From positions 186,001 to 250,000 of the forward strand of contig JAULBX010024405.1 of assembly GCA_032358255.1 (NCBI GenBank): a DNA stretch of 64,000 nucleotides, read 5' to 3'. Source of the stretch: Heterotrichella gracilis. Taxonomy: Eukaryota > Sar > Xanthophyceae > Tribonematales > Xanthonemataceae. How positions within the stretch are numbered: position 1 is the stretch's first letter; the number at the start of each line of letters is the position of its first letter. The position numbers and the translations under genes are program-made. Below the pieces are notes generated by a model. The model had not been told where the DNA came from, did no database searches, and saw only the letters and a list, made by a program, of their open reading frames with translations. This document shows, piece after piece, positions 1 through 64,000 of the stretch.

Positions 1-303
1 GCTAGGAGTGCTTGGTTGGGGATTCCTGCACTTCACCTCACCGAGCACACAAATGCTCCACATATGCCTTATGCCCTCCAAAACACATAGTGAGATAAGC
101 AGTCTGCCCTACATGCCTTGCGCCAGCCAACCCTGGCACTACTTATACCATACCTGCATGGGCAACAAAGCACAGCTGCGCCATGAAGGGCAAGGGCATT
201 CTCCCAACCAACATGCAGATGCCTCACCACCAAATCGTAACGACCCACAACCCGTCATTTTTCCGGGGTACCACTGCTCGATTCCCCGCTTATCTTCCCG
301 CAG

Positions 304-2376
304 GTGGTCCATCCCCAAGCTGGCCAAAACCTTCAAGATCCGGCAGCAGCGGGTGCTGGCCATCATCGGACTGATTGAGCTGGACAACCAGCGCATCGAG
401 GCCGGGGAGGTTCCCAACCGGGAGCTGAACGAGCACATGCACCTTGACCTGTGGGAGTGCATACACAGCCGGGGGAGCGGGGAGCGCCACGTGCGCAACC
501 TGCCCACACAGCCCAAGTTTGAGGTGAGACTGCCTTCCTGCGGCATGTAACTCCTGGTCAGTTAGTTGAACACGCACGTGTTGCTGGGTGGTGGTGTGCG
601 CAACCGGGAGCTGAAGCAGCACATGCATCTGGACTTGTAAGAGTGCATACACAGCAGGGGGAGCGGGGAGCGCTACGTGCGCAACCTGCCCACACAGTTC
701 AAGTTTGAGGTGGGTACCACTAGGGCGCATACACCACCTGGTTAGCCAAATACAAGCAGCGCATTGAGGCGGGTGATGTAGGGAACGAAAGCTGAACGAG
801 TGCACATGCATCTTGACATGTGGGAGTGCATACACAGCAGGGGGAGCGGGGAGCGCAACGTGCGCAACCTGCCCACACAGCCCAAGTTTGAGGTGGGCAC
901 TGCCTCCCTGGGGCATGTAACCGCTGAAACTTGGTCAGTTAGTTGAACACGCGCGTGTTGTTGGGTGGTGGTGTGCCCAACCGGGAGCTGAAGCAGCACA
1001 TACATCTGGACTTGTGGGAGTGCTTACATAGCAGGTGGAGCGGGGAGGGCACAAGCATGCAGCGCATTGAGGCGGGTGATGTACGAACTGAGAGCTGAAC
1101 GAGTGCACATGCATCTTGACATGTGGGAGTGCACACACAGCAGGACAGCGCAATGGGCGCAACCTGTCCACAGATCATAAGGTTAAAGTGGGACCGCCAG
1201 GGCGCAGCCACCTGCCATCTATCCCAGTTCACCCATCAGCACTCTATTCAGAGAAACATGAACACATGGGTGTGCACAGCTGCAAACATTATTTCTGGTG
1301 TCCTGGCGAGGATTTCACGAAACCCTAATCTAAACCCTCCCCGGCCAACAGCTGGTGGAGCCATCCACCCTTGGTGCGCAGGCCAAACCTAGCACCACAG
1401 TGATCAAGATTCCACTTCTAAACCCTAACCCTAAACCCTGCCTTGGGCGCAGCTGGTAAGCCATCCACGCTTGGCCCGATGCCAAGTATGGCACCACGGG
1501 AATGAAGATTCCACTTCTAAACCCTAATCCTACACCCTAATATGCACACAGCTGGTGGAGCCAACCATGACACCACAAATATGAAGATTTCATTTTTACA
1601 TCCTAACAATAAACCCTCCCTTGGCCGCAGCTGGTGGAGCCATCCACCCTTGGCCCGGATGCCAAGCCCGGGACTGCCGTGAGCGAGGTTGCGCACGTGG
1701 AGGACATCATTGCCAAGCAGGAGGAGGAGATGATGGTGGAGGAGTTCATGGCCAACCTGTCCTACAACATGGGATGGGTACGTGGGTGGTGCTTGCGCGG
1801 TTGTTGCAGTCCAGGTGTTTGGGAGAAAGACAGGGAACAGGCGTTCATGACGGTTGATCCGGGCCTGTTCTACGTGTACAGTTCTGTTTGAATTACCGCA
1901 ATGATCACATATCTGGTGTTCTTGTGGAATGTAAGCCATTGTGTAAGGTGTATCCACCTGCTGCCGCTGCTAGGGTTTAGGGTTAAGGTATCTTCCCTGT
2001 CATCAATTTTTTTTACCACGGCATGTGGCAGGGGACTTGGGGGGTGCCATCTATTCAACCAACGTTGCTGCATACTTTACATGTCTACGAATTTCAAATG
2101 AAGAAGAATAGAAAACAGTTGCAAAAGCACAAAAGTCATCCCTGTTTTCCTGTGCAGATCGGCAAGAGCATCCGGCGCGAGAGCCGCAAGAAGAAGCCCT
2201 GCCCCCGGCCCAAGGAGGGCTGGAGCCTGGTGGTGAAGCCCCTGGGCAGGAAGGCAAGCAAGGGGAAGGCAGACCCCTACGTGGCTAAGCCAGATGGCTC
2301 CATTCGGGAGCTGAACGACGATGAGAAGCTGTACCTGCAGCGCATGGTGCCCCGGCCCAGGAGGAAGATCCTGTGA
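304..2376 (+). CDS. Probable mitochondrial ribosome/regulator-type protein, 5'-partial (3 exons seen)
   Basis: Exons 304-523, 1631-1777 and 2158-2376 join in phase (220, 147 and 219 nt), giving 195 residues to a TGA at 2374-2376. The first exon starts with one base completing an upstream codon, so the N-terminus lies in an earlier exon I did not find. The segment WSIPKLAKTFKIRQQRVLAI resembles the helix-turn-helix-like core of the eukaryotic mitochondrial regulator family (Bot1/mS45, PF12298). A helical acidic stretch follows (EDIIAKQEEEMMVEEF), then a very basic C-terminus (SIRRESRKKK...RPRRKIL), as in many mitoribosomal proteins. That family call is an inference from pattern only. Each exon has decayed partial copies beside it. 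Confidence 0.6.
598..1190 (+). repeat. Four decayed echoes of the 304-523 exon 3' end
   Basis: At about 599-711, 769-894, 976-1050 and 1062-1190 the exon end encoding NRELNEHMHLDLWECIH...PKFE is repeated with substitutions, stops and frame breaks. The first two copies keep a GTGGG-type donor after the PKFE-equivalent codons. All lie in the intron downstream of the real donor at 524 and have the same orientation. Confidence 0.85.
1340..1582 (+). repeat. Three decayed echoes of the 1631-1777 exon 5' end
   Basis: Sequences at about 1348-1412, 1449-1510 and 1548-1580 repeat the start of the exon (LVEPSTLGPDAK) including the CAG acceptor. CCCTAAA motifs separate them. They lie upstream of the true acceptor at 1630, so they are candidate decoy 3' splice sites. 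Confidence 0.8.
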
Positions 2377-2394
2377 GACCCTAGGAGGGAAATA

Positions 2395-2570
2395 GCGGGA
2401 GCTGAATGAGGATGAGAAGCTGTACTTGCAGCGCATGGTGCCCCGCGCCAGGAGGATGATTCTGTGAGATGCTGGGAGGGAAATCCTGCGAGGTCATGCG
2501 GAGAAGGTCCTGTGCCTGCAGCGCATGGTGGCCCGGCCCAGGAGGAAGATCCTGTGGCACCTAGGAGGAA
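2395..2570 (+). repeat. Two echoes of the terminal exon of the 304-2376 gene
   Basis: About 2397-2465 repeats the codons for RELNDDEKLYLQRMVP through the stop. About 2512-2556 repeats the last part again (QRMVARPRRKIL). Both lie downstream of the genuine TGA and presumably fall in the 3' UTR or beyond. Confidence 0.85.
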
Positions 2571-4563
2571 CATTCTGCTTATCGTTTTGTGAAACCACCT
2601 CACCATTGTTCAAGCGCATAGGTTTCCAGCGTGTGCATTGTTGCTAAGTTGGGTTCATTACTGCATGCAATGTTGGCGACGAATGTAAGCACTAACCATT
2701 AGCTCAATTTCGGCATTGACCAATCACTGATGAACAAGACAGGGCAAGTCAAATGTACAGCTACTGATTGCCATTAGGTGCATCAGGTAACACTGATCAG
2801 TTACTGTATTCTGTACACTGTATACTGTAACAGCAGTATTGCCGCAATTTCTCATTAGTTAAATGATATACCCCATCTTGCCAACCGTGGTGGCGGCTTA
2901 ACGTCACAATGGTGCACGGCTGAATGTCACGATCCCATTCAACACCATCAAATTCATGGCTCAATATGATGGTGCCACTGACCACACGCTTCACCATGAT
3001 GGTATGTGGCCAGCCTGCTGGGTCAGATACTTCACCCAGCATACCTGTATCAGATGCGACCTGTGCCTGAAATACCATTATGTTGAACAGATATGATCAC
3101 CATAAAGCATCGCCGAGCACTAAGCCTTTGAGTGATAGGCGACATGCAGAATTGCCATTCAGCATCCTTCATTTGGCAGCAATATATTCGAGTGCTGCAT
3201 TTTATCATGCATGCCATACCCACTCCAATACAGGTAGATGCAATTCAGTTTTCCCGCTATGAGTGAAAGGGTTTTATTTTCTTTTTTTTCATTATTTCTT
3301 TCTTTCATGATAAGGCAAAAAGTATAACAATACCATAAAGTATATACAATGTATTACTGCACGCTGTGTACCAGTGGTAGCACCTTGAGCAGCATGCATA
3401 TCAGATGTGCGTGCATACAACAACACCATTTTAAGCAGGGAACTTTATCTGTCATCCTGCCCACGTTTAAGCATCAAAACCCCATGCCATATTGCCCAAC
3501 GATTGTCATTTGCACACGACACTCAATGTCAACATAACTAGGATGCTGGGTGGTGAGCAACTTGCTCAAGTTCATATTGTATATATTACCTGATATTGTC
3601 ATTTATTGTGTACCCAACACCATTGCCCACGTATGGCTTGCAATACATGTGCCGCTATGCATGCAGGTGTATAATCTGTAATGGAATTTTACCCAGTGTA
3701 TTGTCAACATGTCCTACTGTTTTGCTTACTACAAAAATGATATACCACACTCTAAGGCACCGTACTGTGCCACAGCACCCATGTCAAAACTTTCCTCCCC
3801 TTCTTGCACACTTTTTCATTGGTAACCAACATCATGCAAGTTCAGTAAGACAGTGCAAAACATCACTGGAGGGTGTGGATGGGTGGATGACGCACATGTA
3901 CGCTGTATCATCAGATCCAGCCTGCTGTAAAACACTACGGTACATACACCCAAACACAATTGTTGTTATTGTTTACTTGTGACGGAAACAGTCTCAACTG
4001 TTTGCTAAATCACTTTGCCACAGACAAATGAGCATGGGTACAACTCCCTTGTCACACTTCACTTTTACTGCAAAAATATCTTGTCACTTGCCGATTGACT
4101 CCACCCTTGTAGCCAGTCAGCTCAGCTACAGCAGCAATTGCCCAACCACCTGGACAACCATCTCATTCCGCCTGCTGGCACATGCCAACCCTCCTTGGTA
4201 CCATTGCTCACTCCGCATCACTGCTAGTCAGACTGGCATGAGTTGCATTGGAGATACCACGATTGACACAAACCCCACATCTCTTTACGCCCTTGTCTTC
4301 TTTCCTTCTACAGCACTGGCTGCTTACACCCTGCAAAGCGAACACAGCCTGTTGGTCTACATTCTCCATGGTTTTAGAACGGTATGAGTAATTATCACAA
4401 TTGTTGATTGGAATTTTCCCTGTAATACTAGTAGGCATAGCTTGCTGGTACCTATGTAACCTGTACAAGACCCAACATATTGCCAAGCTGCTCTGCCCTT
4501 AAGGGTGCCAGGCTACCCTAAACATTGACACAACATACCACCATGCTCCTGTCATGCCAACAC
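2571..4563. other. Intergenic, no supported gene
   Basis: Convergent intergenic space between the + strand gene ending at 2376 and the - strand gene ending at 4564. Short open frames (for example 3596-3982 +) show no recognisable motif, no splice-consistent extension and no conserved domain. I see nothing further. Confidence 0.6.
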
Positions 4564-6427
4564 TTACGCTGAGCCAACGCCAACGCCGGTCTGCATCCCG
4601 GGCTCCACACCCTCCTTCCTCTCCCCCACACGCTGGTTCTGCGCGCCAGTGCCGTAGGCGGTCTCGTCGTGCTTGCCGATAGCCATGATCAACGCAAAAT
4701 TGCCCACCGCTGAGATGATTGCGCCAGACAGAAACACCCGCAGCCTGCTCTTGAATGTGCCGTCAGCAGATGGATTGTCCTCAGCAATGTCATTAGCGCT
4801 CAGGAACCTGTGGGGTGTAAGATATGAAAGTGAGATTTCAACTGAAAAAGCCCTTTAAAATGTATTTGCAAGGTATATTATATAGTGTGACAGAAAATTA
4901 TTGGTTGCTTCACGACAGCTGGTCACAAGTATCCCGCAATGTGCATCAGCCGACCTTGCATCAGCCGACTTTGCGCTTTGCAATATACAGGTACAAAGGG
5001 AGACTGCAATGCATGCACCAGGTTGCATGGGCATGCCAACTCAATTCAATTGAGGGTCCTAGCGTTTAGGGTTCACATGTTAGCAACCTCCATGAGCAGC
5101 ACAGCGACAGGTGTCAGCAACCCAATCATGGATTTGATAAACATTAAGGCATAAACAGTCCAGAGTTTATGAGGCGCTGCATAAAGGGATTTCAAGGTTG
5201 TACAGCAACTCACGTGTTGGCAGTCTCCATCAGCAGGACCGTGACAGGTGCCAGCAGGCCAATGAGTCCCACCCTGAAGATGTGTGTCTTGCCAGCTGCC
5301 AGCAGGATGAAGGTGAATAGCACCACAAACAGCTGGTAGAAGGTGGTCCACCAAGAATACCTGCACACCAGGGAGCAGCGGGTTAAGCACGTCAGTCAGG
5401 AGTGCTAGCATTCCTCCATGGTAATAAATCTCCTGTCATTCACTGACTAAATGGACCTTTGCTTACGCCAATTAGGGCTTTGTTTGATTACTTTTCCAAA
5501 TGAGCCTGTGCCACGCTGTGCATGCATGTAGGCAGGTAATCGGTTTAAAAGCCGCCCCACACATGCACGCGTGTGCATATTCTTCCAAAGCCAACAGGTG
5601 CCACCATTAAAGACTGAACAATGCAACTAGCCCCCAGATTTAGGGTTTAGGGTTTTTTGCTGTTGTTTGCACATACTCATCTGTACTAACTTTGGGTACA
5701 GCATCCCTAACTGCCAATTTGCGATGTGAGACATATGCACATGCCAAAGTCTCAAACTGAAACCCAGCAACATCAAGATTCAATACCTAAGGCCAATATC
5801 ATTGCCCAAGCGCACCAATGGCAAAGACCCCGAATTCTAACCCCAGACATATGCCATATGTTTCCAAACTGGACATGAGAGCCACGTTAAATTGTGCAAC
5901 AGCGCATATATATATTCTCAGCCACCGACATGCAGCAATCTGGTAATTTGCAACAGTTTAAATGCTCAACAATAACACTCAGTACATTTGCATGCGCAAA
6001 GTGTATGCTGAGCAGCCGGTACGCTAGCCATCAGGTGCACTTGCAACAGGGAGCTGTCACAATGGGTGGAGAACTAAAGGAGACCAGGTACTCGAGTGGG
6101 CAACATACAACAGTTTTGTTAGCAGTAGCTACACTGTGGCCCTCAACTGTTTGTACGTCAGCACACCCTAGAATAAGGCACAGCAACTGGCATATTGAAG
6201 GCCCGAAGACCCTAAGTGGTTCTATCCTACCTGTAGAATTTGTTGCAGGACACGTTTGGTGACAGGTACCCCGCACTGCCAATAATGGCTTGGTGGGGAG
6301 TGGCACCCCCGCAGTCTTGCTGCAGCGACGAGATCCCCGCCAGCAGCAGCACCCAACCAGAGAACGCTACGAAGAGCGTCAGCCACAGCAGCATGATACG
6401 CATATTGCTCAAAAGCTTTGGAGCCAT
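4564..6427 (-). CDS. Four-helix membrane protein, unknown family
   Basis: Complete model: exons 6427-6231, 5360-5214 and 4807-4564 (197+147+244 nt), 195 residues, start ATG at 6427 (MAPKLLSNMRIML), stop TAA. Four hydrophobic segments are visible at about residues 11-32, 73-89, 96-111 and 139-158. Between helices 1 and 2 is a loop with two cysteines (QDCGGATPHQ... and NVSCNKFYR) followed by YSWWTTFYQLF. The C-terminal tail is hydrophilic and Gly-rich (GMQTGVGVGSA). This tetraspan layout suggests a plasma or endomembrane protein, but I do not recognise the family and assign no function. All introns are GT-AG with phases matching. A partial echo of exon 2's 3' end lies at about 5083-5125. Confidence 0.82.
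5080..5126 (-). repeat. Echo of the 5214-5360 exon 3' end
   Basis: The codons for LLAPVTVLLMETANT and the donor are repeated with changes just downstream (on the - strand) of the true donor, next to a GTTTAGGG motif at about 5066-5073. Confidence 0.75.
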
Positions 6428-8122
6428 TTCTGCAGCGTCTGGCTGTCGGCACAGAGACTCAAGCTGGTGAACTCGTGTACGTAGTTTTGTAGCCTGGAGG
6501 TGTGCGATTACCCGAGGGGTGACAACCAGTCCAAGGTTTTAAAGACTTGAACTCAGGTTTAGACACTCAGCAAGGCTCCAAGCACGGTGATACAATCCTT
6601 GTTACGTTCACTTCGACAGTTTATACACGACGACTATGGAAGTTAGTTTTCTGTGGATGCGCATTTGTAGAGGAACTGCCTCCTGCCGGGCAGCTGTATG
6701 AATTATGGAAGTAAAAGCGCTGCGTGGCGATTCCTGGACTCATGTGACGGAACCACGCGCTCTCTGCTGCGCCGAGATGAAGCGCACGATGTGACCAGAT
6801 CGAGGTGCGATCCAGTTGCACGGTAAGTTCCATTTGGCTGCTGCAGCAGGCTTTGCTGTCATCGCACGTGCACCATGAGGGTTTACATGTCCATCTCAGC
6901 TCTCAGCTCTCACTGAGAGGGCCCTTTTGAATGAGTACTGAGCACCTCTGTTTCACAGCCAAAATGCGGTGGAAATACGAGATTTGAAACTGTTGCTTGC
7001 CAAACAAACATGTTAGCAATGCTTTGCCAAAGCCTACAGAATATGCCCAAAACCTTGGCCCAACTGAACCAGCCCAACTCAAGCCCTTGTCCACCCCAAC
7101 ACAATACACTGAATCACTGCATTTTGCATTTGAACTTGTGGATCCATCTGGTGGTGAATGGTAGAATTAGTTACAGGAGCGGTGGCAATCCGCCCAGGGT
7201 TCAACAAAATCTGGCCAGCGCATCTGCGCATAAGTAAGATGTCTTGCACTAGCTTTACAACCTATACCATCCCCCTGACAAGGTGTAACACACTACGCCC
7301 TTAGGGTCATGCATATTATGCATTGCAGGCGCCCCTGTCCTGCTGAGCAACCAGATAAAATTATAAACAGAGCACCAGTCATGCCGAGATTTCATTCCGG
7401 AATCCACCAGGTGCCATCGATATCATCCGCCTACCATGGCGCTCACCAAGGTGCAAACCCCAAACCCTAAACCTGTAACCTGTAACCCTCCCCTGGCGCT
7501 CACCAAGGGGCAAAACTAAACCCTATACCCTACACCATGATTCTTAAACCCTCCCCTGGCGCTCACCAAGGTGCAAACCCGTCATATGTGGCACGGTGTG
7601 TACTCGTTTCCAAACCCCATGGGCCAATACCAAGCCAAGTGTATTTATTTCTTTCTTGTCAGTCTCGACATGTTCGACCCCCTCTAGCTTACTACTGTCG
7701 CTCCAGGCATACAGCACAGTATCTGATGCCGCAGGTCGGGTTTGCAATTGTAGTTGATGTGGACACTCCAGTCAAGAAAATATCCTTAGTTAGGGTAACA
7801 GTCCCAGCGCCTGTTCATCGGTCACTTTTTAAACAGTGACCTTGGCACCACAGAACGCCAACAACTCAAAAAAACTTCTAGACGAGAAGATGTTCTCTAG
7901 GCAGGTCAGCCTATAGGTCACAGTGCATGGACGTCAGCGCTGCCTGCTACCGTACCTATATACTGGCGCCTATAGGTTTGAACTTGCAACTTCCAACTGG
8001 TCTTGTCGCGCCACCCAAAGCGCCGTGGGTCATCCAAAGACCCCTAAGCACGCAGGTGCCGCCTAGCAGCTTCAGCAGGAGCGCTGCTCGAGGCCTCGGT
8101 TGAGCGGGCGTGAGCCTCAGCG
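6428..8122. other. Divergent intergenic region
   Basis: Lies between two divergently transcribed genes, so both promoters should be inside it. I could not assign a promoter motif. At 7425-7580 there are three short tandem copies of a sequence with CTCACCAAGGTGCAAAC and CCCTAAA-like units. No supported ORF. Confidence 0.5.
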
Positions 8123-11100
8123 ATGCGGCGCACCGCGTTGGCCGGGTCCATCAGCCTGATCCTTCTGGCCGCCTGCGTCTCTCCCACGTCGGCGGTACGC
8201 AGGTGAGAACAGCAAACCTATGCTTGATGTCCCTGGCGCGGAGAGAAGGATGCAGTGCTTGCTGGCATAGCGTCGTTTTGCCTGCAGGATTTAGCAGGAA
8301 TACACCACCAGCAGGACGCACGACATGTGTACATCGCACGAACCAGCTGTCAAATTCAGTGATGCAATAGCAGGCAACTGCAGATTGGTTGTGCACAAGG
8401 CCCCCCTCAGTATATAGGATGGTAGCCAGGCACGGGTTTAGGAGCGCTAGCAGGGGGTGCCTAGCCAGGCCCATGCGTGGCCCCACCGCATGCATGCGAG
8501 CACCTTTGCTACACAGCCCGTTGTGTGCAACCCCAAAAGGTTTTGCCACACGTTATCCAGGCCCTCTTGAACGCCGTAGATAGATAGGCCGCAGGGCATA
8601 GTGCGGTGGTTTGGTTGGTGCACTGGGTAGCACGATGAAGTTGGTGAAGTGGATGATGTGTGTGTACACTGCACTGCACTGTGTGTACACTACATGTTGG
8701 AGGGGAGGGTGGGGCGTGCACCAATGAGAACTGCAGGAGAACCACTGGGAGGTTGTATTGGAGCTCATAGCACATTGCCGTAGCAGCTATCTGCAAACCC
8801 TTAGTTGTAACCTGGTAAACCCTAACACACACAAGGCAGTTTCAACACAGCGCTGGCAGGGGTTTACCTGAAATGTACCTGAGGTGTACACTACGTGATA
8901 CTGTCGTATCCTCACTAGGGTTTAGGATGCACGATTTCCGCTTTCCCGGGCCATAATAGCCATTGTGCGGTGCTTTAACCCTAAACCCTAAACCCCTCTT
9001 CTCAGGCCACCACCCAAGCACAAGCCACCATCGCCCAAGCCGCCGTCACCAAAGCCGCCATCACCGAAACCTCCATCACCAAGACCTCCATCTCCCAAAC
9101 CGCCATCCCCAAAGCCACCGTCGCCCAAACCGCCATCTCCAAAACCGCCATCACCCAAACCCCCATCGCCCAACCCGCCATCACCACCGACCCCACCGCC
9201 GCCTCCCTCCCCTCCTCCACCCTCCCCACAGCCACCACCCCCTTTCCCACCACCAGCTCCTCTACCAGCAGGTGTGACAGCCCTTCCTCCCTCTTCAATT
9301 TGTCATTATCATCACCACAACTGCACCCACCACACCCAAGCGCCCTTTCTTTGGACTCAAGTACCCTAACTCTACCCCAACTGGTGACAGACAAACAATG
9401 AACATGTGACGATGAGAGGCATGCCGCAAAAGTGGTCAGCCCCGTATGTCACCGCCATATGCCACGCGTGCACTCGCTGTATCGTTGGTGGTGACTGCTG
9501 CGCTCAGTCATGTTAGTCATGTCCTTGGGTTACAAAAATCTGTGTGCTATGTCCTATACCCTCATATTAACCCACAGCCATATGCATATGCCCTTGTGTC
9601 ACATACGTAGCAGCAGCACTAGCAGTGCAAATAGCAAAAATGATCATCTATAAAGCCAGTCCACGCAAAGAATTTAAGTGGCCATCTTGTACAGTATGCA
9701 AGCATGCGGCGCATGTATAAAGAAACCATGTGCAAAAATAGTTACTTATATGTACTCCAAATATAATATCTTAAAAGGTGTTCACCTTGTGTGCGCCTGC
9801 GCAGGGCTGGATGTGGTCGTGTCCTGCGCCAATCCAACCAACAACCAGGCCATCAATTATGCCATGGGCCAGAGCTTCACCCCGCTCAGCACCCTGGCCA
9901 ACCTGTATGTGGACAAGATCGATGTGTGGATCCAGTCCAACACATATTATGTCACCTCCTACAAGCTGGAGGTGCACCTTGGCAGCCCTGGAGGGACCCT
10001 GGTGGCCGCCTCGGAGGTGGTGAATGTGAGCTCTTCAGCGGCCGAGGGATGGTACGTGATGCAAACCCTAAACCCTAAACCATGGGTGCATGCACTGCAA
10101 TCATGTACAGTGGTTGTTGTGATCAACCAAGTACGTGGTTGTTGTGATTGCCCCTGTGTGCCATCCATGCCATGTATGGGTGCATGGTGTCGGATGTTGT
10201 AAACATGGCTTTCAAGGGATGACCATGATTTGATTAGGCATTCGAATAGGGACCTTTTGCATGCAAGATGCAAACTGTCTTTGCCATTCCACATTCCATG
10301 CTGAAACCCTAAAACCGCCCATTCCATGTTGAAACCCTAAAACCGCCCATGCGTGTGCTTGCAGGGTGTCTTTCGCCATCGCCAGCAACTTTGCCCCCAT
10401 TTCAGCTGGCCAGATGTATGCTTGGAAGCTGGTGATGGCATCCACCAATTTCCACAATGCTGGATACTCCTTTTGCTCCGATGTCATTCCTGGGAAGGGG
10501 TATGGGGGGGGGTACGACAACGCCCCTGAGCCGGGGAACGATTACTTGTTCAGGCTGTGGACCAAAGTCGTGCTACCTCCGCCTACTCCTCCCAAACCCC
10601 CTCCACTACCTCCACCCACCCCCCCATTGCCCCCCAGCCCCCCCCCATTGCCCCCTGCTCCCCCATCGCCCCCAGCGCCATTTCCAGCAGGTGATCCAGC
10701 ATGCCCATTCCGCCCTGTTGATGTTGTAACATCTCATCATCTTGATTGGGGCCAGTCCCTGAATCGGCATAGTTGGTAGCCTGCCTATTGCACCTAGGTA
10801 GTGACACTCGGGCCCATTTCGGGCCATACACGCTGGCCGGGCCCTAGGGGGTCCCCAATACCATGGTAAATACCCCCCTTCCATTCCGAGGGCAACACTT
10901 TTGAGAACATATTTGGAATCAGCACACTCGATTTAATTTAGGAGAGTTGAGCCAGCCTTTGCCCTCTGAGCGGAATATGGCCATGTGTAATGTTTAAATT
11001 AATGCAAAACAGCCAAAAAACAGCCAAATATGGCCAAACATAGCTCAAAACAGCCCAAAGGAGCCCCAAAGTGCCCTGGCCTTGTTCCAAACGGTATTAC

Positions 11101-14100
11101 GACATGTCCTCAGGCTCTGAGTCAGGGCACAGTAAACCTAGAGCTCAGCGATAAGGTTTTGGCTTTTTACGAGAGGCTCAGAGTGTCAATACCTGCGTAC
11201 CGCACCACCTACGTAGCCTTTCCCATGGGGATGGCTACGGCGCTGCCACCCTTGTAATTTTGTAATTTACTATCTACTTATCTGCCCTTTCCCACCTGGC
11301 CACAATTCGAGGATCCCGTGCGCTATCCACCTTTGCACATGCTACACCACTACGCTGTCCACCTTTACACATACTTTGTGGTTGGTCTGCACACAAACAA
11401 TGTACAGCTACATTTGGTGATGTGTGGTCATATTTGATCAAGTGTTATGATCATGGACCGCTTGTCAGACGGGGTTTGTAATGTGTATGTACCTGAAATC
11501 ACTTAATGAGGTGACGTATATCACGGGTCTTGAGGGGCAGTCCTGTTCACTGTGGAGCTCTGCCCACGCCATGTCCATCCCAGCAATGCATTCATGTGGA
11601 ACCCTTGACAAGGGAGTGAGTGAGTGTGCTCGCGCCTGTGCAGGGCTGGATGCGGCCGTCTCTTGCGCCAACCCAAGTAGCAACGTCATCAATGGTGCCA
11701 TTGGCCAGACCTTCACCCCGCTCAGCACCCTGGCCAACCTGAATGTGGACAAGATCGATGTGTGGATCAGGCCTAACGTGGTATTTTCGACCTCCTACAA
11801 GCTGGAGGTGCACCTCGACAGCCCTGGGGGGACCTTGTTGGCCACCTCAGAGCAGGTGGTTGTGACTTCCCGCCTCGTGACATCAAGCTCAGCGGCATGG
11901 TGCGTGATATGGGATATGGGTGCACGCGCAGGAGTCATGTACAGTCATCATACTATGTGGGTGATCCGCTGATGCATGATGTGGGATGTTGTACATGGTG
12001 CATGCGTCAGTGGTGCATCCATTGCATCACCGGTGAATAAGGTACGCTGCATACATTCTTCATGCTCAGCACTTGAAGGATAGAAGGCCCTTGTCATTAG
12101 ACAACTAGCAGCCACAGACGCAGGCAGTGCCGAGGCTGGAAACCTCAAGCGAAACAAGGTGTGTACAAAGTCGAGTCCAGAGTGCAGCGTACCAAATTCA
12201 ACCCTCAATAGCGCCATCGGTACGTGCAGGGTGTCTTTCACCATAGTCGGCACGTCTGCCCCCATACACGCTGGCCAGGTGTATGCGTGGAATGTGGTGA
12301 TTACATCACCCTTCAGCGGTGACTTCTCCTCCTGTTTCACGTTTGGAAGCAGCTCAGAGCCAGCCAATGCTTATATGTTCAGGCTGTGGACCAAAGTGCT
12401 AATTCTAAGCCCGCCACCCCTGCCGCCATCGCCACCATTACCACCTTCCCCCCCACCTTCAACAGGTGAGCCATCTCCACTCTCTCTGTTTGTCTTGTGA
12501 ATAGTTCTGTACCCTGAGCGACGTCGGGGATGGGGTTGGTCCCCGCCCGTTCCATGACCACGAGTAGGTGACCTGCACCAGCCTGCACCTTCTGCCGCCA
12601 TGCTCTACCCTAGTCTTTAAAGTTTTGGAATAATGTCCTCACCCACTTTCCCCCATCCCACCTGTGCCACCACTCTATCGGCCATCACCACCATCACCAC
12701 CGTATGCTCCATCATTGTTCCTTCTAGCAGGAAGGACCACCTTCCTCCCTTGTCATGCTGTCGTTGACTTTGTGGTGGTTAGCGCCTCTAGGGATTGCCG
12801 CCTGCACTGGTGCATCCCCATCAGAGTTGGCATAAAATTGGGTTTAGGGTTTAAGGTTTAGGGTTTATGGTGGTTAGCGCCTAGATTACCGCCTGCACTG
12901 GTGCATCCCCATCAGAGTTGGCATAAAATTGAGGGGTTGAGATCTTTGGACACACAGCCCGTTACTATACGTTGTTGCTCTAACTAGTTACTTTACCCTC
13001 ACTCAATGTGCTTGCCAACTTTTAGTTGCTACATTGCACGTCTTGGGCATGTATTATCAAAGGTGGTAGTTCAAAACTGCCACGCCACTGCTGACATGGC
13101 ACCCATTTACCAGGCCTCAGGGGGGGGGGGAAATAGGGGAAATAAATGCCATATGCCCGCACTCGTGTGAATCCCCATCACACTTTCAGTAAGAAACCTT
13201 TTTGCCTGGCCATGTGCACCGAATCCTGCAATAACCTAAGGATAGGGGTGTATTTATCCCTTCCCAACGCCAGGATACATATAACCCTATCCTTACCCCA
13301 AGCAGTGACATGCAAACTCTGTGCCTTGACACCACAGCCACAGACCAAATGTGTGTGTACGCCTGTGTAGGGTTGGATGTGGTCGTGTCCTGCCCCACCG
13401 CCACCCTAAACCCTAAACCCTAAACCCTGATACAGACTGTGTGTGTGTACGCCTGTGCAGGGTTGGATGTGGTCGTGTCCTGCCCCTACGTTCGTGGACC
13501 CTTCTTAGGGGACAGTACAAACGACCTTCGTGATTTAATTGGCCAGAGCTTCACCCCGCTCAGCAACCTGGCCAACCTGTATGTGGACAAGATCGATGTG
13601 CGGATCCAGCCCAACACGCAGTACACCACCTTCTACATGTTGAAGCTGTTCCTCGACATGCCTGGAGGGACCCTGGTGGCCACCTCGGGGGTGGTGGATG
13701 TGAGCCCTTCATCTCCCAGCGGATGGTGCGTGGGGCATGCACTGATGCATGTACAGTGCCAACTATGATGCCCCAATGTGCTATCCAAGGTTGCATGCTG
13801 TCGGATGTTGTACATGTAGTAATTGTGGCTTTCAAGGGATGGCCGTGTTTAGTGAACACAGGGAATCAAACAGGGCATGCAAGATACAGATTGTCCTTGC
13901 CATTCCACATTCTGGGCAGCTATAAAAGGCGTTGGAGCCTAGAGGATTGTCCTAATAGATCAACAAATGCATGTGAACCCCTGACAACGCCATCCACATG
14001 CTTGCAGGGTGTCTTTCACCTTTGCCGGCACCTCCGCCCCCATCTACGCTGGCCAGGAGTATGCCTGGCTGCTGGTGAAGACATCCGCCTCAGGCTTCAA

Positions 14101-14176
14101 CAGTTTTTTTGCCTATTGCTCGGACGTCATCCCTGGGGTTAGCTATTACCACAGTGTAGACGCCGTGCCGTATTAG
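8123..14176 (+). CDS. Secreted hydroxyproline-rich glycoprotein with three two-exon beta-type modules
   Basis: Complete model: exons 8123-8202, 9006-9271, 9805-10051, 10365-10690, 11644-11899, 12230-12465, 13461-13725 and 14008-14176 = 1845 nt, 614 residues. Exon 1 is a signal peptide (MRRTALAGSISLILLAACVS). Residues about 27-115 are an extensin-like PPSPKPPSPK shaft. Three modules follow, beginning near residues 116, 307 and 471. Each starts with GLDVVVSC-like sequence, then GQSFTPLSTLANL, PGGTLVA, and GWVSF...AGQxYAW with FRLWTK at the end. Modules 1 and 2 end in a polyproline linker. Each module has one conserved Cys per exon (SCANP and YCSDV or SCFTF), perhaps a disulfide. The modules resemble extracellular carbohydrate-binding or anchor beta-sandwiches, by inference. 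A cell-wall, scale or matrix role is likely. Module 3 stops at TAG 14174-14176. Confidence 0.87.
9006..9271 (+). repeat. PPSPK tandem repeat exon
   Basis: About ten near-perfect PPSPKP units (CCGCCATCACCCAAA and variants) are followed by [15 protein letters not shown]. This is the rigid hydroxyproline-rich shaft of the glycoprotein. The opposite strand reads as a meaningless Gly-Asp-rich open frame. Confidence 0.9.
13366..13432 (+). repeat. Echo of the 13461 exon 5' end fused to CCCTAAA array
   Basis: The first ~35 nt of the exon (GGTTGGATGTGGTCGTGTCC) and its upstream flank are repeated here about 70 nt early, and run into four CCCTAAA units at 13404-13431. The acceptor equivalent reads TGTGTAG. 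Confidence 0.85.
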
Positions 14177-14209
14177 GATATCCTATTCCGGCTGTGGACC
14201 AAGCTATAA

Positions 14210-15782
14210 ATGGCCGCAAAGGGTGCCGTGTCATTGATGAAATGATTGTTGTGGATTCTTTTCATTTGAATAGGAAGAAAATGATATCCTATCCAAGCTT
14301 GTTGCCTTTGCGCTTGAGCGCAGCGAGGTTGAATGGCGCAGCGCATGGCACTACAATATTCTTGTATTCGCTACTATATGCCTTCATGTTTGCAGGTAGT
14401 AAGGCTTGCTCCTTGTTGTAATGCATCGACAGAACCACACGCGTCTTGCTTCAAACTTGCAAATGCATTTCGTTGCTGTGTGCTTGGCAGATATACATCC
14501 AATGCGCAAAGCTGGGCCAGACGGCATCCATGCCTTGAAGTCACAGTACGCACCTTTAACCAAAAAAACAAATTTTGCTACTAAAACGGGTGAAGCCGTT
14601 GCATATATTTAGAAGCTGTTATCTGCCCTCCTAGCAGCCTCCTAAAGTTTGCATTTCCGGCAGCTACTTTTTTTTTGCCCTACGTACGCATAGAAATGTT
14701 TTGAAGCAGTTTCTGTATTACAGTTGAACCTCAGCACAGCACACAGGGAGTAGGTAAATGTGACATCCTAACTCGTTCAATGGACAGTGCGTAACACCCA
14801 CACAGAAAAATCGCGCGAATGTTGTATATATTTTACTGCCATAGCTTTCTGAGGACCTAATGGGCAATAAATAATAATAAAAATGAATAAATAAATAACT
14901 GCGCTCCTCATCTGAAGAATGAGGGCGTTGGTTGAGGAAGAGACAGAGTGAAAGAGAGCCAGCCTGAGGCTAGCCGGAGGCGAGCGCTCGGATCATCCCT
15001 CACGTGTTTCTACCATCATAATGGGCAAGAGGGTACCGCCTTTCTAGCTCAAACTTTGAAATAGATAGTATCTTCAAGCTTACAGGTTTACTCAAAGCCC
15101 CCTTCATATGTCCATCATAGGCCGTCATTTGGCATGCGATGCCAGTCGGACGCCCTTCCACCGTTGCACACTCTACCCAGCTCTACCTACTCATGTGTGA
15201 CTTTAGTGTTGGCCCCGCATTTCCTCCGGGAGGACCCAGCGTTGCCAACAGGCCTCGCTCGTTGTCGTGCTCAGACGTGTCATCCGCCATTGATTTTGCA
15301 GAGACATCTCTTCAAAATAGCCTGTTGCTGGTCATGCCCTTTACATTAAATGATCCCAACTCGCTGACATGCTAGCCATGCTTGGATGGGCAGACACTCC
15401 AAATTTGGCTGATCAGTCCAGCCAACTCTGATCAACCTTGGCTGGTCAGCCACTCCAGCACCTGTGTTAGCCACCAGGAAGTGAGTATGGGTCCTTTCCA
15501 TAGGTAAAGCCCTATTAGTAATCAGTCATTACATTCCAGGGACTCGATTCAGCCTGTCATCGCCTAACCACGCACCGCGGGGGAGGTAACGTTATTCAGC
15601 TGCGTAAGTTTTGTCTGGCATCATATAACAATAATGATAATAATAACTTTTGCACCATCAGAGATTGTGATGACTATAACCATTAGTAATATTTTCAATC
15701 GTAATTAATAATTGGATGCAATTCAGGCACTTAGAGCTACATTGTTGGTTGCGCGCGCATGCAGCTGCAGCCAGTACGCCAA
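14210..15782. other. Intergenic, no supported gene
   Basis: Contains an A/T simple repeat (AAT/AAAT units) at about 14866-14900 and T-runs near 14665. Short open frames show no family features. Confidence 0.5.
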
Positions 15783-17057
15783 TTAACCCCTACACAAGGG
15801 TTTAGGGCCCGCCGCTGCAGATGAAACATCAATGCCGTTGAGGCTCACACCCACCTTTCTGGACTGGGCAGTTGTCTGGTCCACTTGCGAGGCAATGCAC
15901 TCCAGCTCATCCAGGTCCTTCATGAAGGCTGCAATCTCCACATGATGGATGGGGACCGCATCAATCCCCGCCTGATCCTCCCAGTGCTGGGGACCTCCCC
16001 GTGGCTGGTTGGGGATCCCTGCTGGCTGAGGTGCAGCAGGCCTGGTGGATGTAGGGTTTAAGGTTCTGGTGGGCTGCGGGGAATGCTGCTGGTAGGGGTG
16101 GTGTGGCGTTGACCGTTGGACACCAGATGCTGCAGGGTGGGTGACGCTGCCTTGGTGCTGTTGTGGCTGATGGGGGAGGCGTCCCTTGGGTGGAAGCGCA
16201 CCCCAAGGATTTTGGGAGGGCTGGTGCCGTGTTGAGTTTGCCATCTGGAGTTTTGCCATCTGGAGTGTTGAAGAAAACCCAGCATCCGATGCTGAGTTGG
16301 TACCACTGGATGTGGTTCGCTGGCTGCTTTCTGGCACTGCCTGTGGCGCAAAATGCGGCGATGCTTCAGGTTTATCCTTGTGGGAAGCGAGCGGTGGTCT
16401 GTTGTCTGCTAACCTTTTCCCATGATGGGCTGCAGATACTGACCCACTTGGGGATTGGCGCTGGGATGGTGCCTCTCCCGAGGAGCTGCTCCTTCGCCTG
16501 AAGGCCAGCTGGCGCAGGGCTGCTGTCCTTGCAGAGTGCTGTGCAGCTTTCTTGCTGCTGCTGTTGGCCCGCAAGGCCTTGAAAGCAGTGGTCTGCTGGT
16601 GTTGCTGATGCTGATAATGGCTGTTGCTTGTGCCGCACTGGTCGCCTTGGTCATGGTGGCGGTAGGTACCAGAGTCCATCCCTTCGGTTGCTATTGCTGC
16701 TTGACCAGTGTGCTCGTGCATTGGTGGGTTCTTGACTGGGTCATAGCTTGGCTGGTCAACAGCAGTTTGTTGGAGGACATGCTTCAAACTGTTCACCAGC
16801 TCCCTAGCCCGTATCAGCAGCATTTCTTTGCCTGTAGGAAAGCAGCCACACAGTGGGTTGACCAGCTCGCAGGGAGTGAGGTGCAGTGTGAAAGCAATAT
16901 TGGCTAGTGGCAGGCAGCAAGGCCTCAAATCACTGTAAACGGGACGGTGTTTGTACGAGTATTGAATGGTGATTAGGACTGTACCATGATTGGGCGTGAA
17001 GCAGCTTGCTGCCACCGACCACTTCAGCTTGACTCTGAGTGGTTCCAGCCAGTCCAC
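15783..17057 (-). CDS. Hypothetical protein, Cys-containing domain plus long Q/S/P/H-rich disordered tail (5' end unresolved)
   Basis: A single open stretch of about 424 codons ends at TAA 15783. Its first part (RVKLKWSVAASCFTPNHG, then TVLITIQYSYKHRPVYSDL and CELVNPLCGCFPTGKEM) is a plausible folded beta-rich domain. From about residue 110 on it is low complexity: His/Gln, Ser/Lys and Pro-rich. Near the end is a short helical motif (VEIAAFMKDLDELECIASQV). The open frame begins at a GTG and a stop lies just upstream in frame, so an acceptor around 17070 and upstream exons are likely. The reading frame at 17212-17024 (MYATFRMGTVRLLKSKLAAS) is a candidate. I do not recognise the family. Confidence 0.55.
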   Translation of the reverse strand: MDWLEPLRVKLKWSVAASCFTPNHGTVLITIQYSYKHRPVYSDLRPCCLPLANIAFTLHLTPCELVNPLCGCFPTGKEMLLIRARELVNSLKHVLQQTAVDQPSYDPVKNPPMHEHTGQAAIATEGMDSGTYRHHDQGDQCGTSNSHYQHQQHQQTTAFKALRANSSSKKAAQHSARTAALRQLAFRRRSSSSGEAPSQRQSPSGSVSAAHHGKRLADNRPPLASHKDKPEASPHFAPQAVPESSQRTTSSGTNSASDAGFSSTLQMAKLQMANSTRHQPSQNPWGALPPKGRLPHQPQQHQGSVTHPAASGVQRSTPHHPYQQHSPQPTRTLNPTSTRPAAPQPAGIPNQPRGGPQHWEDQAGIDAVPIHHVEIAAFMKDLDELECIASQVDQTTAQSRKVGVSLNGIDVSSAAAGPKPLCRG

Positions 17058-17212
17058 CCAGGAGCCTGGTTACCACTGCTCCTTCCAGCATTATTCTGGA
17101 AGAGTCGAGAGCTTGGAGCCAAAGGGGCAACATGAAAACTTGTGTAGCTGTCGCTGGCTGCCAGCTTGGACTTTAAGAGGCGCACAGTGCCCATTCTGAA
17201 AGTAGCGTACAA

Positions 17213-19561
17213 GATGCTGCTGAGAAGGGACTGGTGGTCAACGTGGTCGTGAGCTGTCTTGCTGTGCCAGCATACGTCGCAAAAACGCCAGATTTTGGTG
17301 GTGTATCAAACGAGCAGCATACACGTGGAGGTTGTATCGTTTGAGTGTGGTCACGAGGGCTGACCAGGTGAGGCGAGGATAACAGCTGAGTTGGGCGATA
17401 ATGCTTCCGGAGAACCCTGTGCATGTATGCCAACGCCTACTCGAACTGAACGTATATCTCTTGGCTCAGCGTTTTGTAATTGAAAGGGTTCCAAGGGAGG
17501 CTACAGGTACAGACGGTGGCTACAAGAAAACGTCTGTCTCCGGCATGTAGGAATGCCGATGGCAAGAAACGCACCAAACGAAACTGCCCAACTGCCCGAC
17601 AATATAGTAGATGATATTCAGTTGTTTTAAATTACTTCTATTTGCCGCAGTATCAATATCCCCTGCTTCGGTGCATTGTGCCACTGAGTGCCACTGAGTG
17701 TCACACATCGGATGCCCTGGCTACAACCCTAACCCAAACCCTAGCAACCACAGGTTGGATTGGGCATGAGGCATTCGAGGTTGCGCAAACCATTCCGAAA
17801 CTTGGCATTTCAGGCTCTGTTTCCTTTTTTAACCTTCGAATACTTTCCATAGGCCCGGGAGTCGTGACATGGCACCAGGCTATACTTGGACCATGATCCG
17901 GACTGATAACTGTGGCAAAACGTCTACCCCTTCCCATTGGCAATTGCATTGAGTGTGAAAACGCATCATCCTACCCACTGTGACAGAGCCTGCGCCAATT
18001 CTCCACTTCATGTCTGATGTATCAACATCAGTCTGGCGCAGTTATTTTTCTGTGAATTTTTTTGGGCACTTACAATGTGGCAATATCACACTGTAGGCAA
18101 TTGAACTAGGAAGAATGTTGTCGAACACATCCCAATGTGCAACAGCCCACAGGACCTAATGATACCTGTCCGTTAGGCATAATATTGTTACTACTATGGA
18201 TTTACACGGCAGAAATGCCTTGCCACTAAATCTAGTGCATGACGACCCAAAGACTCCTGCCACCTGGGCTATGCAGTGCAGTCCTGCATGCCTAGAACCA
18301 CATTTGACTTGAAAATACTAAAATGCCAACACTGAATAGCATTGCTGCAACACTTGCAGGAAGATCTAGTAGGCACTGGCCGGCTACACAAACTATTTGG
18401 AAACAGACTAATGAGCGGACCCTCAGAGAATCGCACCATACACAATGCAAAAGGAAAGTCGCTGAAAAAATACACGCTTGTCCAAGTGGTGCACCGATCA
18501 TATTTATAATCTTAGTACCCCTCTTTTTTACTGCCAGCACCCTGTTCGAAAAGATCTGGATAAAGTCAAATCGCCTGGCAATTCATGAGCACCTCAGGAG
18601 AGGTATCACCATAATACCCTAATAAAGGAAAAAAGGAGCTGTGCAAACCGCTACTAGCGGCGCTAGGTCACAAGCACACATGGCCCAAAAAGTGCCTAAG
18701 GGGTGTCACCCACAAAATACCCATGATCGCAACCAAAAACGTTCATTGCATTGCATGCAATACATTTGATTTGACTGGGGTTTTCTTGACCACTGGATGG
18801 CTTCACGGGTCCGCTAGAGCAAAAATCGCAAACCCGCACTGCATCGTAGCACATGGTGATGCGCATATGCGTGAAAAAGGGCCCCGACCCATTGAACTGG
18901 TAACACAGCGAGCGATACTGTACTCGATTGAAGTCGGAAAGGGAAAACCACACAGGCACATCTCCACTTGCTAAAACAATTTTGTTTTGTTGAATTTCAG
19001 AAACAAGAATTTTCCACACGCCTGGCACCCCAACCTAGGGTTTAGGGCGCCCGCTGCTGTTGGGAGAACGAATCACAATCCAGCACATTGCAGTACTACC
19101 CACTTCAACATCCTCAAATCCTCCCTCAAGTTGACAACACCCCCCCCTGCCCAAAGTCACCATCCTCGTAGCCCTTTTTTTATTGCAATGACCAAAGTTA
19201 ATGACTCACAGAGAGCATAAAAAACGGCCCTGATACTAAAAAGCCTTGGGATTTCAAACCCGCCTCATACCAATGGACAACTATTGACACGAGACCCCAA
19301 CCCAGAGCATGGCAGCCAGCTGAAAAGGCTTGTTGCACCCAACGACAATGCACACTTATGCAAATCGAAAAGCAATACCAAATCACACCTTAACCAGCAA
19401 GGCGTCCAAAGAGAATATGAACCTACTATCTTACATCCCATGTCTATGTTTCCACACCCTAGGGTTGCCTACCACCAGATCCACGCACAACCCTCCACAG
19501 GCCGCTGCCGGCCCCAAACCCTAAACCCCTCCCATGACAAGCGGCCCAGCCGGCTATAGCC
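17213..19561. other. Intergenic, no supported gene
   Basis: Open frames such as 18696-19028 (-) lack recognisable motifs. Isolated CCCTAA/TTTAGGG units occur at about 17725-17745, 19035-19045 and 19515-19527. The 5' exons of the gene ending at 15783 may lie in the left part. Confidence 0.45.
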
Positions 19562-22500
19562 CTAGCCTGTGTTGCGCATGCCTGCCGAGATCCCGTTGAT
19601 GGAAATGAGCAGCGCATCCCTCAGCCTCTCGTTGCCTGGGTCAAGGCGCAGGCGGCGCAGGATCTCAACCTGCAAGGGGATAGGGTTTAGGGATAAGGGT
19701 CTATGGTGGTGGTGGTGTCCAGGGGAAGGACGGGGTTTTGGCGCAGGTGGCAAAGGATGTCCACCTGCCCAATGAAATGGGGCACAGGGTTAGGGTTTAA
19801 GGTGGGGTGATGAGCAGCGCGTCCCGCAGCCACTTTGTTGCCTGGATCAAGGCGCATGCGGCGCAGGATCTCAACCTACGGGGTTTAGGGTTTAGGGTTT
19901 AGGCCCTAGGCTAAGGCAAGGCACGGCACAAAGGCAAGACACGCACGGCAGTCTGCTAAACTCTCTCGCTAGGAACACACGTCACTTAACTACCATATAC
20001 TGCAGCACACATAGCTAGATTTGACCACAGTACTCTCAGCGCACACCAATGTGGGCATCTGGAGGATGGTGATTGAGTCCATGGGAGGGCTCATGGGTTC
20101 AGGCATGGCCTAGACAGTTTAGGATCCAGGGTTGAGGAATTAGGGTTACGAAGTTATGCTCCAGGAGTTAGGGTTCAGCCAAGGCCAAGACAGTTTAGGG
20201 TTCAGGGTCAGGGTCTAGAGCCACTCGAAGGGTGTTCATTGGGTTTATGAGGGGCTGTGCGCAGCATTTGAGCTCAGCAATGTCCTAGACAGTTTAGGAT
20301 TCCAGGTTTAGGGTTTTGGGGTTTGGAGCCGCACCTGGAGGATGTTGATTGGGTCTATGTGTGGGCTGCGCGTGGCGATGAGCTTGCTCAGCGAATGGTT
20401 GTTCTCAATCAGGTGGTGGTGGCCAGTCACCTGCGGCGCAGGCGGGGAGGCAGTTTCAACTGGGAATTTGAGACATAAACTGAAAGCTACAAGGGGTGTT
20501 TTGTGGTTGCCCCAGCACACCATCATACATGTCAAGCCGTCCCACCCACCCACCTGCAGCACCGCATCCACCGCGGTGAAGTACTTTGCCCTGATGGCCT
20601 CGCCCAGCTGCTTCTCCTGAGAATCAGCCACCCACCCATCACCGTACAGCCTGCATCACCCCCACCCGCCCCAACTCCACCCACTTCCAAACCCCACCCC
20701 CCACGTTAAAAACACACAGAATAATTGCACCCTGCAAAGCCCCACCTGCAGCACCGCGTCCACCGCGGTGTAGTACTTTGCCCTGATGGCCTCGCCCAGC
20801 TGCTTCTCCTGGGGGTCCACCACCAGCACATCGTCGTACAGGCTGGCTATGCGCATGTCGCACTTTGCCAGGATCATCTCCACCAGGTCGATGGTGGACT
20901 GGAAGAAGGGCCAGGAGGCGTACATCTGGCGCAGCATGGGGCCGTGGCCCTGCGGGGGTGGGGAAAATGTGAGGGATAAGCGGAAATGTGGGCACTTCTG
21001 CTTGGGCAGGTGTGATTGTATTCTGTGTGGGGCCGTGGCCCTGTGGAGGGCGGGGGCGGCAAATTTGTGGTTGTTTGAATGAGGCCCCATCCCCCAGCAC
21101 CATGCCCCCTGTCAGCATCGACTACCCCCATCCCCACCAAACCCAACCCCTCCTCCTTCACCCCCACCCCCACCCCCACCTGCAAACAGCTGGTGGAAGG
21201 CGCCCCCCTCGCTCACCCCTGCAAACAACCCCACCCCTCACCCCCCACCTGTGCAACACCCCCCTCACCCTCCACACCCCCCACCACCTTTGCAAACAGC
21301 TGTTGGAAGGCGCCCCCCACCCCCAGCCACGCCGGCATGATCATGCGCGTCTGGGACCACGCGAAAATCCAGGGGATGGCGCGCAGCGTCTCCACACCCC
21401 CGCCCTTCTTGCGCCTGGCAGGCCGGGAGCCAATGTTGAGGTTGACCAGCTCCTCCTCGGGTGTTGCGTGGCGGAAATAGCTGACGAAGAGGGGGTGCTC
21501 GTATACCAGCTGCAAGGGTAGGGTTGGGGTGGGGGTGAGAGGTGGGTGGTGCATGCCAGAACGCCACTTGGTCCCTATAGGTGTTGCCTTCAACCCTACA
21601 CAGCCCCATGCCCCCTCAACCCACCCTCTCTGTATGCCTTGCAGGACAGCTGCGACATCTGGTCCCAGCGGGAGCGCATGAACCCCTGCTGTTTCCACCA
21701 AAACCCTACCGATTTTGCCCTGAATCCTGCTGCTTCCACCAAAACCCTACTGTTGTTACCCACCTCTCTGTATGCCTTGCAGGACAGCTGCGAGATCTGG
21801 TCCATGAGGCCGCGCCACTCGGGCTGCATTGCGGGCGCGGGGGGGCGCAGGGTGCCGTGCAGCACTGCGGTCAGGTAGACCTCCAGCTGGCGCTGCGCCA
21901 CCGCGCCGATGCCAAACTTCTGCTGCACCATCTCGCCTGCGGGGAGAAAAAGGGTGAATTTCGACGTTTGTGGGTTGGCATCGGTGCAGGGGTGTGTGTA
22001 TGCACCACAGCAAACAGGTAGACCTCCAGCTGGCCCTGCGCCACAGCGCCAATGCAACATCTCGCCCCAAACCCTGACCACCTGCATGCTGAGCCCCAAA
22101 ACCCCACTTACCCTGCTCGGTGAAGCGCAGCGAGCCCGCGATCGACCCAGGAGGCTGCGACTGCGCACTGCCTTGAACATGGGCCCAAAACCCTAAAACC
22201 CTAAAATGGCACCAAACCCTAAACCCTAACATCCCACCCACCTTGCTCTGTGATGCGCAGCGAGCCCGCGATTGATCCCGGAGGCTGCGACTGCACCGCC
22301 TTGAACATGGGCCCGCCCCCGCGCCCCACCGTCCCTCCCCGCCCATGGAACAGCGTCAGCTGCACACCCGCGTCTTGGCAGACCTGTAGGACAGGAGAGA
22401 GGGGGTTTTCATTCAGTCCCAAGGTACCTATGCAATTCGAGGCTGTGAGGCCCTGGGACGGTGTGTATGCGAGCAGGAGTACGCAAGTTGGCATAACCAA

Positions 22501-25500
22501 AACCCTAGAAAACCCTCACCTGCACGAGGTCCTCTTGGGCCTTGTAAAGCGCCCACGCAGCTGCCAGCCTCCCCGCGTCCTTGCCGCTGTCGCTGTATCC
22601 CAGCATAACCTCCTGCTGGTCCCCGTGGACCTCCCTGCGGGGAGCACGGTAAAAGGCTTGCGTGGATGGTGGAGCGAGGAGGTACTGGGCTTGTCATATA
22701 CGTGGATTGAACATATTGAACGACTTGTCCTTTTGCTGCTTTCTCCGTCAGGGTTAGGGTGTGCGGTCAATTTTGAACATGCCCCACGTCCTTGCCGCTG
22801 TGGCTTTTGAGCATTAAATGCACATGGTGCCCATGGTGTTACCAAAGCTTTGGGTCAGAAAACCTTAAATGTTTAATTTTTGGCCTCACCTCAGGTGCTG
22901 CCTGTACCATGGGATGCTGAACAGCTGCGTCATGATCGCGCCAGCTGCCTCCAGATCCGCCAGGGTCTCAAACAGGGGCACCACGCGCAGCGAGCGCCAG
23001 GACTCGCCCGTGTCACCCGCAACCTGCAAGGGGGGTAAGGGGAGGGGTAAGCACCCCAGCTAGTGTGGACCATGCTACATGTCACCTTTCCGGACTGATC
23101 TGGCACCTGAAGTGGGAGGGAGATAGAAGAGGGGAGGAGGTGGTCAAAACCCGCATCTCTTACAGGTGCAGGATGAAAAAAATGCCAGATGTTCACAACG
23201 TATATGAAGGCCCTCCCTTCTACAGCAGGCCCACCGCCGGCACTGGCCAACAAAGATGATGCACCTGGTCGTTACCAAACCCTAATCAACACCCTAGCCA
23301 GCCCGATCAGCCTTCCCACGTTTACCCTGCCCATCCCCCTTTTCAAACCCCTCCCACGCACCGCTATGCGCGCCTCCTTCTGCAGCAGTTCCACTGCAAG
23401 CACGTCCGATGCCGCGTTAGTCATTGATATGACGTACGCCCCCAGGCTGCGCTGGCCCAGCTGCGCACCCAGCTGGAAGGTGTCCATCACCTCGCGCACC
23501 TGAAACAACATAAATAAAATAATTAAATAATTCAAGACAGGAGTACATGAGGGGTGAGGTGAGGGGGAATCCTGTGAGTAGTGAGAAAATAAATCTAATG
23601 GTACCCGATTTATAGAGACTAGTATGCATTTTTTGGGGGAGTTGCCATGACCCCCAGGCTGCGCTGCCCCAGCTGGGCACCTAGCTGGAAGGTGCCCATC
23701 ACCTCACGCACCTGAAACAAAGGGGATTAAATAAAGACAGGAGTACCCTGGGGGGGAAATATTGTGAGTTAAGAAGAAAGTGAACTAATAGTACCCTTAA
23801 TAAGCCTAGCATGCATTTTTGTTAGGGGAATACACGGGGAGTGGGGTGTGTGGATTGATGGTAGGTCAGTGAAATAGTAAACTAACGGTATCCGTTGAAT
23901 CAAGACTGGTACGCATTTTTTGGGAAGTAACCATATTATATTGTCAATGGACCCAGGCTGCGCTGGTCCAGCAGGGCACCCAGCTGGAAGGTGTCCATCA
24001 CCTTGCGCACCTGAACACACAAGCGTACATGTCGACAGATTTGGTGTTAAACCATGACACCAACTGGCCTCTTTCCTCCCCTCTGGGGTGAGCAATGGAG
24101 AGGTGAGGGAAGTGGCCAGTTGGTGTCATGGTTTAACACTGGGCATGCTCTCACTGACCAGTGGCCTTCGTGACGCCAGCTATGCCTTTCAACAGGCACG
24201 GCTGGAAACAGCCCAAAATCACATAGCATGCAGCTATTGGGGTATTGTGGCAATATTAGAGTTGTGTTGCGATCCTGCAATACCCAAGCCTCATGCACGA
24301 AACTAGGTTACCCAGTTTCTCACCTCTGGGCTGAGGGGCATGCTCTCGCTGACCAGTGGCCTGCGTGACGCCAGCTCCTGCTGCAGCCATGCCATGCGCT
24401 GATCCTCGGACCACTCAGAGTAAGAACCGAGCTCCAGGTAGCTGCAGAGAGAGAGGGAAATACGGTTTGTTTTGGGTGGTACATCCAGGATTTATTGAGT
24501 GAGCAGAGCAGGATGGAACCAGGGAGGTTTGTTTGTACCCCATGCATATGGCGGGTGTAGGATTCGGTGATGCCAGCTCCTGCTGCAGCCATGCCATGCG
24601 CTGATCTTAAGACCACTCGGCATAAGAGCGAAGCTCAAGATAGCTGCAGGCAAGGTGGAATGAGTGAGTAAGTAAGACCCCGTCCCTTCCAATGTATGCC
24701 TGTACCTGAGGGAAGAGGGTGGGTGTTTTGTACCCTTCCACATGTAGGGTTTCGGGTTTCGACGCCAGCTCCTGCTGCAGCCACACCAATTCCAACTTCT
24801 TCAAACACAGCAGTGCAGTGCGGGTGGCGCAGCAATTCAGCCGGCGCCAACTGGCCACTATCCTCCCCACACAAAAGACGCACCTCAGTGATGCCCCGGA
24901 AAGCAGTAATTAAAAACCCTTCCCACCCACCTGGTGATGGCGGTGAGCGCCTCTGTGTGCCTCGGCGCCTCCTGCCTCAGATCCAGCTTCATCAGACAAA
25001 GCCCAAAGCAGTGCAGGCGCCTCAGCAGATCCAGCAGGCGCCCCTCTGCCACAATCCCGCTCCCGCAGGCCCACAGGCTGTGGTAGCATGCAAGCAGGGG
25101 GCGCAGCAGCTGATCCTCGTTATCGTAACCTTCCTCCCCTGGCTGGGCGGGGGTGATGACGCCCGACAGCTGGTCCTCCATGCGCCGCTTGGTGTTGAGC
25201 AGCTTCTGGCGCATCTGAGGGTGGAGGCGAGGACCACTTTAGGGTATGGCCTAGAGGCTGGTGCAGGATTCTGCAGGGTTTTACAACCAGGGTATTACTC
25301 CCAAGTAGTGTATCTCCACTCACCTCCCCCAGCACAACCCTGTACACTAGGGCGTGGGCCCCTTGTGGTTGCGCGGGTTGAGCACCTGGTCCATCTTGGC
25401 AAGGGTTTCAGGTAGGGTTTCCTTTGTTCCCAATACTACTCACAGTAGGGATTAATTTTAACAAAAAATCGACCAAGATCCCCCCCCGCCAAATCAAGGG

Positions 25501-28500
25501 CTGTGCTTTCAGCAGGATTTAAGGTCTGTCCATTGCGCACCTCCCCCAGGACCACCCTGTAGGGCGTGGCGCCCTTGTGGTTGCGCGGGTTGAGCAGCTG
25601 GTCCATCTTGGCATTGCTGTTGGCAGCCGAGGTGGGCGTCTTCACCGAGAAGCGCGGGGACACCCCGTTGGCGATGTTGATGTCGGACTTGCTGTCTGAG
25701 CGCAGGTAATCGCGTGAGCTCTGTACCCGCAGGTCGCTGGCGGAGCCGTTGCCGTTGGCGGTGATCTTGAGGTCGGCAAACTGCATGCATAAGGGGGGTA
25801 CGGTAGGCGTGAATTGTGTAAGGCTCTGGTTTTAGGTTTCTCAAAGGCGCTTCAAGGGTTTTTTTGTGGTGCTTTTGTGGAGTCAAATTTTGATGTTAGG
25901 AATGATCACACCGTGGGCAGGAAGAGGGGTTAAGGTTTTTAAAAATCTTACGAAATGGGCGTGGTACGGGGGACCACACAATAGACTGGGGAGGGGTGGG
26001 AGATGTTCAATGGAGACAGTTGGCAAGGGGGGGGGAGCGTACCGATTTGTTTGGCGTCTGGGGCTGTGATCCCAGGGGCGTGGTAAGGGGGGACCACACG
26101 GTTGACTGGGGAGGGGAGGACGCATCCAGGATTGAGCCGCAATCGCTGGTGGCCAGGGGACCCCGGCTGGGGATGTTGAGAAGCCCAATTGCCTCATCGA
26201 ATCCCATGCCGGATTGCTGCAGAGCAAGGGGGTGAAGTCACGTGGTTAAAATAGTTACAGTTGTTTTACATTTATTACAAACATGCCCAGTGATTACATG
26301 CGTGGGTGGCTACGTACATGGTTTGTGCCCAGGCCACACCGCTGGGAATGTTCAAAAGCCTCGCCGATTCCCATGCCAAATTGCTCCACAGCCTTCTTCG
26401 TTGTTTCCTTGTTACATATCATGCAATGGGATGTGTAGACACCCACCCACCTCCATGGACGGCGCAGGGTCGGGCACGCGCGTGTGCACGTTGAGGTTGA
26501 TGCCGGGGGTGGCAAGGTGGGCGTTGCCGGTCATGGCCACGTGGCGCGCCTCAACCACCGCTGCAGCGTGGTGCTCATCCGTGATCTCGCGCGCCATGTG
26601 CCACACCTCCTCACTGGCTTGGTTCATGGACAACTGGGTGTTGGGGTGGGATGTCAATTGTAGGATAGAAGGCATTTCCCCCCTTCAAAGAGTATGACAG
26701 AAGGCACAGGATGAGGTGTTTCCCCAAAATTTGTGGTCGGTTTTGGATGGGAAATGTGCGGTGCAATAAGGATGGCCCTGGCAATGCCGATCAATCAGCC
26801 GATCCAATGTGCTGCCACACGCACCTCAAAGCGCAGGATGTCAATCTCCCGCAAGTACAGGTCAGCTGCTATCCAGCGGGCAAGGGTGGCGACATCATGC
26901 GTGACCTGCAAAGGGGAGGCGGCCAAGGCAGCGTTAGGGTGGCAAAATCATGTGTCGCTTATCTTTTTTTTCAGGTACAGATAAACTCAAACTGGGCTCG
27001 ACACGACCATGGGCATCCTGCCCACGGCTGTTTAGGGTTTTGGTCCCACACCCTAGGGGCTTCCTGTCCATGTCCCCCTCCATTTATGACCCAAACACCA
27101 CTGGTGCAGCTTTGTAGGGCAGCTCCTTACCAGTGTAGGACTGCTTAGGGTTTAGGGTTCTGCTAAGGGTTTTGGAAGCGCACCTTTGCCGTGACGTTGG
27201 GGTTGCCGTCCCTGTCCCCGCCCATCCAGGACCCAAACACCACGGGTGCAGCGTTGTAGGGCAGCTCCTTGCCGGTGTATGACTTGAGGCTCTTGCTGAG
27301 CTTGCGCAGGAATGCAGGCACAGCAGACCATAGGGACTGCTCAACGATGTGCAGCCCACCACGCGCCTCTGCAGCACATGACCAATCCATTTATGTGAAT
27401 AGGTGAACACCGATTACCATAAAATCAAGGTCTCCCTAGAAAAAGAGGGTGGGCATAACAGCCGTTGGCATGGTTTGTGCAAAATCAGGGTATGGGTTGA
27501 GGCTCTTGCTGAGCTTGCGCAGGAATGCTGGCACAGCGGACCACAGGGACTGCTCAACGATGTGCAGGCCCCCACGCGCCTCTGCAAAATGGGGAGATTC
27601 CAGCTTGCGTTCATCCTGTTGGAGAGTTTATAGGGGAATGGTTTGTGGGGCCACCCACGGCCACATGGGCCGCCAAGCCGCCACATGGGCCGGATCTGGG
27701 ATATTCATGTAACAAATTGTACTTTATCTTTACTTATATAAAGATGTTATTCAAAATGTGCAAGGGCTTGCACAAGAAGGCGGGGGTTGCTGCCTACTCA
27801 TCCGTCTGCCACAGCGCACCAACCTCCCCCCAACGGTTTCATGCATGAGCCAGGGTTTTTGGTGCAAGTTTAGGGATTTCAATTGGGTGTGGGGTCATGG
27901 ATAGGGCCCACACCGTCCAGGGGTGTTGGCTTCTGCCTGCGCAGCTCGTCTGTCTGCCACAGGGCTGTGATCTCCCTTGCCAGCTCCTCGATGAGGCCAT
28001 CGCGCTCCTCGGGGGTCAGATCGGCCCTGCAAAGGTGGGCAAATAAGGTGTGGAATCAGCCATGCAGGGGGGCAATTACAGCAGAGGGCATAGAAGGTTA
28101 AGAACATGGGGCACTCTTGAGCCTCTCAACCCTGAACCCTAAACTGTAATTCTAAACAGCCTCCACCCAATGCACTGTGCCCTACACCCTGCGCAGCCGG
28201 CACTCTAGACCCTAAACCCTGGACAGCATCCATCCTCAAAGCCCCCTGGCCGCACCTGTCGTGCTGCTGCAGGATGCCCGCGATCTTGTTGTGCTTGTAC
28301 TGCAGGGTGCGCCGGTTCACTTGGGTGGGGTGGGCCGTCAGGACGATCTCGACTTTCTGCACGCAACACCAGGGAAGGGCATATCAATCACGGCGTGTAC
28401 GCTGGTGCAAGTAGGTGTGCTTGCGCCGCTGTGGACAGGAAGGCCACAGGAGCAGGGACATTAGGGTTTAGGGTGCCTCAACACTGCCCTGGAGCAGGCA

Positions 28501-31347
28501 CAGGCCGGTGTGCGCTGGAACTTTGTCCGATGGTGGGCTCACCCCGGCAAGGGTCTGGGTACGATGCCCTGTCTGCTCGGTGTGTGCTGTTTGCAGGGAG
28601 ACCACCGCACCAAAGCACTGGTTGACTCCTCCAAACAGCACACCAACGAGCAGACAAGGCATCCCATCCTGACTCTTGCCGGGGTGAGCCAAACCCTCCG
28701 ACAGGTGGCAGCAGACTGTGCATGAGCACTGCGAGGGGGTGCAGGGCAAAACAAATCGCCCTATTGCATTTGTAACTATTAGTGAGCCTCATCCAGTCGG
28801 CGCACCCCTGCCCTGCGCATCCCCATTCCCACCATGCCTATGCGCATGCAGCAAGGTAGCCCTGACTGACGCCACCCACCATACCCCTTCTTGCACCCCC
28901 CCCTTCCCCCCAACAACCCAACCCACAGCACCCCACACCTGCATGCACACCGCCTGGTACAGCTCCTCGAGGTGACCCCGCCTGGTAAGTTGCATCCTCA
29001 GAACCGTACCCAGCACATTGTGACAGAATGCCGATGGCACCACGCAACCCTTACATGACTTTTATTAATGAACTTCTTCGCTATTATAAAGGTACATGTG
29101 GGGTACCTCCTTGCGAAGGCACTAAGGCACTACAATCAATCCTAGTGATGCGCAGTGACACCATAGCCTTGCTGCGCCTGCAACATGCCTGTGTGCACAC
29201 CGCCTGGTACAGCTCCTCTGGAGTGACCCCACTGGCCAGCAGCTGCTTAAACCCAACACACCCACACCCACACCCACTTGACCTCAAGATACTTGGCATA
29301 CGTTGGCACATGAGCCATCACCCTGTTTGCAACTGTTCAGAGTCTGCGAGTTGGCCCACCCCCTACCCTGCGCATCCCCATCCCCACCCCATACCTGAGT
29401 GCACACCGCCTGGTACAGCTCCTCTGGAGTGACACCACTGGCCAGCAGCTGCTCAAACTCCACCTCAGCAGTCTTGCTCTTCACAGCCTCCTCGCGAGAT
29501 GTGCGCACACTGCAGACATGGGTAAGGTTTAGGGCTTAGGGTCTAGGGTTTTGCCTAATAACATGGTTATATTTTAGGGTTTAGGGTCTTGCTCTTCACA
29601 GCCTCCTTGCGGGAGGCGCGAACGCTGTGCGCATGCTTAGGGTTCAGGGTCCTGGTCAGACACTGTTGTAGGGTTTAGGGGTTTTCTCCAAACACATGCT
29701 TAGGATTTAGGTGAATGCTCTCCTTCACCCACCCGTGGTGAATCCCTGCAGTACCTATACATTACTGTACTCCATCCCCTTCTATCCAACAAAGACGCAT
29801 AAACCCTAGCTAGGGTGGGGACCCACCTGTGGTGAATCTCCGCAATGCTGGTGAGGTTGAGGTAATGCGAGTATGCGCGCGTGAGGGGGATGGCCTCCTC
29901 CAGAGGCATCGCAAACAGCTCCGCAGCGAGCTTGCGGGCAAGGTACTTGGACGAATCCTGTGAAAACAGCGATGATTCAGAATGAACCCCTAAGCCCAAC
30001 GAACACTAGACGATTCGGGCTGTAGAGCTTGGTGGGTGGCCTGCTGATGTTAATCAGCTTTCTCATGGATTGCGCCAATGATTGCGGTCTGCGGCCTGCG
30101 CACAGGCTGCCTGCCCCCCAAACTGATGCCACCTCCCCGCCACTGGGCGCAGTGGCGCCAACCCGGTTATCCCCCAATGGATCTAGTTGATTTAGAATTT
30201 TGCGAATTAATAACCAATCGTAAAAATGTGTAAGGGGCAGGAGGACTTTAATATCATGTGTGTCCTCCTGTTAGGGTTGTTGGGTTGGCCAGCCCATTTT
30301 CCGGCTGGCCCGCCGCAAAGCTCATGCTCGGCGGCAGGATGTGAGGAGTGCATGTAGGGGGCATATAGGACCGGATGGTTCACGGGAAGACCTCCCCCCA
30401 GCCAGACAGAAGCCACCCGTCTCTGTGCGCAGCGTATAGTCATGTTGGGCCCATGGGCAGGGGCGAAACACCGGCTTAATTACTGCGGGGAGGGCTTGGA
30501 CAATGCACTCAAATGGGATTAATCCATTCCCCCTATATGCACACACATAACCCACCCCTTTTGACTAAACATGCGTGACATGCCATGTGCCCACACAACC
30601 AACACACACAGAACCCTATACCCTTACCTATTCATGGGAGTGCTGGGAACTCTTGGGATGTGTCAACCGTACACCCTAAACCCTTAATCTCACCTGGTCC
30701 TGCGCGTGCGACAGCTGGGCAGAGCATTGCGCCAGCGTCCTGATTTTCTCCACCTTTGAAAACAGCTGGTCCCCAACCTCTATCTTGAGGCAGTCGTCCA
30801 GCAGGGATCCCAGCAGCTTGCAGTCATCCTCAAGGGTTTGGATGTTCAGGTCCTGCGGGCATAACTCTTATGTTATTATTTTTAATGAGCCGTACAAAGG
30901 AGGTGACGCAGGGACCCCAGCAGCTTGCAGTCATCCTCCAGGGTTTAAGTGTTCAGGTCCTGCGCAAATCAAACAACTCTACTTTTAAAGAGAGGTGCGC
31001 AAGTGTGTTATAACAGGACCACCACCTCTGTGCCTGTAGGTTATCGTGGGGACTGTCATGGGGCCAGGCTATTGGCAGCTACATGTGAAAGGCAGGAGTG
31101 CATGTACGTGGCCACTGCTGGTGGGTACACACGCTGTTGCTGTATCCCACAGGGCCCACTTGGCAAGGAAACCATGGTTTGCGCCCACTGCTGTTGTCCA
31201 CAGTGCGTACATTGTTGCTGTTGTCCACTGTGCCCACTTGGCAATTACAAAGCAACGGGAGGGCTTTGCGGCTCAGTTTAGCTACCCCAAAACTTAAACC
31301 CGTACACCCACCTCTGTGTAGTGCAGGTCGTCATGGGAGTCTGTCAT
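19562..31347 (-). CDS. Phosphoenolpyruvate carboxylase, bacterial-type (BTPC), 22 exons
   Basis: Catalyses PEP + bicarbonate to oxaloacetate + phosphate; cytosolic in algae. Exons: 31347-31312, 30852-30694, 29957-29827, 29509-29395, 28356-28256, 28026-27914, 27368-27184, 26905-26825, 26633-26451, 26216-26043, 25780-25541, 25214-24931, 24441-24324, 23499-23362, 23023-22890, 22634-22520, 22383-22242, 21936-21764, 21509-21288, 20949-20746, 20430-20335, 19669-19562. Total 3252 nt, 1083 residues, all phases consistent. Seen: catalytic His in TAHPTQ (about 156), [14 protein letters not shown] (265-278), [11 protein letters not shown] (743-753), [14 protein letters not shown] (781-794), C-terminal RNTG. 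RNTG, the missing N-terminal phosphorylation motif and a disordered insert (about 330-490) are bacterial-type features; plant-type enzymes end QNTG. Start chosen because an in-frame TAA lies upstream. Many introns carry echoes of adjacent exons. Confidence 0.95.
19735..19902 (-). repeat. Echoes of the last PEPC exon's 5' end plus TTTAGGG array
   Basis: About 19797-19878 repeats the codons for [13 protein letters not shown] with the acceptor. A shorter relic lies at 19741-19775. A run of TTTAGGG units follows at 19880-19902. All lie upstream (- strand) of the true exon 19562-19669. Confidence 0.85.
20045..20292 (-). repeat. Decayed echoes of PEPC exon 21 (3' end)
   Basis: At about 20047-20100 and 20226-20292 the sequence for HIDPINILQ with its donor flank recurs, heavily mutated. 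Each copy is followed by a repeated GACAGTTTAGG motif. Confidence 0.7.
20549..20626 (-). repeat. Near-intact echo of PEPC exon 20 3' half
   Basis: Encodes [22 protein letters not shown] and a GTGGGT donor, differing from the real exon (20746-20949) by one residue (F for Y). No matching upstream exon half is present, so it is a pseudo-exon with a good donor. A short echo of the same exon's 5' end lies at 21023-21060. Confidence 0.88.
21175..21225 (-). repeat. Echo of PEPC exon 19 3' end
   Basis: Repeats the codons for GAFQQLFAK with changes, directly downstream of the true donor at 21287. Confidence 0.75.
21636..21740 (-). repeat. Echo of PEPC exon 18 3' end
   Basis: The sequence for [12 protein letters not shown] and a donor recurs at about 21636-21690 with few changes. 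Two copies of a CTGCTGTTTCCACCAAAACCCTA unit follow at about 21685-21750. Confidence 0.82.
22010..22190 (-). repeat. Echoes of PEPC exon 18 5' end and exon 17 3' end in one intron
   Basis: About 22015-22070 repeats the start of exon 18 (GEMVQQKF...QLEVYL), frameshifted. About 22108-22185 repeats the end of exon 17 ([17 protein letters not shown]) with a perfect GTAAGT donor but an upstream frameshift. The two lie back to back between the real exons, on the side predicted for each. Confidence 0.88.
23640..24015 (-). repeat. Two tandem echoes of PEPC exon 14 5' end with intron flank
   Basis: About 23645-23715 and 23945-24012 repeat [20 protein letters not shown] plus the acceptor and a long upstream intron stretch (ACAGGAGTAC, GTACCC, TGCATTTTT motifs). 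The spacing between copies is about 210 and 290 bp. Confidence 0.85.
24044..24139. repeat. Perfect 26-bp inverted repeat in a PEPC intron
   Basis: The arms 24044-24069 (GTGTTAAACCATGACACC...) and 24114-24139 are exact reverse complements separated by 44 nt. The transcript could form a strong hairpin. The right arm runs into an echo of exon 13. Confidence 0.9.
24140..24800 (-). repeat. Echoes on both sides of PEPC exon 13
   Basis: Downstream of the exon (24140-24180) is a copy of its 3' end ([13 protein letters not shown]). Upstream are two copies of its 5' part (about 24560-24645 and 24757-24795: YLELGSY...[10 protein letters not shown]). The genuine exon is 24324-24441. Confidence 0.85.
25325..25402 (-). 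repeat. Echo of PEPC exon 11 3' end
   Basis: Repeats the codons for [20 protein letters not shown] with small indels, downstream of the true donor at 25540. Confidence 0.85.
25955..26395 (-). repeat. Echoes flanking PEPC exon 10
   Basis: About 25957-25997 repeats exon 10's [14 protein letters not shown] segment downstream. About 26320-26390 repeats its 5' end ([18 protein letters not shown]) upstream, degraded. The real exon is 26043-26216. Confidence 0.75.
27058..27590 (-). repeat. Split echoes of PEPC exon 7: 3' half downstream, 5' half upstream
   Basis: About 27058-27137 copies the exon's 3' half ([20 protein letters not shown]). About 27488-27584 copies its 5' half ([13 protein letters not shown]...FLRKLSKS) with acceptor. 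The intact exon 27184-27368 sits between them, the clearest case of the boundary-echo rule in this gene. Confidence 0.9.
28935..29240 (-). repeat. Two echoes of PEPC exon 4 3' end
   Basis: At about 28937-28990 and 29190-29240 the codons for [12 protein letters not shown] recur; the first copy has a GTGTGG donor. The parent exon is 29395-29509; an echo of its 5' end lies at 29588-29635. Confidence 0.87.
30905..31070 (-). repeat. Echoes of PEPC exon 2 5' end and exon 1 3' end
   Basis: About 30911-30965 repeats exon 2's start ([16 protein letters not shown]) and about 31018-31068 repeats exon 1's end ([14 protein letters not shown]), both inside intron 1. Confidence 0.85.
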
Positions 31348-31439
31348 GGAGCCAGGCAGCACGCTACCCTTCCCCTCCTGAGCCTTGAGCTCACAAAACT
31401 CTGAACTGCCCTTGTGAGAGCAAGGCACTTAGCCGTTGT

Positions 31440-33050
31440 AGGTCACCCAAGGGGTCAACAAAGAGCTGCCACCCAAAAAGCTTCAAGACCAGATCTGTGG
31501 AAAGGCAAAGGTACAACTCAAGATCAGATACATATCTTCTTATGGGACAAGGCATGCGACTGCCAGATATGTTTATAGCTAGCTACTGCAAAGGCACATG
31601 ATGGCCAGCAGACTGTGTATGCCACACAAGAGTACTACGAGCTACAGTCAGGTGGAAGTGAAGGGCTGCAAGGTCACAATTGAAAGGCGCAGTTCTTGAC
31701 AAGGTACCATACAACCGCCAGAGGTTGTGCAGGCAAGGAGCAATGGACGCCAGTTAGAGCAGCAATGTGTCAACCGTCGGCTATTACCAGCTGAACCCCA
31801 ACGGGGACAGGACGTGCAGCAAGGCTTGATAGCACTAGATGCACCCACAGCAAGGAGTTTGCTGCCGTAGGGCTGTGGTGGGTCGGCAAAACGGGACAAC
31901 GCGGGAAAAGTGAACCCCTGATCACCCACAGCTAGCAACTCGCACAATCCCAAACCTGGAGGCTTTGAACCGACCACACGCCAACAACTACCCACAAAAC
32001 GGCACGAAACAGTCTTTAGCCGTCGCAGTTGGTGCATTAACGGCATAATCACGGCATAAAGTTGACTAAAGCAAGTCGAGGGACACCCTCAGGGTGGCCT
32101 CTGCCACAACCCACCAACGCTACTGCATACTCGTGTACGCCATTGAACGCTCAATTTCAGACAAAAAACTAACAGACGGTCACACGAACAGCCCAAGGAT
32201 CGGGCCCAAGCTGCACAGCGCGTAGTTGGGGGTTTGAACCATGCCATGCATGCTCACCTGACGAACGCCACCTTCCTACCCAGCTGATGCTCACAGCGAC
32301 TGTTCACCCAATACGACAACGATGCGACTACTTATTTCACTCCTCGAAGTGGGCGCTGGCTGGTATAGTGGTGTGGTACTGGGTTAAAGTACTGTGGAAG
32401 TACTCTGCAACCCTTCTGGAAAGTCTCTCCCACTCTGCCCATTCCTGGCGCTGGCCAATCAGCATCGACTCGCTGCTTGCAGATTCCTTTTGATTCTGTT
32501 GCCTGCTTAGGGTTTTGACATTGTGGTGCACCTGTTAGGGTTTCAAGTCCCTGGCCACCTTTTAGTACACATGTCTGCTATGCAAGTCATGACAGCCCTG
32601 GCCATCCAGCTTTGTACATTTCAGGTCCTGGTGGAAACAACGTCATTGAGCAACGGGCCCTCTACCAGATCTGGGACGCCAGCCCAAGATGCAAAAGTTG
32701 AACGCAGTTTGTCAACCAAGGCTTTTATTTTCTTCAAGCCTTGCGCCTGGTCAGAAGACTAGATCGATAGTGCGGTAAAGGGCACAAAATGGGTGGGCCC
32801 GCGTGTCATCGTGAACTGTCAATGACTGACAACAGCGTCTTGACAAACCGTAATAAGGGTGTTGGCAACTAGCCACTGCTATTTCTGGGGTGCAGTACAG
32901 CTTGCCTGCTTTCGCTCTCACGTTCAGTGCGTTGCGGCCGAATAAAAAGTGTACACAGTTCTCATAAGGACTTGTACGGTCAATGGGATGGGTAAAGTCA
33001 TCCTAACAGATTCCCAACTTTTTTAGTATAGGGTGGTCTTGTTCTAGTAT
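31440..33050. other. Intergenic region upstream of PEPC
   Basis: Should hold the PEPC 5' UTR and promoter. An open frame of 134 codons at 31648-32052 (-) has no recognisable motif and biased Cys/Ser content, so I leave it uncalled. Nothing else is supported. Confidence 0.45.
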
Positions 33051-33057
33051 GCTGCGG

Positions 33058-33135
33058 CATCACCGCCTACACCCAGGGTGCGCCAGCTGCATCCGGTTGC
33101 CGCAATCCAGCGCACCAGACAGCATGGCGGTAGCG
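33058..33135 (-). repeat. Echo of the glycosyltransferase terminal exon
   Basis: Repeats the end of the coding exon (GALDCGNRMQLAHPGCRR and stop) and flank about 185 bp downstream. Confidence 0.85.
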
Positions 33136-33245
33136 GTCTCAAATTTAAACTTGCACACAGACAGAGACCCAAGACATACCCCAACAAATACAGTGGGGTA
33201 CTGAATTATACTGACTAGCATGCACAGCCGCAGCTCTCGCAGCCC

Positions 33246-36200
33246 TCACCGCCTACACCCAGGGTGCGCCAGCTGCATCCGGTTGCCACAATCCAGCGCA
33301 CCACGCAGCATAGCGGCAGCAGTCTCGTTCGCAAACTTGCGCGCGAACAGGGGGCACTCATACCCCAGCATCGCATACTCCCCACCCCCGCCCCCACTCC
33401 CTCCCCCCTCAGACCCTTCCTTAGGGTTTCGAACCGCAGCTTTTGCAGGCAGGCACATGTCCACGCTGAGATGGTGCAGGCTCACAAACTGGCCCTGGGC
33501 GCTGCGCATGGCTGCCTGGACATCGCACGCCTGGCGGGCGGGGTTGCGCAGCAGCTTGAGTAGGTCTGGGCTGAAGTCCTGCGGGGGGGGAAAGTTTGAA
33601 AGGATTGTAAAACCAATTCCACATATGGCGGTTCAAATGACATTTGTTATACAATAATGTGTGTCTTTCAAGGGCACGCAAGGCAATAAGCCAATGGCGG
33701 TTTGGAATGCCTTTTGATTCTTATTCAATCATACGAAATCAACAACAGCCAGAAGGCAAATTAACCATTGTCCAAACACCCTACCTCCAGTCCACCTAGG
33801 GTATAACTAGGGTTGGGCTTTAGGGCATTCATGACATGTCATTACCTGTGCCGTGTACTCCTTTGGGTGCGCACCTCCCACGCTCCAATCTGTGCTGGTT
33901 ACTGCACCCATGCAGTCGGTCTCATGCTCCTTGCCTGCGGTCAGGATAATGGTATTATAAATATTCCATAATCGTTGTCATCATAAAATTGCTGCTTAAA
34001 GGGTATTTTCAGCCGTCGTGGCTTATTGCCTTGCGCCTTTGAAGAGCAGGTTTTCATAGAGACTCTCAGTGCTTTATAAAAGGGGGGTGCAAACAACATT
34101 GCGGTGACACATGCACGAGCCCGGCTGGGGGCCTTAATCTAATGCAAAGGTTTAGAGATCCAGAATTTCAAACCCAGACCAGCCCTCACCATGCACCGCC
34201 AGCACGGTGGCAAAGTAGTGCTCATCCCCGTAGCAGTCCCGCCAATAATTGTACTCTTTATCCCATGAGGCATAGCAGTGGGTGGCAAAGGCATTGAAAA
34301 CCTCGCCATCCCCCAGCGCTATTGCAGCGTGCTCTCGGGTCAGCGCCCACCTGCACATGCACATGGCATTGACTGAACCCTAACCCTACAACCGAACCCC
34401 AAGCCCTTAACCCTAAACCTAATCCGATTGATATAATGTGCACTTGAAGAAACAATTATAGTTAGCTTTACCCAAAACCTCAAATTCCAAACCCCGCAGA
34501 CAGTGGCATTGACTTCCTTCAATGTAATGATTGCAGCTTCTGAGCCACAGCCCAACCCCTAGACATGCATGGCATGCGGGCATCCCACCACCAGCCCAAC
34601 CCATAGACATTCATGGCATGCATGCATCCACCTTTACCACCACCCTGCATCAGACCACACTACAAGATATTCATGCTCTCACCACTGCGGCGACTTCCTC
34701 CAGTGGTAGAACCTCAGCCTGTGTGTGCGCATGCGGCGGCACCAGCGGTGGGGGCTGATGTTCCTCCCAGGTGTGCGGCAGGCGTGGATGCGGCTCTTCT
34801 CCTCACGCACCAGCTGCTGGTATACCACCTGTGGCGGGTACAGAAGCACAATGTCATGTCAATTTAGGGTTTAGGGTTTAGGGATCAGATTGTAGGGTGT
34901 AGGGTTTCGCTGATACACCACCTGTGGCCTGTGAGGTCACATCTTACTGTTTAGGGTTTAGGGGTTAATTTTCAGGCTCTAGGGTCTGGGGTCCGGCTGG
35001 TACGCTACCTGGGGCGGGTAGAGGGGCACATCTGACTCGGACAGCAGCACAAATTTGGCATTCCGAGGGTCCTTCATGGCCTACTGGATCAGATTGAGCG
35101 CCGCTTGGACCAGGTCGTGGGTCCCCCCTTCCGCACATTCACTGTTTAGGGTTTGGGTTTATGGTGTAGGATTTAAGGAGTAGGGCTTAGGGCTAGGGTC
35201 CGGCTGGAATATTACCTGGGGTGGGTAGAGGGGCACATCTGACTCGGACAGCAGCACAAATTTGACATTCTGAGGGCCCTTCATGGCCTCCTGGATCAGA
35301 TTGAGCGCTGCTTGGACCAGGTCGTGGGTGCCCCACCGCGCGTTCACCCGGTTCTGAATCCCAGTGGATCGGAAGACGCTGTTGGGGGTGTAGCCCTGGA
35401 AGTCTGGAGCAGAGTGCACATAGATGTTGAACAGGTACTGGCTCTGCAACACCCTCCTCCCAGAGGCATGTTCTGACTGAGCAGGTGAGTCATAGTGGCT
35501 TTGAAGGGGGGTTTTCCCGTGGTCAGCGGGTGAACCACGCTGTTTTGTACTTTCCACTGTGGTTGCACTCCTGCTCCAAGATTCTTGGTGGGCAGGTGGG
35601 TCAAGGGGGGGTGTGGAGTTGCTGCAGCTGTCTTTCAAGGAGTGGAAAGCCTCTGGAGATTTGCATGCCGCGCTGCTCAGGATGTGTTGCTTGCTGGCCA
35701 GGCCGTGTGCTGACTGCAGCCACTGTTTCCAAAGCCCCTCGTGGTGCAGTGGGCCTGACATGGGAGTGCACAATCATGATTTGAAATGAATGCATCTGAT
35801 CATGTGACATTGCTAAGCCACCGGCATATGTACCCAGTATCCTATTGTTTGATACTGCATGAGGCTCTACATTCTTTTATGATATGGTCCAGCGTGCTGC
35901 TGGTGCAGATGGTTACATCAATGTAAACATCAGCACCAGCAACATCATGGACCATAAGAAAGAAAGAAACAGAACGCCCCCACACAAATATAAAAAGGGA
36001 TGTAGAGCCGCACGCAGCATCAAACAGTAGTATCCTGTGAAACGTCGACTTGGCAAGGGTGTGTAGCAGCATGTGGTGGTGCATTCTTTTGCAACCTCCA
36101 GTGTGGGTGGCCCCCAACGAGGACATCAAGACATGCAATGCACCTTGGCAGGTCTGTCAATGTATTCTTCATCATGGTTTCCACAGAATCTGATGGACCC

Positions 36201-38006
36201 CATCGTGGATGCTCATCCCGCACAGGTGATGAGGATGAAGTCACAACCACATATGGGTACGATAGCATTGTGTATTTGTCTGATGGGTCTATATAGGTCC
36301 TAATGATACGTGGCGCCTCTCAGACAAACACACAATGCTGTCCCACCCAGCTAGTGGCCGCCTGGCAGGCAACTGGATCAACTGTATCCAGTCTCAGGCT
36401 GTTTTCTATGGTGGTACATCATCACCCATGCACAGTGCTGTCCACTACAGTGTCACCATCCGTCTCTGGAAACTGCATGAGACACCACCCTGTTGTGAAG
36501 CAGCGCATTGTGCCGCGTCCACTTGAGACCCCCTGTGTGGGTGGCCCGTTGAGTGCACACGGACACTGTGCAGTTGCTATACCGCAGAGCAACATTTCAC
36601 TCCATACCCATGACTGACGGTCATGCTGTATGAGGACACCATAGGGTACAGGCTGAAGACCGACCAACACAGAAAACTGCGTGACACCATGCAGCCGTAT
36701 GTCACTAACTGATACTGGCGAGGGCTGCGCCCAATGGGGGCTTGTCAGAGCGCAGTGGGGGGCAGATGGGGCCACCAAAGGGCGTTAGGCTTTTTACGGT
36801 TTTAGGTTTTTTAGGGTTAAAAGCGTTTTATATTTGACCCTTTGCAGTAGGCAGGTAATTTAACCTTTGGAGGCAGGCACGGCAGCCATGGGTTGCGCTT
36901 CAATGCATTGCGATGTGATGTCAAGGGTTTAGAGTTCTTTGGGAGAGTGCTCCCCAGGCTGCTTGAATGATCCTTGCATACCAATTGGCGACACACCCAT
37001 GTTGTCCATCTTATACGGCATTGTATATCGCCAAACCCTGCTAATGGCATTCCACCATCCACCCACCCGGTCCGCACAGTAGCTCCCTTGCCCTGTGCCG
37101 CAATTCTCTTTAGGGTTTAGGTTAACTTGCGCTCCTGCAACCCTAAACCCTACAACACACTTATCACGGACCAGGAACATGAGCGCAACCTTGGGCTGAC
37201 TTCGCTGCCTGCCACAAGCAGCTCTTAGAGATGTACTTGCGTTCAAGCAACCCTAAACCCTAAAACACACTCACCTCGGGTCAGGAACATGAGCGCGACC
37301 TTGGGCTGATTCAGCTGCCTGCCACAAGCAGCTCTTTGAGATTTACATGCGTTCCAGCAACCCTAAACCCTAAAACACACTCACCTCGGGTCAGAAACAT
37401 GAGCGCGACCTTGGGTTGACTCAGCTGCCTGCCACAAGCAGTGCCGTTGTCCCCCGGCACCGGTTCCACATTGACCCTTATCATAGGCTCAGTCACTGCA
37501 TCTGAACCATCGGCAGCTGTGGCGTTTTGCCCATTTGATGCGCTGGCACCTGCAGCACCAGATGATGCACATATAGGAAAATGATAAACAAATAAAAAAT
37601 GAAACAAACCACGCCCTGTCCTTGAACCAGCACGTCGTTCAAGGAAGGAGATGCACCAGGTACATTTTATGGCATAAATACCTGGTCAAGCGCCTAGTTT
37701 CTGTAAAACCTTCCTACTCATTTTCGACCGTACCTTTCAGGGAAGATGACACGCTCAGGTTTTGGAGAGCACTGCCAGCTGGCGAGGCGCTTCCAGCGCT
37801 GCCAGGCTGGCCTGTGGGATTAGCCATGAGACTGCCAAAATCCAGTGCGATACTTGCATGCGGACGCTTTTTGAATGCTTGCTGCAACGATGCCGCTTTG
37901 ATCCAGGGTTTGGTCAAGAGCGCCCTGCCCTGAGGCTGCAGTGCTTGCTGGGGCTGCCAGTGGGATGCTGCTGCCTCACTGTGAGGGCTCCACTTGGGTT
38001 GTTGCC
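33246..38006 (-). CDS. GT14/DUF266-like glycosyltransferase (core-2/I-branching family), 5' end unresolved
   Basis: Exons 38006-37734, 37549-37385, 35754-35216, 34828-34683, 34350-34190, 33934-33846 and 33578-33246 join in phase, 568 residues plus stop TGA. Family landmarks, in order: PKVALMFLTRG then PLHHEGLWKQWLQ; YLFNIYVHSAPDF; SVFRSTGIQNRVNARWGTHD; VKFVLLSESDVPLYP; WRKSPQWWALTREHA; YGDEHYFATVLA; TSTDWSVGGAHPKEY. These match the plant and algal BC10-like membrane glycosyltransferases that act in the Golgi on wall glycans or glycoproteins. Algae-specific insertions are seen: about 95 Ser/His-rich residues inside the third listed exon, and a Gly-rich loop near the C-terminus. An N-terminal signal-anchor exon is expected in 38010-38520 but I could not define it with the right phase. 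Confidence 0.85.
34862..35130 (-). repeat. Echo of glycosyltransferase exon 35216-35754 3' end plus TTTAGGG units
   Basis: About 35008-35128 is a near-identical copy of the exon end (THDLVQAALNLIQ...LYPPQ) with a GTAGCG donor. About 34890-34930 resembles the next exon's acceptor. TTTAGGG arrays lie at 34862-34884 and 34951-34965. Confidence 0.88.
35755..37144. other. Long intron of the glycosyltransferase, no exon supported
   Basis: At about 1.6 kb in full this is far longer than most introns here. It holds several open frames (36020-36268 -, 36303-36617 +, 36422-36778 -) without recognisable domains; a degenerate mobile element is possible but unproven. Confidence 0.4.
37145..37410 (-). repeat. 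110-bp tandem triplication spanning a donor splice site
   Basis: Three copies of the exon end (CGRQLSQPKVALMFLTRG), its donor, a CCCTAAACCCTAAA pair and a GCTTGAACGC-type tail, spaced 110 bp (GAGCGC at 37181, 37291 and 37401). The first copy in transcription order (near 37385) joins the upstream exon; the other two are identical enough to compete. Confidence 0.93.
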
Positions 38007-38519
38007 CTGCGCATCAAACACAACCAGCTGTTTAGGGTTCAGGCTTTTATAAAACCTCAATTATTTATTGGAATTTAGGGTTGTTGCCATGCGCACCAAA
38101 TACATCCAGCCATATAGAATCAGTCATGCATATGCAGCCTGCCATTGACCAAACACATTGGGTAATGCAGGGGATGCGGCAAATGCCTAAACACATTAAC
38201 AGCGGTTAACCCCAAACCCTAACGCAGCAGCTGCTACACTGATATCATACTATAGCGCGGATGCAGACCCTAAGACCTGGCGCAGCCAGAGACAGAAAAG
38301 CCCATAGTCCACAAGAGGGATGCTGCGGCCACTTTTGAGAAGCTGGCTGCGGAATGCAAGAACCAGGGCGGTTCTGTATGCCCTAAAAAAAACAGAGCTG
38401 CCTGCAGAATGCGTTCTGCAAGCACGTACACTAATGCAGCCGCCTTGTACCCATCGTGCACTTTTGGGCATTTATCACCCGCATGCATATACGTGATGTG
38501 CACCTGCTAGGCGCAGCGG

Positions 38520-41500
38520 TGGATTCTGCTACCAACACAGGCTCCTATAAACATGGGTGCAGCTGCATCATGGGCCATATGGGCTAACCGCTGCCTCAGG
38601 CATGGACTTTGCCAAGCACCAGCCAGCGACATTCAATACAGTGTACGGTGCACACTCTACAGTATTCAAGGGGATGTTATGTGATGTAAAACTCACAGCG
38701 ATGCAGTCTTCCACATTGCATTGTTGCAAAAAGAAGGCACTGTTGCTATCCACTCACCTGCGGCATCTCCCTTGCCATGCTGGTGCAACGCGATTGCTGG
38801 TGCTGTCAGGAGGCTGATGCTCAGTGTCATGGCGCAAATAACTATGCTTGGAACTGTGAAGCCAGTGACGAGTGTACGCACCATTGTACTGACATGTGTG
38901 TTCCCAGTCACAGTATGGAATATTGGCTACTGTGTCTCAACAGCAGCTGCAATGGGACTGGTGGCAGCGGGTGTTAAAGGTACTGCTCACATGGCTACCG
39001 CAGTCAACATTGGATGTCACAATGAACACGGCCTGAGGCATAGGCTAGTGCAGACCTGCCTGTACACCTTCAAGTTGACATGGGGCCATGAGAGTCACAG
39101 CACTGCAGAATGCCTTCCTGAAGATAGCAGCTTTGGACTGCTACCCTCCATCAGGCTATGAGTGAAAAAGAGCACAAGCACCCAGACTGCACTATAATGA
39201 ATAAATCAGACCGTCCTGACGACAGGCAGGACCTCAATGGGAGACGTACGTTCTACTATCAAACTCTAGAGTAAACCTCGAGGCAAAAACGTCACCCTTT
39301 CAAGATGGGTTGCCTGTGCATACGCTATCCCATACCCAAAATGCTCAGCAACAAACTATGCTTGACTACTGCTCACAAGGTCTGCATGGGCAGCAATATC
39401 TTTGAGCCACTAAAACACTCAAACTTGCAGAAGGCGCTACTGCAGGCCACCACGCAAAGCTGAAGGGCGGCGCAAACTTCAAGTTCACACGGGATAGCGT
39501 TCACACGGGATAGCGTTCACACGGGAAGTTCACACGGGATACCGTTCCACTGCCACAGTTGTCACTGTCAATTATCAGATTATGGGCGGACACAACCTTG
39601 GTGACCCTATTGCGTGCATGCTAACATCTGTATTGCAGTTTTAGAGTCGCTGGGCTTGAACACAGACCATGCTGATATGAAAGAACGCACGTTGCAGTCG
39701 AGGCTGCTTTTAGAAAGAAAGTGGGCCGTTCGTACTCACAAAGCACCTGACGGATCGATCACGGATGCATTCCCGTGCGGCTGCACCATGTGGTGACAGC
39801 TGGCAGTTGAGCCCCCTTCATACTCCATTGAAGGGTTTGTTGGCCTGGGTCATGGTGTGTGTAGGCCCGTATGGTGTGCTAGGTGGATTACAAACGCATG
39901 ATTACAATTTCACTTGTTACAATCGTTGCATGCCATGGTTGGATGTGTACATCGGATGTATGAGTAGTATGAGGCTGGTAGATTCATATGGGCAGCATAA
40001 ATCCAATTCATGGCACTTGTTTCCATGCTGGTGTTTGCAGCTGCAGGTCTCATCCGCTGATCGCTCATGAGCCATACAAAGCCGAACGGCATTCTTGTAT
40101 GTTGATAAAATGGTGCCATACACTGTATCCCCCCCACCAATGCCCCTCCACTTAGGCTGAGAAGACGCCATCACAATGACGCATTCTAGCATGATGCTAG
40201 CACACATCTGCTGAACTGCGGTGTGCGCACAGCATGGTACGCCCCTGTCAGCTTAGAGCATTCAGGAATAGTTGATTTGTTTAAGGGCAAATCTCAGGGT
40301 GGGGCGCCAGCCTAACAGCTAGCCTTGTGCAAGAAGCCAGCGGGAGTCCCAAACACCTAGATTTAGGGTTTAGGGTTACAGTAAGGCTTGCTGTATTCCA
40401 CCCAGGTGTGGCTTCGCTGACTGTCTGTAGTGTTTGTTTGTGCATAGTGGTCTACGCTACCTCCAGCAAAGATTTCCTTGCCAAAGAGTATATCCTTACC
40501 TGTTGTTGGAGGAAATATGTGTGCAATGCCATTCACCCACTGGGTGCAAAGTGCCTCAGTGCCAAGCGGGCAAACGCGAACGCGATGGGGTAAGTAGTAC
40601 GGGGAGCAAGTGGGTGGATCATGGGAGTGATATTTGGATGAATGTTATTGACCCAGTGTCTCCTGCCGCTCTTGCATATCCTATGGGCAGAGCAGTAGCT
40701 AGGTGAAACCTTTCATACCTGTCATGAAAGGTTTGCCCGTGACAAAATTAGGACTCTCCCTGTCTACTCGATCTTAATCCGATACATTAGTGCATATATG
40801 TGTAATATTTACTCCTTGTACCTAGGAAAACCGCGCACGAGGCGTGCGTTGCATCGCATGCATCAGCGGCATGCGATGCATGCACATGGCACATATCTGC
40901 AGTGCCACAGTTTAAAAGCCGGCGAGGGAAGCTGATGCAATGAAAGAGTCTGTGTAAACAGTGGTATCCTGTCCAGCCCTTCTTCTTAGACGCCTGCATT
41001 GCCACAGCCTAGCGGCTAGGCTTCCGGTCATACCCTCCTAGGGTTTACAAGGGTGGGCACCTGCCGACAATTAAGGGCGAAGCTTCTCAACAGCAGCAAA
41101 CCCACATTTCAGCCCTATCAGACGCTCCTGGCCATAGTTTGTGGACACAAAATGGTCGCTGAGTTGCCAGTGCTGTCCAGGTTGTTGTTTATGGGGTTGC
41201 AACGTTTGTCGCAGCTGAGGTAACATAGCCTGGGTGCCATCCGCGACTCAATACCTCCTGCTGGCGTCATTGTGGCTATTTGTACGACTCGAAGAGTGTT
41301 AGTGACGGGGTTTTGCAACCTTGGTGCACGGCTTTGAGCAAAGGAGGAGTTTGTGTGCAACCTGTTCTTGTCTGGCCTAGGCATCCACGTGCCTGAGGGA
41401 CACCTCAGAGTTGAACCCAAGTGGGCTTGACAACAGTCCTCTGGGAGTGACCTGCCAAGGGGTGAGTACAACCTGTCCCAGTTAGCATGCATCACTAAAC

Positions 41501-41938
41501 AAAGCTCTTGGTGGTGGAGGTCCCCACACCGTATTGTACCCCACAGCAATGTGTAATTAGCCCTGAATGTTCAGCCTGTCACACAAGCGCTCCAGTGGAT
41601 ACTCTCCTGAAATTAAATTAAAGCCCATTTAATAATGTTAACCTAGTTCAACATGTGCGCTGAGTGAGCGGAAGCGGAGCCTGTTGTCTACATGTTGCGG
41701 CAAGGAAACCCAAATAAACCCTAGGAGGCCCTACAAAACCATGCCCAAACCAGTTGTACCTGGGGCCAACCAGCTCTGCCTGCAATGCTGTGCAATTTGC
41801 ACACATGTGCTGCTGCACCAAGCCATGAATTTGGGACCAAAACTGTAATGGCATTAATTTCCCCATTACACTGCTGCATTACCACCATTTAATGCAATAG
41901 TTCTGAGGACACCTCATGACATTGCTGCAGTGCCCACC
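38520..41938. other. Gene-poor stretch
   Basis: The longest frame, 38721-39161 (+, 146 codons, hydrophobic stretches such as MLSVMAQITMLGTVKPV), has no recognised family. Short frames at 39614-40207 and 41118-41549 are likewise unassigned. A 16-bp tandem repeat lies at 39482-39545. The right end should contain the promoter of the ATPase gene. Confidence 0.45.
39482..39545 (+). repeat. Short tandem repeat, GTTCACACGGGATAGC unit
   Basis: Two perfect 16-bp units and two shortened ones (GTTCACACGGGA core four times). No gene context. Confidence 0.9.
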
Positions 41939-44900
41939 ATGAATTTGGGACCAAGGGGGGGCAACCCTGTCCCCTCCGCTGTCGCTAGCCTCCTTGCCAC
42001 ATGCCTAGTCAAGGGGAGGCCCCTCTGCAGCAAGGCCCTCAGAAACTCGCTAAATGCCGCGCATCTCAGGGGTTTTTCGGGAGCCGCGTGGGGGGCGCAA
42101 GGGGGGGGCGCAATGGGGAGGAGGTTGACGGGTGCGGGAGTGCGCAGGTAAGGGAGGGGAGGAGAGCGCTAGGGTTTTGAGCAGCATCGATGGGGTTTTT
42201 GGTGCTTGCAATTATCTTCATTCCTGCCTGTCCATAAACCAGCAAGGTGTGTTGACAATGTACTAATGTAGGAGTAAGCATAGAGAGCTGCCATGACAGC
42301 TTCACAAATGTCCAGGTGGGGTGCATACGCTGAGAGTGGTAACCTAGGCAAATTAAAATCATTGATCTGTGAAAACATTGTGTGTTTTCAAGGAGCCTTT
42401 CATGTACATAAAAACGTGTAAAATCAGCCTACTATTTTACGAATCTTGGGCCACATGTATGCACACTCGTTTTCCACAATGCGTGCCCTGTTAGGGATGT
42501 TCAATATCCCCATCGGATGGGGATATTGGTGCACAGCCAGGGTGCACAGCAGCATCTCATGTGGTATCTACCTTATGCTTGCAGGTTCCATCGAGGCATA
42601 GTCATGCAGTCTGCTGCTGGATCTGCAGAGGAGGGGGCCAAGGCTGCCGGAAAGAGCCTGTGGGAGAACATCGCCCGCTTTGTGAAAACCAGGTACGTTT
42701 TAGAGGCCCCGGGGTGTGTGGGGGATGGAGTGTGTGGGGGGGGCCGGGGATGGGGGGTAACAATGCAATGCCTTTTCGACGGTGGTGATCATCATGTGAT
42801 TGTAGATATGATCACCACCGGTGGAAAAGCATTGTATTGTCACCCCCCCACGCACACTGGATTAAATCAAAGCCTGTTAGCAAACAAGCGAGTACCAGGC
42901 AGGGCAGCAACAATCATTTATGCATGCCATTCGGACGTCAACTGGGGCTTTCTGCCACCAATCCCCTCACACATTTTTGGTGCAGGTGACTGGGGCCTAG
43001 ATGCTGCATACAAGGCATAGAAATTACGTTCACGCACATGCCGTGCATGCCATGCCTGGATTGAGCCAAATATGGCGGTATCGGTTCTGAAAAAGTGGAC
43101 TAGGTTGATTTGTGTTTTCCTCTGCCAGGGCTTGCATTTGCAAGCACCACAATGGTGTTGCAGGAAAGGCCAGCCATGGCAGATGACAACGAAATCAGCT
43201 TGAGCCACACAATCAGAACCAATACTGCCACGTTTGGCTCAATCCAGGCATGGCATGCGTGAAAATAATCACTATCAGGAATGTGAATAGGGTTGCGAGG
43301 CCAGGAGACCTGTTACTATCACATTCGTCAGAATTAAAAGCGTCCATCAAGGTTTCGCTGCTGATGCTGCAGGCGGACAAATGCTTGCACAAAACCCATC
43401 CTGCGTACAAAAACTTGCACAAATCACTCCTGTACAAAACAACAAACATCCTGGTCAACCAGAATTCGACAAGAAACGGTTCAATCCCCAATCCCCGCAG
43501 GTACCAGCTGCTGCTGCTGGGGACTCTGGGCCTGGCGGTTATTGGAACAGGTAAATACAAATCAGACTAAACGCGCTGCAGCAGGTAGAAATTGTAGCAA
43601 CTGCAATTTTGATTATTTATGAAGGCCTTAGAATTGTGCTGCAATGCCGATAGCAGCCCGGGACGTTCTTGAAGCTTGTGCAATCCTGTAGTCTTGATTT
43701 CATCATCAGCAACATTTCATGCTCAGGGGTCCTGCAGAAGGTCCCTACATCAACTTCAACAATATCTTCCTCCACAGGCGGCCCGCCCTACATTATCAAT
43801 TTTCACTCCCAACAGGCGTACACTTGCAAAACCCCAATTCCTTGTCTCACATCAAGCAATACTGTCACTCTGATGTCCCTCATACTTATAAGCCTTGTAG
43901 ACAGAGTTGCCATGAACCGCTGTTGCTGACTTTGTATCCCTTCCACAGGCGCCTCGCCTTATGTTGAGAAGTTCTACCGGCACCAGGTGTACAAGCGCGT
44001 GAGCACAGGCTTTGGGCCAGACCCTGGCAAGGGTTTGGTGGGGCGCCGCGCCACCAAGGACTACATCAAGAGCGTGGTGTTCAGCGGGGAGGAGGTGAGG
44101 ATTGCTTTAGGGTGTAGGGTTTAGGGTTTAGGGTTTAGGGTTTGTCCATGGTCGCGCCACCATGGATTACATCAAGAGCGTGGTGTTCAGTGGGGAAGAG
44201 GTAAGAACTGCGCAGGGTTTAGGGTTTGAGGTGTAGGGTTTGGTAGGGCGTTGCGCCACCCAGGACTACATCAAGAGTGTGGTGTTCAGCGGGGAGGAGG
44301 TGAGGACTGCTCAATTCTTGGTGGGCTCGGCGCCCCACCAGAGCCTAAACCTCAAATCCTAAATCCTAGGGTCTAGGTTTAGCTTAACCCTATATCAAGA
44401 GCGTGGTGTTCAGTGGGGAGGAGGTGAGGACTGGTTTAGGGATTGGGGTGTAAGGTTTAGGGTTTGTGCATTGTCACGCCACCAAGGATTACATCGAGAG
44501 CGTGGTGTTCAGTGGCAAGGAGGTTAAGGGCTGTTTATGATTTAGGGTTTAGGGTTTATGCACTGCTGGGCCACAAGGACTACATTAAGGGTGTGGTTTT
44601 CAGCGGGGAGGAGGCGAGGACCCTACCATTTTTACGGGAGAAATCCTGAATTGTCAACCCTGAACCCTAAACCCTGTGGAAACCCATATCCCTGTGAAAG
44701 TAGTGGTAAAGGCAGTCGAGAACGCGCTTAGGGCACCTCTCAAAAGTTTGTTACTTGTGATTCTCAGACTCCTGAAGCCCTGAGGATCTACTCATGTTTC
44801 TCATGCTCCCGCCTTTTCCCCCTGTGTCCAGGTTTCCCCCTTCTACTACGTCATCACCGGGCCACGGGATGGAGGCAAGTCGTTCATGCTGCAGCAGGTG

Positions 44901-47900
44901 CGGTGGAGAACCTTACTTAAACTCTTAAGCTGTAAACGCTTAATAGTCACTTGCGCTCCAGCTGGTGCGCAGGGAGCTGGGGTCTGGGAAGTTCAAGTCT
45001 AGCCAAATTGCATGCTGCTTATTGGGCGTGAATAATGACCCAGCTGGATTTGATCGTATTGGGATCCGGGTAGGCATGGATTCGGATGGTAGTGGATTAC
45101 GTTGGTTTAGGGTTTAGGGTCAAGATTGCCATGGCCAGTCAGCTCTGTACGCTGCACTTTTGAGCACACCATGCATGTTCATTCTCGCAAATTTTCAATT
45201 TCACAAATTCTCATTTGCACAATGCTCACCAACCTTATGCTCACTTGATATGCGCAGATCTACAAGGCAAGGCCATGGGCTACCTACACGAGCCCGCCAT
45301 GCCCGAGATAGTGTGGATTTGATGCCCCCAACCCCGTATTGCTTGCAGGCTTGCGTAATTTAATACCGTTCAATGGGCTCCTCAGTTTCTGTGCATTCAA
45401 CGTCAATCCTGACCCTCCCATCCTGCGCAGATTTGCAAGGAGGTGGGTGAGGGCGTGGGCTACCTGCATGTACCCGCCATGCCCGAGATAGGGTTTGGCA
45501 TTGCCCTAGGGGGGGCGATCAACTTCCGCCAGGAGGAGCACAAAAAGGTGGTCAACCTGGTCACCCAGCTGGGCATGGGGGGGCAAAAAGTGGCAGGTGC
45601 GCTTCAAGTAGCATTCAACACATTTTCTAGATTGGTTGGTTTGGTGCTCAGGTTGGGTCACAATATGGGGAGAAACTTTTGAGTTGTGGTTACGGGGCTA
45701 TGATGTCCAAAAAGGTGGTCAATCTGTCATTCAGCTGGGCATCCATGGTCGGGCAAAAGGTGGCAGCTGCATTCCATCACGCCACATCAAGCATGCCTTG
45801 GATCGGATCGGTGATGAAGGAGTGCTTGCAGGAAGGAGGATACGATAATCAATTGCCTCCCACCTGGGGTGAGGAGCTGCCTGCCAAAAAGCAACATCTA
45901 TGAACAAATGTTGGTCATCCCTCCCGCAGGCAGTTCCTCCCCTCACCTTGAGCAGCTGGACAAGGCCTGCCGCGCTCTGGAGCAGGCGGGGCAGCGGTAC
46001 AAAGCCGAGCACAACCGCCCATTTGTGCTTGTCATCGATGATACTGATAGGCTGAGGGAGCACGACGCGAGGGCACTGGAGGCGCTGCAGGTGGGGTGGT
46101 GGTGGCGGTGGTGCTGGTGCTGGTGGTGTAGGCGGCATGATGGAGGCGCTGTAGGTGGTGGTGGGTGATAGGAGGGGTGGACACCTGGGGCCTTGTCCAT
46201 CATTTCTGCCATAGCCTACACAAGATAAGGTGGATTTTTATTTTGTGCCCCCATCAATGCATTGCCGCAGGACATTGCTCATATTTGACCCAAGTCCTAG
46301 ATCATCACCACGGTGTTTCTGTCATACCCTACACTAGGGTTTTGAACATGCGCTGATCCACTCACATGCGCATGCAGGACCTTGCGCGTGACTGGGCCAA
46401 GTCCCAGATCATCACCACCGTATTTGTGGTCAGCGAGCACGAGACGCAGAAGAAGCTGCAGGGTAACGGAGTAGGGTCTAGGGTCTATGATATTTGGTCT
46501 AGGGTTTGTAGGGTGCAGGGTGTGTGGTCAGCGAGCACGAGACGCAGGAGAAGCTACAGGGTAAGGGTTTAGGGTTCAGGGCTTCGGGTTTGTGGTCAGC
46601 GAGCCTGAGACGCAGAAGAAGCTGCAAGGTAAGTCGGGCAGCTTCCCCTGTCACCAAGTGTATATCATCATGTATACAGTACCCCATGTCCACAGGGATA
46701 TGATGCTTTGAACAAGAACGATCAGGGGGTACTCCCCAATGCTATGACATGGGCAAACGGACAATTTGTGGAACGTAAACTGAACAACTTATGTTTCCTC
46801 TCTTCAGAGCGCCCTGCGTGGAGCCGCGCCTACGAGCCTGTGCTGCGCATCGACGAGCTGAATGATGAAGATGCCACCACCTTCCTGGTCAACAGCGGGC
46901 TGGACCTTGACCTCGCAAAGAAGGTGCGACATGTGCACTGTCTCCAAAAAAACTAAACCCTAAATCTTTACACCCTAAACCCTAGCTGAATGATGAGGAT
47001 GCCACCACCTTCCTGGTCAACAGCGGGTTGGATCCCAACCTGGCAAAAAGGGTAGGCTATGTGCACAGTCTCCAAAAACCCTAAACTCTAAACTCAGACC
47101 CTGACGAGCGGCGTGATCCCCAAGCTAACGCAAAAGGTAGGCCATGTGCACTGTTCACAAAAACTCTAATTATTAACCTCGGACCCAAAACAGCGGCGTG
47201 ATCCCCAAGCTATAGCTAGCTATGATAGCGGAGTAGATGTGGCATGTGCCCTGCTCTCTCCAAAAACCCTAAACCCTAACCCTGAGGCTCTAAACAGCGG
47301 CTTGATCCCTAAGCTAGCGGAGCAGATGTGGCATGTGCACTGCTTTCTCCAAAAACTATAAACCCTAAACATCAGACCCTAATCAGCCGGCTATAAACAT
47401 TCGGCTGGACCCTAAGCCAGCGGAGCTTGTGCGTCATGTGCACTGCATCCTCCGAGTACCTTAGACCCTCACCTCAGACCCTCGTCAGCGAGCAATGTGT
47501 CACAATCACAGTGTATATAGCTTGCATCGTAGGAGTTGTGGCGCGCAGGCTTGTTGTGCTCTCAGCAGGCTTGCTGTGCTCTGAGTCAGCGGAAGAGACT
47601 GTCGGTTCCATTGGTGCACAGCCTGTGTGTGTGTAAAGGCTGCCCGCGGATGTCTGCCCGCCGCGCATGCCCGTGTGTGTCTGCCCGCTGCTCATGCCCG
47701 TGCGCTTTTGCCATGTGTGGTTAATCCATGTCTTGCCCATGTGTGTCTGCAGGTGGCTGGCGTGGCAGGCGGGCGGTTCCAGCGGCTGCAGAAGTGCGTG
47801 CTCCTGCTGGGCAGGGGAAAGACCTTCCCGGGTGAGGATATGCAGTTTGATTAAAACTGAGAATTATATCTATGTGCTTACATGTTGTTTTTGATGCATG

Positions 47901-49737
47901 CTGGACAGGGAAATCAACCAGGGGCGAGGAAAGGATTGAACAGGTGGAATGATTATAGATCCCCAGTCAGGGATTGCCGATATTGGCAGAAAAGGGAACC
48001 CACTTCTAACACCCTTGCCGGCATTGCCCCGACATGCAGCATATCTATACCTCTAATCCATGATGGATGCTTTTGATGATAGTTGAGGACATGCAATTAA
48101 GCCTCATCAATCAGATGAGATCAACAGGTTATGATCTACCATTATCTGATGTCATCTGATGATCATCAAGTGGTTCTAACAACCTCCCTCCCCACATGCA
48201 GAGGTGAAAGACACCCTGGCATCCTCTGTTGAGCTCGACTATGACTCAGCAGGCTTCCTCAGCGCCACACCACACAGGGCACCAGCGGCGGCGGTCATCA
48301 AGGCACTCCTCAGGTGGGTATTGGATTAGGAATGGTGCCTGGATGTTTGCAATCCCCTACCCCCTGTGTAGACCGGGTGGGTATCGGGTCAGCGGTGGGT
48401 ACTAAGCCAGTGGTAGGCGTGGGGCTGGCCAGTGGTGGGTATAGGGACAGGAGTGGGTATTGTGCCGTTGGTGGGGGCTCCCTGATGGCCACCCCCCACA
48501 GGGCATCAGCAGCAGCGGTCATCAAGGCTCCTCAGGTGGGTGATGGCAGAAGGCAAGGAGTGGGTACTTGGCCAGCGTTGGGTGCAAGGTTGGCGAGAGG
48601 TTGGCATTGGGTTGCTGCATTGGTTCTAATCCGAGCAGTCTGAGACTGCTTGTCGGCAGGTGGACTAGCTGCCAGTCACTGGCGAGGTCCCTGTGGCCTC
48701 CTAGTTTACACCTGCAGGATTAGAATCATATATCCCCCTGGAAAAAATAGGGCACGATAAGCCTGTATGCGGGTTTAGGGTGGCCTGTGTATGGCCGTCT
48801 GCTTGGCCATCGGTGGGCGTTGTGGTGGGCAGAGTGGGTACTAGGCCAGCTGGGGCTCCCACAGGGGTTAGGGCTTTCTCACAGAGTTTCCTGAGCCCTA
48901 AAACCCTATAACCGCCCCCTGTGCTGCCGTGCAGGTCCACAGCGTCCCTTGTATAGAGTGTAGGGTGTTTTGCAGGGTATTCCTGCTTCTTTGGACACCC
49001 TGAAAGCCTAAAGCGTCCCCTGTGCCGCCTTGCAGGTCCAAAGAGACTCCCAAGAGCATCAGTGCAGAGGAGTGGAGGAAGCTGGTGCCGGACCCCAAGG
49101 AGCAGGTGAGGGTCCTAGGGTTCAGGGTTTTAGGGTTATAGAGTTGTCGTGGAGGAAGCTAAGCCGGGTCTTTTAAAGATCCTTTAGGGTTTACAGCAGG
49201 ATCATCAGTGCTGGGGAGTGGAGGAAGCTGGTGCCGGACCCCAAGGAGCAGGTGAGGGTTTTAAGGTTTAGGGTGATAGGGCTCTAGGGTTTTAGGGTTG
49301 TAGTGGAAGAAGCTGTGCCAGATTCAGCAGAGCAGGTGAGGGTTTTAGGGGTTGAGGGTTGAGGGTTGTAGTCGAGGTGGCTGATGCCAGAGGAGCAGGG
49401 TTTTAGGGTTACCCTTGCCAAGGGCTTGGTATTCAAGTTTGTGCCCTAACATCCCTTGCCAAGGGGTTTGGGATCCTAATGCGTTGGTCGATTGCCCTAT
49501 TTGCACCCTTACCCAGGTTTTTTGTGGCTATCGTCGCCTATACGCCCTGCCAGGGGGTGTTTTACTGCATGCTTCATTACCCTTGCTGAGGCTGTGTGCC
49601 GCGACTTGCAGTCCTGCCTCCTGCGCAACAACGTGCTGTGGTTTGACTTCCGGAGGGTGCGCTTTGACTCCAAGGCGGCTGAGCTGTATGCACAGGAGCA
49701 TTTCCTGCCACAGCTGCCACCCGAGCTCAGGAAGTGA
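41939..49737 (+). CDS. Mitochondrial membrane P-loop ATPase (STAND/AAA-like), 14 exons
   Basis: Exons 41939-42147, 42585-42692, 43501-43550, 43949-44094, 44832-44897, 44962-45069, 45431-45596, 45930-46090, 46378-46462, 46808-46923, 47753-47831, 48202-48313, 49036-49105, 49612-49737: 1602 nt, 533 residues, all phases agree. The start ATG 41939 has a strong CCCACC context. Residues 1-70 are Arg/Ser/Ala-rich without acids (SLNAAHLRGFSGAAWG), typical of a mitochondrial presequence. One hydrophobic segment (YQLLLLGTLGLAVIGTG, about 107-123), Walker A GPRDGGKS (181-188), Walker B FVLVIDD (316-322), a sensor-like IITTVFVVSEHE strand, then ERPAWSRA and DELNDEDATTFL. These are hallmarks of the archaeal-type ATPase_2/RNA12-like group common in fungi and algae. 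Probable inner-membrane ATPase; the substrate is unknown. Confidence 0.88.
42752..42848. repeat. Near-perfect 41-bp inverted repeat
   Basis: The left arm 42752-42792 (GGGGGGTAACAATGCAATG...) and right arm 42808-42848 are reverse complements with a few mismatches and a 15-nt loop. It lies in intron 2 of the ATPase gene and could be a tiny foldback or MITE. Confidence 0.88.
43029..43264. mobile_element. MITE-like foldback element, 236 bp
   Basis: Terminal inverted arms begin TTCACGCA and end TGCGTGAA. They share about 50-60 bp (ATGCCTGGATTGAGCCAAA and GTTCTGA on one side, reverse complement on the other) around a ~120-bp centre with no ORF. No clear target-site duplication is seen. In ATPase intron 2. 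Confidence 0.72.
43775..43835 (+). repeat. Diverged echo of ATPase exon 4 5' end
   Basis: CACAG acceptor followed by GPPYIINFHSQQAYTC, a diverged copy of GASPYVEKFYRHQVYK at 43949, lying upstream as the boundary-echo rule predicts. Confidence 0.75.
44103..44625 (+). repeat. Array of five echoes of ATPase exon 4 donor region with TTTAGGG
   Basis: Copies of TKDYIKSVVFSGEE plus donor at about 44155-44202, 44248-44302, 44393-44426, 44478-44527 and 44566-44620. They are separated by TTTAGGG runs, the best at 44114-44143. Three copies keep GTGAGG or GTAAGA donors. Confidence 0.93.
45255..45312 (+). repeat. Echo of ATPase exon 7 5' end
   Basis: Repeats GCAGAT...GGGCTACCTGCATG...CCCGCCATGCCCGAGATA with small changes, upstream of the genuine acceptor at 45430. 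A 3'-end echo lies at 45700-45770 downstream. Confidence 0.85.
46500..46635 (+). repeat. Two echoes of ATPase exon 9 3' end
   Basis: VVSEHETQ-KLQG plus GTAAGG and GTAAGT donors at about 46524-46566 and 46588-46634, each preceded by GGGTTTAGGG-like sequence. Confidence 0.9.
46980..47445 (+). repeat. Array of about five echoes of ATPase exon 10 3' end
   Basis: The first copy (46984-47051) is nearly intact (LNDEDATTFLVNSGLDPNLAK). Later copies at about 47100-47145, 47185-47250, 47290-47345 and 47388-47445 decay to SGLIPKLAE and share a GCATGTGCACTG tail. CCCTAAACC separates them. Confidence 0.88.
48465..48540 (+). repeat. Echo of ATPase exon 12 3' end
   Basis: Repeats TPHRAPAAAVIKALLR with a one-base deletion and a GTGGGT donor, within a GGGTATNGGNCAGTGGTGGGT-rich tandem region (48313-48470). 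Confidence 0.85.
49195..49345 (+). repeat. Two echoes of ATPase exon 13 3' end
   Basis: About 49203-49252 (ISAGEWRKLVPDPKEQ, GTGAGG donor) is almost intact; about 49310-49338 is degraded. TTTAGGG-type sequence follows each. Confidence 0.9.
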
Positions 49738-51149
49738 GGCCGCACGGGCAAAGAGTATGCCCATGCGAGCGCTGCACACAGAAATAGTCGTTAGAGAGTA
49801 CCTGGACGAGGGGCGAGTCTGGGGTTCAGGGTTTAGGGTTTAGGGTACCTAGAACCTGGATGCGGGGCGAGTTTTGAATTGTTGCAATGCAGATTGAAGT
49901 GAGGTACTGTGCCATTGGTACCTTTTGCAATGCGGAGTGAAGTGAGGTACCAATACTGTGCCATTGTTACCTTTGCAATAACTGGGCTGGAAGTCGAGAA
50001 GCGGAATGGATGCTGTAGGATCTATGGCGGCGACTCTGGTAAGGTTGACAGCAAATTTGGAGCTGTGTGTTGAAAGCGGGGGCAGGTCTTTGATTGCATT
50101 TTCTACACAAGACCTCTACATTGCGATCTGCAACTGCCGTGTGGGTTGCAGCGGGGAGCAGGCGCCCGTGCACCTTCAGTAGCTAATTGCTTGAAGACAG
50201 TGTGATTCCTCTGCAGCAGCGCTTTATAATGGGTCATGCGGAGCCCAAGTTGGAATTAACCTAGGTTGAGGAAACATTTGCTGCAGAAGAGTCTTACACA
50301 TTTTACGGTAACCCGTTTGTGAAGTGTAGGTGCTGCTCTAGGTACCCATCTACTGTTGACTGCAGTGTACCGAAAGATGCCCTATCACCCCCATATTGGT
50401 GGCTTGTCCTACCATGTCGCTTGGTTATATGCTGCACAGTGGTGCAAGTGTGGTCGTTCTGTCCAATGCAAAGCCTTTGAAATAGCACGAATGCTTGCCT
50501 GGATGGAGGTTTGCAAAGGTGACCACTTGTTGCATCTTTACGTGGAGCTACACGAGTTTTTCAAAAATGGTATACCAAGTGGTGCCCTTCTCCGAACAGC
50601 AGCTGTGAGCAGATGCATGCAATGTGGCAAAGTGCATGCAGCAGGCATGCGGGGCAATGCCGTGGTGTGCGTTACAATCTCCCAGCTGTCAGTGCCTGTC
50701 GCGTGACTGTTCAAACCTGCTAAAATGCTGTTTGCCAGACTATTAACGCAATGGGCATCCCCGCAAGCGTGGGAACAAAGACCCTACTTTTTTGAAACTC
50801 TTTAGGACTCGAAGCCGCTGCAAGTGGGCGTCACACACTGGTCAACGAAAGCTTTTGGGCAGCAAACAAGCACTTGCCACATGTTGTCGTGATGGACATG
50901 AGCGCACCAGACTCAGGAGGACAGCCGGAGCGGCCCCGACTCTGTATGCAGCCCGGCACGATGACTCGCCTGGCTTGCCTGGCAAACCCCGCCTCCTGGC
51001 AGGTCGCCACTGCTTTTACCCTTGGCTCAATTGTCATCCCCGGTGTAGTACCCGATGTAGACCTCTCCAAGTATCACAGCACTACCGCCATACTGGAGCT
51101 GATCGCCGGGACCAGGAAAAGTGATAGCAACGGCAGCAACGGGTTTTGA
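49738..51149. other. Intergenic / possible 5' exons of the next gene
   Basis: Frames at 50356-50706 and 50874-51149 (+) have no recognised domains. The second ends in TGA directly before the ATG at 51150. Upstream exons of the coiled-coil gene could lie here. Confidence 0.45.
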
Positions 51150-52766
51150 ATGGCAGTGGGGAGCGTGGCCAGAAAGGTGGCAGCAAAGACGGTGGAGGTT
51201 GTGTATGCCCAGGCAGTCAACCCGCTGCGCTTCCAGTGTGAGCAAGCAATTGGGCAACTTCAAGTGGCATCTGCCAGGCTGAATGCCATGTGGGAGCTGG
51301 TGGTCAAAGTTGGTGTAGCGTTCAGGGAGCTGGGGCTTGCTTCAAGCCAGCCTCAAACACCACCACAGGGCACAAGCGCGCTTGACCTGGTAGGTGTGCA
51401 ACCATATCTTACATTTGCATATAAATGAGGTCCTGTGATAAAGTCAGAGATCTCCCCTCTGCAAGACTTAGTCGGAGCTTAAGCTTCAAATTTGCCCTAT
51501 CTTGGACCTTGGACAATGTGCCTGGTTTAGGGTATTAGGTTTTAGGGTTTGTGTGTGCGTGCGTCCACCCACCCTCCCCTCCCCACAGGCGCCAGAGGTT
51601 GCCACAGTTCTCGAAGGGCTTGCTAAGCAGGTCACCGGCACTCAACCTGGCCCATCTTCTCAATTGCAACGAGGTGGGCTTGCAGAGTGGCCCCGCTGCC
51701 ATTGCGGCGATGCACGTGCACCGCAGCTATGCAGGTATTGGTATCGTCACAGGAAAGCTCTGCCTTTTGCAAGGTCTATCATACACTGTCAGCAGGCTGC
51801 CTGTGAAGCTTGCTGTATCATACCAGTGGTGCGAGTTCTAACCCCCGACTGACTGGTATTCCACAAACCAGCCTGAGAACGTGGCAGTGTCAAAACAACC
51901 TCAAAACGCAGCTCACGTGTCAACTTTGCTGATATATGCAGAGCTTGAGCTGCAGCTGGCTGAGGAGACGCGGGCGAGCAGGCAGCAGCTGGACCAGGCA
52001 ATGCAGCAACTTGAGGAGGAGAGGCGGGCCAACAGCCAGCTACTGGAGGAGCAACGGAGGGCCAGCAGCCAGGCACTGGAGGATATGAGGATCACCATGC
52101 AGCAGCTGGAGGGGGAGAGGGAGGTGCGGTGCTGCATGCTGCCAAATAAATAAAAGAATATAATACATATATACGCAGCTGTCCTTGAAGGTGCGTTGGT
52201 TAAGGAAGAGGATTACGCACATTGCTGCCAACGCATCAGCTACTTGTTTTGGCGCAAGTGGTTGTAGTGCGCAGGATGGCCTCTAGGCGCCACCTCCACC
52301 ATCCAGGCAGAGGCGGAGTCGCTACAAGTGGGCAGCACTTTTACAGGCATATAAACGCAATATTGTATTTAGCACTGGATAAGCAGTGATGGTACGTGAT
52401 TGCATGGCGTGTGCAGGAAGCGGATGGGTATGAGCAGGTTCTCTGGTATTGACTGTCTTGGGTATCTTGGGTCTGCACGTACTGAATGCATGCACGCATT
52501 GCCGATGCACACTCAGCACACTGGTGCCCCTCCAGGCAAATCGCTCCCTGTCGGAGCACGTGGCGGCACTCACAAAACTGTCGGAGGTCCAGGAGAGGAG
52601 CATCGCGATGCACAAGGAGAAGCTGGACAAGATCGCACTGCGCGAGGCAGCAAAGCGGTCCCTCAGGGCGGATAAAATAGAGCTGCAGGCTGTGCTGGCC
52701 CTCCTTGAAGAGTATGAAGGGCGCCCAGTGAAGCGTGGTGCAGTAGCTGCAGCTGCAGCATACTCC

Positions 52767-52808
<42 letters not shown>

Positions 52809-53254
52809 GAGGATAGCCTCGACTCTTCACCTCCACCAGCCAGGCAGGGGCCGAGGCGCTTCAAGGTGAGGGGTCATGTGAGGTCCTGGATAGATGTCTG
52901 TGCTGTCACGGAGCATGACTAGCGGTGGGGGGCCGTGTGCAGCCAATGTATTAGCCATCGTGGTAGGCGCAAGTGGTTGTAGTGGACAGGATGGACTATG
53001 GCAGAGGTGCAACACAGAGGGTGGGCAGCACTACACCATATAAACACACTGGGTTTAGCACTGAGTTAGCACTGAATAAAGAGTGATGGTATGTGAGTTG
53101 CAATCCCAGCAACCCAGTGGTGCTCCTCCAGGTGAGACGTCAGGAGGGACCTCAAAGGGACCTCGATGACAGCACGATAGACGTTGTGTCTCAGTCAGCA
53201 TCGTGTGAACAATCAGCGGGCGGACTGAATGCTGCCCAAGAGGGAGGGTTTTAG
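51150..53254 (+). CDS. Coiled-coil protein with acidic Ser-Glu repeat
   Basis: Exons 51150-51389, 51589-51673, 51942-52123, 52536-52865 and 53132-53254 join in phase: 960 nt, 319 residues. Residues about 109-225 form a strong coiled coil (ELELQLAEETRASRQQL, QLLEEQRRASSQALEDM, VQERSIAMHKEKLDK). A Ser-Glu tract encoded by GAAAGT hexamers follows (SESESESESESE, about residues 247-260), then EEDSLDSSPPPARQGPRRFK and an acidic tail. This looks like a structural or chromatin-associated scaffold; the family is not recognised. The start is uncertain: an in-frame stop immediately precedes the ATG, but an upstream exon cannot be excluded. The last exon is supported only by phase and splice sites. Confidence 0.7.
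52250..53098 (+). repeat. Duplicated ~140-bp intron segment bracketing exon 52536-52865
   Basis: About 52251-52398 and 52967-53097 share GCGCAAGTGGTTGTAGTG, GTGGGCAGCACT, ATATAAACNCA, TTTAGCACTG and AGTGATGGTA blocks in the same order. The left copy also holds a relic of the exon's 3' end near 52298. Confidence 0.85.
52768..52812 (+). repeat. GAAAGT hexanucleotide microsatellite in coding exon
   Basis: Six to seven GAAAGT/GAGAGT units encode the alternating Ser-Glu tract of the coiled-coil protein. Length variation would stay in frame. Confidence 0.92.
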
Positions 53255-54202
53255 AGGGTTTGAGGTTGACCACTGGACAGCCAAGGTTCAAAAGCCAAGA
53301 CCTCGAGGCACTGCCATCACCGTGGTTGAAGAACAACACGGGGGGGTTAAGGCTGCAGAAGGACCTGATTGCAACCTCAACTTGTTGTGAGCCAAGGGAC
53401 CTAGTGCAGTCGCCTTGTGCCAACCCAAGCTACCAGCAACCATGCATGACCTGTTGCGCACTGCAGCTGGCATTGAGTTTGAGCTTGCATGCCCTGAGAG
53501 GGGGGTGTATATATGTATGCCCACTGCTGTGCCATACCTTAGTGGCGCAAGCAGCTGAGTCCCAGAGAAGTTGCAAGCAGGTATTTATACCAGATACGCT
53601 GCACCTCCCTCCCACAACGGGTCACCTTGTCGTGACAAGGTAAAGCCCAGCTCAACTGGACATTGTTGGCAGTTGTATGTGTGAAGGCACATATGGGTCT
53701 TATCTCACGCTGGGGCGATATTGAAGTAGTCACATGCTGCTGACTTGCCAAACTCTTGCAAATGCTGACGCAACTTGGCAGTAGGTGCACGGTCCCTGCG
53801 TAAGGAGGGTGTCAAAGAGGACAGACTGCCTTAATTTGCTGGCTGGTTGCAAGTATACAAACTATAGGCTAAAGCATGCATGCATGCAAAAATGTGTGCC
53901 CGAGTGCGCTTGCAAACCGGCCTGTGTGCGTGAACAGTAATGCCCAGGGACGGCTAAAGAAGACATTCCAAGTGTATGAGGCGTGAACGCGCGGGTCATC
54001 AGGTGTGTCTGGGTGCCTAGGCTAGCTTGGCCTACTTGTTTTACTATCCATGTGATCCTCCCCTGAACGCGTCCCAGTAAAGTTCAAATTCGCCACATTT
54101 ACTGTGTCATCAAGGGGCTAGTACCAGTAAAACATAGCAGGGGAATTGTTCACTTTATCCTGCTATATAGACAGCAGGAAATACACTTCGTGCATTGTGT
54201 CT
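53255..54202. other. Intergenic, upstream of tRNA
   Basis: No supported ORF. Open frames on both strands are short and featureless. Confidence 0.5.
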
Positions 54203-54309
54203 GCAACCGTGCCCGAGTGGTCAAGGGGGTGGACTTGAAACCCGCTGTTTCAGCAGCGACTCGTCATCCACTGCGGTTTCGTGCGTAGGTTCGAATCCTG
54301 CCGGTTGCG
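54203..54309 (+). tRNA. trnS-UGA: tRNA-Ser (anticodon UGA) with 26-nt intron
   Basis: Acceptor arms GCAACCG/CGGTTGC pair 7 of 7 (54203-54209 with 54302-54308). D stem CCC/GGG; D loop with AGTGG. Anticodon stem GTGGA (54229-54233) pairs perfectly with TCCAC (54267-54271) only if 54240-54265 is removed as an intron after position 37. The anticodon TGA is at 54236-54238. A 13-nt variable arm fits type II tRNA-Ser. The T arm GTAGG/CCTGC encloses TTCGAAT (box B). The mature length is 81 nt plus CCA. Confidence 0.94.
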
Positions 54310-54315
54310 ATTGTC

Positions 54316-54320
54316 TTTTT
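54316..54320 (+). terminator. RNA polymerase III T-run terminator
   Basis: TTTTT seven bases after the tRNA 3' end, the normal polymerase III stop signal. Confidence 0.8.
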
Positions 54321-54809
54321 CCCATTTTGCCCTAGGCGAGGATACTTCTTTTGCCTTATTGGGCGGGCTTCCTCAGTGGATGGCGTCAACTCAAACCAGG
54401 AGCCAATGTCTCATACACAAGAGCTGGTGAAGTAGCTTGCAAGGTGGCTGATGCCCCAAGTCAGTGCGTGCCCACCCAATATTACCGCCTACAAATACCG
54501 CTTGGCGTGACTTGTGACCACGGCAGGCTTAAACATGCCGGCAAGCGCTATCCCCTGATTCGTCAAAGACAGGTTGGTCCCACACCAACTGAGTACTCCC
54601 TGGCAAACACACCTTCAATTGTACCCTTACCCCTCTGGGTATTGCAATAGGCCACCAAAGCTGCTCCAGCAATTGCACCGCAGACAGTTCCCTCCCTTGG
54701 TTCTAGCAGGACAGCTAGAAAGAAGAAGAAAGAAAGGGTCCGCAAAAGTTGGCTACACTAGCAGTCACGCTAAGCGACACCAAGCAGGCCTAGCATGTCA
54801 CCATTTACA

Positions 54810-54926
54810 GCGTTTGTTGTCCTTGCTAGACCGCATGCCCTGACCCTAATATGTAACCCTAAACCCTTACAACTTTTGTCGTTCTTGCAGGACCGGAGCC
54901 CCTAATCTTAAACTAACCCTAAACCC
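54810..54926 (-). repeat. Echoes of the TMEM186-like gene's terminal exon
   Basis: Two or three short copies of GTTTGTTGTTNTTGCAGGACCG...GCCC separated by CCCTAAACCCTTAC units, repeating the last ~20 codons and stop of the adjacent exon. Confidence 0.8.
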
Positions 54927-57097
54927 TTACAACGTTTGTTGTTTTTGCAGGACCGAAGGCCCCGCTGGATTCTGTACCCCGCCATGCTGCCCCGCATCGC
55001 CATCCACCAGCTCCCCCTTCAGCAGCTTCAGCAGCAGCTTCTGCTCCTTCAAATGGCCATAGCGAATGGACATCACGTACTGCCTGTCCCCAACCACATC
55101 CACGGGGACCAGCGGCTCAGCCGCCAGGGATGCGATCGCGGCGTCGCTCATCCCCTGGAAGGGGGGCACCAGGTCCCCTAGGGCCACATCGTTGTCCTGC
55201 ACACACCACAGGGTCTGCTCAGGGAACTTTGGGGGGGGGAAATCTGCGCTTTTCTTGCAGTGTTCTAAGCCCAACCACACGGGGAACAGCCGCTCAGCTG
55301 CCAGGGATGCAATTGCACCGTTGCTCATCCCCTGGAAAGGGGGCACCAACTCCTCGAGCGACACAATGTTGTTTGTCCACGTGTTTACTTTTCTATATTG
55401 ACAAAAAGCAAATCCCACGCATTTATCATCGCCAGGCACATCCACCAGCTGCAAAGGACACTGAGCTCATCCCCCGAATCGCTATGCCCCCTACACATCC
55501 CCCAAGAACTTATTAGGTAGTACCTCCCGATGCCCCAGGCAACCATGACGCTGGTTGGAACCATAGTTGTCTCCCTACCTCTACCACCCTGTGGCTTAAA
55601 TGCAACCCCAACAGTAAACCAAACCCCTGGGCCCCACCTCTCGATGACCCCAGAAGTCCATGACGCTGAACCGCAGCATCTGCTTTCCCTCCTTGGCCAT
55701 CAGCGCCAGCTCCCCCACATATCGGCGGGAGTAGTACCACAGGGTTGTGGAAGCGATGCCGCATCCCAGCAGCAGCCCACCCGCAAGCAGGCCCTGGGTG
55801 GGGCTGATCATACCCTGAGAAAACACAACCGCTTTCCTTTATTTTCAAGGTCTTGAGTTTGGGTATCAAGGCAGAAAAACATGCTGATATTTCTAAAATA
55901 TCAAAACTTTTTGGATATATGATCCACCATACATGATTAACAAACCCCCACCTCTGCCCCCTACCTGCACCAAAAATGTATTGATGGGCACAGCCAGCGC
56001 CGCTACCCCCCCAAGCTGGAAGATCTTGAATCGAACCAGTAACCTGAATGTGAGCAGGAAGCGCCCCCGGTACAGCACCACCCGCTGCTCCACCCCACTG
56101 GCTGTGGTTGCGGTGGTAGTGGTGGCTGTTACGGCGGTGGGTGGGGATGCGCTGGTGGCTGTGGCTGCGGTGGAGGTGGTAGTGGTGGTGGTGGTGGGTG
56201 CATCTGAAACGCCAGAGGCTGCGCTTGTTTGGCTGTCAGGGTGTGGATGGCTTGGGGAGGTATGCAGCTGCCATTGCTGGTGTGGGTGTTGCTCGCGCGT
56301 GTGGGCAGTGTGTATACTCCTGTGGCTCTGTAGGGTTTCGCGGGGCGTGGATGGAAACCCTATTTGCCACCGATGGGCTCCATGTGGTTCAGCAGGGGTG
56401 GCGCCAGGACGGGCATGCCCTGGTGGGGCGTGTGGCCGTGCCGCACTAACCTGATGGCATGGCGCGGGATGCCATCCCGGCGAGATATAATTGTGGGACG
56501 TAAATGGTGACTGGGAACCAGAGTGGTGCGCTTCTGGAGATTGTGGGACCCATCTGTTGCTGCTGCTGCTGCTGGTGGTTGGGGCTGAAGGACAGTCAGT
56601 GGCAACACTTGCGGGCTGCAGGCATAGGACAGTACAGGTGTCACCAAACACGGCTTATTGCAAACAACTAGCCATTATATTCTCATGGAGGTTGATTTCC
56701 TGGCGGTATATATGTGAATGTGAGTATGCGCCACTGCTAGTGCTTCTGGTGGTTTATGCATGCATGCAGTGATGCATGCCACCCATGCAAGTATAGACAC
56801 GACGTGGTGGACTGGCACCCACATCGGAATGGGCTTTGGTTCATAATCACTGTCTCGTGTTGCAGCGCACCAGGCGGATCAACAGGTAACGGGCGTGGCA
56901 TGATCTGAGCCACCACTGTGGTGGGACACAAGCGGCAGGGTTGTGGACGCTGGACGCACCTGGTGATGTTGGCAAACGTCCCGGCAGAGAAGGGAGTGTT
57001 CTGTTGGAGTGTTGTTGGTCAGCTGTGATAAGTCCCTGAGTGGGTTGAGCAGCCCTCGTTGCAACGTGCGGTGGGCACCTCCTAGTAACGCTGCCAT
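54927..57097 (-). CDS. TMEM186-like mitochondrial membrane protein
   Basis: Exons 57097-56960, 56615-55965, 55814-55638 and 55196-54927: 1236 nt, 411 residues, phases all 0. The N-terminus MAALLGGAHRTLQRGLLNPL is Arg/Leu-rich without acids, like a mitochondrial presequence. Residues about 47-225 are low complexity (Ser, His/Pro, then Thr-rich). The conserved part starts at VVLYRGRFLLTFRLLVRFKI with a first hydrophobic segment (FQLGGVAALAVPINTFL), a second (LLAGGLLLGCGIASTTL), then YYSRRYVGEL, LRFSVMDFWGHRE, and YVMSIRYGHLKE. This order matches TMEM186/TMEM223/TMEM70-type proteins; animal TMEM186 helps assemble respiratory complex I. The role here is inferred. Divergent from SPC25 with about 500 bp between starts. 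Confidence 0.8.
55255..55560 (-). repeat. Echoes of TMEM186-like exons 4 (5' half) and 3 (3' end)
   Basis: About 55263-55372 copies LGDLVPPFQGMSDAAIASLAAEPL, upstream of exon 4. About 55520-55555 copies the SVMDFWGHRE end, downstream of exon 3. Both sit in the intron between the two exons. Confidence 0.85.
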
Positions 57098-57596
57098 CGT
57101 CGCTGTAACGTCGAGCCCAGTACTGGCAAGTGGCACACCAGTTATTTTGTTGCGTGTTTTGATACTGGCGTGACAACCTGAACACCGCTTTGCACTGGTG
57201 GGTCACTGCTTGAAAAAGGTTCCAAAACCAGGTGTCCCGGGGATTACTGAAATCGATAATCCTCATAATTAAAGTCAAACCGCTGGAAAAAAGACCACAA
57301 AAGCCTGTTTGAAACCAGAATGGGTGCAAACATCGCTGTCTTTTGCAGTATTCGCGCGTGTTCACTGCAAGCCTCGAGTTTCAGTCGCTGCTTGGAGTGT
57401 AAGAACCTTTGTGCTACAGTTGTGCAACGGGATACGAGCGTCATCGTGGTGTATAGAAACCACCCCAAACCAAATATTGTGTAGCTAGTGGGCTTTAGCT
57501 CTCCAGGCTCCTCTAATAAGGCTGTTTGGTATAAGTTCTGAAACGTGGGTTGGTTCTTTTAAACATTTCTGCCAGCACACGGACTCGGGAGTTGCA
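57098..57596. promoter_or_regulatory. Shared divergent upstream region (TMEM186-like / SPC25)
   Basis: The 499-bp interval between two divergent start codons must hold both promoters; no TATA-like or other element stands out. Confidence 0.5.
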
Positions 57597-58907
57597 ATGG
57601 GGTTTCAAATTGACGTGCAAGGCTTGCAGAGTGAGTTGGACACCGTGAGGGCAAAGTTTGACACCTGGGCAACTGACGCGTGCGCAACGAGCGAATCTGC
57701 CAGGGACGCTCACGTCAAGACGGTGGAGGAGGGAAAGGGTGGGTGCACCCCCTGTACTTGAAGCAGCGTTTCCAATCATTACCTGGGGCTAACTGGGCTT
57801 GGGTCTTTTGCAGAGAACATCTCCAACCTACAGTCCCAAAAGGAGCTGCTTGAAACCCAGGCGGAGCAGCTGCAGAAACGTAAGGCTTGACCTACCCACT
57901 TGCTATCGAGAGTTGCGTCCAGATTGGCTGGCTGACTTCTGTCGGGGGTTGTGCAGGGTTGCAAAGTGAACAGCAGGATGAAAGCAGTTTGCAAGCAGAG
58001 CTGGATGCACTGAAGCTGAAGGAAACCGAGCTGCCCTTGAAGGTCCAGAAACTGCAAACAGTCTGCAACAACGAGAAGGAGCGTCATGCAACGCAGTCAA
58101 CAGGTACTACACGCCCTGCACACCAGCAAGCAACCCCCACAACTGCACACCACCAGCACAACTGCAAGCAACCCTCCCCAGCTTGCTCTGTAGCCGTGGT
58201 TGACTGTTGAACACACCTGCTGCAGACATCAACCAGGAGCTAAAGCACCGGGAGCAGAAGCTGGCTGCTCTCGCCTCGGCTTTGAGCTGCTATGAGCAAC
58301 GCCTGGGGCTGATGTTTGAGAAGAAAGGTTGGATGAGTATTTGCAGGCACCGGCATACAACCTCACCACTGAACCCAGGGCTGTGTTGATCTGGTGCTTG
58401 TGCTGTAGACGGTTCTTCGGAGCTTTCCCTCATATTTACCAAGATCAACCCAGACAACCCAGAAGCCGAGCACAGCTTTGCGGTTGAGGTGCTGGATGGA
58501 AACGAGTACAAAGGTCAGTCACAGGAGGCCCTTGGCAAAAGGTGCCGTAGAACAGTGTTGCCTGGCTTGGCAACCTTTTCATCTGCAACATCCTGTACCC
58601 CGGTCTATTACTCTACAGTTGCAGCGCCATGCCTGTCCTGTGTGGATTGCATCCACCAACAGTGCCCCACACCTGCCCTTCAAAAGCCACTGCAAAGGCC
58701 GGCAGTATCTACGTCACTATCTGTAAAAAAAGTTCTTTCTTGATCCCGCAAAAAAACTCCTTTTCTGCAGTGACCTCCTGTGAGCCACCTGTGACGGCCC
58801 TGCCAGAGCTGCTGGCAGCTTTGAACATCACGGGGAACTTCAGCCAGTTTGTGCGCGACATGAGGAGGCAGTTCAAGCTGGCAGTGGCTCCAGAGGCACA
58901 GCAATGA
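57597..58907 (+). CDS. SPC25: Kinetochore protein Spc25 (NDC80 complex)
   Basis: Exons 57597-57738, 57814-57879, 57957-58103, 58226-58327, 58409-58513 and 58771-58907: 699 nt, 232 residues, phases all consistent, close to the usual 220-235 for Spc25. Residues about 8-145 form a heptad-type coiled coil (LQSELDTVRAKFDTW; NISNLQSQKELLETQ; SSLQAELDALKLKE), the part that pairs with Spc24. The C-terminal RWD-like globular domain starts at YEQRLGLMFEKK and has the family pattern: ELSLIFTKINPDNPE, FAVEVLDGNEYKV, PELLAALNITGNFSQFVRDM. In the NDC80 complex, Spc24/25 anchors microtubule-binding Ndc80/Nuf2 to the inner kinetochore. It has the shortest introns and fewest echoes in the window. Confidence 0.9.
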
Positions 58908-60634
58908 CTTGGGCCAGCAGTGCGCATCTGAACACCACACCCCCTTCTTTCATCTTGGAAAGTTGGACCAGCCCTGTGGAAGTTATGGGTCCTGTTCTGG
59001 GGAGCAGTCTTGCTTGCTACGTTTCCTTCATAAGCCACTGCAACCACTTGCTTCCGGTTGTGGCACACCCTTCTAGTCAGCACCGTGTTGCTATAATTTG
59101 TGGATCATGCCACAATGGGAGTGATTACTCATGTTGCTGCCTTTTCCCACAGTGTTGAAACATTGTGAGTTGGCAAAGCGCCTGGTGCGTCAACGAAGCT
59201 TTTCTTTTCATGTCACCTTTAAAATTGTCGTTGCTGTGCTGCATCAAGTGACCTATGCCCGTCCTCGTCCACGGCAGATCATCTGGCCGTCAAATTTTCC
59301 AGGGCATGTAGGTAAATATTTGCATAAACAAGTTTTTATGAGTTTGCTGTGGCATTTTGGCTGGAGTACAGTGTCACACAATCTAGGTGCAGGTACAAAC
59401 TGTTGAAAAAGTATATGGGAACAAAAAGGGTAACTGTAAAAGTGCAGATGGGGAAATCTGACAGCCTGTGTGACATCCGTGATGCCCTGCCGAAAAGCCG
59501 GTCTGCTGAAGCAGAAAGACCAAACAGAAAACATTCCTTGGGCCAGCAACCATGCGCAACAACAGTGCGCACCATACGTACTATTTAAAACTGGCATGGT
59601 AAAAATTAACTTGAACGCGGTCAAGCGGAATGGATTTGTCTGAGCATCAGGCCCCGTTATGTACTAATTCCAACGAATTGTTACCAATAAAAATCTGCAT
59701 CCATGCCCTGTATCATAATTGAACCAAGAGACTCCCTTGCTGAAAAGGTTGAGCACCAACACATGCTCCATACACTAAGTCTTCCAGACGAAATCATGAA
59801 GTAAAATCACCCCGTAAGCGAGGGAGCCATATGTCATGCATTGTGCGACAGTATAACACACTCCTGCAGTCCAACCCTTAACCTGACAGTGCAGGCAATC
59901 AGAGTGGCTCATTTATCCCGTGCAAAATACGGTGACACCGGCAGCACAAAGCCGGTGCATTTTAACATTCCGGCATTCCCCCAAAAACATGTGAAGTGGG
60001 GCCGGCACCAATACGGATGGAAACCAGTTATGGACAGGACAAGAGGCTGGCAACGCAGCACGGCCATGGGTGCATCGCACAGTAAACAGTGAAGTAAAAA
60101 GCGTGCCATTGTAGTGCATCGCAAGGTATACCAAACAGAGAAACATCGCACAAAAGTGCATCAACAATTCACGGCCAACTTTTGCAAAGACGGATGGATT
60201 GTCAAACAATGTACCAAAAAACAAACAGCCCCAAGATGGTTTGTGGAGTTGAAGATGGAGAGTTGATCTCAAAAACTGCTTGATTGCTCCCGCTGCATAG
60301 CCCTTCAGTAGCTGCATGCATCCAAGGGCGCTACATCCCAGATCCTCCCATCAATCACGGCGCATATCGTAGTAGTGTGAAGGCAGCACGGCGCCTCACA
60401 TTCTCCCCCTTACTTATGTTACAAGGTAACATTCTCCCCCTGCCACTCAGCACCCCAACCACCCAAGCCACCCAACCACCCAAGCTCAAACCGAAGGCCC
60501 CCCAGCTGGCATACACGCTGCTCCCAACCACCCCCCATTGTGTGCTCCAAATTCAAAATGCCGCCTCAATCCAGCTGGCACCCCACAGTGCCACACCATC
60601 CTGGATGCCCTAGCTTACCCCCCTTTGGTGTGCC
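58908..60634. other. Convergent intergenic region
   Basis: Between the 3' ends of SPC25 and the kinase. About 60427-60460 echoes the kinase terminal exon (CCCCTGCCACTCAGCACCCCAAC). Other open frames are featureless. Confidence 0.5.
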
Positions 60635-63506
60635 CTACTTTGGGCCCGAGGTATCATTATCCCCCTTGCCACTCAGCAGCCCAACTTGGCTCATCCCTGA
60701 GGCGCCTGAGTTGATTTGAGTTGAGCCCCCTGTGTGGTTCGCAGTGTTGGCCGTGTTGATCCCATCCCCTCCCGTTGCAGTCATACCGCTTCCACCCCTG
60801 CGCATGGCAAGGAGATACATGAACAACTATCTAAGCACAGGTGAGTTGAGTTTATTTAGGTACTTTTGTCTTTCAGTCTCTCTACAAAACACATTGATAT
60901 CTTGACAGGCGAGTTCATAAATACGAGGACTATGCTGCTACGTAAGAAATCCGGACTACAATTACTAGAAGTTCCACTGTGTCTCCATTTTCCCTACCTG
61001 AGCATGCCATTCTCCATGAGAAAGAGTAATCTTGCAAAAACCTTGAAAATTCCATGGAGGTAAATTCATCATCTAGAGTTTATCCCCCCCAAAATGAGGG
61101 GGGGAATCGCAAGTTTAGATGTCTCCCCTACCTGAGCATGCCGGTCCCCATCATGAAGGAGCTTGCCACCGAGGTGTTTGAGCTGGCGCGGGTGGCGTAG
61201 GTTGACAGGGACTGCAGGGCAGCCACCACCTCCTTGCTATTGGGGCGCTGGGCAGGGTCCTCGGAGAGGCAGGCGGAGACAAGCGCAGCCACCTCGGGGG
61301 GGCAGTCCTCACCAGCCCTGCGCCGATGGTGGTTAAGCTTAATTTTAATTTTTGCAATGCATAGGTTATAGGTGCTTGTGGCCGTGGCGAGGCCAGTGTG
61401 AAGGTTTAGGTAGGGTTTTCGATAGGGTTTGGGCAGGGTTTGGGCAGGGTCCTCGGAGAGACAGGCGGAGACAAGGGCGGCCACCTCGGGGGGGCAGTCC
61501 TCGCCAGCCCTGCGCAGATGGTAGTTTTCAATTAAAAATTGAGTTTTGTTTTGGTCTGGGTAGGGTTTTGGGTAGGGTTTTGGGCAGGGTCCTCGGACAG
61601 GCAGGCGGAGACAAGGGCAGGCACCTCTGGGGGGCAGTCGTCACCAGCCCTGCATGGGCAATAAGGTTATTGTTAGGGTTCTGTTGAGAGCTTCTCGAAA
61701 CTCACCTCAGCGCGCGCAGCATGCCCCGTTTGGGAACCTCATGGGTGCTGCGCTCAAACAGCACCACCCCGATCCCATAGATGTCAACTTCTCCACTGCA
61801 AGGGCTCTCTACCCACCAACCCCACCCACTGGAGCCATCAATTTACAGGGCATTTACCCCCAGAAAAGGGCATTTCCCCAGCCACCAACCCCCGAAACTC
61901 ACCTCAGAGCGCGCAGCATGCCCCGCTTGGGCACCTCATGGGCGCTCAACTCGAACAGCACCACCCAATCCCGTGGATGTCGACCTCCTCGCTGCAGGGT
62001 CCCAAAACTACCAACCCTTACACCACTGAAACCACCATTAAATGACTATCTCACCCCCAAATAATACGTGTACTTCCTCCAGCACACCAGCTCGCACCTC
62101 AGCGCGCGCAGCATGCCCCGCTTGGGCACCTCGTGGGTGCTGAGTTCAAACAGCACCACCCCAATGCCGTAGATGTCAACCTTCTCGCTGCAGGGCTTGT
62201 TGAGCAGCAGCTCGGGTGCGGCCCACGCAAAGGTGCCGGTGAACTGCATGGAGGTGATGAAGTCCTTGGTGGGGAGCATGGTGGCCCAGCCCACGTCGCC
62301 AACCTGCAGGGAATGACGGATTATCATTAGAACATTGTCAGAAATCAAGAGGATGACTAGATTGAGACTAAAAAAGCTTGGGGTTTGGAGGTGCCGGTGA
62401 ACTGCATGGAGGTGATGAAGTCCTTGGTGGGGAGCATGGTGGCCCAGCCCACGTCGCCAACCTGCGGGAAATGACGGGGTTATCATAAAATATCACTAAC
62501 CCAACGGCGCCAACCTGCGAGATATGAGGGTGGTCTGGGGAATTGGGAAAGCAAAGTAGCAACAGGACATGGTGGGCGAGTTGCCGACCAACGCACACCT
62601 GTGAACCCTACTCCAACTATCGGCGAGGTGCCCTTTGCTGCATAAGTGGCTGATGCATGGTGGGTTTCACATGTGCCTCACCTTTGCGGTGCCATCCTTT
62701 GCCAGGAAGATGTTTGGCGACTTGATGTCAAAGTGCACGATGCGCTGCGTGTGCAGGAAGTTGACACCCTTGGCCAGGTCCAGGGCGATGCGCTGGTTCA
62801 CAGACGCCTTCTTGCCCTTGCTGCAGGGGGGATATAAAGCGGGTGAGCAAGGGGCGACCCAGCAGGAGGACTAGAATAGTCCTATTTCTAGTCCTCGAAG
62901 ACCCCGGCTAGGTTTCTATGCGCAAAGAAACCCGAAGGAAGGAGGGAGGAGCAACATGACATATGGGGCTAGGGGTCACTCAAGGTGGGTCCCAAGTGAA
63001 ATAGGGGTTTGAGGGCAACCCTCTAGGGTTTCAAAGCAGGGTATTGGAGCCACTCACGGTATGTCCCAGGTAAATTTGCGCATGTTCTTGCTCTGCAGCT
63101 GGTTGAGCTCATCACCTCCCTCCATGAACTCGGTCACCATCATGGTGTTATCCCGGGTGACACAGGCGCCCATTGGGGCGGGCGAATTAGGGTTTGAAGA
63201 GCAATGCTGTAGGGTTTTACATCAGGGTTTGGGGCTAGGGAAAACTCACGGAATGTCCCAGGTGAACTTGCGCCGCGCCTCGCTCTGCAGCTGGTTGAAC
63301 AGGTCGCCCCCCTCCATAAACTCGGTGACCATCATGGTGTTATCTGGGGTCACGCAGGCGCCCATGAAGCGCACGATGTTGGGGTGGTGGCAGCTCTTCA
63401 GCACCGCAATCTCCTTGAGCAGCTCCTGGCGCATGCCCGCAGACGAATCCTTGAGCACCTTGACCGCGACCACGTCCACGCCGCCATTGGTGGTGGCCTT
63501 GTACAC
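60635..63506 (-). CDS. TKL-type protein kinase, 5'-partial
   Basis: Exons 63506-63250, 62820-62682, 62303-62098, 61317-61132 and 60797-60635 join in phase: 316 residues plus TAG at 60635. The visible part begins at VYKATTNGG, just after the glycine-rich loop, so upstream exons lie beyond the window or were not found. Seen: VAIK-type Lys in VVAVKVLKD (16), alpha-C Glu in LLKEIAVLK, HHPNIVRFMGAC, MMVTEFMEGGDL; catalytic loop VHFDIKSPN (Arg of HRD replaced by Phe); activation-segment start GDVGW (Phe of DFG replaced by Val); WAAPE; VDIYGIGVVLFEL; PAQRPNSKEV. The C-terminus is Gly/Ser/Thr-rich. This matches Raf/CTR1-like kinases of green algae. The exon at 61132-61317 also reads into an in-frame TAG 4 nt past its end, so an alternative terminus at 61128 is possible. 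Confidence 0.88.
60995..61025 (-). repeat. Echo of kinase exon 61132-61317 3' end
   Basis: CTACCTGAGCATGCC recurs about 135 bp downstream, repeating the exon's last codons and donor. Confidence 0.7.
61400..61655 (-). repeat. Two echoes of kinase exon 61132-61317 5' half
   Basis: At about 61436-61518 and 61575-61652 the codons for AGEDCPPEVAALVSACLSED recur with acceptors, separated by GGTAGGGTTTTNGG runs. Both lie upstream of the real exon. Confidence 0.9.
61695..62000 (-). repeat. Two echoes of kinase exon 62098-62303 3' half
   Basis: About 61701-61800 and 61903-61995 repeat VDIYGIGVVLFE...HEVPKRGMLRAL and a GTGAGT donor. They lie downstream of the real donor at 62097. The same exon's 5' half is echoed upstream at 62385-62467. 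Confidence 0.92.
63055..63180 (-). repeat. Echo of kinase exon 63250-63506 3' half
   Basis: Repeats the codons for TPDNTMMVTEFMEGGDLFNQLQ...WDIP downstream of the exon, with substitutions. Confidence 0.92.
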
Positions 63507-63595
63507 CTGTGGGGAGGAGAGGGGCGATGTTGAAGGACTGGCATTTTTTAGGCATTTTAGGGGCCATTGTTTGGCATTTTGGGGGCTATTTTCAA

Positions 63596-63715
63596 AGCTT
63601 TTGAGCACCGCAATCTCCTTGAGCAGCTCCTGGCGCATGCCCTCAGACGAGTCCTTGAGCACCTTGACCACAACCACGTCCACGCCGCCATTGGTGGTGG
63701 CCTTGTACACCTGGT
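63596..63715 (-). repeat. Echo of kinase exon 63250-63506 5' half
   Basis: VYKATTNGGVDVV-VKVLKDSS-GMRQELLKEIAVLKS is repeated almost perfectly upstream of the exon, with its own CACCAG acceptor. With the 63055-63180 copy it brackets the exon. Confidence 0.92.
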
Positions 63716-64000
63716 GGGGGGGTTGAGGGGTGGGGGGTTGAGGGTGGGGTGGGGTGTGTGAGAAAGGCGAGTGTAATGGTATCAGCTCTTTGCAAACTGC
63801 TATTTCTTTTCTACATTTGGCATCTGCCCTCAGCTTTATCCCAACGAATTGTCGATCAAAAGTCGATCCTAATCGTGGACGATCAGCCAACCAGCAGGCA
63901 GCTGGAGTCCAGGATTTCTGCCATCGCCACATGGGATTGAGTAGCATATGCTTAATTTCATGACACCTTGCAAGTGTGTTTGCTTGCCCCTCCCATAGGG
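63716..64000. other. Window end; no exon resolved
   Basis: G-rich (GGGGTGGGG) tract at 63716-63757, then sequence without a recognisable kinase glycine-loop exon. Confidence 0.4.

Follow-up and report, generated by a model that had tools for sequence, protein, structure and literature searches.

Exon edges in the Heterotrichella gracilis assembly are duplicated directly and locally into the adjoining introns, with 3' edges copied downstream of the exon and 5' edges upstream, and with filler sequence, often of telomere type, between the copies. The feature, whose copies we call echoes, is real, widespread and unusual, and is best read as the scars of DNA-break repair with telomere capture. The stretch analyzed, here called the window, is 64,000 nucleotides long (C244:186001-250000) and belongs to a 68.5-Mb assembly of 903 contigs.

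Gene modelling in the window covered one PEP-carboxylase gene without its first exons (PEPC-A) and two exons of a second gene, a kinase. The modelled genes have short exons and GT-AG introns; their style, together with the telomere type, would suit a green alga. The limits of the 16 PEPC-A exons were set by hand, and the exons join into a single open frame of 817 aa that agrees exon by exon with the Pfam PEPcase matches. A spliced aligner also returned 16 exons, but did not match the hand-made limits for all of them. A second PEP-carboxylase gene (PEPC-B), on contig C866, was taken from spliced alignment, with one exon corrected by hand to 69589-69846. Near matches were defined as self-BLAST pairs no more than 3 kb apart, at a threshold of E up to 1e-3 in the window, while copies of PEPC-A and PEPC-B exons were searched on the direct strand only, with E up to 1e-4. 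The wider sample comprised 27 sequences (299 kb) from 23 contigs, including an alga-like subset of 217.6 kb; the definition of this subset uses telomere density, which makes the split partly circular.

Self-comparison of the window yielded 89 direct and 4 inverted matches, and within 3 kb the numbers were 83 and 1. Thus, the direct copies of exon edges that the original prediction placed beside exons are present, and the three intact exons said to be bracketed by such copies (27058-27590, 61695-62467 and 63055-63715) were confirmed base by base. The features mapped in the window are listed in Table 1. A telomere-type repeat (27142-27162) stands directly before the downstream echo of exon 3.

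Table 1. Genes, exons, echoes and arrays mapped in the window (window coordinates; echoes are named for the exon edge that they copy).
Feature	Position	Strand	Basis or remark
PEPC-A, PEP-carboxylase gene, 16 mapped exons, 15 introns	19562..28356	-	Pfam PEPcase, open frame 817 aa; exons upstream of 28356 outside model
PEPC-A exon 3, intact, bracketed	27184..27368	-	exon model
Upstream echo, acceptor TGCAG + exon 3 nt 1-92	27490..27586	-	92.8% identity
Downstream echo, exon 3 nt 85-170 of 185, without donor	27057..27142	-	alignment
Downstream echo, exon 5 end + donor	25321..25401	-	87.7%
Upstream echo, exon 7 start + acceptor	24567..24649	-	85.5%
Downstream echo, exon 7 nt 66-106 of 118, no donor	24141..24181	-	95.1%
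Upstream echo 1, exon 8 start + acceptor	23952..24015	-	93.8%
Upstream echo 2, exon 8 start + acceptor	23651..23720	-	unit includes about 134 nt intron
Downstream echo, exon 11 end + donor	22094..22186	-	adjoins telomere-type sequence 22183-22231
Upstream echo, exon 12 nt 25-79	22001..22055	-	alignment
Downstream echo, exon 12 end + donor	21619..21665	-	95.7%
Downstream echo, exon 13 end + donor	21152..21208	-	85.0%
Downstream echo, exon 14 end + donor	20549..20653	-	87.6%
Upstream echo, exon 16 start + acceptor	19810..19903	-	85.3%
Kinase exon, bracketed	62098..62303	-	Pfam kinase
Upstream echo of kinase exon 62098-62303	62389..62486	-	exon part without difference, about 25 nt intron common
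Downstream echo a, kinase exon 62098-62303 end + donor	61893..62037	-	alignment
Downstream echo b, kinase exon 62098-62303 end + donor	61696..61840	-	alignment
Kinase exon, bracketed	63250..63506	-	exon model
Upstream echo of kinase exon 63250-63506	63596..63730	-	92.6%
Downstream echo of kinase exon 63250-63506	63052..63173	-	alignment
Three-copy array, one kinase exon start, telomere-type spacer	61249..61653	-	self-comparison
Array, units of about 186 nt	384..1212	.	self-comparison
Array, 91-nt units, donor-like GTGAGA by eye	2305..2578	+	self-comparison
Array, exon end + donor, TTTAGGG-type spacers	44030..44621	+	self-comparison
Array, exon end + donor, TTTAGGG-type spacer	46423..46633	+	self-comparison
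Acceptor + exon start copied (by eye)	13350..13486	+	97.9%; telomere-type filler 13401-13431

All exon-derived copies of PEPC-A (16 of 16) and PEPC-B (13 of 13) lie in the adjoining intron, and in 28 of these 29 the copied half of the exon, judged by midpoint, fits its side. The sole non-fitting copy is a central one (exon 7, nt 53-75 of 118), located upstream. As predicted, this is not whole-exon duplication, since each of the 29 copies is partial and none is a complete exon with both splice sites. Three copies of the first PEPC-B exon (C866:64980-65532), which stand outside this count, may be whole. Among 12 aligned pairs, 10 join an exon to its echo and cover the junction, and AG or GT was kept in all 10 of these echoes, consistent with the expectation of local, direct, partial duplication across junctions that lengthens introns and leaves decoys. 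The claim that exon edges are copied together with their splice sites holds for most echoes, but not for those at 27057-27142 and 24141-24181, which stop 15 and 12 nt, respectively, before the exon end. A single clean tandem duplication does not explain echoes that end within the exon, unless they were truncated later.

Two other origins were considered and rejected. If a complete exon copy had entered a broken exon, upstream and downstream echoes would be complementary; in six bracketed exons, however, the echo parts showed overlaps of 8 and 12 nt or gaps of 26-69 nt, as expected of independent events. For intron gain by AGGT duplication, copies would have to touch the far splice site, and in PEPC-A they never do: 5'-edge copies begin at least 84 nt behind the donor, and 3'-edge copies end at least 107 nt before the acceptor.

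We also assessed polarity independently of gene models, by scoring codon usage for coding continuation past the aligned part in 105 non-overlapping pairs. Continuation was found on the predicted side in 48 pairs and elsewhere in 1; there was none in 36, and the score was too low in 20. It lay upstream of the left copy in 26 cases and downstream of the right copy in 22, as compared to 1 downstream of the left copy and 0 upstream of the right copy. Random placement (1050 trials) gave 5.7 and 6.3% for the predicted sides and 4.0 and 4.4% for the other sides (12.0 and 8.4% when summed). Both approaches therefore agree with the predicted polarity and contradict an equal distribution of copies on the two sides. 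However, the results do not support polarity as a rule in its own right, because it is expected wherever a tandem duplication spans a junction and the intact exon stays in use. The same geometry alone would yield polarity if filler-bearing duplications occurred uniformly, without targeting, and those touching exons merely stayed visible longer, a reading that we return to below. Geometry leaves the excess of exon edges, and the copies that stop near a splice site, without account.

The copies are not unique to the window. The 27 sequences had 234 direct near matches and 7 inverted ones, the alga-like subset 219 and 6, and samples of 12 of the 23 contigs contained at least three direct ones, with fewer than three in the other 11. 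Alga-like pairs had a median offset of 178 nt, aligned length of 74 nt, spacer of 83 nt and identity of 84%. The spacer was 20-300 nt long in 146 of the 219 near matches and shorter than 5 nt in 15%, and the offsets peaked near 80-120 and 180-220 nt (106 pairs). In the youngest pair found (L020:1108-1169 and 1323-1384), the copies are identical over 62 nt. Overall, the duplication process looks recent and repeated. Some arrays have homologous spacers (PEPC-B 69219-69674; PEPC-A exon 8), indicating later amplification, and in some multi-copy arrays the repeated unit takes in long intron stretches.

In favor of an assembly artefact, the assembly is mixed, with some contigs near 35% GC (36 and 35% in the sampled stretches of C1 and C100). 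However, the two low-GC samples (20 kb together) contained only 1 direct pair, the copies span identities of about 67 to 100% without a break, many contigs are involved and the spacers of the pairs read by eye differ from locus to locus, so that an artefact is hardly credible.

The filler between the copies, a feature absent from the original prediction, is often telomere-like, which points to break repair. The window contains 78 telomere-type blocks of CCCTAAA/TTTAGGG, amounting to 659 + 1024 bases, as compared to 90 + 31 in the reversed sequence. In this assembly, the unit is a terminal repeat. Perfect 8-unit arrays occur on 11 contigs of the mixed assembly (0 with a reversed-pattern control), and on 6 of these 11 the array lies within 140 bases of the start in the CCCTAAA orientation. 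A 10-kb sample (L027) from one array contig, C70, was without any pair, so the array contigs may not all belong to this organism. When non-overlapping windows of equal size, up to 40 nt, were compared on the two sides of the copies in 126 non-overlapping pairs, telomere-like bases made up 14.2% inside the pair and 2.3% outside, a ratio of 6.1; at least 7 such bases were found inside in 41 pairs and outside in 14. Overlapping windows gave 1525 and 229 bases, a ratio of 6.7, although this figure counts some bases twice where the spacer is shorter than 80 nt. Telomere-like sequence was present in 55 of the 146 spacers of 20-300 nt, with 18.2 expected at random positions. Similarly, spacers make up 6.7% of the alga-like sequence yet carry 68 of its 241 telomere-like blocks, while 55 blocks lie mostly in a copy and 118 in neither.

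The position of the filler bears on whether the copies were inserted or arose by duplication of the target. A copy made by reverse transcription of pre-mRNA, or templated by polymerase theta, and then placed in the intron could explain that copies tend to end near splice sites and that some stop inside the exon. However, the telomeric filler is found between the copies and is much scarcer on the far side, a pattern that suits duplication of the target better than insertion of a copy. Moreover, near matches are direct and rarely inverted, and all 29 PEPC copies stayed in the adjoining intron, making such an origin improbable. Long target-site duplications of a transposable element or introner would likewise flank the insert with direct repeats, but spacer length varies widely, and when three fillers were searched against the genome, two matched only themselves and one had a single partial second match at 82%. 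We consider an element of this kind very improbable.

The copies are probably scars of DNA-break repair in which a staggered break was filled in, filler was captured and the ends were joined. In such a process, a break would occur near a splice site, with the cut in one strand lying in the intron, from a few to some tens of bases in, and the cut in the other strand mostly 40-115 nt into the exon. Filling in both overhangs would double the overhang, of 40-130 nt, and capture of filler between the ends, often a telomere-type repeat, followed by joining would produce the order exon piece, filler, exon piece. The survivors would be those in which the intact exon remains spliced, leaving the second copy in the intron, downstream for 3' edges and upstream for 5' edges, and later exchange between copies may generate arrays. 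The staggered break and the fill-in enzymes are inferred. The cause of targeting to exon edges is likewise conjectural; candidates include exon-phased nucleosomes, RNA-DNA hybrids and G-rich 3' ends at splice sites that would suit telomerase or CST. Several observations count against break repair with telomere capture: most fillers are without a recognizable telomere repeat, nearly half of the telomere-like blocks lie outside any detected pair, and 11 sampled contigs are poor in near matches.

Simple telomerase extension of both break ends was tried as a variant and is not supported in that form, since the predicted strand order at the copy edges was absent. A scan of typed and untyped pairs found no filler holding both repeat orientations. 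In gene sense, the filler repeat of 5'-edge pairs read CCCTAAA in 9 of 9 cases (30 pairs), while that of 3'-edge pairs read TTTAGGG in 9 and CCCTAAA in 5 (42 pairs; Fisher P 0.0026 for the contrast). The untyped pairs divided 5 and 2 (17 pairs). TTTAG is similar to an acceptor and CTAA to a branch point. Splicing may thus select the orientation that yields branch-point-like rather than acceptor-like sequence, and this accounts for the bias no less well than priming of telomerase on the G-rich strand of each splice site. In 27 PEPC introns, a small sample, telomere-like bases reached 6-9% within 60 nt behind donors as compared to 0.6-2.5% in mid-intron, and no TTTAGGG-sense repeat was found within 60 nt of an acceptor.

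To evaluate uniform duplication with unequal visibility, we ran a simulation in which filler-bearing duplications of 45-135 nt fell uniformly over PEPC-A and all sequence except the constrained exon then decayed, indels included. Duplications that fell inside an exon, held a whole exon or involved two exons were discarded (636 of 700 kept, 64 dropped). The simulated exon-derived share was 32, 43 and 38%, and the share with no more than 15 nt of intron 33, 37 and 32%, at identities of at least 91, 86-91 and 80-86%, respectively. Of the 21 pairs in PEPC-A and PEPC-B together, 18 were exon-derived (P 7e-5 against 43%, with pairs from the same array not being independent), and 11 of the 18 exon-derived pairs included no more than 15 nt of intron, a moderate difference only (P about 0.03 against 37%). 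Among 30 young pairs (at least 91% identity), 79-96% were exon-derived, depending on the threshold. In copies of at least 90% identity, a donor motif was found in the last 20 nt in 33%, as compared to 8-12% in more interior bins; the corresponding values for older copies were 19% and 7-14%, and acceptor motifs showed only a weak, broad excess. The young pairs were also read by eye (28 of 30 tabulated), a procedure that favors a GT near the edge as donor; the donor-motif bins and the pair statistics in the PEPC genes are its objective counterparts.

Part of this excess reflects ease of detection, because exon-derived parts diverge about half as fast as spacers: between two echoes, they differed at 20 of 148 positions and spacers at 39 of 157 (two families). 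This difference could perhaps raise the neutral expectation to 46-58% exon-derived, still below the observed share. In favor of uniform duplication, the PEPC-B arrays include the long intron stretches noted above, and in the larger sample the third codon position accounted for 0.48-0.56 of differences, which fits neutral echoes; we estimate about 0.46 for neutral echoes beside an exon that evolves synonymously. Selection or conversion maintaining the echoes had been suggested by 12 PEPC copies with identities of 91% or more, in which differences at the three codon positions numbered 4/5/23. This reading was dropped when 29 young pairs gave 22/19/53 and older ones third-position shares of 0.48-0.54. 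Thus, uniform duplication without targeting is possible but doubtful, and targeting of exon edges is likely, short of proof. That exon edges are the preferred targets of a break-and-duplicate process that still continues, with breaks concentrated at splice junctions and mended by fill-in and capture of telomere repeats, introns growing from their ends and splicing having to sort true sites from near-identical decoys, is a broader proposal that we put forward tentatively, its chances being finely balanced and, if anything, slightly short of even.

Natural tandem duplications in rice and paired nicks in plants have reportedly been described in earlier work. The original prediction knew of no described system of this regularity, which is partly right, since the single steps have been described. 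Small tandem duplications at breaks with 3' overhangs depend on CST-guided Pol alpha-primase, the telomere fill-in complex (PMC8355091). Like the echoes, those duplications are direct, local and mostly under or about 100 bp, as from fill-in of complementary overhangs; in contrast, our copies are mostly separated by a spacer, telomere repeat is enriched between them and exon edges are over-represented. In the horse (PMC7215372), telomeric repeats were inserted at breaks, with a flanking direct duplication at 3 of 66 loci and a more complex change at 2 more, and the duplication was ascribed to a staggered break. Those interstitial sequences share with ours the internal telomere-type repeat, the flanking direct duplication and random extra sequence. 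They differ in that here 68 of 241 blocks lie in the spacer between copies, and the repeat is short and decayed where present and lacking from most events.

Error-prone break repair has also been invoked for direct repeats close to the borders of exons and introns (PMC11782384), where repeats averaging 11.4 bp and common to both borders of one intron are read as scars of intron insertion. Our copies of 40-130 nt instead repeat a single edge within the intron next to it, in most cases including that edge's splice site, so the intron must have been there first. Introners, which add intron sequence by insertion and are known from algae (PMC9860276), differ from the present case in that the three fillers showed no repeat family, the duplication is far longer than 3-9 bp and no new intron arises. 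A search of titles and abstract openings, with most subscription journals outside it, found nothing that describes telomeric filler together with exon-edge duplication at such density; within that scope, the combination of density, telomeric filler and exon-edge bias appears new, although its single steps are known elsewhere.

If this reading is true, the genome holds a natural record of intron lengthening, in which duplications of graded age stand side by side. Many of them leave a decoy no more than a few hundred bases from the true splice site, which makes it testable how the spliceosome chooses between near-identical sites and why breaks fall at splice junctions. Of all its aspects, the preference for exon edges most deserves testing. 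The finding would connect the growth of introns with telomere repeats and perhaps with the machinery of telomere fill-in.

Each of the two PEP-carboxylase paralogues (PEPC-A in the window and PEPC-B on contig C866) carries two upstream echoes, partial direct copies of an exon edge, of the same exon start, that of PEPC-A exon 8 and its PEPC-B homologue. This sharing may have arisen by chance, from a hot spot, or from an ancient array that has stayed similar in the two genes. When echoes were compared with one another (C866:69226-69588; window 23575-24010), the exon-derived stretches had diverged at roughly half the rate of the spacers, even though neither would be expected to be under selection.

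Features of the two PEP-carboxylase genes and of other repeats in the window
Feature	Position	Basis
PEPC-A exon 8	window 23362-23499	
PEPC-B exon homologous to PEPC-A exon 8	C866:69589-69846	
PEPC-A intron 8	window 23024-23361	
Triplicated gene or domain, copies	window 9793-10029, 11632-11865, 13538-13703	self-comparison
In-frame coding repeat, PSPKPP type, periods 15/30/45 nt	window 9022-9185	

In contrast to the other arrays, the PSPKPP-type repeat looks exonic. Self-comparison of the window also revealed a gene or domain in triplicate (window 9788-14089; spacing ~1.84 kb) with proline-rich stretches of the kind present in algal cell-wall proteins.

Samples from contigs C1 and C100 had ~35% GC and contained 0 and 1 direct (same-orientation) pairs, respectively; thus, the assembly probably holds other organisms.

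PEPC-B lacks an intron at the position of PEPC-A intron 8, and its exon reads continuously through this site. Intron gain or loss therefore separates the paralogues.
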